The notes below the pieces were generated by a model that saw nothing but the letters and a program-made list of their open reading frames with translations, had not been told where the DNA came from and did not search any database. Both the position numbers and the translations under genes were made by a program. A DNA stretch of 64,000 bases from Muscardinus avellanarius. Its lineage: Eukaryota; Chordata; Mammalia; Rodentia; Gliridae. The stretch is from NCBI GenBank assembly GCA_963383645.1, contig OY726559.1, forward strand, positions 126,009,721 to 126,073,720, written 5' to 3'. Below, piece after piece: positions 1 through 64,000 of the stretch; within the stretch, counting starts at the first letter, position 1, and every line of letters starts with the position of its first letter.

Positions 1-2
1 TA

Positions 3-212
3 AGCTGGGTGTGGTGGAGCATGCTTGTAATCCCCCACCACTTTGGAGGCTGAGACAGGAGGATCGCACAAGTTCGAAGCCAACCTCAGCTACTAAGTGG
101 GCTCTCAGCAACTTAGTGAGACCCTGTTTCCAAATAAAGTATAAAATACGTCTGGGAGTATACCCCGGAAGTAGAAAAGCCCCTGGGTTTCATCCCCCTT
201 AGTGCAAAAAAA
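3..212 (+). repeat. B1-dID SINE, long subfamily, sense
   Basis: B1 head from 'gctgggtgtggtggagcatg', doubled 'cttagtgagac' block, ID-derived tail to 'catccccctt' and an A-rich tail. Confidence 0.85.
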
Positions 213-340
213 AAAAAAAAAAGAAAGAAAGAAATATTTCCTAGGAGTATTTTCTATATTGGGTGATTCCTATTTTATTTTTCATTATCAATAACATGAA
301 CTTCACTGTTTATCAAATGGTTTATGTACCTGTATTTTAG

Positions 341-565
341 AGCCAGGCATGGTGGTGCACGCTTGTAATCTCAGCATTTGGGAGGCTGAGACAGGAAGAT
401 TGAGGTTTGCAGACAGCCTTAGCTACTTAGGGAGGCCCTTTGCAATTCAGTGAGACCCTGTTTCAAAATAAAGAATAGAAAATAGGGCTGGGGGTGTAGC
501 CCGAAGGTAGAATGCCCCTGAGTTCCACCCCCAATGTCACACACACACACACACAAAAAAAAAAC
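341..565 (+). repeat. B1-dID SINE, ID-intact subfamily, sense
   Basis: 'agccaggcatggtggtgcac' head, 'gcagacagcc' middle, and a tail with 'gagttccacccccaatg' followed by (CA)n. Confidence 0.88.
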
Positions 566-1241
566 CCACTATAAAATGGTTTATACATATTTTTCTATGA
601 AATTTTGAGGGGAAAGCTTGTACAGATACAAGCCTAGCTTGTTTTGATCATCCATGTCCCTGAACAAGCTGCTAGGATTTACCTGTGTAAATGACCAAGG
701 AACTCCAAGACAAAAGCATCCAACTAACAAATACTGAGTATCCACTAAAGGCCTAGCACTGGGGCAGGACTGTACAGCAGATACACAGTAGGAAAAACAA
801 AAACAAAACAGTAGCCCATTCTTAAGGTCTCATGAAACGAAGTAATTAGTATTTGACAAGTGTATAAAAAATTAAATCTAAGCACCAGGGGAGCACAATA
901 GTAAAAAGGCTATATTCTGTTAAGGATAGTTAACCATTAGAGAAAGGAAGTAAACCATCCCATCTTTGCCAGTGCGCCAGTTACTCAGGATTACTGGAGG
1001 TCATTGTGCAACCATAAAAGGGAAGTGAACATACCCTTGTATTACATATCGGCAGGGAGTGGCTGCACAGAAAGGTATGACCGTTTATTCTTAAACCAGC
1101 CAGTATAAAAACTGAAATGGAGGATTGTCACTAGGGAAATGACTAATGCACCATTGTGAGGACAGTTTTGGAATTCCTCTCAAGTATTTCCCTCAAAGTC
1201 AAAGCAAATCCTAGTCGCTGAGTTTTGAGGAAAAGCTAGCA
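566..1241. other. Intergenic unique sequence
   Basis: No open frame, RNA gene or recent repeat seen. 700-870 faintly recalls an old L2/L3-type repeat but is not callable. Confidence 0.5.
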
Positions 1242-1368
1242 TGGCTGGGCTCAGTGGCCCAGGCCTGTAATCCTAGCTACTTGGCAAGCTGAGACAGGAG
1301 GATCTCAAGTTCAAGACCAGCCAGGGCAATTTAGGGAGACTGTGTTTCAAATTAGAACATAAAAAGAG
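1242..1368 (+). repeat. B1-like monomer without ID tail, sense
   Basis: 'ggctgggctcagtggcccag' to 'gtgtttcaaattagaacat'. It is followed immediately by a complete composite SINE. Confidence 0.7.
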
Positions 1369-1579
1369 GCCGGGCATGGAGGCGCACGCTTGTAATCCCT
1401 GCGCTTGGGAGGCAGAGACAGGAGGATCACACAGGTTCGAAGCCAGCCGCACTGGCTTAAGTGACCCTGTTTCCAAATTTAAAAAGTATAAAATAGGTCT
1501 GGGAGTGTAGCCCAGAGGTAGAGGTAGAAGGGTGTCCAGGAACCCCAGTACCACCAAAAAAAAAAAAAAAAAAAAAAAA
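1369..1579 (+). repeat. B1-dID SINE, short subfamily, sense
   Basis: Carries the short-subfamily marks 'actggcttaagtgaccc' and 'tccaggaaccccagtaccac' plus poly(A). Confidence 0.9.
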
Positions 1580-2465
1580 GGCTGGGGTAGAGTTCAGTGG
1601 TGGTGTGCTCACTAACAGTCATCCTGAGCTAAGGCTTTGACTAATAGGACAAAGGTTATGGGAAGGCAGAATGCTGCCTGACTGTCCCATGATCTCAGCA
1701 GGTTGCTTTCTAGTTTCAAGGGAATTTGATCATTCTGATATGAGGTCTGAGCAGAAATCTGTTAGTCCAATCAAGTTTTTGGAGTTCCTGCCATTTAAAA
1801 GTAGTTAATTTGGGAGGGAGGATGACAATATTTAAAAAATATAGTGGGGAAATGGAAACCCTGATGATAACATATCTATGAATAATAAATGGGTAAGACC
1901 AACAAAAGAGTACAAAACCAACACTCCCAGGGCAAGGGAACAGCCAGCGTGCTGAGTTTGCAGTGGATGACATCAGACCCCTGAGGTTTCTGTCTAGGTT
2001 CTGTCTAGGGCTGGGGTGTAGCTCGGCAGCCTCTGGCCTCACAAAAACAAAACAAGACCAAACAAGCCAGGATGGTGCAGAGAAGTCTCAGGTACTGGGG
2101 GCAGAGGTGGGAGGCTGGCTTGTGCCAGGAGGATGAGGCCAGCCTGGCACCATGGGAGACTCTAACACAGCTGTATTTCAGTGAAGAGCTGCATTAGCCC
2201 CAGCCCTCCAGATTACTATTTAGTTTGTTAAACTCACGTTTCTTTTTCAAGACTTACAGCAAGTACTCTGAGCATTTAAACATTAACATAAATGCAAAAT
2301 GAATACTGAAGCAGCCTGGGGAGAAGTGTGGCTGTGATAGCTTCTGCCCTTGAGCCTGCGGCCCCACTGCTCCCAGCAGACTGGCTTCTTTTTCAGAGTC
2401 TAAGCTTTAAAAGGTTGGGAGAAAGAGCAAGTAGGTAAAATAGTAGCATTTAAATAGTCAACCGT
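1580..2465. other. Intergenic unique sequence
   Basis: Non-coding. 2010-2175 contains a very degraded B1/ID-like stretch ('gggctggggtgtagctcggc'). No supported gene. Confidence 0.5.
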
Positions 2466-2669
2466 GCCGGGTGTGGTGGCGCACACTTGTAATCCCTCCG
2501 CTTGGGAGGCAGAGACAGGAGGATCGCGCAGGTTCGAAGCCAGCCGTGCTAGCTTAAGAGACCCTGTTTCCAAATAAAAATATTTTAAAAAATGGGTCTG
2601 GGAGTGTAGCCTGGAGGTAGAAGGGTTTCCAGGAACCCCAGTACCACCAAAATAAATAAATAAAATAAA
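2466..2669 (+). repeat. B1-dID SINE, short subfamily, sense
   Basis: Flanked by the direct repeat agtcaacc. Tail is (AAATA)n-like. Confidence 0.9.
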
Positions 2670-2700
2670 AGTCAACCATTATTTATTCATTTATTTATTA

Positions 2701-2841
2701 TTTTTTTTTGGCAGTATTAGGGATGAAACCCAGGAGCATTCCACCTCCAAGCTACACCCCCAGCCCTATTTTTTATTCTTTATTTTGAAATAGGGTCTCA
2801 CTGAGTTACAAAGGGCCTCACTAAGTAACTGAAGCTGGTTG
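2701..2841 (-). repeat. B1-dID SINE, ID-intact subfamily, antisense, 5'-truncated
   Basis: 'attagggatgaaacccagga' to 'gctggttgtc'; the B1 promoter end is missing. Confidence 0.8.
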
Positions 2842-3334
2842 TCAACTGTTATTTTTTAAGCAACTTTTTTGAGCAGGAACCAATCTTTTTCCAGATTCAG
2901 AATCACTACCAAATTATGTAAGAGCAATTTAAATCTCTAAAGAAAACTTTCTGAAAGGAACCCTATTCCACTTAGGTCTGGGGGCTTGGAAGGGGGAGAC
3001 ATCTGACCCACCCATGAGGCTGTGCAGAACATTACCGAATCACTCCTCCCACCTGAGCAGACACAGTGTGTAACCTTCCACCTCATTGGCCTGGCTACAG
3101 TCTTCATAATATGGCAGGCTGATGTGGCACAATAGAAACAGGGTGAGCGGCGTGCCACGTGAGAATGGCCACTGCACCCTTGGGTTTAAGTTGAGAAATA
3201 GCTTCTCTGGACGCCCTCTGGCTTTCCTCCTTTCCAGCCTGTTCTGCTCTTGCCGTCACAGTTGCTCCGTTTTAGCCATACTTTCCCCCACACTTCAACC
3301 ATGTTGCTCACCCCGACTCCCACCTCCCAGTAAC

Positions 3335-3522
3335 AAGGGCTTTTTTGGTAATGAGGATTGAACCCCGGGACATATTCTGCCTCTGAACTACAAACCAGCT
3401 CTTTTTTTAAATTTTGAAACAGGGTCTCAGAGTTGTGCTGAGACTGACCTCTAACCTGTGGTCTTCCTGTCTCAGCCTCCTAAGTACTGGGAAAGCAGGC
3501 GTGTGCCTCCACTCCCAGTTCC
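3335..3522 (-). repeat. B1-dID SINE, antisense, old
   Basis: 'taatgaggattgaaccccgg' through 'gtgtgcctccactcccagtt'. Well diverged. Confidence 0.75.
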
Positions 3523-4804
3523 ATCAACACGCTTTTGACTACTCCCCATGCAAGATAATGGATTCCTCAAGACTTTATCATGTCTTGTAATTTCGAGTAA
3601 AAGACTTCCTCAGGCCCCCGAGACCTCTGATCACAAGTTCTCCCAGGCACTCGGTCCGTGTTTCTTCTGATCCCTTCACACACTGCCCTGGCCAGGCCTC
3701 AGCCTCCGGACGACCTGCTACCGTGTGCTCTGTTTCCACCGCACAATGCTCATCACACTATCCCTCGGCTTGAAAGTTCCTTTGTGGTCTGTCAAGCTCC
3801 TTTCAACTTGTAGCCAAGCGGCATTTCCAATTGATCTGATCTGACAATACTCCACATTTACACAGTGACTGCAGCCTAAAAGGAACTTCTATATGGATTA
3901 TTTATTAGGCGGCTACTATAGGCTGGCAAGGCATTACTATTCTGACTTTACAGATAAAAGACCAAGGCTTGAGGAGAAGAGGAACATGGGCTTAGCACCG
4001 GTGGAGTAGTCAGCCTCGGTGCCCTCCCTCATCCCCATGCTCCCCCGTCCAACAACCCGGCTGGCCACTTCTAAGACTCCATCTGTCACACCTCTCCTCA
4101 CCCGAAGTTGCATCGACAGTGCTAACATTCTGAGGACCATTCTGCAGACGTCCCCACTGCTGGATGGGAATTAATTCTAGCACGGGGCTCCTGGGAGGCA
4201 GAGGTCTGGGCTGACAGCAAACTCAGTACTCCCCTGTATGCAAAATGACAGTTTGGCCTGAGGCAGTCACTAAGTTACACAGTCCTTGCTCCTTAGGAAA
4301 ACTTTGCAGGCACTAGAATGTAGCATTAAAAAGAGCCAAACTGAATTAGGGACTGACCTACCACTTTATTAAGCTTACGTGCACACATGTACACTGTGAC
4401 TTCAATTTACCCCACCACCTTTCTCAACTCAAAAGAAATTAACTTATTGTGCAATTCTAGGAGACCGCGGGCTGAGCTGGACAGAAGCCATTTCTAGTGA
4501 CCATGCGGCTGCTGGGGATTAGAATTCATATCATTTTTGGTGGGGCAGAGGGTAGACCTGCTACTTGTAAAGTGTGTTCAATTATTTATTTTTCACAAGA
4601 GCAAAAGTGTTGTTTACAGACCATGGAGACCCAAGACTAAATAGGTAAACAAAAGAAATTCCATGAGTTACGAGCGGACATAAAATACATTCTATTTCTT
4701 AGTTGTATAGAAATATTAACTTTCTCATTCAATGAAACAAATACTCACTATTATTTATTCTAGATCCCCCTCCCTCCCTTCCTTCCTTCCATCTATTTAT
4801 TTAT
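3523..4804. other. Intergenic unique sequence
   Basis: Mixed composition, partly GC-richer (3600-4250). No coding pattern recognised on either strand; apart from the MIR-like patch at 3890, nothing is callable. Confidence 0.5.
3890..3975 (+). repeat. Possible MIR core fragment
   Basis: 'ggcattactattctgacttt' plus 'acagataaaagaccaaggct' recall the MIR core. Short match. Confidence 0.4.
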
Positions 4805-4966
4805 TTTTGTGGTACTGGGAACTGAACCCAGGGGTATTCTACCCCCAGGAGCCCTTTTTATTATGAAACAGGGTCTAAGTTGGTGAGGCTGGCCTCAAAC
4901 CTGCAATCCTCTTGTCTCAGCCTCCCAAGTACTAGGATTATAGGAATGTACCACTGTATCCACTCA
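4805..4966 (-). repeat. B1-dID SINE, antisense
   Basis: 'tttgtggtactgggaactga' to 'gtaccactgtatccactc'. (CCTT)n and TTTA repeats abut it. Confidence 0.8.
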
Positions 4967-5069
4967 TTTCTCATTTTCTTAAAAAAATTCTAGATTCTTT
5001 ATTATTCAAGATGTTTTCTGATCAGAAAGTATAATTTTAGTGCATTCCAAGGCTGCATGCCTTTTTTTC

Positions 5070-5294
5070 CTCTCCATGCTTGTAATCCCAGAGCTTGGGA
5101 GGCTGAGACAGAAGGATTGCACAGGTTCGAAACCAGCCTCAGCTACTTAGTGAGGCTCTCAGAAACTTAGTGAGACCCTGTTTCCAAATAAAGTATAAAA
5201 TAGGTCTGGGAGTATAGCCCGGAGGTAGAAGGCCCCTGGATTTCATCCCCAGTACCACCATAAATAAATAAATAGATAGATAAATAAATAAATA
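5070..5294 (+). repeat. B1-dID SINE, long subfamily, sense
   Basis: Starts at 'catgcttgtaatcccagagc' (5' end slightly truncated). Tail is (AAATAAATAGAT)-like. Confidence 0.88.
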
Positions 5295-5972
5295 TGACAC
5301 GTTAACATTTTACATATTTATGGAGCACCATATGATGTTTTGATATATGTATACATTGTCTAATATTCAAATCAGACAAGCATATCAGTCACCTTAAGCA
5401 TTTATCACTTCTCTGTGGTGAAAACATTTTTTCTACTGTGCAACAAAATACCAGAACTTATTTCATCTATCTACCTGTAACTCAGTACCTGATTACCAAC
5501 TATTTATCACTTTTAGTTGAAAACTTTAGAGGCAAACATAAATGTGGTCTCATGAAGAAATTATGTAGTCAGCGGAACTGATTACTGGACTAGCATTCTC
5601 TTTTTTATTTGGAGTCCCACGTAACAGGTTAAAACAAGAAACCTTACAGTCCAGTTTCAGCAGTTTAAATTGAGTAGAAGTCTGTTAAAAGACTGGTAGG
5701 TACAGCTGCAGAAGACTGATGTGTACTTGGCACCGCATTGCCTGCGAGTGGAAGCTTCAGGGTTGAATTAAAAAGCAGATATCTTTTCAGTATACCAGTG
5801 ATTGTGATAAGCTTTTTACTGTTGTTGATGTTGCCTAGCAAGAGTTAGACACTACATAATCAGGCCCAGACAAGTTTTGTTGCCAGGTAGTACCTTTAAG
5901 AGGTTTTAAAATACGGGCTTTTCTAAATTGCAAAATCTAACATGAATTTGTCCTACTTTTACTGCTTTTTGG
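5295..5972. other. Intergenic unique sequence
   Basis: AT-rich, no gene. 5300-5480 resembles the old L1-like phrase 'tatgatgttttgatatatgt', also seen at 44810, but is too short to call. Confidence 0.4.
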
Positions 5973-6135
5973 CGGGGGTTAAGTGGGTACTGGGGTTTGA
6001 AGCCAGAATGTTTGTTCTACAGCCCATTTTGAGACAGGGTCTTGTTAAGTGTTCTCCAAGCCAGTCTGGAACTTGCAATCCTGCCTTAGCTCCCAGGTCA
6101 CTGAGATTAGAGGTATGTGCCACCATGTCTGCCCT
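5973..6135 (-). repeat. B1-dID SINE, antisense, old
   Basis: 'gtactggggtttgaagccag' to 'gccaccatgtctgccc'. Internal deletion in the ID part. Confidence 0.7.
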
Positions 6136-6160
6136 TTTGTCTCTTTTTCTAATTTTTAAA

Positions 6161-6345
6161 AATTTTTTTGCTACTGGGGATAAAACCTAGGAGCATTTTA
6201 CTTCTGAGCTAACCCCCCAACCCCCAGCCCTTTTTATTTTGAAACAAAGTCTCACAAAGTTACTGAGACTGGCCTCAAACCTGCAATCTTCCTGTCTCAG
6301 CCTCCCAAGTACTGGGATTATAGACACGTGCCGCCATGTCCAGCC
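6161..6345 (-). repeat. B1-dID SINE, antisense
   Basis: 'ttgctactggggataaaacc' to 'cgccatgtccagcc'. Confidence 0.8.
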
Positions 6346-6457
6346 TTCAATTTTATTTAGAAACAGGACCTCATTAAATTGCCCAGGTTGGCCTAGAACT
6401 CATTATCCTTCTGTTTCAGCCTCCCGAGGAGCTAGGATTACAGCTATATTCTACCAC
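6346..6457 (-). repeat. B1-like monomer, antisense
   Basis: 'gaaacaggacctcattaaat' to 'ggattacagctatattctac'. It lies right after the previous SINE, with no ID part. Confidence 0.65.
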
Positions 6458-6819
6458 ACAAACCAGGTGCATGGTCCTCCCAAACAGATTTTACCAATAA
6501 CTGTCCCTTCAATTTGTATCTTTTTAGAACATCATTTTGCAAGCAGATTTCTCTAAACCTATAAACATAAATAAGATCACACCATTCTGAAAACAAACTG
6601 AAAGCCTTCCTCCTGAGTTCTCCTTCCAGTTCCAATTCTACCTTCATTCTTCCATTCCACAAACTCCTCTGAATAGCCTCTCCCTGCCCCCTGCCTGCCT
6701 TATCACTCAGCCAACCTCAGCCTGAGACCACTGCTGCTTCTCACTCCACTGAATCCTCTAGACTGGGGAATCCAGTGGAAGCTCCCTTAGTCTTCATTCT
6801 CCTTGACTCCCTATGCTGT

Positions 6820-7429
6820 TTTACACTGCGAACAATACCCATAAAATATCTTAAAGTCTCAAGTACTCTTAAATTTATGCAAATGCTACAGAAATAGTGC
6901 ATATATGTATATATTCCTATATACTTTTAATCAAGTCTCCCTAACTGTTAAATCCCTCTGCCCAAATCCTCCAATTTGAAAATAAATTGGATACATACTC
7001 CCTCATGACCAACATATATATTGGTGTTTATTTCCTAAACATGAGATGTGCTCTGACATAATCGCGCGAGAATCAGGAAATTAACATTGACACACTGTTA
7101 TCAACCCATCCTGAGACTCCATTCGAGTTTTGCCAATTGTTCCAATAATGCCCTTTGTGGGACCAAGATCCAAACCAAGAACATGAGTCACATGAGTCTT
7201 CTATATCTGAAACCACCCCACAGTATTTCCCTACTTTTCATGGGAAAGACAGAAATTTTCAAGATTACACTGTTTGTATTTCTCTAGTAGTTCCTGATTT
7301 ATGTCTGTTTGCCAGGATATACCACATAATTGATGTTGTACTCTCGGTACATGTCAAGAAACATATCGTTTATTAACTCATCACTGGTGACATTAATGTC
7401 TATCCCTTGGTTAAAATATTTATTATTTT
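6820..7429 (-). mobile_element. Possible old L1M-type 3' fossil, antisense
   Basis: 'cactgttatcaacccatcct', 'ttccaataatgccctttgtg' and 'ggtgacattaatgtctatcc' recall an old L1M 3' UTR in this order. Called by eye only; the alternative is unique sequence. Confidence 0.4.
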
Positions 7430-7636
7430 ATTTTTGGTGGTACTGGGGATGGAACCCAGAAGCCTTCTACCTCCGGGCTACACTCCCAGACCTATTTTAT
7501 ATTTTATTTGGAAACAGGGTTCGCTAAGTTGCTAAGAGCCTTACTAAATAGCTGAGGCTGGCTTCGAACCTGTGCGATCCTCCTGTCTCAGCCTCCCAAG
7601 CGCGGGGATCACAAGCGTGCGCCACCATGCCTGGCT
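7430..7636 (-). repeat. B1-dID SINE, long subfamily, antisense
   Basis: Close to consensus: 'tggtggtactggggatggaa' to 'gccaccatgcctggct'. Probably young. Confidence 0.9.
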
Positions 7637-8081
7637 TGCCAGGTTTATTTAGCATTAAGTAATTTAACAGGTGTGTTATACTCATTAATAATAAGTAACT
7701 TAAGACTATGTAAGTATTCCCATTTGTCATTACATTTTCACTTAAAACTTTCAACATCTGTTGAGTGCTAAGTAGCTATTGCTCTTCTAGTCCCACCACC
7801 CCATTTATTGGCTGGTATTCTAATGTGGGACAGAATGTTCCCTTCTTCCTCAATTATTTACTCATCTTTATTAGTATGGGCTCATGGAGTCCTATCTTAC
7901 TCAAAGGATTACAAACTCTTACAAGCATTTGATGCTCAAATCTCTAAAACTCGTTTAAGCTAGCTTCTGTGTTCCTCTGGTATGCCCTCATCATTCTTTA
8001 AGTCCATTCTGGTGCAACATATTCCAGATTTACTTTGTATTTTCCCTGACCCAATCTTGGAATCAGTAAATTCTGCAGAGT
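7637..8081. other. Intergenic unique sequence
   Basis: No gene or repeat recognised. Confidence 0.5.
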
Positions 8082-8307
8082 TCTTTTTTTTTTTTTTTTT
8101 TTTTTTGCGGGTCTGGGGATGGAACCCAGGGGCATTTGACCTCCGAGCTACAGTCCCTGCCCTATTTTTTATTCTTTATTTTGAAACCGGGTCTCACTGA
8201 GTTGTAGAGGGCCTCACTAAGTAGCTGAGGCTGTCTACGAATCGCGATCCTCCGGTCTCAGCCTCCCGAATGCTGGGATTACAAGCGTGCGCCACCACGC
8301 CCCGCTC
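8082..8307 (-). repeat. B1-dID SINE, ID-intact subfamily, antisense
   Basis: Poly(T), 'gggtctggggatggaaccca' to 'caccacgccccgct'. Confidence 0.88.
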
Positions 8308-9207
8308 TGAGTCCTCCTTTCTCATAGTGAAGAATGGGATTTAGAAAACAAGATCTGGGCTAGGTGTGCTCATTGTTATAGCCTCTCCACTGCCTCCAGA
8401 CCCTCAGCAGATTAGGAAACATGTACACATGCAACTATAACTGGTGCTCTTTGTGTGTACATTAAGTGCTGAGTTTACCCTGGTACTTCCAATTCCAGTT
8501 CACAGGGTTTATTTTTTGCCTTCCCCTTTCCCAGTATTCTCAGTGTATTTATTTTTTTGATCAGTTGACCTGGTATGCAACCAAAGGTTCAATCCCTAGT
8601 ACCACAAAAAAGAAAAGAAAAAGAAAAACAAAGTAAGATAGCAATTGACTCACAGATTGGATAGTAAAAGACTCCATAGCTTCCTTGCTCTCTCTTGGGG
8701 CTGCCCAAGTAAGCCTGAAGCCATGCTCTGAGGACACTCAAGCAGACCTACGGAGAGGCACATGTGGTGAGGATCTGAGGCTTGCTGCCAGTCACAGGGA
8801 GGAACGAAGGCCTCCACGTGCACCATGTGAGTGAACCTTCTTGGAGGCATGCACATGCTCCAGCTCCTCTTGATTCATGACTGCAGACCTAGCCAATGGT
8901 TTGAATGCAATTTCATAAGGCCTTGAGCTAGAGGCACCCAGCTAAGTTGCACCTGGACTCCTGACATACAGAAATGATGAGGTTATGTTAAGTAGCTAAG
9001 TTTTGGTGTAACTTATTACTCAGAAAATGTGTTAGATAACCAATGTAACATCTAAACCAAACATTTAGAAAGTAGAATGGTTACTTAACTTTCTTCCCAC
9101 TCTAATCACACTTCCATTTTCTCATTGAATAATACCACTACTTAGTATCCTGAATGAAAAATCTAGAAGCAATACAGGACTTATCCTACCAATCACATAA
9201 CCTGTAT
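8308..9207. other. Intergenic unique sequence
   Basis: No gene supported. Contains a short (A)n/AAAAG run near 8607. Confidence 0.5.
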
Positions 9208-9396
9208 TTTTTTTTTTTTTTTTTTTGGTGGTACTGGTGATAGAACCCTTCTACCTCCGGGGTACACTCCAAGACCTATTTTATTTTTTATTTGGAAACA
9301 GGGTCTCTTAAGGCAGTGAGGTTGGCTTCGAACCTGCGTGATCCTCCTGTCTCCGCCTCCCAAGTGCAGGGATTACAAGCATGCACCATCATGCCC
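9208..9396 (-). repeat. B1-dID SINE, short subfamily, antisense
   Basis: 'ggtggtactggtgatagaac', 'ggtctcttaaggcagtgagg' and 'gcaccatcatgccc'. Confidence 0.85.
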
Positions 9397-9407
9397 ATCA
9401 ACCTGTA

Positions 9408-9735
9408 TTGGGGGGGGGGGTACTGGGGATTGAACTCAGGGGGGTTCTACCTCCAACCCTTTTTTTTTTTTTGTGGTACTGGGGGTGGAACCCAGAGGTT
9501 TTCTACCTCCGTGCTATACTCCCAGACCTATTTTATATTTTATTTGGCAACAGGGTCTAAGTTGCTGAGAGCCTCACTAAGTAGCTGAGGCTGGCTTCGA
9601 ATCTGTGCGATCCTCCTGTCTCAGCCTCCCAAGCGCAGGGATTACAAGCGTGCGCCACCATGCCTGGCTACCTCCAACCTTTTTTATTTTGAAACAGGAT
9701 ATTATTAGGTTACTGAGGGTCTAAGTTGCTGAACC
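9408..9735 (-). repeat. Older antisense SINE split by a younger SINE
   Basis: Pieces at 9408-9459 and 9672-9735 belong to one element. The younger insertion at 9460-9671 duplicates ctacctccaacc. Confidence 0.7.
9460..9671 (-). repeat. B1-dID SINE, long subfamily, antisense, nested
   Basis: Nearly intact ('tgtggtactgggggtggaac' to 'gcgccaccatgcctggct'), inserted into an older SINE of the same orientation. Confidence 0.88.
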
Positions 9736-9892
9736 TGATATCCTCCAGGCTCACCTGCCCAAGTAGTTTTTCTTCTAATTGCCGTAAGTCTGGGCCATTA
9801 CTGTTTTTCAAATACAACAACATAACATCTAACTTTTCTCCCTTCCTACAGTCCACCTCCATTGAATTCTCTAGGGCCTTTTCTTTCCTTCT

Positions 9893-10076
9893 GGTACTGG
9901 GGATTGTCCCCCTGGGTGCTCTGCCACTGAACTATATCCCCAGCCCTTTTAAAACATTAAAAAAAATTTTTTTGACACAGGTCTCACCAAGTTTCCCAGG
10001 TTGGCCTGGAACTTGCGGTCCCTTTCCTTGGCCTCATAAGTTGAGGGGATCACAGGCTGGTTTCACCACACCTCCA
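9893..10076 (-). repeat. B1-dID SINE, antisense, old
   Basis: 'ggtactggggattgtccccc' to 'tttcaccacacctcc'. Confidence 0.75.
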
Positions 10077-10084
10077 ACTGCTTT

Positions 10085-10312
10085 CAAACACATTATCTGG
10101 TTGTAGTTTTAATTCCAACACACTGCACAGAACAAAATCCAAACCTTTCAACACGGCACATCTATCCCTGACTTAATAGTTTTCTCTTTCATCTCCCATA
10201 TTCAAAGCCTGTAATCTCTACATTCTTCACCGTCTCACAAGCTGAATTCTCTTTTCTGGAAAGACCTTTCATTCTTCCCTTATAACTTCTACTCATTTCT
10301 GAAAAACTCAGC
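10085..10312 (+). repeat. Possible L2 fragment
   Basis: 'tttctggaaagacctttcat' and 'tctgaaaaactcagctcatg' resemble a degraded L2. Ends at a SINE. Confidence 0.35.
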
Positions 10313-10313
10313 T

Positions 10314-10500
10314 CATGCAGCATGGTGGTAATACTGGTACTTGGGAGTCTGAGACAGGAGGATCCACAAGTTTGAGGCCAGCCTGAGCACGTTAGTGAGA
10401 CCCTGTTGTAAAAAAATAAATAAATAAAACAGGGTTAGGGTATAGCTCAGAGGTAGAGTACTCCTGGGTTCAATTCTCATTATCACCAAAAAAACCCCAA
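10314..10500 (+). repeat. B1-dID SINE, sense
   Basis: 'catgcagcatggtggtaata' to 'caattctcattatcacc' with an A-rich tail. Confidence 0.75.
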
Positions 10501-11059
10501 TAAAACAAAAAAGAACAGAAACAAAAACCCTACAATAACAAAACAACTCCACAAACTCAGCACAAGCTTTATCACAGAAAACTTTAATTATTAAGAGCTG
10601 GTTAGATGACTTCATCAGAGCACTTATAACCTCAACCATTGTTGTGCCCTCCACTAGAATATGTGCTCCTGAGGGAAAACAAACAGCTCTGCTGGTATCT
10701 ATGTACTCACTCATGCACGCACACAACTTGTATGTACAGGCAACTACACGGCAGGCACTATAGGTGCTATTTAATGGTGATCACAACAAATGTGCTAGGT
10801 CCTTTCAGAGATTGCTGTCTATTCAAAGAAGATAGTCAAGTAAACAAGCAAGTCAAAATAAATGAATATTGAAAGGTTTGAAAAACAGTTTTAAGAGGAA
10901 GTTAACAATGGGGGCCTATTTTACATGGTATGGCACACAGTTACAATTACTCACTCACTGAATTAGTTTATTCTCCCAGGTGTCTATTTAAGTTACACCT
11001 TCACCACTGAGGTATAAGTGGACCAGGTTCATCACATCCTGGTATCTTTTATTTTTACT
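10501..11059. other. Intergenic unique sequence
   Basis: AT-rich, no supported gene or repeat. Confidence 0.5.
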
Positions 11060-11385
11060 TTCTCTAGTGCTGCAAGTTGAACCCAGAAGCATTCTACTGC
11101 TGAGCTACATCCCACCCCTATTTTTAATTCTTTTTTTTCTTTAAAAATTTTTTTATTGGTGCATTATATTCATACAGCATATTGGGGTAAAAAACTTGTG
11201 TGTACAAACATATACTCATCGTTGATTTACCCCTACCCAATTCCCACCCCATCCCCTCCCCGTCCCTCCCTCCCTTGCTTGAAACAGAATCTAAGTTGTT
11301 GAGACTGGCCACGAACCGGTAATCCTCCTGTCTCAGCCTACCAAGTGCTGGGATTACAAGTGTGCACCACCATGCCCGATGATAT
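11060..11385 (-). repeat. Antisense SINE split by an L1 3' end
   Basis: Two parts, 11060-11135 (ID part) and 11273-11385 (B1 part, ending 'gcaccaccatgcccga'), with 137 bp of L1-type sequence between. Confidence 0.72.
11136..11272 (-). mobile_element. Truncated L1-type 3' end, same type as the ORF1-only elements
   Basis: Reading the minus strand gives a G-rich tract, then 'gtatgaatataatgcaccaa' and taaa, matching the 3' ends of the copies at 48740 and 58588. It interrupts an antisense SINE (11060-11135 and 11273-11385). Only the last ~130 bp is present, a 5'-truncated insertion. Confidence 0.7.
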
Positions 11386-11404
11386 CTGATTTGTAGAAAT
11401 ATCT

Positions 11405-11545
11405 TTGCAGCAGGACATGGGCACATGCCTGTAATCCCAGTACTAGGGAGACTGTGAGAGAGGACACAGGTTTGAAACCAGCCTCAGCGACACACACAGT
11501 GGGACTATCAGCAACCTACCAAGACCCTGTTTCAGAACAAAAATT
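11405..11545 (+). repeat. B1-like SINE, sense, old
   Basis: 'gcaggacatgggcacatgcc' to 'accctgtttcagaacaaaa'; the ID tail is absent. Confidence 0.7.
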
Positions 11546-11968
11546 ACACACACAAATCTTTGCTAATAATTCTGTGTCACTCCTTGCTTATAAATTCTCC
11601 AATGCTAAAAATCAAGAAAAAGAATATAAGGCATGATCAAGTATGTGTTTAAAAAGGAGGTTACATTAACCACAAGTGGAAATTTAGCTTTATATATTAG
11701 CATTATTCAAATGTATGGCTTAATTTAAAAAGAACCATTTGCAAGATCATACATTTTACTATAAAAAAGTAATGTTAAAAAAATAAAAGCCGTTAAAAAA
11801 AACACACACACAAAAGCTGAGTCTGGCATTCAGAGGTCTGAAGCAATCATTGTCCAGCTTTTTTAAGAGAACAAATTCCAAGGAAATCCCTGCCTCTTTT
11901 GGTTTGAAGCCAAATAATGCATAACTAAAATATTTCTGGGATATGTGACAAAGTTAAAAAAAAGCATT
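11546..11968. other. Intergenic unique sequence
   Basis: AT-rich, nothing callable. Confidence 0.5.
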
Positions 11969-12046
11969 TTACTTTTTTTGGGGGGGGTACTGGGGATTGA
12001 ACCCAGCAGCATTCTACCACTGGACTATATCCCCAGCCCCATTTTC
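11969..12046 (-). repeat. ID-derived SINE tail, antisense, partial
   Basis: 'gggtactggggattgaaccc' to 'gactatatccccagcccc'; truncated at the neighbouring insertion. Confidence 0.7.
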
Positions 12047-12302
12047 CATTAATTAATTAATTAATTAATTTGTTTGTTTGTTTATTTATTTATTTATTTA
12101 TGGTACTGGGGGTGGAACCCAGAGGCTTTCTACCTCTGGGTTATACTCCCAGACCAATTTTTTATATTTTATTTGGAAACAGGGTCTCACTAAGTTGCTG
12201 AGAGCCTCACTAAGTAGCCAAGGCTGGCTTCAAACCTGTGCGATCCTCCTGTCTCAGCCTCCCCAGTGCAGGGATTACAAAAATGCGCCACCATTCCTGG
12301 CA
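12047..12302 (-). repeat. B1-dID SINE, long subfamily, antisense, with evolved tail
   Basis: SINE body at 12101-12302. Its tail has become (TTAA)n(TTTG)n(TTTA)n at 12047-12100. Confidence 0.85.
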
Positions 12303-12435
12303 AGCTAAATGTTTTAAAAAGAAGAATGCAGGAAAGGGAAAGAATAAATACGTGGAATAATCTTAATTAATAATTACTTATTAATTTTTAAAAATATTTT
12401 ATAACTAATGAAAAATCAAAATAAACCCTGATAAT

Positions 12436-12636
12436 TTTTCTTTTGGACCTGGGAATTGAACCTGGGGCATTCTACCTCCAAGATACTCCCCAGCTCTTTT
12501 AATTTTTATTTTGAAACAAGGTTTCAGTAAGTTGCTGAGGGCCTCACAAAGGGGCTGAGACTGGCCTGGAACCTGTGATCATCTTGTCTCAGCCTCCCAA
12601 GTACTATGATTCTAGGAATGAGCTCCCATGCCCAGC
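12436..12636 (-). repeat. B1-dID SINE, antisense
   Basis: 'tttggacctgggaattgaac' to 'agctcccatgcccagct'. Last SINE before the ICE2 3' UTR region. Confidence 0.78.
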
Positions 12637-13074
12637 TAAGATAAAAACTTTGAATTATTACTTATAAAACTTAAGACGATTTCTAGGTCTAATTTCTTAC
12701 ACTAACATAAAACATCCAAAAAATTCTCCAAACAAGGTCTTGAATTATAAAACTTGTATTTTACAAATGAAACATATTCTGATACTTTTAGTATAAATTA
12801 AAAAACAAGTTTACAAAAATTAAACAGGTCTGCCCCTTCTTAAACCCAAACTGGCTATAACACTGCTTGATTATATTGTTTTGCAAATTAGTCTGTGGTC
12901 CTGAAAAACTTAATCAGAATAGATGAGAGAAAAATAGCTTATGCTTTATACTGCATTAACAATTGTCAGCAAGCAATAAAATTATCTCCTGGTAAAGTGC
13001 TCATTTCTACTTTCAGCAGTACATTTCAATATTCAGTTGAAATTTGTACCAAGAAACAAAGTCATTCATTACCA

Positions 13075-13718
13075 CACCTGTTATACCACAAAAGTTTTTT
13101 ATTTTATTATTTCTTTAACAATTGATGGTTGCCTAACATGAAAATGTTAACTTACTGACTTTCCCGAAGCAGAAAATTATCTGTCTAAGCTTTTGATGTC
13201 TGCAATGGAATTTCAACAATTTTTCTTTAAAGACATTACCTTTTTAGTATAATCATCAACTTATAGTAGTATAAAAAACCATCAAAATGAGTAAAAAATA
13301 AGGTTTAAAAATGCTCATACTCATTTCTGACAGTGACAATATTTAATCTTTTGAGCCAATCTCAACAGACTGGCACTATAACTTAAATTATAAACATAAC
13401 ACATAATGATAAATGTAATTCCTAAGAAAGCAAATTATTTTTTGATATAAAGGTCTACTATAGAAACATTTTTCTTTCTTATTTCCCTGCCATGGTCATG
13501 TTAAACCATACCCTAGATTCTCTTCCAATTTCAAAAGTAAAGAGTATACTCCTCCATTTTAGTAAAAACATCCCTCCTCATAGCTGATACCTTTTTTCAA
13601 GGCACTGTAAAAGCTGCTGAAGGAAAAACGCTCCTCTTTTGAGCATGTTTCTTCCCAAACTTTTCAAAATTAAACAATAGCTGGTTTCTCTGAAATTTTA
13701 TTTTCCATGGTATAGCCC
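13075..13718 (-). other. ICE2: Probable ICE2 3' UTR
   Basis: AT-rich, SINE-free sequence directly after the ICE2 stop. The minus strand carries overlapping AATAAA signals at 13098-13108 (read as TTTATT on the plus strand), a plausible polyadenylation signal. Another at 13697-13702 is only 17 nt after the stop and seems too close. SINE-free sequence continues to 12640, so a longer UTR is possible. The end was not established. Confidence 0.45.
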
Positions 13719-13847
13719 TTAAGTTATTTTTCTCTTGTTTGGAGCTACTCCTTCATTTTCAGCCTGCTGAGCAGGCAAGCAGCTGCTTTTGGCTTCCACG
13801 GAAATTGGATTCTTGCGGCTGCGTGGAGGCAGTCTTGTTCCACCAAC
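13719..13847 (-). CDS. ICE2: ICE2 terminal coding exon ([10 protein letters not shown] ... PNKRKIT, stop)
   Basis: Acceptor ...tgtcttag, then 42 codons and a TAA stop at 13719-13721. It encodes a basic, Ser-rich tail ending NKRKIT, matching the human C-terminus SKRKIT. The same exon continues into the 3' UTR at lower coordinates. Confidence 0.94.
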   Translation of the reverse strand, partial: VGGTRLPPRSRKNPISVEAKSSCLPAQQAENEGVAPNKRKIT

Positions 13848-15722
13848 CTAAGACAGGAGGCAGGGAGCAGAAGAGCTTAATACATTTACAACACATCGAC
13901 ATACAGTCACTCTGTTATTTACAATACACGCTTAAAACTCAGGAGTGATTTTTGTAAATTTTTAATCCCAAGTCACCTGGCTATTCTAAATAAGTTTAAT
14001 TCAACATAGTTTTAAAGTGCTAAACTTTCAAATAACAATCAGGGAAGAAGATTGACCATAGTAGAGGAGTAGGAAAGCCACTCTATGTTAAATTTGGAAG
14101 AGACTGAAACATTAAATTAGAAAATTAGAGGCCAGGCGTGATGTCGCACTCTTGTAATCCCAGTGCTTGGGAGGCTGGGACAGGAGGATCACACAGGTTC
14201 GAAGCCAGCCTCAGCTACTTAGCGAGGCTCTCAGCAACTTAGTGAGACCCTGTTTCCAGATAAAGTATAAAATAGGTCTGGGAGTGTAGCCCGGAGGTAG
14301 AAAGCCTCTGGGTTCTATCCCTAGTACCACAAAAAAAGGAAAATGATAGGCCTTTTGAGTAATATGCTTGCAATAACTACTATGGTCAAGAAAAAAATGA
14401 GAAATATGAAAGCAAGAAAAAGGAAATACATCTGGTCAGAGGTGATGAAGAAAGAGAAGAAATTATATGAATAAGAAAGGAAAGATAGTAAAACAAGAAA
14501 GAGAAGAAAATGGAGAAAGAGACAAATATAAGGAAAAAAGGAAGAAAAAAGAAAGAAGAACCGAAGTAGGAAAAATTGAGGGTCTAAGAGTGAAGAGCAA
14601 GAAATAAATAAGCAGCTGGGTGTGGTGGCGCACACTTGTAATCCCAGCATTTGGGAGACTGAGACCCGAGGATTGTGGTTCGCGGACAGCCCCAGCTACT
14701 TAGTGAGGCCCTCTGCAACTCAGTGAGACCCGGTTTCAAAATCAAGAATAAAAAATAGGGCAGGGTGCGTAGCTCAGAGGTCGAATGCCCCTGGGTCCCA
14801 TCCCCAGACCCGCAAAAAAAAAAAAAAAAAAAAAGTAAATAAGCTGGAAGAGGAGTTCAGGCCGGGCGGAGCAAGCAAGGGCGCTGGGGACCTGCAGTCC
14901 CAGTGGGTCCTGCCTTCTCTCTGACTCACTCTGGCTCACACCGTGAGCAGGCCAAGAAGGTATATTCTTGGGATAGAATCCCTTGCTAATTGTGATCCTG
15001 CTAGAGGATGAGATCCATTGTCAGGGTAGGGCATTCTTTTTAAAGGGAATGGAGAAGGCCAGGCCTCACAGGGAAAGAGGAAAGCGTACAGCCTGGAGTC
15101 ATTTCCACAGAACCTGCCCATCTGCCGGTTTCCCTAGCCCCTGCACCCTTGCTCCTTCCCATCCTGTTCAGTGAACCCCACACCTGGAGCCATGAGGGGG
15201 CTTTGTAATTCCAAGCTACGCTCTCATCTTCTCAGTCAGCTCTGCTGTAAGGGGTCACTGGCTCATAGTTCATAGTTTAAAACGACAGGATTAGAAAGGA
15301 TGATCTGGAAGCCAGGCATGGTGGCACACTCTTGTAATCCCAGCATTTGGGAGGCTGAGACAGGAGGATTGCAGGTTTGCAGACAGTCCTAGCTACTTAC
15401 TTAGGTGAGGCCGTTTGCAACTCAGTGAGATGTTTCAAAATAAAGAATAAAAAAATAGGGTTGGGGGTACAATGCCTCTGGATTCCATTCCCAGTACCCC
15501 CCCCCCCAAAAAAAAAAACAAAGACAAGCTGGAATAGAGATTTGAGATCAGACTGTCTGGATTTGAGGAATATCTATGCCATTCTGATGAGAAAAGTGCT
15601 GTTTTTAGATAACTATATTACTCTCCATTCAACCAGTATTCTTACAAAGGTATGCTTATCATACTAATTGCATGTACTACATCTTTGAGGAAAGCAAGCG
15701 TTTTTAAGATGTCTACTACAAG

Positions 15723-15773
<51 letters not shown>

Positions 15774-16835
15774 TATAGAAGTTGTGTAGGAAAAATAAAA
15801 GACAGGAAGGTGGTATAATCCATACTATATGAAGGGCTAGACTGTAGGAAGGTGAGCTTTCCAAAAACTTTCCACTGGCTTTCAAAAATATATCCAACTA
15901 TCCACTGGTTTTCTAATTATCTACTGTACTTAATACTACTGGGCTGTATAACCTGGTTCTGGAGAATCTCACTAAGCAGTTGTCCCTAGACTAAATGCAT
16001 TAAATATCTTCAAAATGATTAATCAAAAGTGCTCAATGATATTAATTGGATTGTTAAAAATATACTTATTCTTGTTAAAAGTTGTTAAAATATATTTATT
16101 CTGCTGGGCGTGGTGGTGCACGCTTGTAATCCCTGCGCGTTGGGAGGCTGAGACAGGAGGATCGTGCAGGTTCGAAGCCAGCCATGTTGGCCTAAGAGAC
16201 CCTGTTTCCAAAAATAAAAAAAGTATAAAATAGGTCTGGAGTGTAGCCCAGAGGTAGAAGGGCTTCCAGGAACCCCAAAACCACCAAAAAAAGAAATTAA
16301 AAAAAGAAAAAATATATATATATATTTATTTATTCTGTTAAAAGTATATTTATGTGGCCAAACCCTGAACATAATACAATTTCTCATCTTCTAAATAAAT
16401 TACTCATATATCAGAGCAGCACCATAAAGTACTCAACATTTGTGTGTGTGTATGTGTGTGGTGTGTGTGTGCGTGCGCGCGGGGGGGGGTGGGGGGGACT
16501 GAACTCAGGGATCTTCTCCTTCCGAGCTATACCTCTGGCCCCTATTTTTATTTGAAACAAGGTCTCACTAGGGTGATGACAGTCTCTTGCTGAGGCTGTC
16601 CTCAAACCTACCACCCTCCTGTCTCAGCCTCCCAACTTAAAATTATTTTAGTGTTGCTGGGCGTGGTGGCACAAGCTTGTAATCCCCGCGCTTGGGAGGT
16701 GGAGACAGGAGGATCACGCTGGTTCGGAGCCAGCCTCACTGGCTTAAGAGACCCTGTTTCCAAATAAAAAATATATAAAATAGGTCTGGGAGTGTAGCCT
16801 GGATGTAGAAGGGCTTCCAAGAACCCCAGTACCAC

Positions 16836-16869
<34 letters not shown>

Positions 16870-17342
16870 ATTTTAGTGTCAATCTATATCAATGAGGAAA
16901 GCTTCAGGATATTATACATTTCTTATAAGAAAACACCCTGCACAAACATGTTTTTCCTTCTATGTAAAGGTGTTCAGCGTCAAGGTATTAAGCCATTCAT
17001 TTTCACTAAAAAGGAGCAAGACACCCTTGCACAGAGAATTATATGTTATAGTTGAGAAACTATAATCAGTGTTTCCAAATTAAAAGAAAAACATTCCTCT
17101 AGAAAGGGAAAAAATGTCAAAATAGTTCTTCTATTATTATTTTTAAGTTATTCAAAACAATTTTTTAGCCGGGCATGGTGGCGCAGGCTCGTAATCCCCG
17201 AACTTGGGAGGCGGAGACAAGAGGATCATGCAGGTTCAAAGCCAGCCGCACTGGCTTTGAGACCCCGTTTCCAAATAAAATATAAAATAGGTTTGGGAGT
17301 GTAGCCCGGAGGTAGAAGGGTTTCCAGGAATCCCAGTACCAC

Positions 17343-17377
<35 letters not shown>

Positions 17378-20285
17378 TAAAAGGTTATAAAAATCACTAA
17401 TGATGTTGGATGTAAACTAGAAAGTTAACAAAACTATAGATAACATAACTTAAAATGTTAACAATTAGCTTTCTTTATATTTTGCTTCTCTCAACTAGTC
17501 AACCACATTTATATATTTGTGGCCAAAGTTAACTAAGAATGTTCAAGGAGCTCAGTGTAGAATATTTGCTTAGCATGTATAAGGCACCAATAAATAAAAC
17601 ACAAACATATACATGCATACATACATAAAAAAGACTCTCTAAACAATCTTTTCATGGTAAATTATAAAAAAACAAGTCCCCAGTAGTTGCAGTCCAGCTA
17701 TTTCTCAAGGAAACCTGAGGATATTTACAGATGAATTCAGAGTAATATGGAAAGGAAAAAACAAGCATTCAAAGCGTACATGGGTGACAGATGCTCTGGG
17801 CTAACCATGCTGAGAAGGTTATTGAACCCAGACAGTAATTTTGATTAAAAGGTTTTGGCCCCAGGGAAGGAAAATATACTAGGTTTTTGTTTCCTGAACA
17901 TTCATTTGTTGACAATTTTTCCTACAACTAAATTCAAATTGGAACTTCTTACATGATATAGAGAATGACTGACATGGTAGAAAATATATTTAGCCATGGC
18001 TTTACAAGTTTTAGATAAAAAAGTGTATTTAACTGGCATTTCTGGGAAGGATTTTATAAAAAGAGTAACTTTAATTATAACTTGATAAATAATTTAGTTA
18101 AAAAATACTTAGTAAAACACAATTTAACCTTATTAATACTTTAACAGGATACTATATTCACTAATTACCAATACTTGCCTTTTAACTTTTCCATATCCCA
18201 CTAATCAATTTTCAATTATATAAAAACTTTATTTATGTATTCTGCAAATTACCTCAAATACTGAATGAAATGGAAGTGTATACATGAACAAAAGTTACAA
18301 AGATACAACTTTGCTTTTAACAGGAACATAGGGATGCCTTCCTTACTCATGGGCCCAGGGAATAAGCTAACAGAATTTTATGTAGTTTACTTATAAACCT
18401 TACAAAAATAGGAAATTCCATCAACAAAAAGACTGAACTAGATAGAACATACAACTTTATTTACCCTTCCTATAGATACCGGTTTTAGGACGGTGCTGGG
18501 ATTAATGTGGTAAATGTGGACATCAGGCTGAAATACAATGAGAGAAACAGTATTAATCAACAACTTGGTGGAACATTTCATTTCAAACAGGCCTTACCTT
18601 CTGTGGTATTGCAGGACCCAGTGATTTCGGTGGAAAAGTACAAGGTATCCGTCCGTGATGGACATGATATGGCAACAGGAGGCTGGGATCTAACGGGACC
18701 CAAGGAACTGAGAGACTGGAAGGTACACCAGGAAGGTCGCAGTGCGTTTTGTGTAAGTTGTATGCTGTCCTAGTAACTTTTCCATCAGAGGTTTTGTAGA
18801 TCAGGAGTGAAGAATCTTCTGCTGCATGAGACAGTAAGTAGGAACCTTCCTGCAAGCTAAATATACACATTGAAAGTTCACTAGCTCACTGCGTCAATTC
18901 AACAGCACTTTCTTAATCATGATTAATAAAACTGAAAACAATTACAAAAATAGTACTACCTCCAAAAATGCTTTTATGACCAATTTAAGTAAAGACAAGA
19001 TTTAAAAAATCTTTCAAACTATTTTCATGCCCTTTGGGCAACTGATTTTGACTTTCGTTTCAAAGTTCAGAATATATAGACATTTTCTTTTTACTTTTAT
19101 CAGTCAATTTATAAATTTCCAATCACTTAAAGGAAAAACAAAGTCTGCCTAATTCTTTAAGGAGAATAGATATTTTCACCAAAAAACATTGCTGCAACAT
19201 TTTCATTCACTCAACATCGCACCTACATTGTGGCTAATAAAAGATAGGTAAACAGATACAAAAATGAATGTGACATGTTCACTACATCCAGTACTTTAAA
19301 ATAAAGTGGCAAAGGCGAGTGTGGTGGCACACTTCTGTAATCCCAGTATTTGGGAGGCTGAGTCAGGAGAACTGCAGGTTTGAGAACAGCCTCAGCAACC
19401 TAGAGAGACCCTGATTTAACAAAAAAAGAAAAAGGGCTGGGGGTGCAGCTCAGCAGTAGAATGCCCTTGGGTTTAATCCCTAGTACCAATCACTAAAGTG
19501 GCAGAAAGAGTCAACAGAACAAGATATAGCATGAGGTAATTTTTATTCTGAGGATGATAACAGTAATGATGGCAGCTAATAAGTACTGAATATTTATCAT
19601 GAGCTAACTAATGTTTTACTATTTCACATCTTCTCATTAAATCCTCCACAACAAACCTTCAAGGCATAATATTAATTATTAACTCAATATTGGAGATAAA
19701 TCAACACCTTAGAGATGAGAAGCAATTTGCTCAAAGTTCTGAGTGTACTAGGGCTTGGATGTAAGCTGAGGAGTCAAATGCAAAGGCCCTACCCTTAGTC
19801 AGATCCTCTATGTCACAATATTCAGTTACATCAAACATCCAATCCACATTTTTCTTTCCTTCTTAGAAAGTGTTAAAGGATTCTATATATCACCATGAAG
19901 AGCTAAAGAAATACAATTAATATACCATGCCTTCTTTGGATTACACACTCCTCTGGATTAAAGGGGCAAAGGAGAACTATTTTTCCTCACATTAAAAACA
20001 AAGATTAATCACACATTAGTTATATAGGTTTGCCTACAAAGCTATATGTTATATTTTCATTATCTTTTTAAACCAAAAAGTAATGGATGTTGACAAAGTC
20101 AGTCCTGTTAATTATTCTCCTTTGAGGTATTTTTTCTCCCAATCACTTTTATATAAGGAAATGAATAATAACTAATTTGGTAATAGGAATAAATAACATT
20201 CCAAAGATTGAGCTTTTTATCAATGGAAATCATATATCTTAACTACCTTCACTAAATGTGAAGAAAGTTATGTTTTACAGAAGAA

Positions 20286-20339
<54 letters not shown>

Positions 20340-23300
20340 GGGTCTGGGGATGGAACCCAGGGGCATTTGACCTCTGAGCTACACCCCTTGCCCTATTTTT
20401 TATTTTGAAACTGGGTCTGAGTTGCAGAGGGCCTCACTAAGTAGCTGAGGCTGTCCGCGAACCGCTATCCTCGTGTCTCAGCTGCCCGAATGCTGGGATT
20501 ACAAGTGTGCGCCACCATGCCCAGCTTATTTAATTTTGAAAAAGGGTCTCACTGAGTTGCAGAGGGCCTCACTAAGTAGCTCAGGCTGTCTGCGAACCAT
20601 GATCCTTCAGTCTCAGTCTCCCGAATGCTGGGATTATAAGCGTGCTCCACCATGCTTGGGTATGATTATATTTTTTGAGATGGGGTCTCACTATGCCACC
20701 CAGGCTAGTTTTCTGTTGTCATCGTTGTTTGTTTTTTGGTACTGGAATTTGAACCCAGAGACATTCTATCTCTGAGCTACCCTCCAAGCCTTATTTTATT
20801 TTGAAATTGGGTCTCACTAAGTGCAAACAGTGCTAGGCTGCTGAAGCTGATCTCAAACCTTTGATCCTCCTGTCTCAGCTTTCCAAGTACTGGGATTATA
20901 GGCATGCACCACCACGCCTGGCTTCAAGCTAGTTTTAAACTTTTAGGCTCTAGTGATTGTCCTAACTCAACCTCTCAAGTAGCTAGTACTAGAGTCATGT
21001 GCCACTCTGCCTGGTTCCAGAGGAATGTATTTAATTTACAGAGAAAAGACTCCAAGGATAAGTATTTTAGATAAAGATAAGATTTGCATTTTTCATACAA
21101 ATGCAATGAATATGAATAGATACAAACTCTGGTAGACAGGATACTGGTCTAAAAATGTTTATGAGCCAACCTTGGAACCTGCAAATGTTAGGTTACATGG
21201 TGAAGGGGAATTATGGTAGCAGATGGAATTAAGTTTGCTATTTATTTATTTTATTTTATTTTATTTTATTGCAGTACTAGAAATAGAACCCTGAAACTTT
21301 CTACCTCTGAGCTACATCTCCAGCCCCATATTTTATTCTTTATTTTGAAACAGGATCTCGCTGAGTTGCAATGGACCTCACTAAGTAGCTGAGGTTGGCT
21401 GCAAACCACGATCCTCCTGTTTCAGCCTCCCAAATGCTGGGATTATAAGTGTATGTCATCACACATGGCTGTTATTCATTTTAAAATGGTCAGATTTTCC
21501 TGGATTAAGTCTTAAAATGTGTGAGAGGGAGGCAGAAGAGACTTATAGGGAGATGTAGCTGTAATAGAGGTCTAGTGATTTGATTTGTAAATTCAACTTG
21601 CATGTGTAACTGTGAAGATAGGGAAGGGACCTGTAAGCAAAGGAACACAAGTGGCTGGCCTCTAGAAGACACAAAAAGCAAGGAAGCAGATCCTGCCTGG
21701 AGCCCAGGAAGGATGCAGCCCTGCCAATACCCTCATTTTAATCCAGTGAGACCTGCTAGATGTCAAGGTCCACAGAGCTGAAAAATGACAAATCTGTGGC
21801 ATTTTACAATACTAACTGTGTGACAATTCGTTAGAGCTATGGTAGAAAGCTCATAAACAGGCTGGGGATAAAGCACAGTGATAGCAATTGCCTAGCACCA
21901 ATGAGGCTCTGGGTTCAAGTACCACGAGGGAAAGGAGGGAGGAAAGGAGGGAGAGAGAAAAACTAATATACAAATGAAGATATTGATTATATATATATCG
22001 TCACAAAATCTCAAAACTAAAGAATATTTAGGAAATTATTGTATTGACATCATTATTTTACAAATGAGAAAGTTGGCATCTAGTTGTATAAGTGGATAGT
22101 TAGAACTTGAACTTGGAAATTTTGATTTGGAGTTCAGACTTCTGAATTGTTTTCTAGTTTATCATTAGGTAAGGGCATAACAGAAGGAATGTAAATCTAT
22201 ACAGTGTGAAAGTTGATGATGTGGAGAACTCATAGTCTAAAATTTGGCACAGACCTACTAACTTTTGGTTAGGAGGTCTATGCTGCTTCTTTATCCTTAA
22301 TGAAACAGTGTAACTGTTGTAGCTGAATACCAGCCATTCACAATGAAGCTCACATTCTGATGTGAGAACCTATGAATACATTACCTTTAGTGGCTTTGCA
22401 AATATGGCTAGGCTATGGATTCTGAGATGAGGAGATTATCATGGATTATCTGGGCAGATTAGCGATTCTGAGATGAAGAGATTATCATGGATTATCTGGG
22501 TAGGCCCAAAGTAATCACAAGAGTCCTTACAGGAAGTAGCCAGAGGAAAAAAACTATTATACTAAAGAAAAAAGATGTATGACCTGGATACAGACATTCC
22601 AGCTGCAAGTCAAGGAGCAGAGCTGGGTACTAGAAACTGAATAATCCTTCCCATAGAGCCTCCTGAAGGGACTGGCCCTGCCGATACCTTGCCTTTAGCA
22701 TAGTGAAACTGATTTGGATTTCTAACATCTAGAATTATGAGGAGACAATAAATTTGTATTACTTTAAGTCACTAAACTACTTGGAATTTGTTATACAGGC
22801 AACAGGAAACTAATACAATAGCTTTATAGAAAAATATATATGTAAACCCAGAGCCAGAACCAACACGCTATCTTTTTACTTATATTTCTACAATTACAAC
22901 TTTTACAAAGTAATTCTTGTATTTTAGCTTTTTCTATCTAGCCCCAACAATGTATTTTCAAAATTTCTAAAAATATTCATCTAAAAATATCAGACATATC
23001 AATGCAAAATGTACAAAAAATACTTACCTACTTAATTTCTTTAGAATGTGCTGGAGGATGTTAAATAAACTTGAAATTCTATCAAACAGAAAAAAAAAAT
23101 CATGTACAGTTAAATAAAAAAACTTAACTCAGCAATAATAGCTCCTCAGGAAAAGAAGAACCCTCAATAACAGAACAGCAGATGAGATAATATTAAACAC
23201 AGAATACTAAACTTCATAATTGGATGAAATAATGACATATACATAATTTTTGCCATTTATTTGTTTCCTTTAACAATCATAAAGTATTTGGCTATTTGTT

Positions 23301-26300
23301 AGAGCAGCTGTAAAGAGATCACTATTGTATATTAAAATTATATGCTTTAAAATATAGAAGAGCCTGCCTTTCAGAGGTGGTGGTAAATTAATTCCCCCCA
23401 AAACTGATGGGCACTTATTTAAAGGCCTGATAATAGAGACAACACTGATTGTGGACAGGATAGCTAAAGGAAGATGGAATTAATTATTCTAAAGATTTTT
23501 TTTTTTTTTTTTTTGCAGGTCTGGGAATGTAACCCAGGGGCATTTGACCTCCCAGCTATACCCTCTGTCCTATTTTTTATTCTTTATTTTTAAACAGGGT
23601 CTCAATGAGTTGCAGAGGACCTCACTAAGTAGCTGCTGAGCTGTCCTCAAACAGCGATCCTCCTATCTCAGCCTCCTGAATGCTGAGATTGCAAGCCTGC
23701 ACCATCGCATCCGGCTTTATTTCTCTTCTTAAATAATGATTTTCATTGAGGGAAGAGAGGCAGAGGATGAATAGGGTATGAAAAGATTTACTATACACAT
23801 GAGTGCATAGAAACAAATAAAAAAGAAAGTGTACAGAGCCAGGCATGGTGGTGCACGCTTGTAATCCCCGTTCTTGGGAGGCTGAGAGAGGAGGATCGCG
23901 CAGGTTTGAAGCCAGCCTCAGCTACTTAGTGAGGCTCTCAGCAACTTAGTGAGATCCTGTTTCCAAATAAAGTATAAAATAGGTCTGGGAATGTAGCCAG
24001 CGGGTAGGAAAGTCCCTGGGTTCCATCCCTAGTACCCCCCCCCCCACACACAAAGTGTATAGCAAAGTGTCTAGGTTTTCCATACACATAAGAAAGGTTT
24101 TCTATATACATAAGTACAATAAATTCACTTCCCAAGAAAAGCAATTCTAATAAATAGAAGTACAAGTAGGACAAGCAAACTTTTACAAGTTGGGATGTCT
24201 AAGTGAGCATGTATCCTGAGAGCTAGAAGGGCCTGACTCTCCCTTCCCAGTAGTTTGCTCCCTCTGCACTTAAGACGTCCACCCTCTGGCCCAGCCTCCT
24301 TTGTCTAGGTGGGAAGACCGGTGCTACTGGCACTGTATGTAATTGAGATGAAAATGACTAAAATGGATAGATCACGCGGGCCAGGTGACGCGGCAATAAT
24401 CAAAAGTCCTGAAAATTAATTTAAATATAGTCAATATTTAAAGATAAAGCAATCATTTTAAATAGTTTTTGCAATTCTACTAGAAAGTAAATTTTCTTAC
24501 TTTAGTGCTGAAATTTTCTCTTTTAATTCTTCTGAGGTAATTTCTTCTAGCAGGAAAAGCTTTGAAGTAAATGCATCAATATGCCCTAAAATAAAATATC
24601 AAACTTAAAAAGAAGAGCAATTTTCATATTTAAAAAACAAAAAAGCCCAACAAGTTATGCAGTCTCCTTAGAGTTTTTTTATAAAAATTTAATGACTATA
24701 TAGAATTTTACATTTAAAAGAAGAAATGTATATTTCATTAAGTCTATGAAGAAAAGCTATATTTTAAAATGACATAAAATTCAAACTTTCACAAAAATGT
24801 ATTCATTCTAAAATATTTGCTGAATATAAAAAAGTTCACACTTGTTCAGACATATAAAATATTATCCAAGCCTAAAATTTAAGAATAACAAATGTTTAAA
24901 TATTGGTATTTCCAGTTCTTTTAAAGTTGCTTTTTATGGCTTTAAAAAAAAAACACTATGCATCCATTATCAAAGTAAGTACTTACAAATTAAATTTATA
25001 GACTGGGCATACTCAATATATCTTAAGATAAAAATAAGATTATTAAAATATGCTTATTTTAAAGCACACCATTAAATTTCCCATAGTTAAAGCAGATTTA
25101 AGCAGTCTGATGAAATCTTTTTATTTGATGCACTGTAATTATACACATAGTGAAGTTCAGAGTGATAAATACATACATGCACACAGCTTTCTGTCTTTTT
25201 TTTTTTTTTTTTTTTCAGTACTGGGAATTGAACCCAGGGCCTTAGAGATGCTAAGCAAGTGCTCTACCACTGTGCTATATTTCCAGCCCTTTTTATTTTG
25301 AAATGAAGTCTGGCTAAATTGCCTAAGCAAGCCTCAAAATTATGATCCTCTTGCTTCAGCTTTCTGAGTGGCTGGGATTACAAGCCTGCACCACCACACT
25401 CAAAAAGTCATACTTTTTTGCAAACATGATGAAAATCTAGAACTTCAAAAAACAAAACAGAATGTTCTCAAAATCATTCTTCTATTTTAAAAAGTAATGT
25501 GTATATATTTCTTTTGGGGGGGATACTGGGGATTGACACCATGGGCATTTTATCTCCAAGCTTATAATCCCAGCCCTTTTTTATTTTTATGTTTTTTTCT
25601 TTTTGAAACAGGGTCTTGTTATGTTGCTGAGATTGTCCTCAAACCTGCAATCCTAATACTCATCCTAATACTGGGATTACAAGCACACACCACCAAGCCT
25701 AGCTGTAATGTGTACATTATAAAACAAAACAGGTTGAGACACAAAACAGAGGCATTGTAGTATACCGAAAAAGAGCAATGCAAAAGTAATCCTGAGTCAA
25801 ATGTTATACAGAAAAGTCAGAATAAAAGTCATGCTATTATACTATGGTAAAAAAAAAAAAAAAATCACTTAGCACCAAAGGAACATTCACCAGGGCTGAG
25901 GAGCACAGTTCTGGGTTTACTTTTTTTGTGTGTGTGTGGTACTCGAGGGTAGAACCCAAGGGCTTTCTACCTCCGGGCTATGCTATACCCTCAGCCCTAT
26001 TTTATAATTTATTTGGAAAGAGGGTCTCACTAAGTTGCTGAGAGCCTCACTGAGTAGCTGAGGCTGGCTTGGAAACTGTGTGATCATCCTCTCTCAGCCT
26101 CCCAAGTACTAGGATTACAAGTGTGCGCCACCCCGCCTGGCTGGATTTACTTTTTTAACTCTAAAAGTTGGTTGTCAAAACAAATTACCAGGCAAGGTAT
26201 TACCAATCATTGAGACCAAAAAAAAAAAAAAAATGCATACATCTCATTTTTAAATCCAGGCCACTTTATTTTCAGTTATTTTATTCTCAGAGAATTTAAT

Positions 26301-28154
26301 GAGAAGCATTTTTACCAGATGCCTTCCTTTCAAGACAACAAACCCATTGTTCCCATACCCACTTGATATTTCTTATGCCAAGTTTTGGGTTCACCTCTGC
26401 AATTTCTAACATTCAATATAGTGTGATATTCATTACACAGTGACATTTCTAATAACAAAGTTATAAACTTTAATGGTTTAATAATCATAGGGAGAAGATA
26501 ACAAGTACACTATTGTATTTTTAGATACTTACTAAATAAGCCTTTGAGGAGACAATATGGTATAGCTGTGTCAAAGTTAGAAGGCAATGCATTATATAGC
26601 ATAAGTAAAGCCTTTGTACATCATACATTCATGTATACATGTAGGCAGTACTTGCTTTGCATTCCGAGTACAACCATGAAAATGATCACAAAGGCTGAAA
26701 TCATGCGAGCAGTGGTAATAATCAATGGGAAAAGTTATAATTATTCCACAATCTTTTTTTAGTTAAAACATTATAAATTCTTCATTAGATATAAATGTAT
26801 AAGGAAATGAGACAGTAAAATATTTACTTAACACAATGTAATTCAAAACATTAAAAACAGAATTTTAAAATTTTGAATAAAAAAATAGGGCTGGAAGTAT
26901 AGCTCAGAGGGAGACTGTCCCTGGGTTCCATCCCCAATACCGCAAAAAATAAATAAAAAGAAAGAAAAAAATTTTGAAACTTTATCAAAGTTTCAACAGT
27001 GCTTTTTGCCTTCTTATACAGTTCCTGAGAGGAATCAAGCACCTTTCCTATGCCATGGTGAACTCTAAGTTAGGCTCACCTTCCAGCACTTTATCCTCTA
27101 GGCCTTCTAAGTCATGACACATCTCTAGGAGTTCCTTTAAAATAAAATCGTATGCTAATGTCCCTTCTTTATTTTTCACTTCACAACCATTTTGCTCATT
27201 TAAGTCAACAGGGTAGTTTCACTCCCTCTGTCAGCACATCTAGAGTTTCTTGAACAGAGGGAATGTTAAATATTCCTATTGTACAATCTGCTATTTTTTT
27301 TTCTGTGATTTCATCTAAGTTTGATTCAAAATTTATTTCCAGTAGTATTCTTGTTTCTTAGATTTATGTTACTGTTCCTGGCCAATTGTTCCTTATACCT
27401 CACATGCATACCAAGGACTGAACTTAGGGGCATTCTACCTCCTAGTAACATTCCTAGCCCTTTTTAAAATTTTTTTATTTTGAGACAGAGTTTTGCTAAG
27501 TTGCCCAGGCTAGCCTTGACTCAGTCTCAGTCTCCTGAGTAGCTGGATTACAGGTATATTCAATTACCTCTTTTGATTGTCTACTGTTATAAAATATCAC
27601 ATGGGCTTATCACTGGACAACAAGGAAGCAACACAACTGCAATGCTTTACTTTCTGTACATGAACCCAGTAGAGGTCCACAGTCACCAGTCAGACAGACT
27701 TTGAAAGAAGTAACATGATTGGCCACTGACCAGAATGTGCATCTGTTATTTATGCAGTGATCAGTGGACTGAAGAACCAGCAGTGAAGTCTGTATGCAAT
27801 TACTATTAATATACTTTCATGACTGAAATTTGTGCTTAGAAGAATGTGCAAAAGTAAGAGCTGCCTGTGTGTCAACCCTAGAGCACGGCTAGGTACTGTA
27901 GGACTGCAGGCAGGAACAGAGGTTGTGATGGGGCTACTTGGAAAATTTTCTCAAAGGAGTAAAAAAAATTTTATGAGGAGCGACAAGAAAAAAAGAACAA
28001 TTGCAATCTAGGGAATGAGGGAAACATGTTTATAATAAAGCAAACAGATAAAAAATTAAGTGCATATATTCTACCTAAAAAGAGACCAGGAGTTACAGAG
28101 TGGTCCTCTGAATATGATCCATGGATAAGGAGCACTGGCACAACCTCAGAATAT

Positions 28155-28197
<43 letters not shown>

Positions 28198-31100
28198 TTG
28201 TGGTACTGGGGTGAAACCCAGAGGCCTTCTACCTTCGGGGTATACTCCCAGACCTATTTTATATTTTTATTTGAAACAGGGTCTCACTAAGTTGCTGAGA
28301 GCCTCACTAAGTAGCTGAGGCTGGCTTCGAACCTGTGCGATCCTCCTGTCTCAGCCTCCCAAGCGCGGGGATTACAAGCATGCGCCACCACGCCCGGCTT
28401 CAACCTCAGAATATTTTTAAAATGCAAAGTCCTAGTCCTCAATCCAGACCTATTAAGTCAGATTCTTTAGGAATGATGCTTACAATCTCGATTTTGACAA
28501 GCTCTAAAAGTGATTTTATAAAAACAGATTTTTAAAATTAAGAGTACTATAACAATTAAAAAATACCCCCAAACTCAAGATTTACAAATACTTTTAAAAT
28601 AGTGCTTTGTACTTCCAGGGCTGGGCATAGTGGCACATGCCTGCAATTCCAGTACTTGGGAGGCTGAGACAGGAGGAATGCAAGTTCGAGGCCAGCCTGG
28701 AAGCCTTATAAGAACCTATTTCAAGCCGGGCATGGTGCACATGCTTGTAATCTCAGTACTTGGGAGGCTGAGACAGGAGGATCACGGTTTTCAGACAGCC
28801 TCAGCTACTTAGGCCCTTTGCAACTCACTGAGAACCTGTTTCAAAATAAGGAATAAAAAAAATATCGCTTGGAGGTACAGTGCCCCTGAGTTAGTTCCAT
28901 CCCCAATACCACCCAAAGGGAAAAAAAGAACCTGTTTCAAAATAAAAAAGTGGCTGAGGGTGTAGTTCAGAGGCACCCCCATCAGTGGGTTCAATACCCA
29001 GTATGACATACGTACAAGAGTGCTCCCAAGTCGGAGATATACCTCAGCTGTAGGCACTTGCCTAGCACATGCAGGCCCTGGGTTCTATCCCCCTCTACCT
29101 CCTGCCATACACCAAGACCAAAAATACTCCCATATACACATAGCCATGTCAGAAACAAAATCAAACAAAACAAAAATCCCATAACCATACAACACATGTT
29201 TTTCTACCAGCTGTAACAGAAAACAAATACATTATCCCACCCCATTAAACTGAATAGCCAATAGCCAGGCGTGGTGGCACATGCTTAGAATCACAGTACT
29301 TGGGAGTCTGAGGCAGGAGGATTGCAGATTCAAGAATAACTTCAACAAGTAGTGACATTCACATCAACCTAGTGAGACCCTGTTACAAAATAAAAATAAA
29401 ACAGGGCTGGGGCGTAGCTTAGAGGTAGAATGACCCTGGGTTCCATCCCCAGCAAAACACACCCACACACAGTTCATAAGTGAATAAAATTCACTGAGGA
29501 TAACCAGAAATAGGACAATAATTACTTAGAATTGTTAGAAATATTTCATTCATTCATTTTTTGTGGTACTAAGGACTGAATCCAGAGATATTCTACCTCT
29601 GAGCCACACCCCTAAGCCTATTTTTTTTTTTAAATTTTGAAACAAGGTCTTACTAGGTTGATGAAAGTTGTTGAGGCTGTCCTCAAACCTGCGATCATCC
29701 TGTCTCAACTCAGCCTCCCAAGTACTAGGACTATAGTCTTGTCCCACCAAGCTTGTTAAAAAACACGTCCTTGTTTTTAGTTAATTATGTTGCAGGAAAA
29801 CTAGGGCCCAGAAGATAAGAGACAGTGGCTGGAGATAGGGAAGGAGGTTTCTTATTCACTAGTGAAGGCTCAGCACACAGAGCTTCAGGTTTGAGCCCCA
29901 AATACTGAACGTACAAGCTCTTTAATACATTTGGTTGCCTAATGTTGGGAGGGAAGAAGTAGGTCTAAGATATGTGTTTCCTAGTATAAGCATGATGACA
30001 GAAATGAACCAAACAACTAGTCATTGCATAATTTTAATTTTTTTCATTACTGATGTGTGGGGAACCCCGGGCTGTCTAGGGTGACTCTGCTTTGTTTATG
30101 TCTGAGGGAGACTGTGCTGTTTTATCTCCCAAACTGCCTACGTATTAACATCTAAAGGGAGACTATGAAGAAATTTTATTCTTTTCATTTTGCTTTTAGA
30201 CAGGAGTAGTTTTAAGGACAAAGCTGGAGTTATACTGCCTCAATTATACTGTTAAATAAAAATTATGCCGGGCGTGGTGGCGCACGCTTGTAATCCCCGC
30301 ACTTGGGAGGCGGAGACAGGAGGATCGCGCAGGTTCGAAGCCAGCTGTGCTGGCGTAAGAGACCCTGTTTCAAAAATATAAAATAGGTCTGGGAGTGTAG
30401 CCCAGAGGAAGAAGAGCTTCCAGGAACCCCAGTACCACCAAAAAAAAAAAAAAAAAAAATTTAGGCTGACACTTATGTACAACTAAACAGATATGGAATA
30501 AAAGGCTACAACAAAATATTTCATATCAGTAACTCTACTTTGCAAGTTAAATCTGAAGTAGAAATGGGGGTAAAATAAAAGGAATGTTAATCAGAAAATT
30601 GAAAACAAAAAATTACAGAATTGGAGTATTTACAATTAAATTTAAACATAAATACAAGAGAATTAAAAGAGAACAAACACTACTGAATAGCTTACCAACA
30701 TAAAACGAGCAGTTGGAATGCAATAAACTTTCAGTCCATAAGCGACAAAGTTCACTTTCAGTCAGAGCTTCGACTCCATAACAAGCTTGATATTCTACTT
30801 TTGGTAGTACATAAACTGGAAATTGCTGCAACATAAGATTATACAAAGCCTTATTAGTTAATATTAGTAGCAAATACATTTTCCTACATAGCTTTGTAGC
30901 TTTAAAAATGCTTCCAAAGCTGGGCGTGGTGGCACACGTTTGTAATCCCCACACTTGGGAGACTGAGACAGGAGGATCGTGCAGGTTCGAAGCCAGCCTA
31001 TGCTGGCTTAAGAGGCCCTGTTTCCAAATTTAAAAAAATATAAAATAGGTCTGGAAGTGTAGCCCGGAGGTAGAAGGCCCCTGGGTTCCACCCCCAGTAC

Positions 31101-33714
31101 CACATACACAATAAAATAAAATAAAATAAAATAAAATAAAATAAAATAAAATAGCTTCCAGGTAATCTTATCATTTACTATAGGGTAGGATTCAGGCAGG
31201 AGGTGGATGCATAAAGGGGACCCCTCACCACTACCCCCATCCCCAGTGTAAATCCACACACCTCCCTGAATATGCACACATTTTGCTTCAGAAACTATGA
31301 TCGACAGAATCTATGGAACTTAGCCTATAATACATAATTGACCAAAGATTCAAAGCTTTATGCTGGGAAGCAAAGACTATTATATATACTGATAATTTTC
31401 ACAAGGATTGAAAAGGTAAGAAATTGTTGCCCCTATAAGCATAAAATGATATACATCATCTCTGGGTCAAATACTCTGAAAGTAGCTTATTTTTATCCTA
31501 TGGATGAATGAGCATTAATAACCACATTAACACCTATGGATGCCCTTATCTTCATTAATATAAAAGGCTTTATTCTAGACACTGAGTATCTAACAAATTA
31601 ACCGTTTAGGTGACTAGATTAAGAAAAATGACTCTCTTGGTGGCTTAAAGGAGGATTTGTAAAAATTTTTTACACACATTTGTAGAATAATATAATAGTC
31701 ATATTCATTGTCCTCATGTCATCTCAGCTTTTTCTTTGGTGCTGGGGATGGAACCCAGGGCCTCAAGTATATAGGCAAGCACCCCGCCACCAAGATGTAC
31801 CCACAGGAATTCGACTCTTAGCAGAACTCTATTTCCAGCTGCAGAAGAAGAAACACTTACTGTAAGGCACTTACTCAAAGTGATATGGCTAGTGGGCACT
31901 GTTGAAACTATACTAAGAGACTGCATTTATGGACATATTAAAAAATATTTCACCAATGTTTCTGAATTTCTGACTTTTATGAAGTGGCTAAGTTAGTGGC
32001 CTTAGCACAATAATGGTAGTAAAGAACAATTGAATACAGTAAATTTCTGTGACCAACATGATCAAACACATAATTACATATGATTACCTTTGAATTTTGT
32101 AAAATTTATTTTTTTAATTATTATTTTATTTATATGTAGAACATACTGAAAATGGTATACATTCAGGAGGTGCTTGGTGCTCTCTCTCCCACCCTGCTCC
32201 CCTCCCCCTCCCAACAATGAGTGTCCAGGTTAACTATGCTATATTCATACTTTTATACATATTCGGATGTAGTTCCTCCATTAATCAACCTCAGCCTTCT
32301 TCCTCTCCTTTCTTTCCAATCTAGCTTTGCTGAGGTTTCCCCTCCATTATCTGGAGTCCCTCTGGTATCCCCAGTGCTCCCTAGTTTGGGCATATTAGAG
32401 AAAACATATGTCCCTTCTCTTTCTGTGCTTGGCTGATCTCACTTAACATAATGTTCTCCAGATCTTTCCATCTTCTTGCAAATGCCATGATTTTGTTTTT
32501 CTTCCTAGCCACCACTCTGATAGAGGACTAATATCCAGAATATACAAAGAGCTCAAAAGACTACATTAGCAAAACAAATAACCCAATCAAGAAATGGGCA
32601 ACTGAACTGAACAGACACTTCACAAAAGAAGAGATAAAAATGGCCAATAGATACACGAAAAGTTGTTCAACATCATTAGCCATTAGGGAGATGCAAATCA
32701 AAACTGTGCTGAGATTCCATCTAACCCCAATCAGAGTGGCAAGCATAAAGAAATCAAATAACAACAAATGCTGGCGAGGATGTAGGGAAAGAGGAACTCT
32801 TTTACACTGTTTGTGGGAGTGTAAACTAGTTCAGCTGCTATGGAGATCAGTGTGGAAATTCCACAGAAAACTGGGAATAGATCCACCATATGATCCAGCT
32901 ATACCAGTCCTGGGTATTTGACCAAAGGGGTTGAAATCAAAGAACTACAGTAACATATGCATACTCATGTTCATAGCAGCACAATTTGTAACAGCCAAAA
33001 TATGGAACCAACCCAGGTCTCCATCAAGAGATAAATGGATTGCAAAATTATGAGAAATACATACAATGGAATTTTTTCAGCTATAAAGAAGAACAAAATC
33101 ATGAACTTTGTAAAATTTAAAGCAGTGATTACTAAATGTAATCTGTATGTGAACAGCCTAGTGATCTTGTTAAAATGTACAATCTAGGGTGGTGTCCAAG
33201 GTTTTGCAGTTTTAGAAAGGTATTGCTCCAAAGACCATACTTTGAGTAGTAAGGCCCTTAAAGTATCTTATTTTAGAAAAATGTAAATTGTGATTAGGAA
33301 AACTTTATTAAAAGAACTCAAGGCCCAAAGGATTAAGAAATTTGTTCAAAACAAAAAGCTATGGCAGAATTGAAAATAATTGCCAAAAAAATCTCCTTTC
33401 TGAATTATGACTGGACATCAGAGTCAATTCTATATTTTAAGTTGTAAATTTAAAAATACATGCTTTTTTTTTAGAAAGCATTTATTAGTATATATGCTTA
33501 TATATATTTATTTTTCTTTTTTTCTTTTGGTGGTACTGGAGATGGAACCCAGGGGCCTTCTACCTCCGGGCTACATTCCCAGACCTATTTTATATTTTTT
33601 ATTTGGAAACAGGGTCTCTTAAGCCAGTGGAGGCTGGCTTCGAACCTGCATGATCCTCCTGTCTCAGCCTCCCAAGCACGGGGATTACAAGCATGCGCCA
33701 CCACGCCCGGTAGC

Positions 33715-33745
<31 letters not shown>

Positions 33746-35527
33746 TGTATGTATGTATATACACACCCACACTTATTTTGGGGGACTTTCTTTGATAAGA
33801 CTATCATATCTACAAAACTGAGTCCTATATTTGGTTTTAATTTCTATACGTATTCTACTGCCATCTCCAGGAAGCCATGGCAAAGAAAGGCCCAAATATT
33901 TTGTTTCCATTTAACTCCAAAATTAAAGTCAAAACTTATAAGCAAGGTTGTTCTACAGCAAAAATTAAATTCACTATTTCCTTTGATAGGTGGCTCCTAT
34001 TCTATTCTCCCCAAGTGCAAGCTTTTCTTGTTCTATTTTCACACAGGACTGTACATACATTCCTAAGTAGATATTTCATAGCTAGTATTTTCTCATCAAT
34101 ACCAATAAGTGCTTTCTATTCTTCCCAAATTTGCACCTTCAAGATTCTATTTTCTGGCCCTAGAATGCCAATGTACAATGTAATTGGGGGGGGGGGGCTG
34201 AGGTTGAACCCAGAGCATTCTAACTTTGAGCTACACCCCCAGCCCTATTTTATTCTGAAACAGGGTCTCACTAAGTGGTGGAGGGCCTCACTAAATTGCA
34301 GAGGCTGGCTGCAAACCTGTGATCCTCATGTCTTAGCCTCTCAAGTATTGGAATTACAAGTATATGACACCATGCCTGGCTCAGTATAAATTTTAAACAA
34401 ATGGATCTAAAAATTGTAACCATTTTAGAGTACAGTACTTAGAATATGTGATTAACTCTGACAGTAAGAGTATCAAACAGTTTAAAGTTACTGGGTCTGG
34501 ATTTCATAGTTATATAGAGAACTCAGTAAATCCCAGCTTTATTTTCTGGTCCAAATTAGCGTCTTCATTTCATTCCATCTTCCGAAACTAGCTACTATTT
34601 AAGTTCTCTGAAATGCAGTTCTTATTTAGCAGAGTTTTGATGAAGAAATATACATGATACTGGGAACTAAAATCTCCATTTCCAGAACTGAAGAGTCAAA
34701 AGAACAAAGTGTTGGGAATGTAACTCAGTGGCACTGCACTTGCCACCATGGGTGAGAGACCCTGAGATCTATCTCTAGTCCCCCAAACATTTCATGCAAA
34801 ACCATATGATTTTTGAAACTGTAAGTTTGAACCAATGATGAAAACTAAATTATGAGAATTGAAAAGTTAATATTTACTTGCCATCTTCCCTCTACTTAAC
34901 AAGAAAACTATGAAGCAAAAGTTCTACCAAGTCCACTGTATTCTAATGGATAAAGCATACATCCTAGATCTGGCTTTGGTCTTTTGCATGCAAGTCAGTC
35001 CCTCAAATTGTTATCATTAGTTGTGTGGGAAGATTAGCATTTTTCCTTTTTTTCCAAAACCCTAGTTATTCTTTAAAGTCTAACACAAATTCTTTATTCA
35101 TCTCATCCGTATCCCAAAACATGCTGACATTCTAAGTGGTCGATGGCGATTTTTATTGGGTGATGGTTTAGATAACAAGATATTAAAACTTAAAAACATT
35201 TATTGGTGCATTGTAGTCATTTATTGTAACAGAGCACAAGATGTTAGAGGCATACATGCACACATCACTCATTTAGCCCTTCCCCAACTCCCTACCCCAT
35301 CCCTCCTTCTCAAATGTTTGGCTTAGTCATTGACTTTGATGTTTGTGAATGTACATCATGTACATTAGCGAATTTCCCTCTTTCTTCCTTCCATCCCCCT
35401 CAGTTAGGTCACCCTAGCTTCCACATATTAGATAAGTATATTCTAACAAATATACACAACAAAAAATTTTTTAAGAAAAAGTAAAGATACTTTAATACTA
35501 TAAATACTCAATTATAATATAGAAGCT

Positions 35528-35558
<31 letters not shown>

Positions 35559-38500
35559 TTTTTACAAAATTCAGTAGTCACATAAAAAGTACAAGCTAAT
35601 CTGAGAGAAATCCAAATATCAAATATAGAAAACTTTTGGGCATGATGACACATGCCTGTAATCACAGTACTTGGGAGACTGTGAAAGCAAGATCATAAGT
35701 TTGAGGCCAGTCTCAGCAACCTGGTGAAACCCTAAGCAACTTAGTGAGACTCTGTTTCAAAATAAAAAATGGGCTGGAGTGTAATTTGAAGGCAGAATGC
35801 ACCTAGGCTCAATCCCCAATACCAAAAGAAAATTTAGAAAACTGATAAAAGAAATAATTTCTCAAATTATAACTTCCTTTCTTTTTCTTTTTCTTTTTTT
35901 GGTGGTACTGGGGTTCCTGGAAGCCCTTCTACCTCTGGGCTACACTCCCAGACCTATTTTATTCTTTTTTATTTTTGGAAACAGGGTCTCTTAAGCCAGC
36001 ACAGCTGGCTTCGAACCTGCACGATACTCCTGTCTCTGTCTCCCAAGTGCGGGGAATACAAGTGTGTGCCACCACGCCTGGTTATAGCTTATTTTTTAAA
36101 CCAAGAAAAATGTTTATATCAAACCTCAAAAGAAAAATGGTGGGAGGAGAAGAGATTTGGCTTAACAATCCTGAAAACATTACAAATGTGTTCTAGCTGG
36201 GTGTGGTGACGCACGCATGTAATCCCCGCGCTTGGGAGGCGGAGACAGGAGGATCTCGCAGGTTCGAAGCCAGCCACGCTGGCTTAAGAGACCCTGTTTC
36301 CAAAAAATATATATATAAAATAGGTCTGGGAGTGTAGCCCGGAGGTAGAAAGGCTTCCAGGAACCCCAGTACCACCAAAAAAAAAAAAAAAAAATGTGTT
36401 CTAATGTTCATATTTCTAAAACAAATCAGGAAGAGCCCCAAAGTAAGACAAAGGGATTTGTCTATCATAATGGAAATACAAATTCACAGAGAAAATAGAA
36501 ATGAATGTGCCAATCTAGGTAAAATCTCTGATGGTGTAGTTTTTTATAGTTTGTAAGTTCCATGCAAAGACATTACTGACATTAATGACTATTATATAAT
36601 CATTAAAGACCTACTTTTATTAAATTGGCCCCAATATTTTACTAAAATAAGTTTCTCTTGCAAATACTGTAAGAGTAATCAACAATTTAAAATTAAACTT
36701 CACAACAACGCATATTAAATATTAACTCATTATCCACCTATGCTACGACATCTTAACTTTCTAATAACTACTTACTCTTCTGATTTTCTTCCGCTTTTTA
36801 GAGCGAGGTCTTGTCTCAATCCTCTGGACACTGCAACGCACAAGTAACAACAAGTCTTGCAGGCTGAATAGCTTATAAACAAAATTTCCTTCTTGAGGAG
36901 CTACATATTCAGATGTATCTTCAACATAGTCCTGAAGTTCATATGGCAATCCTTTATAAAAAGTTTAAAAAGTAATGTTATTCCTAATCTAAGCACAGCT
37001 GAAAAGTACATTTGCACTTATTTAAACAAAATTATTAAAAACCTACAGTCCTACATGAAGTATAAACATAAGATTGATCAATGTTTATGATTATTTTTGA
37101 TACATTCCCCTTCATCAGTTTGGCAAACCACATCACCTATCGCCATAAACCTAAGTTATAAAAACCCAGACGTGTATAGGTACATCTCTGAAGAGGGTAT
37201 TCTGAAACCTAAAATGCTAATTGAGACACTGATGAATAGGTAAACACTACAAAACAGGCTAAAACAGAGAATATGAAAGAATGAGGGAGAAAAAGCTAAG
37301 AAAACAGGACAGGTAAAACACTAAGTTTTTTATAAACACTTACGTCCTTTTGGCTTCTGAAATGCAGAAGGCCATGCAGATTTTGGCCAGCTAGGAGCAT
37401 CTGAAGGAGCAGAGGGTTGCTCAGAAACAAGCAGCTGCTTAGAATTTTCTAAATTCATTGAGGGTAATTCTGGTACTTTTTTGGAAATTGGTTTTAAGAG
37501 TTCATCTTGCATTTTTAAAATTTCTCCAACTGGATCAAATTTTTTATATACTCGTTTGATTGGTTTTTTCAGGACACAAGACTCCTCAGGACTACAAGCA
37601 GTAGTAGTCTGGTTTCCTATAGAAGCCTCTTCTGAGGGAGTATTTGGAGTTGCTGGTTTAGAACTTAAACTTGAAGCCACCACAGTGGCCTTTCCATTGG
37701 GACTATCTTTATGCTCTATATCGATGATTAGACAGTCCTCATCTGTGTCACTGCTGCAAGGGACTGCCTTTTCAGTTTTAGCTACGTCTGGTGCAGGAGG
37801 CTTTTCCTTTGAAGTGTCTACGCTCTCAAGAACATCTGGTCTTTCATCATCGGCATGTACCACATCTGTAGCCATATCATTTCCACTAGTGTTTTCAATT
37901 TCCTTAGAACTTTCTAACTGTAAAGCATCAGCTGTTTTCAAGTCATTATCCTGCATCACAGTCTTTTCAGAACTGGATACCTTCTCACTACTTGGTACAA
38001 GTCCCTGGTCATCCTTATTTTTGCACTCTTCAGAGCCACTTTCCATGCCAGTGACCAGCTGTTTCTCCTTTTGTAATTGTTTCATCAGAATCTGAGACAA
38101 ACTACTAGAATTAGCAGAAACGTCTGTTACAGTCGGTGCCACCAATGTAGCTGCTGCTTTGGGGGCTGCAAGAGTATCTGTCATGATGGGTACTGTGGAA
38201 ATATTCTCTGGACTTGGTGATTTTGATGGTTCAGTGGTGGTTACTCCAAAAGTTTCAAGTTCTGTGACATCATCATCAAAATCCAGGTCCAAATTTTCAT
38301 GAGTCTCAATTTTTCGGCACTCATTAACTTCACCGGAAGTCTTGAAAGAAAATATATTGGCAAATTATTAGTAAAAATGTTATACCATGCCTCACCTATT
38401 TCTTAATGTCCCTATCTCTTACATACATAGTTCATCTTTTTAAAATACAAAGAAAAGTCTAATGGCTCTAAAAGCCTCTTGTTTAAAAGAGGACAACAAG

Positions 38501-41500
38501 AGCCGGGCATAGTGGTGCATGCTTGTAATCCATGCTCTTGGGAGGCTGAGACAGGAGGATCGCGAAGGTTCCAAGCCAGCCTCAGTTACTTAGTGAGGCT
38601 CTCAGCAACTTAGTGAGACCCTGTTTCCAAATAAAATATAAAACAGGTCTGAGAGTGTAGCCCAGTAGCCCTGAGGTAGAAAAGCCCCTGGGTTCCACCC
38701 CCAGTACAACCAAAAAAAAAAAAAAAAAAAAGAGAACAACAAACTACTAGTAACTATTTAACCTCATTTTCCCACTGAAATGTTCACAAAAACAAATTTC
38801 TCAAGTTGTAACAGCACTGGAAAATAGCGCATGGTAAACTACTACATCCCAGAAGGATTTTTAACTTTAAAACAAAAGAAAGAAGACAGACATGGTGGCA
38901 CATGTTTGTAATCCCAGGACTTGGGAAGCTGAGACAGGAGGATCGCGCAGGTTTGAAGCCAGCCTCAGCTACTTAGTGAGACTTTCAGCAACTTAGTGAG
39001 ACCCTGTTTCCAAATAAAATATAAAATAGGTCTGGGAGTGTAGCCTGGAGGTAGAAAGCCCCTTCCATCCCCAAGACCAGAAAAGAAAAGAAAAAAGATA
39101 TTCCATCATGAAGAAGTAGAGTCAAATAGAAGGCAGTATATTTTCATTTCTGACACCTTTGTATACTTTTACAGGGACACTTGGACTTAGCTGAACAGGA
39201 GAAAAGTCTTTCTGACGCTGTGAGGAAGCTGCCTTCTAATGTAGCCATAGAATTGTCTCCTCTCTGATGAATAGGTTCCTAAAGTAATTGATACTGCCCG
39301 TTTGGGGTGGGGGTTCTGGAACAAATAAAGAATGCAAAAATTTTCGCTGCATCTTTCTGTGTATTCGCTTAAGGAAAGTAGATTTCCATGGGGGTGCTGA
39401 GTAATTCTTTTTCTGAAAAGAAGTAGTAAACCAAATAAGTTTGGGAACCTCTGTTAGTAGATCCCTAACATCTACTCAGGGAAAATAATTCTGAGTAATA
39501 TATGATGGGGCAGAAAAAGACAGAAAAGATTGGTTGCATTGTATTCTGGGACATGAAGTCACAAGGTTATAGTTTTTCATGTACCATTTTGGTAATGCAA
39601 AAGCTTCACACAGTTTAATTTACTTAGTAACCCACTGTCCTCACCCAACTAGACAAACAAGTACCAGAGGACTGTTCCTCGATCTAGGAGAGCACTTTAA
39701 GAAATACCATAGACATTTGGATGTGGAATATGTACACCACTAGCCTTCAAGTTTAGGATGTGAAAGATTTTAATAGCAATTTGTGAGTAAGAAAGATCAA
39801 TATGTTCTTTAACCTCTCAGAATCTAAAATTACTTATTTTTATAACAGTTAAGAAGGTTACTTCTTAGATATGTTCTAAAGAATTAATGAGACGTTGTAT
39901 ATAAAAAAGTTTCTTAAGAATAACAAAAGTAGCTGAGTGTGGTGGCTTATACCTGTAATCCCAGTAATTAAAAGGCTAAGACAGGAGAACTGCAGGTGCA
40001 AGGTCAGCCTCAGAAACTTACAAAGAACTTGTTTCAAAATAAAAAGTTAAAATTTAAGGGCTGGGGGGATAGCTTGGAGATATAATGCCTCTGGGTTCGA
40101 TTCCCAGTAACACACGCACACAAAAAGAACAAAAGTATGTCCTTTGAAGGAAAATGGATGAAACTGGAGAATATTATGCTATGTGAGACCAGCCAATCTC
40201 AGAAAGTTAAGGGATGTATGTTTTCTCTCATAAATGAAAACAGAAAACGAAAGGGAACTGTAAACAATGTGGAGAGAGACCTATAAACAGTAGAAGAGGG
40301 TTGAGAAGGGGAAAAGGAAGGATTAAGAGATAGTCCAAATAATATCATGGCAATATGAAAGAGTTTCTACTCTTTCACTCACATATATGGGGAGTGGGGG
40401 GCAAGAGCAGGACAGGATGCAGAGCAAACTACACCAAGAGCTATGTGCATGTATGTTTGTATCACACTGACCCCACTATGATGTATAACTGCAATGCACC
40501 AATAAAGTCAAAATTGGATAGTGCCTGGCACATAGTTAAATAGCCTCTCAATAAATGAATGGTCTTATAAAAAGTACCAGATTTTGTAAAATAAATAAAT
40601 GAAGTTAAACTCTAATGATACTTACATAAGGTATTCTTACATGAAAAGCTTAAAAACAAAACAAGAATACAACATCAAAAAATAAAAAGAGAAGGAACAG
40701 TAATGTTAATATAAGACAGCAGAATTCAATGGAAAAAAACATTAGACAAAAAAGGAGGAATGCCATACAAAAAATAGATGAAATCTGTGATGAACAAATA
40801 ATGATGAACAACTGTGACATGTCAAATAACAAGATCAAAATATCTAGTCAAACTGAAAAAGAAAATTTGACAGAAACAGAAGCGTACTTGTCAATGATGT
40901 ATTTTGTCTAAGTAAAACAGGGATATAGAAAGTATGAATATTAATTAAATGTTTGAGACAAACATATCTAAACAAGTAAAAACATGTATTAAAGACTACA
41001 AAGATACACCAATCTCTCCTAAGAACACAAGGGGCATTTCCAAAAATGGACTTTAAGTTAATATACAAAGCAAATATCGATATAGCACAAAGTAGAATCT
41101 GCTAAAGTCTTACTCTCTTTTAAGAAGTAAATAACATTAGAAATAATTAAGAAAAGTTTAAATGATATACCTGAACACCTAGAAGTTAAAAAGCATTCCA
41201 AACTGCTAGATAAAAGGATAACTCAAAATGCTATTTGCATCCCAGTACTTGGGAGACTGAGACAGGAATATCAGCTATTTAGTCAGGCCCTCCGCAATTT
41301 AGTGAGACCCTGTTTCAAAATAAAGAATAAAAAATAGGGCTGGGGGTGTATCTCAGAGTTAGAATGTCCAAGTTTAATCCCTAGTACCACACACACAAAA
41401 AAGGAAAAAATAGAAAGAAAGGAAGAATTAAAAAAATAGAACTGGGGGTGTAACTTGGAGGCAGAATAACACTAGGTTCAAACCCTAGTTATGCAAAAAT

Positions 41501-43679
41501 AAAACCCAAAAAAATGCTATATGCAGAATCGTTAGCAACAAAAATTAGAGCACTAAACATTAACTTTCAAAAGTATCATAATTTCAGACTCAAAAAGTAA
41601 CATCACCTTTCCTCACTCTACAAATTATTTTCATTTACTTTTTCTAGGAGTCTGGCTGGAAACACCAGCAACCCAGAATCATCTTATTGTATATTTAATA
41701 TAGGACTCAGGCTACAAATCTCTGAGAAAGCTGATTTGCATCTGGCACACCCTTACTCCTCCCATAGCCCTGTGGTGTCCAAGTCCTTGCTAGACAATTG
41801 AGCCTCATCGTGTTCCCAGAGTTCCAAAGCATAGCTCACTTCTCAGCTGCCTCTTCAGAAAGGACAAATACCATCCGGGGCAGAAATAACCTTCCGTGAA
41901 GGCTTTCCTCCAATATTCCTGTCTGCTCCATTATCTCAGCCCTTTAATTATCTATTGCCTTATTGGTTCTTTGATGCTTCTAATAAAAAAAGTTTTATAT
42001 TCTGTCCAGCTCTTTTAGTTTCCATCAGCAATGGGAAGGCCAAAGCAACCTGGCCCATCACTACCAATATAAGGCACTCTGGCTTTTATCATAACCTCTC
42101 ACTTCATGCTTCTTCAAAGCACTGCTACCTCCTGACATTATCTCATACCAACAGAAGTTTTAGGTAGATTCTTTTTTGGGGGGCTGTCACTGGGGGTGGA
42201 ACCCAGAGGCTTTCTACCTCCTGGTTATACTCCCAGACATATTTTATATTTTATTTGGAAACAGGGTCTCACTAAGTTGCTGAGAGCCTCACTAAGAGCT
42301 GAGGCTGGATTTGAACCTGGGTGATCCTCCTGTCTCAGCCTCCTAAGTGCTGGGATTACAAGCGTATGCCACCAAGCCCGGCTAGGTAGATTTTAAAAAA
42401 TAAAATGTAAAAGAATAAACATAAGAAGCCAGGCGTGGTGGCACACGCTTGTAATCCCCGCGCTTAGGAGGCTGAGACAGGAGGATTGCACAGGTTCGAA
42501 GCCAGCCTCAGCTACTTAGTGAGGCTATCAGAAACTTAGTGAGACCCTGTTTCCAAATAAAAATATAAAATAGGTCTGGGAGTGTACCCTGGAGGTAGAA
42601 AAGCCCATGGGTTCCACCCCCAGTACCACCAAAAAAAAAAAAAAAAAAAAAAAAAAAGAATAAACATAAGAAAAGTTGGAAGTGCCTTGTGACATAAACA
42701 TCATAAAAGTATTAGGCAAATGGCACACAGAGTAAAACATAAAAAGAAATATAAAAAGCAAACAGATAAGATACTTAAAATTGTCTGAGCTCTTAAGTGT
42801 AAGAAAAACATTTTTATATTTTATTCTTAAATGTGATTTGCTTCCTCACTTCATTCAAGTCTCTGTTCACATATTTATTCTCAGATAGGCCTTCTTGGTA
42901 ATGAATATAAAGTAGCTTTATCCCCAGCCCTGTCTCTAATACCCTTTAACCTATTCCGTTTTTCTCTAAGCATTTATCATTATCTGCCTTGTTGCTGCTT
43001 TTTAAGTATCTGTTCTCTGCCACTAATGTAAGCTCTGAGAGAGGAGACTTTGTCCTCATTCACTGCTATATCCTCAGGGCATAAAACATTATCCACCTAA
43101 TAAATATTTGTAGAATGAACAAATGAATGAATGCAGTTTTTTATAAATAGAACATCTTACTTAAAAAAAACACAGAAAAATATTTTAAAACATACAGAAT
43201 AAAAGCTAATATTTATACAGTGCCAAGTGTTATTCTAATAACCTATACAAGCTAATGCATTTAAAGCCAAACAACCCTGAATTAAATAATACAATGCCCA
43301 TTTTACAGATGAGCAAAAAAAGAGATTATGTAATTTGTCCAAGGTCACATAGTTACTAAGTATACTGCAAAGGATCAACAATCTAGCCAGTACCTTCTGT
43401 ACTAATAAAATTAAAGTATCTGTTCCCTTACACTTAAAAACTCTTGAATAGGAATGAAATAAATAAAAACCTCATATTAACCAACCCCAAGATTACCACA
43501 TCATTTTTACTACATGCATACTACAAACTGCTCAGCATTTTACTTATAATACCAAACTGAACTCTACTACCAAACTGAAGTGTTATTACTTTTCTTTGAT
43601 GCAAGAAAAAAAAAACTGAGGCTTAGGGAAGTTAAGTTGCCTAAAGTCTAGGTAGATTTTAGAATCCAGTTTTCAGTTT

Positions 43680-43775
<96 letters not shown>

Positions 43776-46700
43776 CTGAAATACTATGCACCTATGGAAT
43801 TTGTATCAAAGCACATTCACATTCACTTGGACTTTAGTGTTGAGGGCTCTTATATACATAAAGCTGTACCTATGAGCTGTACCTAAGAGCCCAGCTTTTT
43901 TATTTTTGTTTCTTATTTACTTATGCTGGGGATTGAAAACAGGGGCAACACTCTCAAGGCCTATTTTATTTTTTTATTTTGAAGCAGGGTCTCATTAAGA
44001 TGATGACAGCCTCGCTAAATTGCTGAGGCTGGCTTTGAACTTTCAATCCTCTTTTCTTAGCTGCCCAAGTACTGGGATTACCGGTGTGTGGCACCATGCC
44101 CGGCAAGCCCAGCATTTTTAGATTTCACATGGAACTGAAATCATGTAGTGTACTTAGGTAGAACTGTCATACTGTTTTCCATTTGGTTGTACTAACTTAC
44201 AATCCCACCAGGAGTGTGTAACAGTTTACCTTCTTTACATCCTCAGCAGTGCTCGTCCACTGAGCTATACCCCAGCCCTTTTTATTTTGAGACAGGGTCT
44301 CACTAAATCGCAGAGGCTGGTCTCTGACTTCCAATGCTCTTGCCTCTCAAGTACTGGGACTACAGATATGTAACATTTCTTATCTTTTTGATTATATTAA
44401 TTTTAAGGACATTATCTCATTGTGGCTTTTTTTCTTCTTGTGGTGCTGAGAATTAGACACAGGGGGCGTTTTATCTCTGAGATACACCCCCAGCCCTACT
44501 TTTTCATTTTTATTTTGAAAGAGGGTCTCACTAGGTAGACAGGAGTTTCCCCACTTGCTGAGGTTGTTCTTTCTGTCTTAGCCTCCCAAGTAGGAGGATC
44601 ACAGGTATGCACCACCACACTGGCTTCACTGTGCCTTTGATTTGCATTTCCCTGATGACTAGTGATACTGAGCATTTTTTTCACTTCTGGCCATCTTTGA
44701 GAAATATCTATTCATATCACTTTCCCATTTTTTAAATTAAATTTATTTTTAAGTAATATATAGCATAAAAATTGAACATATTAATGGTATTATGTGGCAG
44801 ACCACATAATGTTTTGATATATGTATCATAAGGACTATTTTTAACTACAAGTTTAGAAAACTTGCAATAAAACTTTATGCTTCAAAAGAATAAACAAATA
44901 CATCCCTAAGGGGGAGGAGTATTACATACATCCATTTCAGATATGTACTCTTCAGGTTTGTCCATAAATACTGCAGAAACTGGAACAGATGCGTTTTTTG
45001 ACATCATACATTTTAACGGAACCTCATGGAATATTTGATTTCTTTCTCTCATGGTCATTTTCTTCTGGGGAAGTGGTGAGTTAATATAAATGACTTTAAC
45101 TGGTTTGGAACCTTAAAATAGAAACAGAAGAAAAGGACTGATTAGTATCAGTAGTTTCAAATAAAAAAACAAACAAACAGGGTATATGACATTATTAAAC
45201 AAAAAGACACATAATATAAGACAAGGGAGAGGTAGAATATGCTTCACATATACAAAAGAATGCAACTGGCAAGAGAAACATGTTCTTTAACAATGCTTAG
45301 ACAGGATTTTCTAGGGTTTTGTTGTATTCTTTAATTTTTTTTATTTTTTAAACTTTTGGTACCAGGGATTGAGCCCAGGGGCATTCTACCTCTGAGTTAC
45401 ATCCTTTTATTTTGACACAGTATCTTGCTAGGTTGCTAAGTTGCTGAAGCTGTCCTTGAACTTGGGAACCTCCTGTTTCAGCCTCCTATGTACTGGGATT
45501 ACAAGTGTGTGCCACCACCCCTGGCTCATAATAATATTAATTTTGAAAAATATGCAATTATTAAATAGGAAATACAATAGTAGGGAGTAATCTTTTTTAC
45601 TAAGAAACTAATGTGCAAGTATTAATTTTATTTTCAAAAGAGAAACTAGCATAAATCTACCAGCAACAGACAAGTCAGTCAGTCCTGAAACTCAACCATT
45701 TGAGGTTGTCGAATAAGCTACATTTCTTCTAAATTCAGTGAAAGAAAGAGCACTTCACCATTTCATCTATTTCTGATCACCCTAGGTCACAATGACTTTT
45801 ATATATCTTTAACCCCCCAACATGACTATCGTCACTGTAGACCTAGAACTTCATTCAGAAGTATCAATTCTATACTAGTTTTATATTTAAAAAGTTATAC
45901 TGAACTTATGAGTCCAATGTACATTGTGCTTAAACCAAGACCTGGATTTTTGTGTTTGACACATGGACATCCATGTTTAAGCAGCTGAAATAGAATGGTT
46001 CCAACCCGCTTTGGAGAGCATTACTTGACAGAGAAAATCACAAACCTTCAACTGGTATAACTTGAACACACACTGGGATTTCCCACTGTTCCTTGTAGCC
46101 TGGTCCATGGTTATTTAATAAGGTAAATAATGATTGACTAGTTAGAGCTATCTGAGGATGATATCTTGAAACAAGCTTCTCTGCATTTGGATCTTTACTA
46201 ATATCCTGAAAAACAACACATAATTTGTTACTTGGCTATCCTCATTGAACATTTCTTTGATAAAGTGGTGAAAAGGGAGAAAGTGGTAATAAGAACTTTA
46301 GAATAATCAGATTGTAAGTACATACTTTGTGAGGTACAGATTACTTAGAAAGATCCAAAATCACCTTGTTACTTACACAGTGCATAGCTTCAGCTCTTTG
46401 TTCTGGTGTTTCAATAGGAGGCACGTTATCTTTTGGGAGCTGCAACTTTGCAGGCATTGAGGGAAATACTGTTTTCACAAATTTTACACTGCCCTAAATA
46501 AGCAAAAAATAAATGTTATTGCAAAAATCCTGATTTTTACCTTTTGAAAGATACTGAAAAATATCTTTCATCATAGGAAACTCTTACTTGAAATCCACCA
46601 TTCTACTAAAGAAAATTATAGAACCTCTTGAAGCTAAAAAATTCATTTATGTTTTTGCTTGGCAATCATCACCACCAATTTTTTTTTCTTTTCTTTTTTT

Positions 46701-49700
46701 AATCTTTTAAAGAAAGCTCTTTGAAGGGTTTCACGGAATTTTCCCTGTCACTTTAAATTCCACCCTCTCTTTTTATGAAGCACAAATCATAATGGGAAAT
46801 AGTGGAAACTCTTAAATATCTTCACCCACATTTCTGATATGTTTGGAATAAATTTCCTTTAAAAGTTACCTTGTGGCCAGGTGTGGCGCACGCTTATAAT
46901 CCCAGCATTCAGGAGGCGAAGACTGGATTAAGGATTAAGGTTTGCAGACAGCCTCAGTTACTTAGCGAGGCCTTTCGCAACTCAGTGAGACCCTATTTCA
47001 AACAATATAAAGACTAAAAACATAGGACCAGGAGTGTAGCTTGGAGGTAAAATGCCCTTGGGTTCCATCCCCAGTACTGCAAAAATATGAAAAATAAAAA
47101 TAAAAATGAAAAAATAAAAGTTATCTTGTTACTGTTCAAAATTTAAATGTAAAATAATATTTTTGTGAAACATAATTTTTTTGTGAGTGTGTGTGTGGTG
47201 CTAGGGATTGAACTGAGGGGCATTCTACCTCTGATCTATACTCCCAGCCTTTTTTATTTCTTATTTGGAAAGAGAGTCTTGCTGAGTTGCTGACACCATA
47301 AGTTGCTGAGGCTGGCTTTCAAACCTGTGATTCTACTGTCTCAGCCTCCCAAATACTGGGATTACATGTGTGCACCTCCATGATGTTAAAAAAAAAAAAA
47401 AAAAAGCTTATACTGTCATACAATAAACCTTACCAATGCAAGAAGGGTTTTTTCTAACTTTAATCCCATCTCTGTTCTGAATGGAAAAAATCCCAGTAAG
47501 CTGGTGACTTCATGGAGAGTATAAAATTCTGGATACTTTTTAACTTGTTCAATGCAAGCTCTTAAAATTTGCTAGGAAACAAAAATTTTTTAAAAATTCA
47601 TTTGTATTATAATTCTCTAACAATACAACAAAAGTATTTTTGTTACACATGACTGTTCACTGCAAAAGTTAGCTTTGTTTCATTAATCAGGCTTCTAACA
47701 TTCTACACATATATTTCCGAACTGACTTAATCTGTTACTTTTCATAACAAAATTTTAACCTAATTTCCTAAAATACTGGTAATTAATAATATTAAAATTA
47801 GCAATCTTATTAAATTTAAAATTAGAGAAGATATATCTATATTTAAGAAACCACGAAAGAAATAAAATCACATGAAAATTTCAACACGATATACTCCAAT
47901 AATGCATTAATATCAATAAGTTTAATACTCTGAAATAATAAAGTAGTTGTATCTCATTTGAATACACAATCTAAAAAATAAAATAAGCAATGTTAAAACT
48001 AATTCAAATGCTACAGTACTTAGAATTTACTTTTCTCTAAAGTGTCCAAATATAATAACGTATCAGGAAATGGAATCAGGAAATATTCATAGCTTTACCC
48101 AAGAAGAATATATGTCACTTGTGATAAAATGTAAATAACCTGAGAAGGACAGCCACTGGTAGGGGGAAGCACTTATTATTAAAATATAGACATATGTTAT
48201 TTTCTAAAATATATTTTTCTTCTCTCAATAAACCGTTATATGAAACTTTTAGAATGTATTTTAGATCACAAAAGCTCTTAACAATAAGCATATTTTTATA
48301 TATCTAAATCCCCTCTCCAGTCAGGTGTGGTGGCACACGCTTGTAATCCCTGCGCTTGGGAGGCAGAGATGGGAGGATCTCGCAGGTTCAAAGACAGTGG
48401 CGCTGTCTTAAGAGACCCTGTTTCCAAATACAAATATAAAATAGGTCTGGGAATGTAGCCCGGAGGTAGAAGGGCTTTCAGGAACCCCAGTAAAACCCCC
48501 AATATAAAAAAAACTAAATCTTCTCTCCTTTCAAATATTTGTTTGTCAAATGTGTATAAATAACGTACTCAAATTGATCTTTCTGTTTAAAGTCTCACTC
48601 CCACTCCTCTCCTTCTCTCAGCCCCTTCTCCCAGCTATCTTCATTACTTTTCTCCCTTCACCTATATTTTCCAACAATAATTCTGATATTTAATTCCAGA
48701 TATCACTCACACTGTGGGCTAATAATAAAAAGTTCTCTTGGGGACTTCCAGGAAGATGGCGACAGAGAAAAGCGGGGCTTAAGAGCCCCGCTAACAACCA
48801 ATCTCCATTACCACAAAATCAGCGCCTTTCATAGCCAGAAAACACCATCACCAGAAAAACAAAAAAATCACCAGGCTCCAGAGAGAAAGCGGACTGAAAA
48901 CAGAGCTCAGAGCCACAGAGGAGATACACCGGCCTCACACCCGAGGACGCGGCAGCAGCGCCATACTGCCAGCGGCAGCGGCGAGTTCACCAGACGGCTA
49001 CAGCAAGCCGAGGTAGGCCGCTGCGGAACAGCCAGGTGGGATCTTTCGGTGCAGGGAGCATCTAAAGCTCCCAGTGTCTGAGCTCAGCACACACTGCAGG
49101 GACTCAGAGTGGAACTCAAAACCAAGAAAAAATACGCCAGCCTCACGGCCGAGGGCGTAACAGCGGCGCCATATTGCCACCAGTGGCAGCAGCAGCGAAT
49201 TCACTGAGTCCAGTAGCTACATCTGCATACTCAAGAACAGTGAGTCAAATCGCGGGCCACAGAGGAGAAATCCAAGTACTGTACTCCCTGGGACTTGACC
49301 CAGTGGGGGAGTGGCGGTGGCAGAGATATCACACCATAGGAGAACGTCCAACCTGGCACCCCCCATAGTCTAAAGCAGCCTCTATCGACTCCCTGGGTCG
49401 GAGACTCTGTGATACAACCCAGTAAAGGAGTAGTGGGGACTGAGATACCACAGACTCACGATCCAGAGCACCTTAAGTGAAGTCGCAGTGACCCAAGGGA
49501 AGACCAAGAGAAGGCATGAAATCATGGGAAAGATAAATAACAATGGAGCAATGAATGCCCACAACCCCACAACATCAGAACCCAATAAAACAGAAAATCA
49601 GGGATTTCTAGAAAATCAAATCAGGAAAATAACTGTAGAAATAATAGAGGTGCTTCGAAAAGAATTCAGAGAGAGCCAAAAAAAGATAAAGGATGCAATT

Positions 49701-52700
49701 AATGAAGTAAAGGCCTCAATTCAAAGCACAAACAACCGATTAGACCACATGGAGAACAGAATCTCGCTCTTAGACGATGATCATTCCAAAAATGAACGCA
49801 TAGTTTCTAATCTAGAAAAAAATATCCGACAGCAGGAATCTGACATTGAACAAATATGGGCCCATTTTAAGAGAGCTAACCTAAGAATAATTGGAATAGA
49901 GGAGGGAAAAGAAAGTGAAACCAAAGGGATCAACAATCTCTTCAAGGAAGTAATAGCAGAAAATTTTCCAAACATAGAGCAAGAGGTTGATACACAGGTC
50001 CAGGAAACTTATAGAACTCCCTTTAGACAGGATCGGAGAAGAGAATCCCCACGCCACATAATTGTCAAAATGACCAATGTGGAAGCCAAGCAGAGAATCT
50101 TAAAGGCAACAAAAACAAAGGGCCAACTGACATTCAGAGGCAAACCAATTAGAATCACTCCAGACTTCCCAAACCAAGTCATGAGAGCCAGAAGGGCTTG
50201 GAGTAACATATTCCAAACTCTGAAAGAAAACAATTTCCAGCCAAAAATTTCCTACCCAGCAAAACTTTCTATCAAATTAGATGGAGAAATAAGAAGCTTT
50301 CATGACAAACAGAAACTGAAGGAATTTATGTCTTCAAAATCAGCACTAGAGAAAATACTGAAAGAGATTAACTACAAAGAAGAAATAGGTAACACACACC
50401 AGAACCAGAGAAACAAGATTTTCCATCCAACAGACAACTAAGATTGGTTATCTGTGGAGATTCATTATTTATGTTAGTCTTTTACCTATCTCTAAATTGT
50501 ATTGTTTGCCTTTATTGTTGTTAATTTTTAGGATGTCTAGTTGGAATATTAATATACCTTCAGATATAGCATTTGGAAATATTTTATCCCATGCTATTAG
50601 TAACTTTTAACTCTGTTTACATTGTCTTTGGATATACAATATTTTTTTTATTTTTTAGGGAGATTCTATACTCTTCTGTTGCCTGTGCCATAGAAATCAT
50701 ATCCAAGAAATCACTGCCAATCTCAATGTTGAGAAGTTTTATGACCCAGATTTTCTTCTAAAAGTTTATAGTCTTAAGATTTATATTTAGGTCTTTTATC
50801 TATTTTGAGTTAATATTTGTATATGGGATTAGGTAAGGGTCCAATTTTATTCTTTTCCATGTAATTATTATTTTTCTACAATATTTAGTTAAAAGATTAT
50901 TATTTCCACCACCAAATGTTCGTGGAAACCTTGTCAAAAATAACTTGACAATATAGGAAAGAATTTAGCTAAAGGCTTTTATTTAACTCCAATGGTTTAT
51001 ATATCTGCCTTTAGAACAGTACTACACTTTCAATTATTGTAGCTTTATATAGTTTGAAATCAGAAAATATATATCTTTTAGCTTTGTTCTTTTTCAAGAT
51101 CGTTTTGGGTATCTAGAGTCCATTTTCCATATTAGGATAGATTTTTTTTTCTGAAAAATAAATATATAAATATATGATAGTCTCACCTAAAAAAATAGAA
51201 AAAAAATATTCTCTGGTAAGAAAGAAAGCAAAAAGAAATATTGAAATGTTATCTTTAAGTCACCAAAAGCTTGGTATCAGACAAATGAAACTGTTATGTG
51301 AAATTATCATTTTTAATTTTGGATAAAGTGCTATAATATAGATGTCAACCACTAAGCCAAGCATGGGAAGGAGGGATGGGGAGAGATTGGGGTGGGGATC
51401 GGGTGGGGCTGACTGGGCGATGTGTGCATGTATGTCAACAAAAGTTTGTATTCCACTATGATGTATGAATACAGTACACCAATAAAATAAATAAATAAAA
51501 GTAAAAATAAATAAATAAAATAAAATAAAAAGTTCTCTTAAAAACCCTCATCAACTCCAAATGCAAAATATCTTTGATCCTTATTTATCCTTAGTTATCT
51601 TCCACCTCTAATGTTCCCTCCTATGGTAGTCTTCACAAGAATTTGAACATACAAAGGAAAGCAATACATAAAAATTATGTGACAAAAAGATTATTCTGGT
51701 TAAGTGATTTAGGCAAATAATTCTTGATAAAACTGTGCTAGATGGTCTACTTCTTTTAACTAAATTTCAATCAATTCAGTACTTTATGGCAAAAGAAAGG
51801 GTCAAAGGAAAATCCAAGACAGTTTTTCACTTGTACTCTGATAGATTTCACGTTATGTAAAGTACAGCGGTCACCCTTTATCTGAGGTTTCACTTTCCAC
51901 AGTTTTAGTTACCTGCTGTAACCAAAGTCAGAGAATTAACAATTTGAAAAAAACTCCAGAAATAAGCAATTCATAAGCTTTAAATTGTACATTGTTTTAA
52001 GTAGCATAGTAAAATCGAATGCCACCCTGTTACAGATGGGAATAAGCCCCTTGTCTAATATATCCACACAGTATATGCTACCTGCCCACTAGGCACTCAG
52101 CAGCTATCTCAGTTATCAGACCCAGTGTCCTGGTATCGCAGCAGACAGTCAAGAGAAGCATAACGTACATCGTTCACCTTACTCCAGCTCATCATGCAGG
52201 TGTTGGATCATTTTCCATCATCAAAAGAAGGGTGAGGACAACAGAGAAAGGTGTTTTAAGTGTGTGTGAGACCATAACTTTCATTACATTAAATTGATAA
52301 AGTTGTTCTATTCTACTATTGTTAACTGTTGTAAATCTTACTCTGTGCCTAATTTATAAATTTATTGTAGGCATTTATGTACAGGAAAAACATAGTATGT
52401 GTAGGATTCTGCATAATATGCACCTTCTGCCACCCACTGGGAGTCTGAGAACATATTCTCCATGAATGGTGGGGAGACTACTAAGTGTAGTTGAATCATT
52501 AAAAATACATGAATATACTATAGTACATAATTTTTAGATATTAATATTTCTACATAAAACTTGTTCTCTAAATTGATAATACTGAAGACTCCCTACGCTT
52601 TGTGGAATTATCACAGACTTTATAAAGCATATGCTATTGTCTACCACTTGGCAATTTACAAGAAATATGATTTATTTTACCTCTGTGAAGAGACGGGCAT

Positions 52701-54424
52701 CCTCAGAAATCATGTTATAATCCTGTGCACATTTCTTTGCAGAATTCTGCAAAAACTTTAGGAATTCAGTAACTTCTTCATTCACATGTTTTTTCATTTC
52801 CTGATTATAAAAAAGTAGACATGTCTTAGAATAAAATGTTTCACTAAAAAGACAACTACTTTTCAATCACTGCTCTAATAATTTGGATTTTAATTAAAGT
52901 ATGAAATGCAAAGCAGAAACCACAAAGAAAAAATTAATAAAAATTCTAGGAGGAGGGGTGTGTAGCTCAATGGTAGAGCACAGGCTTGGCACATATGAGG
53001 CTCTGGGTTTAATCAGTTAACAAAACCAAAACCAAAAAACTAAATTTTAAAACTCCACAAAAAAAAGTCAGGCATGATGGCACACACTTGTAATCCCAGC
53101 GCTTGGGAGGCTGAGACAGGAGGATCACACAGGTTTGAAGCCAGTCTCAGCTACCTAGTGGGGCTCTCAGCAACTTAAGTGAGACCCGGTTTTCAAATAA
53201 CGTACAAAATAGATCTGGGAATATAGCCCAAAGACAGAAAAATCCCTGGGTTCCACCCCCAGGACCACCCAAAACAACAACAACAAAAAGCTCCACAAAA
53301 ACAGAAAATATATTTGAAAAAAATTAAAAGACAAGCCAGGTGTGGCGGCGCACGCTTGTAATCCCCAGGCTTGGGAGACAAAGACAGGAGGATCACGTAG
53401 GTTCGAAGCCAGCCACGCTGGCTTAAGAGACCCTGTTTCCAAATAAAATATAAGTCTGGGAGTATAGCCCAAAGGTAGAATGGCTTCCAGGAATCCAGGA
53501 ACCCTAGTACCATCCAAAAAAAAAAAAAAAAAAAAGAAGAAAAAAAAGAAGAAGAAGAAAAGACAAACACTCCAGTAAAAAAAAAAAATGAGTAAACAAT
53601 ATGAATATGCCAAGATACAAAAGAAGTAAAAAATGGCTAATGGATACAGGAAACATACTTAAGTTTCATTAATAATCAATATAAGGTAAATTAAGGCAAA
53701 ATAAAAATCACCATTTCCCAATATCCAATTAGAGGTAGTGGTAGTAACAAACTTTTTGTAGAAAAATTTATCCAGGTGTAACTGCAGATAAGAGCTTTAA
53801 AACATTTTTTATTAGACAATTTCATTTTTGACAATTTATTATAAGAAAGCAAGCACAAATACGAAAATAAATTTTGCTAAAAAGACACTCAGCACAGTAT
53901 CACTTACTTGAGAATTTGGAATCCACTAACAATATAAAGTCCTATAGTTAGTATTTAAGATAGCTCCAGAGAGATATGCTCTGAGGTAGAGCAAAAAGCC
54001 TTAACTATATTTATATAATAGAACCAACAAAACAGTGCTTTGTCAAGTAAATTCTTTACTTTTTAGTTTTTGTGAACATGATTGTACCTAAAATAAAATA
54101 AAATAGAATATTTCCTGGTTTTTAATACTTATTTTATTGAAGCTGAACAATATAATACATACCAAATATTGCAAGTATTCATTTTTATTTATCCCAACAG
54201 TTTTGGAATTTGCAGAAATCTTTGCATATTTAACCAACAAGTCCACATAACTCCTCTGCTCTCTCTGTGAGAAACGAGAGAAATGAGGATAAGGAACTCT
54301 TGGTTTTGGAAGAAGAACCATTCCAACTGTGGTTTTAACTTTTTCCTCTGCTTGAGTTGCTGAACTAACTGTAGGCTCATTTTCTACAGAACTTGCTGAG
54401 GCATTCAATTTTTCCCCTATACGT
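13719..54424 (-). CDS. ICE2: ICE2 (NARG2) gene, 13 3'-terminal coding exons; 5' exons outside window
   Basis: Little elongation complex subunit 2, a nuclear protein that works with ICE1 and ELL-type factors to promote Pol II transcription of snRNA genes (established for the family). Thirteen exons were joined by eye on AG/GT borders: 54163-54424, 52681-52800, 47434-47571, 46377-46493, 46046-46205, 44930-45111, 37344-38340, 36776-36951, 30696-30825, 24501-24585, 23028-23078, 18598-18856, 13719-13847. They total 2806 nt, or 934 codons plus stop after one leading base, and phase is kept at every junction. The product matches the recalled human protein almost throughout, including motifs such as [26 protein letters not shown] and the C-terminal KRKIT. 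The human protein is 982 aa, so about 49 N-terminal residues are missing. I looked on the minus strand up to 64000 for their exons and found none. There is no frameshift or premature stop, so the gene looks functional. Confidence 0.96.
14130..14338 (+). repeat. B1-dID SINE, long subfamily, sense
   Basis: 'aggccaggcgtgatgtcgca' to 'tatccctagtaccac'. Close to consensus. Confidence 0.9.
14339..14611 (+). other. Polypurine (A/G) tract in ICE2 intron
   Basis: About 14340-14575 is overwhelmingly A and G on the plus strand, with repeated aagaaa/gagaa units. No coding capacity. Confidence 0.7.
14612..14834 (+). repeat. B1-dID SINE, ID-intact subfamily, sense
   Basis: 'agctgggtgtggtggcgcac' to 'catccccagacccgc' plus poly(A). 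Confidence 0.88.
14835..15310. other. ICE2 intron, unique sequence
   Basis: GC-richer than the surroundings. No splice-bounded ICE2 exon or other gene recognised. Confidence 0.5.
15311..15520 (+). repeat. B1-dID SINE, ID-intact subfamily, sense
   Basis: 'aagccaggcatggtggcaca' to 'ccattcccagtacccccc' with part of the ID tail deleted. Confidence 0.85.
15723..15772 (+). repeat. (TG)n microsatellite
   Basis: About 25 uninterrupted TG units. Confidence 0.97.
16102..16312 (+). repeat. B1-dID SINE, short subfamily, sense
   Basis: Body from 'gctgggcgtggtggtgcacg'; the flank 'tatttattctg' occurs on both sides. Confidence 0.9.
16441..16498 (+). repeat. GT-rich/poly(G) low-complexity tract
   Basis: (TG)n passing into GCGC and G runs at the tail of an antisense SINE. 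Confidence 0.85.
16482..16636 (-). repeat. B1-dID SINE, antisense, truncated
   Basis: 'gactgaactcagggatcttc' to 'tgtctcagcctcccaact'. The B1 5' end is missing. Confidence 0.72.
16656..16867 (+). repeat. B1-dID SINE, short subfamily, sense
   Basis: Clear target-site duplication aaattattttagtgt at both ends, with a long poly(A). Confidence 0.93.
17167..17373 (+). repeat. B1-dID SINE, short subfamily, sense
   Basis: 'gccgggcatggtggcgcagg' to 'ggaatcccagtaccacc' plus poly(A). Confidence 0.92.
17374..18597. other. ICE2 intron, AT-rich unique sequence
   Basis: No repeat or additional exon recognised. Confidence 0.5.
18598..18856 (-). CDS. ICE2: ICE2 exon, end of C-terminal domain ([14 protein letters not shown] ... 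AIPQK)
   Basis: 259-bp exon: one base completes Ser, then 86 codons in phase 0, acceptor ...atttag and donor gtaagg. It encodes [20 protein letters not shown] and [17 protein letters not shown], strongly conserved. The last six residues before the donor (GPAIPQ) differ from the recalled human version, which is expected in this variable tail. Confidence 0.96.
19312..19489 (+). repeat. B1-dID SINE, sense
   Basis: 'aggcgagtgtggtggcacac' to 'taatccctagtaccaa'. The ID box A-like part is well kept ('gcagctcagcagtagaatgc'). Confidence 0.85.
19540..19790 (+). repeat. MIR SINE fossil
   Basis: 'aagtactgaatatttatcat', 'ttctcattaaatcctccaca' and 'gagaagcaatttgctcaaag' follow the MIR core in order. Confidence 0.65.
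19790..20287. other. ICE2 intron, unique sequence
   Basis: AT-rich, no gene seen. Confidence 0.5.
20288..20337 (+). repeat. (AT)n microsatellite
   Basis: About 24 AT units at the tail side of the next antisense SINE. Confidence 0.97.
20338..20526 (-). repeat. B1-dID SINE, ID-intact subfamily, antisense
   Basis: 'atgggtctggggatggaacc' to 'gccaccatgcccagct'. Confidence 0.87.
20527..20660 (-). repeat. B1 part of a second antisense SINE
   Basis: 'tttgaaaaagggtctcactg' to 'ctccaccatgcttggg'. Probably the remainder of a SINE hit by the 20338 insertion. Confidence 0.75.
20661..21016 (-). repeat. Old B1-like SINE, antisense, split by 20723-20925
   Basis: 'gagatggggtctcactatgc' before and 'tgtgccactctgcctggt' after the nested SINE belong together, with the phrase 'aggctagttttc' / 'caagctagttttaaac' at the break. 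Confidence 0.6.
20723..20925 (-). repeat. B1-dID SINE, antisense, nested
   Basis: 'ttttggtactggaatttgaa' to 'accaccacgcctggct'. Confidence 0.8.
21105..21860 (+). mobile_element. Possible ERVL-MaLR (MLT1-like) LTR remnant, split by a SINE
   Basis: Both flanks of the SINE at 21268-21469 contain phrases seen in MLT1-type LTRs (e.g. 'gcaaatgttaggttacatgg', 'ctggcctctagaagacacaa', 'ctgtgtgacaattcgttaga'). A solitary, degraded LTR remnant with no viral coding sequence. Confidence 0.5.
21268..21469 (-). repeat. B1-dID SINE, ID-intact subfamily, antisense
   Basis: Tail (TTTTA)n at 21245-21270. Inserted in the MLT1-like remnant. Confidence 0.85.
21861..21935 (+). repeat. Stand-alone ID element
   Basis: 'aggctggggataaagcacag' through 'gaggctctgggttcaagtac': tRNA-Ala-derived A and B boxes without a B1 head, with a GGAAA-rich tail. 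Confidence 0.7.
21936..22329. other. ICE2 intron, unique sequence
   Basis: Nothing callable beyond a short TATA run. Confidence 0.45.
22330..22820 (+). mobile_element. ERVL-MaLR (MLT1-like) LTR remnant
   Basis: The 3' part ('gaggagacaataaatttgta', 'ggaatttgttatacaggcaa', ending 'aggaaactaatacaa') follows the MLT1 LTR end closely. It includes an internal direct repeat 'gattctgagatgaggagatt' / 'gattctgagatgaagagatt' (22419 and 22462). No coding sequence. Confidence 0.6.
23028..23078 (-). CDS. ICE2: ICE2 micro-sized exon ([16 protein letters not shown])
   Basis: 51-bp exon, acceptor ...ttgatag and donor gtaagt. One base completes Lys, then 16 codons, and two bases of a Ser codon continue in the next exon. 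It was found by phase and by similarity to the human sequence, not by an open frame. The strong donor compensates for its small size. Confidence 0.94.
23383..23493 (+). mobile_element. Possible MLT1-like LTR 5' fragment
   Basis: 'aattaattccccccaaaact' and 'gactgattgtggacaggata'-like wording recalls the start of an MLT1 LTR. It is cut by the antisense SINE at 23495. Confidence 0.35.
23495..23716 (-). repeat. B1-dID SINE, ID-intact subfamily, antisense
   Basis: 'tgcaggtctgggaatgtaac' to 'caccatcgcatccggct'. Confidence 0.87.
23838..24046 (+). repeat. B1-dID SINE, long subfamily, sense
   Basis: 'agccaggcatggtggtgcac' to 'catccctagtacccccc'. Forms an inverted pair with the SINE at 23495. Confidence 0.9.
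24501..24585 (-). CDS. ICE2: ICE2 exon ([14 protein letters not shown] ... KISAL)
   Basis: 85-bp exon too short to appear as an independent open frame. Acceptor ...ttttag, donor gtaaga. Two bases complete Gly, then 27 codons and two bases of a Lys codon. It encodes [20 protein letters not shown], an exact family match. Confidence 0.95.
24586..25198. other. ICE2 intron, AT-rich unique sequence
   Basis: Nothing recognised; short open frames here are chance. Confidence 0.5.
25199..25404 (-). repeat. B1 + full-length ID SINE, antisense
   Basis: The ID part keeps the full tRNA-like length on the minus strand ('gtggtagagcacttgcttag' ... 'gggttcaattcccagtac'), unlike the shortened ID of most copies here. 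Confidence 0.82.
25512..25704 (-). repeat. B1-dID SINE, antisense
   Basis: 'ggggatactggggattgaca' to 'ccaccaagcctagct'. Confidence 0.78.
25920..26142 (-). repeat. B1-dID SINE, long subfamily, antisense
   Basis: 'gtggtactcgagggtagaac' to 'gccaccccgcctggct'. Confidence 0.86.
26143..26869. other. ICE2 intron, unique sequence
   Basis: Non-coding. No feature recognised apart from an (A)n run at 26219. Confidence 0.5.
26870..26965 (+). repeat. ID tail of a SINE, sense, 5'-truncated
   Basis: 'atagggctggaagtatagct' to 'ccatccccaataccgc' with an AAATAAAAAG tail. Confidence 0.8.
26966..27394. other. ICE2 intron, unique sequence
   Basis: No gene or repeat recognised. Confidence 0.5.
27395..27565 (-). 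repeat. B1-dID SINE, antisense, old
   Basis: 'aaggactgaacttaggggca' to 'tagctggattacaggt'. Confidence 0.68.
28070..28520 (+). mobile_element. MER5A-like hAT fossil split by a SINE
   Basis: 28090-28156 ('agtggtcctctgaatatgat') and 28401-28515 ('aaaatgcaaagtcctagtcc', 'tattaagtcagattctttag') form one MER5A-like element. The SINE at 28157-28400 sits inside and duplicates caacctcagaatattt. Confidence 0.6.
28157..28400 (-). repeat. B1-dID SINE, long subfamily, antisense
   Basis: Flanked by the 16-bp duplication caacctcagaatattt (28141-28156, 28401-28416). Its tail is (TTTA)n at 28152-28199. Confidence 0.93.
28619..29010 (+). repeat. Sense SINE split by a younger sense SINE
   Basis: Outer element is 28619-28724 plus 28926-29010. 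The inner insertion duplicates aagaacctatttcaa / aagaacctgtttcaa. Confidence 0.78.
28725..28925 (+). repeat. B1-dID SINE, ID-intact subfamily, sense, nested
   Basis: 'gccgggcatggtgcacatgc' to 'catccccaataccaccc'. Confidence 0.85.
29025..29105 (+). repeat. ID-like element, full tRNA-like length
   Basis: 'tatacctcagctgtaggcac', 'ttgcctagcacatgcaggcc' and 'ctgggttctatccccc' give the A box, anticodon-arm region and B box. Confidence 0.65.
29262..29462 (+). repeat. B1-dID SINE, sense
   Basis: 'tagccaggcgtggtggcaca' to 'ttccatccccagcaaaac'. Confidence 0.85.
29556..29754 (-). repeat. B1-dID SINE, antisense
   Basis: 'ttttgtggtactaaggactg' to 'cttgtcccaccaagcttg'. Confidence 0.8.
29755..30266. other. 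ICE2 intron, unique sequence
   Basis: Contains a possible degraded ID around 29860-29910 ('aggctcagcacacagagctt'), otherwise nothing callable. Confidence 0.45.
30267..30460 (+). repeat. B1-dID SINE, short subfamily, sense, near consensus
   Basis: 'gccgggcgtggtggcgcacg' head, 'gctggcgtaagagaccctgt' and the altered tail 'ccaggaaccccagtaccacc'. Among the least diverged copies here. Confidence 0.93.
30696..30825 (-). CDS. ICE2: ICE2 exon ([13 protein letters not shown] ... CSFYV)
   Basis: 130-bp exon, 43 codons plus one base, acceptor ...gttgcag and donor gtaagc. It encodes [20 protein letters not shown], part of the conserved C-terminal NARG2 domain. It lies between two sense SINEs, the nearer (30917-31153) starting 92 bp upstream of the acceptor. 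Confidence 0.96.
30917..31153 (+). repeat. B1-dID SINE, sense, with (AAATA)n tail
   Basis: Body to 'cccccagtaccac'; tail of nine or so AAATA units at 31109-31153. Confidence 0.9.
31154..32095. other. ICE2 intron with an isolated antisense ID
   Basis: 31732-31790 is an antisense ID element ('ggtgctggggatggaaccca', 'ataggcaagcaccccgccac'). The rest is unique. Confidence 0.6.
32109..33107 (-). mobile_element. L1 3' fragment with 5' inversion (twin priming)
   Basis: 32109-32514 is antisense L1 3' sequence ('tgtgcttggctgatctcact' is a familiar antisense phrase). 32515-33107 is sense L1 ORF2 C-terminus and 3' end, including a 93-codon open stretch at 32640-32921 with the L1 ORF2-like phrase [16 protein letters not shown]. 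Both pieces meet in L1 coordinates at 'acaaaatcatg'. Flanks share ttgtaaaattta (about 32096-32108 and 33108-33120), the target-site duplication. This is the product expected from twin-primed reverse transcription, inserted on the minus strand. Inactive. Confidence 0.82.
33121..33256 (+). mobile_element. MER5A-like hAT fossil
   Basis: 'agcagtgattactaaatgta', 'tgttaaaatgtacaatctag' and a matching end 'actttgagtagtaag' fit a diverged MER5A. It lies directly after the L1 insertion. Confidence 0.45.
33517..33712 (-). repeat. B1-dID SINE, short subfamily, antisense
   Basis: 'tggtggtactggagatggaa' to 'gccaccacgcccgg'. Confidence 0.9.
33713..33762 (+). repeat. (GTAT)n microsatellite
   Basis: About eleven ATGT units directly after a SINE 5' end. 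Confidence 0.95.
33763..34182. other. ICE2 intron, unique sequence
   Basis: An open frame at 33877-34389 runs from here into a SINE. It has no family match and no splice support, so it is regarded as non-coding. Confidence 0.5.
34183..34381 (-). repeat. B1-dID SINE, ID-intact subfamily, antisense
   Basis: G run, 'gctgaggttgaacccagagc' to 'gacaccatgcctggct'. Confidence 0.85.
34382..35184. other. ICE2 intron with an isolated ID
   Basis: 34710-34785 is a sense ID-like element ('tgggaatgtaactcagtggc' to 'atctctagtccccc'). The remainder is unique. Confidence 0.55.
35185..35480 (-). mobile_element. L1-type 3' end fragment, antisense
   Basis: Begins 'tttattggtgcattgtagtc', the complement of the '...caccaataaa' L1 3' end, and continues with a C-rich stretch (35280-35310). 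Truncated and diverged. Confidence 0.6.
35529..35563 (+). repeat. (CT)n/poly(T) microsatellite
   Basis: About eleven CT units followed by a T run. Confidence 0.95.
35634..35825 (+). repeat. B1-dID SINE, sense, old
   Basis: 'ttgggcatgatgacacatgc' to 'ctcaatccccaatacc'. The B1 half is extended by 'gtgaaaccctaagcaactta'. Confidence 0.8.
35898..36082 (-). repeat. B1-dID SINE, short subfamily, antisense
   Basis: 'ttggtggtactggggttcct' to 'gccaccacgcctggtt'. Confidence 0.9.
36195..36395 (+). repeat. B1-dID SINE, short subfamily, sense
   Basis: 'agctgggtgtggtgacgcac' to 'ggaaccccagtaccacc'. Inverted pair with the previous SINE; attttttaaa-like flanks. Confidence 0.92.
36396..36775. other. ICE2 intron, unique sequence next to exon
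   Basis: AT-rich; contains only the donor of the exon at 36776. Confidence 0.5.
36776..36951 (-). CDS. ICE2: ICE2 exon, start of C-terminal domain ([11 protein letters not shown] ... KKIRR)
   Basis: 176-bp exon. The first two bases finish an Arg codon split from the large exon, followed by 58 codons. Acceptor is ...tataaag and donor gtaagt. It encodes [20 protein letters not shown] and a basic run SKKRKKIRR that could act as a nuclear localisation signal (inference). Separated from the large exon by a 392-bp intron. Confidence 0.96.
37344..38340 (-). CDS. ICE2: ICE2 large central exon ([10 protein letters not shown] ... FQKPKG)
   Basis: 997-bp exon (332 codons plus one base), acceptor ...ctttcaag and donor gtaagt. 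The first half is low-complexity, acidic and Ser/Thr/Pro-rich ([15 protein letters not shown] near the start) and is probably disordered. Around 37714-37755 an acidic serine cluster precedes CLIIDIE, which resembles a SUMO-interacting motif. The distal part ([20 protein letters not shown], then [17 protein letters not shown]) is strongly conserved and leads into the C-terminal NARG2 domain. An open antisense frame at 37481-38095 is a shadow. Confidence 0.97.
38500..38731 (+). repeat. B1-dID SINE, long subfamily, sense
   Basis: 'agccgggcatagtggtgcat' to 'cacccccagtacaacc' with a 10-bp insertion in the ID part ('cccagtagccctgagg'). Confidence 0.9.
38886..39085 (+). repeat. B1-dID SINE, long subfamily, sense
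   Basis: 'agacagacatggtggcacat' to 'ttccatccccaagacc'. Confidence 0.87.
39086..39932. other. ICE2 intron, unique sequence
   Basis: 39170-39440 has near-even base composition but no exon with matching phase. No feature recognised. Confidence 0.45.
39933..40125 (+). repeat. B1-dID SINE, sense
   Basis: 'agctgagtgtggtggcttat' to 'cgattcccagtaacac'. Confidence 0.82.
40126..40515 (+). mobile_element. L1 3' UTR fragment, sense
   Basis: Starts 'ggaaaatggatgaaactgga' (about 40149), a typical L1 ORF2/3'-end phrase, and ends 'tgcaatgcaccaataaagtc'. It directly follows a sense SINE at 39933-40125. Confidence 0.75.
40516..41231. other. ICE2 intron, AT-rich sequence
   Basis: Short open frames on both strands have no match. 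Possibly old L1 debris but not callable. Confidence 0.4.
41232..41400 (+). repeat. B1-dID SINE, ID-intact subfamily, sense, 5'-truncated
   Basis: 'gcatcccagtacttgggaga' to 'taatccctagtaccac'. A further ID-like tail follows at 41440-41505 ('gaactgggggtgtaacttgg'). Confidence 0.8.
41506..42171. other. ICE2 intron, unique sequence
   Basis: 41640-42160 is balanced in composition and may be an old repeat. No gene evidence. Confidence 0.4.
42172..42383 (-). repeat. B1-dID SINE, long subfamily, antisense
   Basis: Target-site duplication taggtagatt on both sides. Confidence 0.92.
42428..42655 (+). repeat. B1-dID SINE, long subfamily, sense
   Basis: Exact 17-bp duplication aagaataaacataagaa (42411-42427 and 42656-42672). 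Only 44 bp from the antisense SINE before it. Confidence 0.95.
42830..43135 (+). repeat. L2 3'-end fossil
   Basis: 'cacttcattcaagtctctgt', 'ttatcattatctgccttgtt' and 'taataaatatttgtagaatg' with a final aatgaatg repeat follow the L2 3' end. Confidence 0.75.
43195..43400 (+). repeat. MIR SINE fossil
   Basis: 'ccattttacagatgagcaaa' and 'aatttgtccaaggtcacata' are hallmark MIR phrases. Confidence 0.75.
43540..43680 (+). repeat. MIR-like fossil, partial
   Basis: 'actgaggcttagggaagtta' and 'agttgcctaaagtctagg' resemble the MIR 3' half. It ends at the microsatellite at 43684. Confidence 0.5.
43684..43774 (+). repeat. (GA)n(TG)n compound microsatellite
   Basis: About 18 GA units, a short interruption, then about 22 TG units. 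Confidence 0.97.
43922..44105 (-). repeat. B1-dID SINE, antisense
   Basis: 'tatgctggggattgaaaaca' to 'ggcaccatgcccggca'. Confidence 0.82.
44252..44375 (-). repeat. B1-dID SINE, antisense, truncated
   Basis: 'tccactgagctataccccag' to 'gggactacagatatgtaac', inside the old L1. Confidence 0.75.
44430..44625 (-). repeat. B1-dID SINE, antisense
   Basis: 'cttgtggtgctgagaattag' to 'gcaccaccacactggctt', inside the old L1. Confidence 0.8.
44930..45111 (-). CDS. ICE2: ICE2 exon ([12 protein letters not shown] ... YISEMD)
   Basis: 182-bp exon: two bases complete a Gly codon, then 60 codons, ending in phase 0. Acceptor is ...ttttaag and donor gtatgt. It encodes [20 protein letters not shown], typical of ICE2. 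The following intron (6.6 kb) contains SINEs, MIR and L2 fossils and two microsatellites. Confidence 0.94.
45338..45526 (-). repeat. B1-dID SINE, antisense
   Basis: 'ttttggtaccagggattgag' to 'gccaccacccctggctc'. Confidence 0.82.
45527..46045. other. ICE2 intron, unique sequence
   Basis: Nothing recognised. Confidence 0.5.
46046..46205 (-). CDS. ICE2: ICE2 exon ([11 protein letters not shown] ... QVIPVE)
   Basis: 160-bp exon of 53 codons plus one base. Acceptor is ...tttcag. The donor gtttgt is non-consensus at +3 and is the weakest of the set, but the phase (g|gt giving Gly) and the human match PVxGSKPVKV support it. It contains [20 protein letters not shown], highly conserved in ICE2. Confidence 0.94.
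46377..46493 (-). CDS. ICE2: ICE2 exon ([14 protein letters not shown] ... AEAMHC)
   Basis: 117-bp, 39-codon exon, phase 0/0, acceptor ...tttag and donor gtaagt. It is separated from the next exon by an intron of only 171 bp, the shortest in the window. Confidence 0.94.
46872..47083 (+). repeat. B1-dID SINE, ID-intact subfamily, sense
   Basis: 'tggccaggtgtggcgcacgc' to 'tccatccccagtactgc'. Confidence 0.87.
47185..47385 (-). repeat. B1-dID SINE, antisense
   Basis: 'gtggtgctagggattgaact' to 'gtgtgcacctccatgatg'. About 50 bp from the ICE2 donor at 47434. Confidence 0.8.
47434..47571 (-). CDS. ICE2: ICE2 exon (QILRACIEQ ... KTLLAL)
   Basis: 138-bp, 46-codon exon, phase 0/0, acceptor ...cctag and donor gtaagg. 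The residues [20 protein letters not shown] are readily matched to ICE2. There is no internal stop in the coding frame. Confidence 0.95.
47572..48317. other. ICE2 intron, AT-rich unique sequence
   Basis: Nothing recognised. Confidence 0.5.
48318..48508 (+). repeat. B1-dID SINE, short subfamily, sense
   Basis: 'cagtcaggtgtggtggcaca' to 'ggaaccccagtaaaac'. Confidence 0.88.
48740..49523 (+). promoter_or_regulatory. L1-type 5' UTR/promoter region of copy 1
   Basis: CpG-containing, GC-richer than its surroundings. The YY1-like motif AAGATGGCG is at 48753-48761, 14 bases from the 5' end, as in other mammalian L1 promoters. A hairpin with 9-bp arms agcggggct/agccccgct and a 4-base loop follows at 48771-48792. 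Two imperfectly repeated modules are visible, one around 'cagcgccatactgcc' / 'ggcgccatattgcc' and one around 'actccctggg'. Confidence 0.7.
49524..50441 (+). CDS. L1 ORF1p-like RNA-binding protein, copy 1, intact (305 aa)
   Basis: Retrotransposon nucleic-acid-binding chaperone of the L1 ORF1p family, which trimerises on element RNA in cytoplasmic particles (family knowledge). ATG at 49524 is chosen because its context (atcATGg) has A at -3 and G at +4; the open frame continues upstream to a non-ATG codon. About residues 30-115 are a coiled coil containing the RhxxhE trimerisation motif RLDHME at 72-77. An RRM-like part follows (LRIIGIEEG about 120-128), then the C-terminal domain with [19 protein letters not shown] and YPAKLSIK. 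Human ORF1p is 338 aa, so this is slightly short at the N-terminus. An out-of-frame ATG precedes it at 49515. Confidence 0.92.
   Translation: MGKINNNGAMNAHNPTTSEPNKTENQGFLENQIRKITVEIIEVLRKEFRESQKKIKDAINEVKASIQSTNNRLDHMENRISLLDDDHSKNERIVSNLEKNIRQQESDIEQIWAHFKRANLRIIGIEEGKESETKGINNLFKEVIAENFPNIEQEVDTQVQETYRTPFRQDRRRESPRHIIVKMTNVEAKQRILKATKTKGQLTFRGKPIRITPDFPNQVMRARRAWSNIFQTLKENNFQPKISYPAKLSIKLDGEIRSFHDKQKLKEFMSSKSALEKILKEINYKEEIGNTHQNQRNKIFHPTDN
50640..51140 (-). repeat. Antisense L1 ORF2-like segment inside copy 1
   Basis: On the plus strand the phrases 'atttaggtcttttatctatt', 'gagttaatatttgtatatgg' and 'gtagctttatatagtttgaa' follow the familiar reverse complement of mammalian L1 ORF2, in the same order. 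The segment is therefore inverted relative to ORF1 in the same element and carries no usable ORF2. The corresponding part of copy 2 is about 60500-61000. Confidence 0.75.
51365..51418 (+). promoter_or_regulatory. G-rich tract in L1-type 3' UTR, copy 1
   Basis: Several runs of three or four G separated by short spacers could form a G-quadruplex. Such tracts are a conserved feature of mammalian L1 3' UTRs. The equivalent in copy 2 is at 61221-61275, and its complement is seen at 11225-11275. Confidence 0.6.
51870..52490 (+). mobile_element. Ancient DNA transposon fossil (Tigger/mariner-like)
   Basis: Starts 'cagcggtcaccctttatctg' and includes 'tttcactttccacagtttta' and 'caattcataagctttaaatt', phrases typical of an old mammalian cut-and-paste family. 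The far end ('attctccatgaatggtgggg') is roughly complementary to the start, as for terminal inverted repeats. The exact family was not determined. No open frame. Confidence 0.6.
52681..52800 (-). CDS. ICE2: ICE2 exon (EMKKHVNEE ... DARLFTE)
   Basis: 120-bp, 40-codon exon, phase 0 at both ends. Acceptor is ...aatcag; the donor is gtaaaa, weaker than the usual gtaagt. It encodes a helical stretch ([21 protein letters not shown]) conserved in human ICE2. The next intron downstream (5.1 kb) holds the first ORF1-only L1 derivative in opposite orientation. Confidence 0.95.
52950..53025 (+). repeat. Stand-alone ID element, sense
   Basis: 'gtgtagctcaatggtagagc', 'acaggcttggcacatatgag' and 'gctctgggtttaatc': tRNA-like with A and B boxes; followed by an AAACC-rich tail. 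Confidence 0.78.
53067..53275 (+). repeat. B1-dID SINE, long subfamily, sense
   Basis: 'agtcaggcatgatggcacac' to 'caggaccacccaaaacaac'. Confidence 0.88.
53334..53540 (+). repeat. B1-dID SINE, short subfamily, sense
   Basis: 'aagccaggtgtggcggcgca' to 'ggaaccctagtaccatcc'. Direct neighbour of the previous copy. Confidence 0.9.
53605..53960 (+). mobile_element. Old L1 fragment, sense, degraded
   Basis: 'aaatggctaatggatacagg' and 'aaaaatcaccatttcccaat' resemble the ORF2 3' region of older L1 subfamilies. Heavily mutated, no open frame. Confidence 0.5.
54163..54424 (-). CDS. ICE2: ICE2 exon, N-terminal region (RIGEKLN ... NEYLQYL)
   Basis: 262-bp exon with acceptor ...ttccag and donor gtatgt. 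It starts with one base finishing a codon from the missing upstream exon, followed by 87 codons. Residues read [12 protein letters not shown] at the start and end NKNEYLQYL. The middle carries [19 protein letters not shown] and [16 protein letters not shown], a basic/aromatic stretch well conserved in ICE2. The intron upstream exceeds 9.5 kb and contains the second ORF1-only L1 derivative. Confidence 0.94.
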
Positions 54425-55799
54425 CTGGAAAAAAAAAATACAATTTACAAATATGTGCTTTTCACATGAAGATTACTATCATGAAACTTCATGAATTTCA
54501 ATCACAAGGAGAATATATCATGATTAAGAAAGTCAATTCTGGATTATTATCTGCCACCTGCATTTTGATGTTTAGTCATTTAGTATAGATTAAGTATTTT
54601 GTAGGAAAGAAACACATTGAAAACTTACCTTCAACTACCTGATGAGACATACTTACTACACTAGTTATTCTATCTAGATGGAAGTTTTCCCCCTTTATTG
54701 AAAAGGGGGAAATCATTCTTGCCAGTTATATTCATGTTTACATTTTATTACTCTAGTTGTTTTTTCATGCTTATATTTTTCAGTAAGTTCTACCAGTTAA
54801 TATAGTGAACAAGATAAAAGAACAAGATAAAAACAAGGTCAGAAGCTTGAAGTTGATGAGTTCACCAAGATTGTACATTTTCTGGTTTGCTTTGCTTAGC
54901 TCAAGAATAAAAAAGAAATTTCCAACAATTGTATGGAAGCAGAAGAGGTTTTAGAAAAGTTGTATAATCCGCTATAACTCAGGGAAATGTCTCTATGCTT
55001 CTTATGGATTCAAAATAAAAATCCTGGCCTATTTATAATAAATTCACTAGAAGAAAATATATTAATTAGCTAGAAATCCTATCAGATTTTTTTATAAAGT
55101 GCTACCTCCAATCTTAAAAAAGTGGCCTTATCATCTCGATTAAGGCAAATGACCATAAATTTCTTATCTTGTTCATGTTTCAATCCTTACTATTCAGTTA
55201 CTGTTATCTCAATTCTCAAAAAGAGGATTTAGAATTTCAACAAAAACCACGTTTTGTCCTCTGCCACTCTAATTTCCACCAGTCATTGTTCCTATGACTT
55301 AGCTCCAAATAAAATAATCGACAGAGAAAGAAAAACCAATAAGATGGATGTCTGTTGATTCACTCTATATTCCTCCATGCATTAATATTTGCTGATGTGT
55401 ACATGTGCTAGCCTGTGCTATGTTCTAGAGGACACAAGGAAGGCTCAACATTGTATAATCCCCGCTCTCCAGACCTTAAGATCTAGTGGGTCAGAGAAGT
55501 ATATGGGGAAGAAAGAAAAGTAAGTATGTTTATCAATACACTGCTACTATGGAGATCTGAGATTTGCAAATTGAAAGTACCAAATAGTTAGCTAAGAAGA
55601 GTGCTAAGGATATAAGGATCAGGGATTAAGAGGGAAAAAGGAAGGGAGGAGACATATGCAGAGTAGTAGTTCTCAATCCTGGGTGTTAATTCCTTCAGAG
55701 CATTTTGGAAAACTGTAGGTACAGGTGATTGTTACAAAAGAGAAGTTTAAAAGCATTTAGAGGTGAGGAATATTAGAGGCCTACATTGTGTGACACTCT
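54425..55799. other. ICE2 intron, unique sequence with old debris
   Basis: 55370-55560 recalls an old L2/L3-type repeat ('gctagcctgtgctatgttct'). No ICE2 exon in phase found. Confidence 0.45.
55655..55760 (+). mobile_element. Possible MER5-like hAT fragment
   Basis: 'gtagttctcaatcctgggtg' followed by 'tacaggtgattgttac' resembles the start of MER5. Short and diverged. Confidence 0.35.
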
Positions 55800-56019
55800 T
55801 CTCTTTGTTTCCGGTCTGGGGTTCTGGTCTGGGGATGGAACTCGGAGGTATTCGACCTCCAAGATACAACCCCTGCCTTATTTTTTATTCTTTATCTTGA
55901 GACCCTCCTCTAAGTTGTGGAGGGTCTCACTAAGTACCCAAGGCTGTCTGCAAACCACAATCCTCTGGTCTCAGCCTCCTGAATGCTAGGATTGTAAGTA
56001 TGAGCCGTCACGCCTGGCA
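55800..56019 (-). repeat. B1-dID SINE, ID-intact subfamily, antisense
   Basis: Flanks share gtgtgacactctt / gtgtgatactctt. A 5-prime 'gtctggggttctg' duplication is visible at 55815-55840. Confidence 0.87.
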
Positions 56020-56051
56020 GTGTGTGATACTCTTAAAGGTCCCTTTTCTCA

Positions 56052-56203
56052 GCTAGGTGTGGTAGAACACACTGAAACCCCAGTACAGTTCATGGCCAGC
56101 CTCAGCTACTTAGTGAGACCCTGTTTTAAATAAAGAATAGGGCTAGGGGATGGAGCTTAGAGGTAGAATACCCCTGGGTTCAATCCCCAGTATCGCAACA
56201 AAA

Positions 56204-56240
<37 letters not shown>

Positions 56241-56255
56241 GAAAAGAAAAGAAGG
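56052..56255 (+). repeat. B1-dID SINE, sense, internally deleted, (AAAAG)n tail
   Basis: B1 half shortened ('cagtacagttcatggccagc'). The tail turns into about seven AAAAG units at 56219-56254. Flanks share 'ggtcccttttc'. Confidence 0.87.
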
Positions 56256-56572
56256 TCCCTTTTCATTTATCACATACCCTAGTCTGATATTACTTAACAT
56301 TGCATTCTGCTCCCTTTTGTCTATGATTCTTTTATGGTTCTTTTCCCTTCTTAGTTCTCTTAAATACAACCTTGTTTTTCTTTTACATCACTTAACTACT
56401 CCAGCTTTCTTGACCTTACTCATTTTAACTGGTGCATCTAATCACATCATTATATCCCCTACTGTAATGATAACTATGTATTTACACATTAAATGAATAT
56501 TATTATGCAAATTATTTCCCTTTTACTTTACATTTATATATTCAGGATATATTATTTTAAGAAATAATGTCT

Positions 56573-56780
56573 ACAGTGGTTGCACATGGTTATAATCCCA
56601 GTTCTTGGGAGACTGAGAAAGGAGGATCACAGGCTTGAGGAAAATCTCAGTAAGTAGTGAGACTCTGGTTAACCTAGAAGACCCTGTTTCATAATAAAAA
56701 TAAAATAGGGCTGGGAGGTGCAGCTCAGAGGTAGAATGCCCTGGGTTCAATCCCCTGTATCACCCCCCCACCAAAAATAA
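56573..56780 (+). repeat. B1-dID SINE, sense
   Basis: 'cagtggttgcacatggttat' to 'caatcccctgtatcacc'. Confidence 0.8.
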
Positions 56781-58233
56781 TAATATCTACAATAATTATT
56801 AGCTATTAATTTCATTTAAGGCTAACAAAGGAGGTCTTTTATTTCTTACAAAATTTTTTATAAAAAAAGTGTAAAGGTTTTGGCCTGATTTGATCTACTA
56901 ATTTAGATATGCATCTAGACAAAGAGTGAAGTAAGCCCTATCCAAAACCAGCACTGATACGTTTTAAATCAACTTTAAAAGACTAGCTAGAATATAGTAA
57001 AAATTCCAAAACTTGAAAACAGTATTTGAGTTTAGCCCCTCCCAAATAAAGTAGACTATTCAAAACCACTCTCTTGGAGCTAAACTAATAATAGAAAACT
57101 AATCAAAAGAGCTGATTAGTTAACTGAAAAGAATTTTGGAAATTAAAATTAGGATGCTTAGCTTGGCTCTAAAAACAATACAGGTGAAAAAGACATACTT
57201 AAAGTTTCTCCAATAACTGTATAAAAATAAGTACATTTTAGGTTAACAAAATGAATATTAACTGCTGATCTTGGGAGAAATGTATTACAGCAAATTGATT
57301 TCTCACTAGAAAATGTCTTGAGAGCTATTCAAACTTAACAGTACTGTGTCCGCAACTCTTAACAATACTGCTTCACAGCTGTCTCTCTGAATAGGAGAAC
57401 ATGTCTGTCCTGTGTCACAAACTGGCAAATTTAATTAAGCTGCTGCAGCAACAAGATGCTGACTCAGATGTGCCAGAGTAGGAATGTCAAGAAATTCTAG
57501 CAGTTTAAATTGGCTACATTCAGCAAAGAATGAAATGGCAGCATATCAAGATCATTTCCAAGTGCAGCGCTGTCAAAATCTTCATCAGAGTGCAAAGCAA
57601 GAACACCTGGTAGGGTGCCCTATCCACATTACAGCAGTACATTCTATTTCAGCTGATGGTCTGAAGTTTCCTACACTTGTTTTGTCAACCACCCATTCTC
57701 TTTTACTTCAATTTCTATTAAAAAAAAAAGGCAGAATCTAAAACTGTTAAGTTTTCTATCTTTGAGTCCACTGGTTTTGTGGCTTCTTTAAAAGTAGTAC
57801 TTGGAATGGTACTTCTGGCCTCCACCAAGTCTGCCTGTATCTTCTGTTTGATTTTTTTATATTAAATAGGTTAAAATTTCACTTTTTTCTATTTAAAGCT
57901 ATTTTCACCTTGTTCGATTTATAACTCAGTTCAAATAATTGTTACTAAAATCTCTAATTGTAAATAAAGAAAAATATGAGACCAGCCTTAGCAACTTATA
58001 TAAAAGCAGGTGTTTAAAGTGGTTATTTCTACATAAATGGCTTATAGGATATTTTAGTTTTCTTGCTTTTCCTTAAATTTTCCAACTATTCTATAACAAA
58101 TGTAATTTATTGTTGATGCTTCACAGAAGAGTAACACCATACTACCTTTTGTATTGTTTATATGTAAGAACACTATTTTAGTGGTCTTTTCATTTAATAA
58201 ATATGTATGGAGTACAGAGATTGAGTAAAAAGC
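56781..58233. other. ICE2 intron, unique sequence
   Basis: No repeat recognised over about 1.4 kb. The 85-codon open frame at 57484-57741 has no known match and is not flanked by convincing splice sites. Confidence 0.45.
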
Positions 58234-58239
58234 CTTTTT

Positions 58240-58428
58240 TTTCCCTCCAGGTACTAGTGTAGAACCCAGGGGCTTTTCTACCTCCAGGTTATACTCTCAG
58301 ACCTATTTTATACTTTATTTGGAAACAGGGCCTCACTAAGTAGCTGAGGCTGGCTTCAAACCTTTGTGATCCTCCTGTCTCAGCCTCCCAAACTCTGAGA
58401 TTACAAGTATGCGCCACCATGCCCAGCA
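58240..58428 (-). repeat. B1-dID SINE, antisense
   Basis: Flanks share agtaaaaagcc (58227 and 58429 areas). First of three stacked insertions at this site. Confidence 0.88.
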
Positions 58429-58587
58429 GTAAAAAGCCTTTTTGTAGAAGCTGCGTGTGGTGGCGCATGCTTGTAATCTCAGCATTTGAAGCTAAGACAA
58501 GAAGGATTGTTGTTCGAAGACAACCTCAGCTACTTAATGAGGTCCTTTGCATCTTAGTGGGACCCTATTTCAAAATAAAGAATAAAA

Positions 58588-59376
58588 GGACTTCCGGGAA
58601 GATGGCGACTGAGAAAAGCGGGGCTTAAGAGCCCCGCTAACAACTAATCTCCATTACCACAAAATCAGCGCCTTTCATAGCCAGAAAACACCATCACCAG
58701 AGAAACAAAAAAAATCACCAGGCTCCAGAGAGAAAGCAGACTGAGAACAGAGCTCAGAGCCACAGAGGAGATACACCGGCCTCACACCCGAGACCGCGGC
58801 AGCAGCGCCATACTGCCGGCGGCAGTGGCGACTTCACCGGACAGCTACAGCAAGCCGAGGTGAGCCGCTGCGGAACAGCCAGGCGGGATTTCTCGCCGCA
58901 GGTAAAATCTAAAGCTCCCAGTGGCTGAGTTCAGCACACGCTGCAGGGATTAAGAGTGGAAATCAAGAAGAAATACGCCAGCCTCACGGCCGAGGGCATA
59001 GCAGCAGCGCCATATTGCCACCGGCGGCAGCAGCAGCGAATTCACTGAGTCCAGTACAGCTACATCTGTGTACTCAAGAACAGTGAGTCAAATTGCGGGC
59101 CACAGAGGAGAAATCCCAGTACTGTACTCCCTGGGACTTGACCCAGTGGGGGAGTGGCGGTGGCAGAGATATCACACCATAGAAGAACGTGAAACCTGGC
59201 ACCCCCCCACAGTCTAAAGCAGCCTCTATCGACTCTCTGGGTCGGAGACTCTGTGATACAAGCCAGTAAAGGAGTAGTGGGGTCTGAGATACTACAGACT
59301 CGAGATCCAGAACACCTTAAGTGAAGTCATAGTGACCCAAGGGAAGAACCCAGAGAAGGCACAAACTTCCCAAATC
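58588..59376 (+). promoter_or_regulatory. L1-type 5' UTR/promoter region of copy 2
   Basis: Homologous to 48740-49523 but visibly more diverged than the ORF1 3' part. It keeps the YY1-like motif, the hairpin and the two internally repeated modules. Confidence 0.7.
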
Positions 59377-60294
59377 ATGGGAAAGATGAATAATACTGGA
59401 GCAATGAATGTCCACAACCCCACAACATCAGAACCCGATAAAACAGAAAATCAGGGATTTCTAGAAGATCAAATCAGGAAAATAACTGTAGAAATAATAG
59501 AGGTGCTTCAAAAAGAACTCAGAGAGAGCCAAAAAGAGATAAAGGATGCAATTAATGAAGTAAAGGCCTCAATTCAAAGCACAAACAACCGATTAGACCA
59601 CATGGAGAACAGAATCTCGCTCTTAGAAGATGATCATTACAAAAATGAACGCATAGTTTCTAATCTAGGAAAAAATATCCGACAGCAGGAATCTGACATT
59701 GAACAAATATGGGCCCATTTTAAGAGAGCTAACCTAAGAATAATTGGAATAGAGGAGGGAAAAGAAAGTGAAACCAAAGGGATCAACAATCTCTTCAAGG
59801 AAGTAATAGCAGAAAATTTTCCAAACATAGAGCAAGAGGTTGATACACAGGTCCAGGAAACTTATAGAACTCCCTTTAGACAGGATCGGAGAAGAGAATC
59901 CCCACGCCACATAATTGTCAAAATGACCAATGTGGAAGCCAAGCAGAGAATCTTAAAGGCAACAAAAACAAAGGGCCAACTGACATTCAGAGGCAAACCA
60001 ATTAGAATCACTCCAGACTTCCCAAACCAAGTCATGAGAGCCAGAAGGGCTTGGAGTAACATATTCCAAACTCTGAAAGAAAACAATTTCCAGCCAAAAA
60101 TTTCCTACCCAGCAAAACTTTCTATCAAATTAGATGGAGAAATAAGAAGCTTCCATGACAAACAGAAACTGAAGGAATTTATGTCTTCAAAATCAGCACT
60201 AGAGAAAATACTGAAAGAGATTAACTACAAAGAAGAAATAGGTAACACACACCAGAACCAGAGAAACAAGATTTTCCATCCAACAGACAACTAA
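59377..60294 (+). CDS. L1 ORF1p-like RNA-binding protein, copy 2, intact (305 aa)
   Basis: Same family and domain order as the copy 1 protein, with RLDHME at residues 72-77. ATG at 59377 has the same strong context. Compared with copy 1 there are 11 amino-acid differences, all in residues 1-98 (positions 4, 7, 12, 21, 31, 45, 48, 54, 84, 88, 98); residues 99-305 are identical. The out-of-frame upstream ATG of copy 1 is absent here. No frameshift or stop. Confidence 0.92.
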   Translation: MGKMNNTGAMNVHNPTTSEPDKTENQGFLEDQIRKITVEIIEVLQKELRESQKEIKDAINEVKASIQSTNNRLDHMENRISLLEDDHYKNERIVSNLGKNIRQQESDIEQIWAHFKRANLRIIGIEEGKESETKGINNLFKEVIAENFPNIEQEVDTQVQETYRTPFRQDRRRESPRHIIVKMTNVEAKQRILKATKTKGQLTFRGKPIRITPDFPNQVMRARRAWSNIFQTLKENNFQPKISYPAKLSIKLDGEIRSFHDKQKLKEFMSSKSALEKILKEINYKEEIGNTHQNQRNKIFHPTDN

Positions 60295-61500
60295 GATTGG
60301 TTATCTGTGGAGATTCATTATTTATGTTAGTCTTTTACCTATCTCTAAATTGTATTGTTTGCCTTTATTGTTGTTAATTTTTAGGATTTCTAGTTGGAAT
60401 ATTAATATACCTTCAGATATAGCATTTGGAAATATTTTATCCCATGCTATTAGTAACTATTAACTCTGTTTACATTGTCTTTGGATATACAATTTTTTTT
60501 TTTATTTTTTAGGGAGTTTGTATACTCTTCTGTTGCCTGTGCCATTGAAATCATATCCAAGAAATCACTGCCAATTCCAGTGTTGTGAGGTTTTATGACC
60601 CAGATTTTCTCCTAAAAGTTTATAGTCTTAAGATTTATATTTAGGTCTTTTATCTATTTTGAGTTAATATTTGTATATGGGATTAGGTAAGGGTCCAACT
60701 TTATTCTTTTCCATGTAATTATTATGTTTCAACAATATTTAGTTAAAAGATTATTATTTCCACCACCAAATGTTCATGGAAACCTTGTCAAAAATAACTT
60801 GACAATATAGGGAAGAATTTATCTCTAGGCTTGTATTTAACTCCAATGGTTTATATATCTGCCTTTAGAATAGTACTACACTGTTTCAATTATTGTAGCT
60901 TTATATGGTTTGAAATCAGAAAATATATATCTTCTAGCTTTGTTCTTTTTCAAGATCGTTTTGGGTATCTAGAGTCCATTTTCCATATTAGGATTGATTT
61001 TTTTTTCTGAAAAATAAATATATAAATATATAATAGTTTCACCTAAAAAAATAGAAAAAAATATTCTCTGGTAAGAAAGAAAGTAAAAAGAAATATTGAA
61101 ATGTTATCTTTAAGTCACCAAAAGCTTGGTATCAGACAAATGAAACTGTTATGTGAGATTATCATTTTTAATTTGGGATAAATTGCTATAATACTAGATG
61201 TCAACCACTAAGCCAAGCATGGGAGGGAGGGATGGGGAGAGAATGGGGTGGGGTTTGGGTGGGGGCTGACTGGGCAATGTATGCATGTATGTCTACAAAA
61301 GTTTGTATCCCACTATGATGTATGAATACAGTGCACCAATAAAAATAAATAAATAAATAAAATAAAATTACAAATAAAAAATAAATAAATAAATAAAAAA
61401 TAAAGAATAAAAAATAGGGTTGGGGGTGTAGCTCAGAAGTAGAATGCCCCTGGATTCTATCCCCAGTACCACACACCAAAAAAAGGCCTTTTTGTAGAAG

Positions 61501-62048
61501 AATAAGAGTTGAATAAATGCCTCTTGCTGTTGAGAACAACATAATTAAAGACATCAATATTTTTCCAACATGTTAGAGAATATAAAAATACAAAATTAGG
61601 CCTAATATAAACCTTACCTATCTTTCTGGTATTTCCACCAAAAAAAAAAGTTGTAAATAATAGAGCCTGAAAATCACATCCTTACTATAACAATACTTAA
61701 TAAAATTTAAGGTTAGGAAAAGTCTGGAAAAATATAACACTACACTGCCTTGTGTTTTTTTAATACTATAAACTAAATTATACTAAAAATTATTTTGTAT
61801 AATATAGAAATCTAAAGAAAAACAAGCATATTCTAAGGAAAAAAAAACTTAGGAGTTTGGTATACTCAACTGCCAATAAGATGTCCTCTTATACAAAACT
61901 AGCCTGTAATCCATCCCTAACATATGGTGAACAAAACCGGACTTGAAAGGACCATTAAAATCATTAAATAGTGACAGGATGAAGACGACTAATATCATAT
62001 AACTAATATATTATTTTTTAACTATAAAGTCAAAAAATGGTAAGATTT
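61501..62048. other. ICE2 intron, AT-rich unique sequence
   Basis: Nothing recognised. Confidence 0.5.
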
Positions 62049-62246
62049 TGCCAGGCATGGTGGTGCACGTCTGTAATACCCGCGCTTGGGAGGCAGAGAC
62101 AGGAGGATCGCGCAGGTTCAAAGCCAGCTGAGCTGGCTTAAGAGACCCTGTTTCCAAATAAAAAAGTATTAAATAGGTCTGGGAGTGTAGCCCAGATTTA
62201 GAAGGGTTTCCAGGAACCCCAGTACCACCAACAAAAAAAAAAAAAG
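62049..62246 (+). repeat. B1-dID SINE, short subfamily, sense
   Basis: Target-site duplication ggtaagatttt on both sides. Confidence 0.93.
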
Positions 62247-63004
62247 GTAAGATTTTTAATTAATAAAAGATAAACATATGTTCTCTAATCCCAGAACACT
62301 AGAATTTATAGGCATTCTTTGATTCAAATAAACAAAGAAAATTTCCTGATTGATAAATTTTGTATAGTTGATACAAGTGGAATAAAAGAAATAATTTTTA
62401 AGAAGTATCCAGATACTCATACATCTATTTTCTTAACTTCCTAAAACTAACATCAGAGAGAACATTAAAAGTCACTTATTTTGTTTGTTTTTAATAGTGA
62501 TCAGGCAATAGCTATCAAAATATATGTATATATATCCTCCCTTATAAGTATTCATCATACCTATACAAGTGTATGTATAAAAAGATACTCTAATAGTAAA
62601 AGGATGAAAATAAGCTAAAGGGAGTTTCACCAGAGGTTAATGTATGTGTGCATTACAATACTCATACACCTGTTACAGGCTAAATCAATTCCACAGATAT
62701 AGCACTAATCTTAAGAGGTTCTGATTCAAACACTGGGTTGAGAATGCAAAATCGGTTTTTCTTAAAAACTCAAGTCTGATGAGTGGACTGTGAGAAGCTT
62801 GGAGGTGAAAATGGCAAGAGTCTGAGAAATATCACAGCAAATGAATACTGAGAAGAAGGAAACTCTGGAGTAGGGTAGCTCCATAGTTAAGAGCTCGTTG
62901 ATACTTGTGAGAAAAGCAGTTTAGTAGGGTAATGAGGGTGGAAGGCAGTTAGAATGGAATGTTCAGTGGAAAACATGTGCAGTGAGATACACAGCGAATG
63001 GAAG
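62247..63004. other. ICE2 intron, unique sequence
   Basis: AT-rich with a short TATA-type run at 62520. No exon encoding the missing ICE2 N-terminus was seen. Confidence 0.5.
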
Positions 63005-63180
63005 CTCTTTTACACTGTTCTAAAATTCATTCTGCCAATCTGCCTTTGATTAGGAAGTTAACCCATTTACATTTAAAACAATTGTTGATAAGGAAGGACT
63101 TACTACTATTATTTTGTTTTCTGTATGCCTTAAATCTCTTTTGTTTCTCATTTTTCCTAGTAAGCATGAACAAGTCTTTA
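63005..63180 (-). mobile_element. Old L1 ORF2 fragment, antisense
   Basis: 'attctgccaatctgcctttg' and 'aacccatttacatttaaaac' match a familiar antisense phrase of L1 ORF2. Confidence 0.6.
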
Positions 63181-63569
63181 AGTACAAATGAGGAAAGAGG
63201 TAAAAAAAAGAAACTAGGAAGTTCAGAGATTTCTTAAAACATAAGAAAAAATTTGAGCATATTCTAATATTGATCAAGATGACTGAGAATGGGAGAAAAC
63301 AAAGTTACAAGAAAAAGAGAAGGTAACAGAATACTGAGAAGGCTGGAGAAGATGAGGAGATATACCTACTTCATTATAAAAAGAAAAAGGATGAAAGTAA
63401 ATGCTGAACTCCCACAGAGAAGCTTCCTAGTTGTGCATCTGCTGGTTTCCAGATCAATCCACAATACAATAAAAAAGTCAATCAAAAATAAAAGAGCTAC
63501 TATATGCAGATAAGCAGTAGAAAGTGAAAATTATCACTAGTCATTTTCATACCAGGAAAGAACAAAAAA

Positions 63570-63710
63570 AAAACTTTGGCAACTTGGCAGTATTAAAATA
63601 TAAAATGTATGTACTGTCTGACTAAACAATTAAATTTTTGTGGGTTTATCTTATAGAAATAACTACAAAAAGTCCACCAATATATTGTTTATAATTACAT
63701 AAGAGGAATA
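63570..63710 (+). mobile_element. Old L1 3' fragment, sense
   Basis: 'gggtttatcttatagaaata' with flanking A/T-rich sequence resembles the older L1M consensus around its 3' ORF2 end. Weak match. Confidence 0.4.
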
Positions 63711-63794
63711 CATTTTGCATCATAGAACTAACTAAAATAAATTAAAAGTATATCTATATAATAAACTAATCTGAAACCTTTAAGACTGGAAAAT

Positions 63795-64000
63795 GCTGGA
63801 TGTGGTGGTGCATGCTTGTAATCCCATTAGTTGTGAGGCTGAGAGAGGAGGGTCACAGGTTCTTGGCCAGCCTCAACTACTTAGTGAGGCACCCTGCAAA
63901 CTATTTGAGATGCTATTTCAAAATAAAGAATAAAAAATAGGGTTGGGTATGTAGTTTGGAGGTAGAATGGCTCTGGGTTCAATCCCTGGTACTGGGTGGG
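63795..64000 (+). repeat. B1-dID SINE, ID-intact subfamily, sense, cut by window end
   Basis: 'tgctggatgtggtggtgcat' to 'caatccctggtactg'. The tail lies beyond the window. Confidence 0.85.

Follow-up and report, generated by a model that had tools for sequence, protein, structure and literature searches.

The window, i.e., the whole stretch of 64,000 nucleotides analysed here, carries two elements on the plus strand (48740-51523 and 58588-61396), which are laid out in the same way and are about 95% identical along their length. The pair of ORF1-bearing elements with matching layout claimed in an earlier note on this DNA is therefore present. In both copies a 5' UTR of about 785 bp is followed by an ORF1 of 305 codons, about 0.9 kb of further sequence, an L1-type 3' end and an A-rich tail. 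The junctions between these parts are common to both copies, and one 1-base indel is observed (at 51339).

The 5' UTR of element 1 (48740-49523, plus strand) starts GGGGACTTCCAGGAAGATGGCGAC, and we take AAGATGGC in it to be a YY1-type L1 5' end. The 5' UTR of element 2 (58588-59376, plus strand) has a GC content of 0.54 and contains 34 CpG. An imperfect duplication inside the 5' UTR of element 1 (48903-48990 and 49112-49204, 72%) has a counterpart in element 2; it is possible that this is a monomer-like promoter repeat.

ORF1 occupies 49524-50441 in element 1 and 59377-60294 in element 2, in both cases on the plus strand. As had been claimed, each is intact with 305 codons and contains the RRM-like and C-terminal domains of L1 ORF1, PF02994 (E 2.8e-26) and PF17490 (E about 8e-22) according to Pfam. 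The best match of element 2 ORF1 among solved proteins is human L1 ORF1p (2yko, E 6.4e-58), with 98 of 227 aligned columns identical. An ORF1 derived from L1, which is expected of a HAL1 element, is thus found in both copies by the two domains and in element 2 also by the 2yko match. A scan of viral contigs with an ORF1 pattern returned six stretches that fitted the pattern and no relatives.

The sequence behind ORF1 is largely a decayed L1 ORF2 segment in the antisense orientation. It corresponds to the C-terminal third of ORF2 and occupies 50442-51140 of the minus strand in element 1 (by tblastn, with approximate borders) and 60295-60995 of the minus strand in element 2 (with outer borders drawn by eye). 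In element 2, the minus strand at 60297-61046 matches human ORF2p 855-1081 (E 2.2e-23, matched core 60312-60971), and 75 of 218 aligned residues are identical if stops are read through. The element 1 counterpart was found as three minus-strand tblastn pieces (50444-51190) using the element 2 read-through as the query, the last part of which extends past the human ORF2p match. Judged by eye, the antisense homology begins at most a few bases from the ORF1 stop codon. Element 2 has 19 in-frame stops in this segment, and 16 of them are common to element 1. Pfam recognized no ORF2 family in the antisense read-through; its single match was unrelated (E 0.089) and below its cut-off.

The claim that ORF2 is absent is thus correct for coding sequence, but it overlooks this decayed antisense segment. 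As in HAL1, no coding ORF2 is found, and only the antisense piece and the linker described below lie between ORF1 and the 3' end; the sense ORF2 with endonuclease and reverse transcriptase that characterizes an autonomous L1 is missing. There is no ORF2-like frame among the open reading frames of at least 150 aa in the window, and tblastn of the window gave no additional ORF1 or ORF2 relative at useful E-values and no helper L1.

The antisense segment is followed by an AT-rich linker with approximate borders, at 51141-51343 in element 1 and at 60996-61199 in element 2 (GC 0.21 over 60996-61196). The linker has no relatives within the window besides this pair. The terminal 3' UTR of element 1 (51344-51523, plus strand) is L1-type and includes a G-rich purine tract, AATAAA signals and the A-rich tail; that of element 2, together with its A-rich tail, occupies 61200-61396 of the plus strand and is also L1-type. 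A G-rich purine tract is likewise seen in the 3' UTR of element 2 (61200-61340), a feature known from many L1 3' UTRs. For 61200-61345 the predicted RNA fold is weaker than that of shuffled sequences (z 1.96), with 197 out of 200 shuffles folding equally well or better.

The L1-type 3' end claimed for both elements is supported by its resemblance to other 3' ends in the window, which are presumably L1 3' ends as well. The terminal 3' UTR of about 140 bp matches 11123-11281 (minus strand, 75% over 160 columns) and 35199-35334 (minus strand, 70%), and shorter matches are found at 25119-25185 (minus strand) and 40473-40506 (plus strand). The 3' end reported at 11136 is real, but it is no sign of a third family member, because the end at 35199-35334 is similar too and such an end is not diagnostic. 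Near the latter end, at 35414-35436, lies a short stretch that we take to resemble the end of L1 ORF2; apart from it, inspection by eye of the translations upstream of the other 3' ends revealed no clear ORF2. To judge from these sequences, the same type of 3' UTR may occur in ORF2-bearing L1s as well.

Elsewhere in the window, a 320-aa open reading frame rich in acidic and serine residues is found on the minus strand (37330-38292). It has no Pfam match at E 0.1 and may represent either a large host-gene exon or a processed copy. A scan of the window for RNA families gave no matches.

Target sites and flanks

Element 1 is flanked by AATAAAAAGTTCTCTT at 48724-48739 and 51524-51539, and element 2 by the A-rich AAAATAAAGAATAAAA at 58572-58587 and 61397-61412 (all on the plus strand). 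Each pair is an exact 16-bp match and the two sequences are different, so that the perfect 16-bp target-site duplication claimed for each element is borne out; in the case of element 1, three of the 16 bases could derive from the tail. The A tail and target-site duplications known from HAL1 are thus found here as A-rich tails and 16-bp duplications.

The A-rich duplication of element 2 is backed by a related repeat (46883-47077), since this repeat matches the flanks on both sides (58460-58587 to the left, 61397-61469 to the right), and the two matches overlap by 16 bases, the length of the duplication. The repeat is uninterrupted across the position equivalent to the insertion point. Element 2 was inserted in the A-rich middle of its host repeat, and 46883-47077 provides a paralogous picture of the empty site. 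We presume that the host repeat is a dimeric SINE of the B1/ID type and that the B1/ID-like repeats around element 2 fit a rodent host.

The 2-kb flanks of the two elements have in common only repeat-like pieces (at most 222 aligned columns, 68-84% identity), none of which has a corresponding position at the borders of the two elements. The different duplications and the unrelated flanks imply two separate insertions rather than one duplicated block. A segmental duplication of one element is ruled out by the same observations, as the flanks share scattered repeats only.

Origin and mobilisation of the composite

Alignment of the copies up to 51480 gives 2732 ungapped sites, of which 108 differ. 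These differences are unevenly placed: 105 of 1908 sites (5.5%) differ outside 49817-50640, and only three of 824 inside it. Outside this tract and without CpG sites, 82 of 1804 sites differ (4.5%). At a pairwise divergence of 4.5-5.5% the insertions are not very recent, unless their sources differed.

The common junctions and the 16 common stops imply one composite behind both copies, which has moved as a unit at least once. The earlier claim of recent mobility is therefore sustained insofar as a HAL1-like, ORF1-only unit has retrotransposed at least once, but "recent" can be understood only in a relative sense, given the 5.5% outside the tract. An earlier common source and two moves make the simpler account, and one of the copies could itself be the founder.

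We believe that these are probably two members of a HAL1-like, non-autonomous composite L1 derivative mobilised in trans. In such a composite, an L1-type 5' UTR and ORF1 would run straight into an old inverted ORF2 piece, behind which come the AT-rich linker and a terminal L1-type 3' UTR with a polyadenylation signal. ORF2 would have been lost at the source locus when a rearrangement placed ORF1 next to DNA containing an inverted L1 fossil and a sense L1 3' end. RNA polymerase II would then transcribe the composite from its L1 5' UTR; the resulting RNA could serve as the message for its own ORF1p, and the ORF2p of an intact L1 elsewhere in the genome would reverse-transcribe it. Mobilisation in trans by L1 ORF2p is suggested by the missing ORF2 combined with the L1-type marks of insertion. 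The window contains two copies of the composite, and the family is accordingly demonstrated no further than these two.

It is possible, though on balance unlikely, that no fossil was captured and that the inversion occurred inside an L1 at the birth of the composite, the ORF1-only lineage having outlived the decay of the segment. By eye, at most a few bases separate the start of the segment from the ORF1 stop codon, the 3' UTR is L1-type, and one internal rearrangement could leave such borders; the sharing of 16 of the 19 stops by both copies is also in line with this. Nevertheless, the common decay is heavy. In a rough simulation of stop gain (400 runs per level, the ORF1 of the window serving as the proxy coding sequence), no more than 0.5% of runs accumulated at least 16 stops in 226 codons at any level up to 0.3 substitutions per site, and 4% did so at 0.5; the divergence between the two copies is only about 5%. 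For the latter reason the capture of an old L1 fossil is simpler than a long-lived composite lineage, and an inversion at birth also leaves the AT-rich linker without explanation.

Another proposal is that an ordinary ORF2-bearing L1 was rearranged in a single private event, perhaps with one copy made from the other and with no wider family. Just two copies are visible and one of them could be the founder, which agrees with this proposal. We nonetheless regard it as unlikely: both copies have target-site duplications, their divergence outside the tract is 5.5%, and the decayed segment is present in each, which suggests that their common source is older.

The near-identical tract and selection on ORF1

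The tract of near-identity spans 49817-50640 in element 1 and, from the comparison of both copies, 59670-60494 in element 2 (plus strand in each). The longest runs with zero, one and three differences are 483, 718 and 824 sites, and none of 20000 shuffles reaches any of them; the test assumes an even rate along the element, and the limits of the tract were picked after inspection of the data. The tract covers ORF1 codons 99-305 and about 200 bp of noncoding sequence past the stop codon, where 2 of 199 sites differ; beyond it, 22 of 498 differ.

The tract is best read as the probable result of gene conversion between the like-oriented copies, which would have homogenised about 0.7-0.8 kb over most of ORF1, either between the copies or between their sources; an exchange between source loci would be one alternative. 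By this proposal the two ORF1s are near-identical over the tract because conversion homogenised it. Most of the ORF1 identity between the copies looks like the outcome of copying from one to the other, not of selection. If it is a conversion tract, the two intact ORF1s count for the most part as a single observation and offer no independent evidence of selection.

An assembly artefact, in which reads of one copy filled the other, seems quite unlikely. The copies begin 9.8 kb apart in the same orientation with 95% identity, a situation in which a short-read assembly can fail; still, in the remainder of their length the assembly keeps the two elements apart, each with differences and flanks of its own.

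One could also propose that gene conversion is needless, and that purifying selection, through a benefit of ORF1p in cis, held both ORF1s open and near-identical. Both are intact and the tract does span codons 99-305. Codons 1-98 are free of indels where 1.8 are expected (P 0.16), and when divergence of the whole ORF1 by 49 substitutions was simulated, only 15% of pairs were stop-free. Synonymous change is low in codons 1-98 too, with none of 27 fourfold sites differing.

The extension of near-identity about 200 bp beyond the stop codon, and its end there, speak against this explanation, since selection on the protein fails for the noncoding part of the tract. The one codon difference inside the tract is synonymous and none of its 61 fourfold sites differ; this is not decisive, because 0/27 and 0/61 are alike and fourfold sites therefore cannot tell conversion apart from a low rate of synonymous change. 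Among codons 1-98, 12 differ, 11 by nonsynonymous and one by synonymous change. In neutral simulations with 12 substitutions in these codons, at most one synonymous codon arose in 18% of runs and no stop in 66%. On balance, purifying selection is an improbable cause of the near-identity.

The earlier note concluded from the two intact ORF1s that ORF1 had been kept open. We do not retain this conclusion: codons 99-305 lie in the conversion-like tract and the pattern in codons 1-98 readily arises in neutral simulation. As proof of selection, the pair of intact frames is undone by the near-identical tract and the neutral simulations. The ORF1 data from two copies fit selection or neutrality and neither show nor exclude the former.

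Known elements and biological meaning

The defining paper on HAL1 is reportedly that of Bao and Jurka in 2010, with an earlier one by Smit in 1999. Among the papers listed by literature searches, with Bao and Jurka 2010 outside their scope, there was none that we recognized as describing this composite. HAL1 elements are described as encoding ORF1p only and as having several origins in mammals (PMC5753468), and as having A tails, target-site duplications and a dependence on L1 (PMC5322556). The present composite resembles them, according to these descriptions, in being derived from L1, in having ORF1 without a coding ORF2, an A tail and target-site duplications, and in its expected dependence on L1 ORF2p (PMC5753468, PMC5322556). 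As far as the same descriptions go, it may differ in the inverted decayed ORF2 between ORF1 and the 3' end.

HAL1 as a described mammalian kind, to which the earlier note appealed, is indeed in print: a review names the rat as a genome where it was active and states that this activity was acquired (PMC8535693). By that description rat HAL1, reported as active in a rodent genome, is similar to the present composite in being an ORF1-only L1 derivative (PMC8535693). Precedents for the proposed mobilisation are truncated L1 RNAs bearing ORF1, described as mobile in culture, and HAL1 insertions (PMC4859970), together with an Alu transcript driven by Pol II, for which both ORF1p and ORF2p are reported to be needed in trans (PMC2666806).

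An inverted L1 piece followed by a sense 3' end is also what is described for twin-primed (5'-inverted) L1 insertions (PMC4859970). In the present composite, by contrast, which occupies two sites, the inverted piece comes after a sense 5' UTR and ORF1. The hallmark of twin priming is a single insertion with its 5' part inverted, whereas the inverted segment here is internal and common to two insertions.

SVA and LAVA are built from parts other than those of the present composite, and to our knowledge they encode no ORF1p. The likeness consists in their being composite non-autonomous RNAs mobilised in trans by L1, as they are described in PMC7353768.

It is tempting to combine the inversion at birth with a lineage that persisted through the decay of the ORF2 piece while ORF1 alone was kept intact; we consider this combination very improbable. 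If true, the element would be a long-lived L1 parasite with an ORF1p that aids its own RNA in cis, and this RNA, antisense to L1 ORF2 mRNA, might even have aided it in joining the particles of helper L1s.

Elements of the HAL1-like kind are natural tests of ORF1p helping its own RNA. The present pair carries a warning in this respect, as gene conversion can make nearby intact frames alike and mimic selection. The noncoding inverted ORF2 beside ORF1 is a built-in neutral clock for selection on ORF1 across many copies, and comparison of the two would make such selection measurable in an element unable to make ORF2p.
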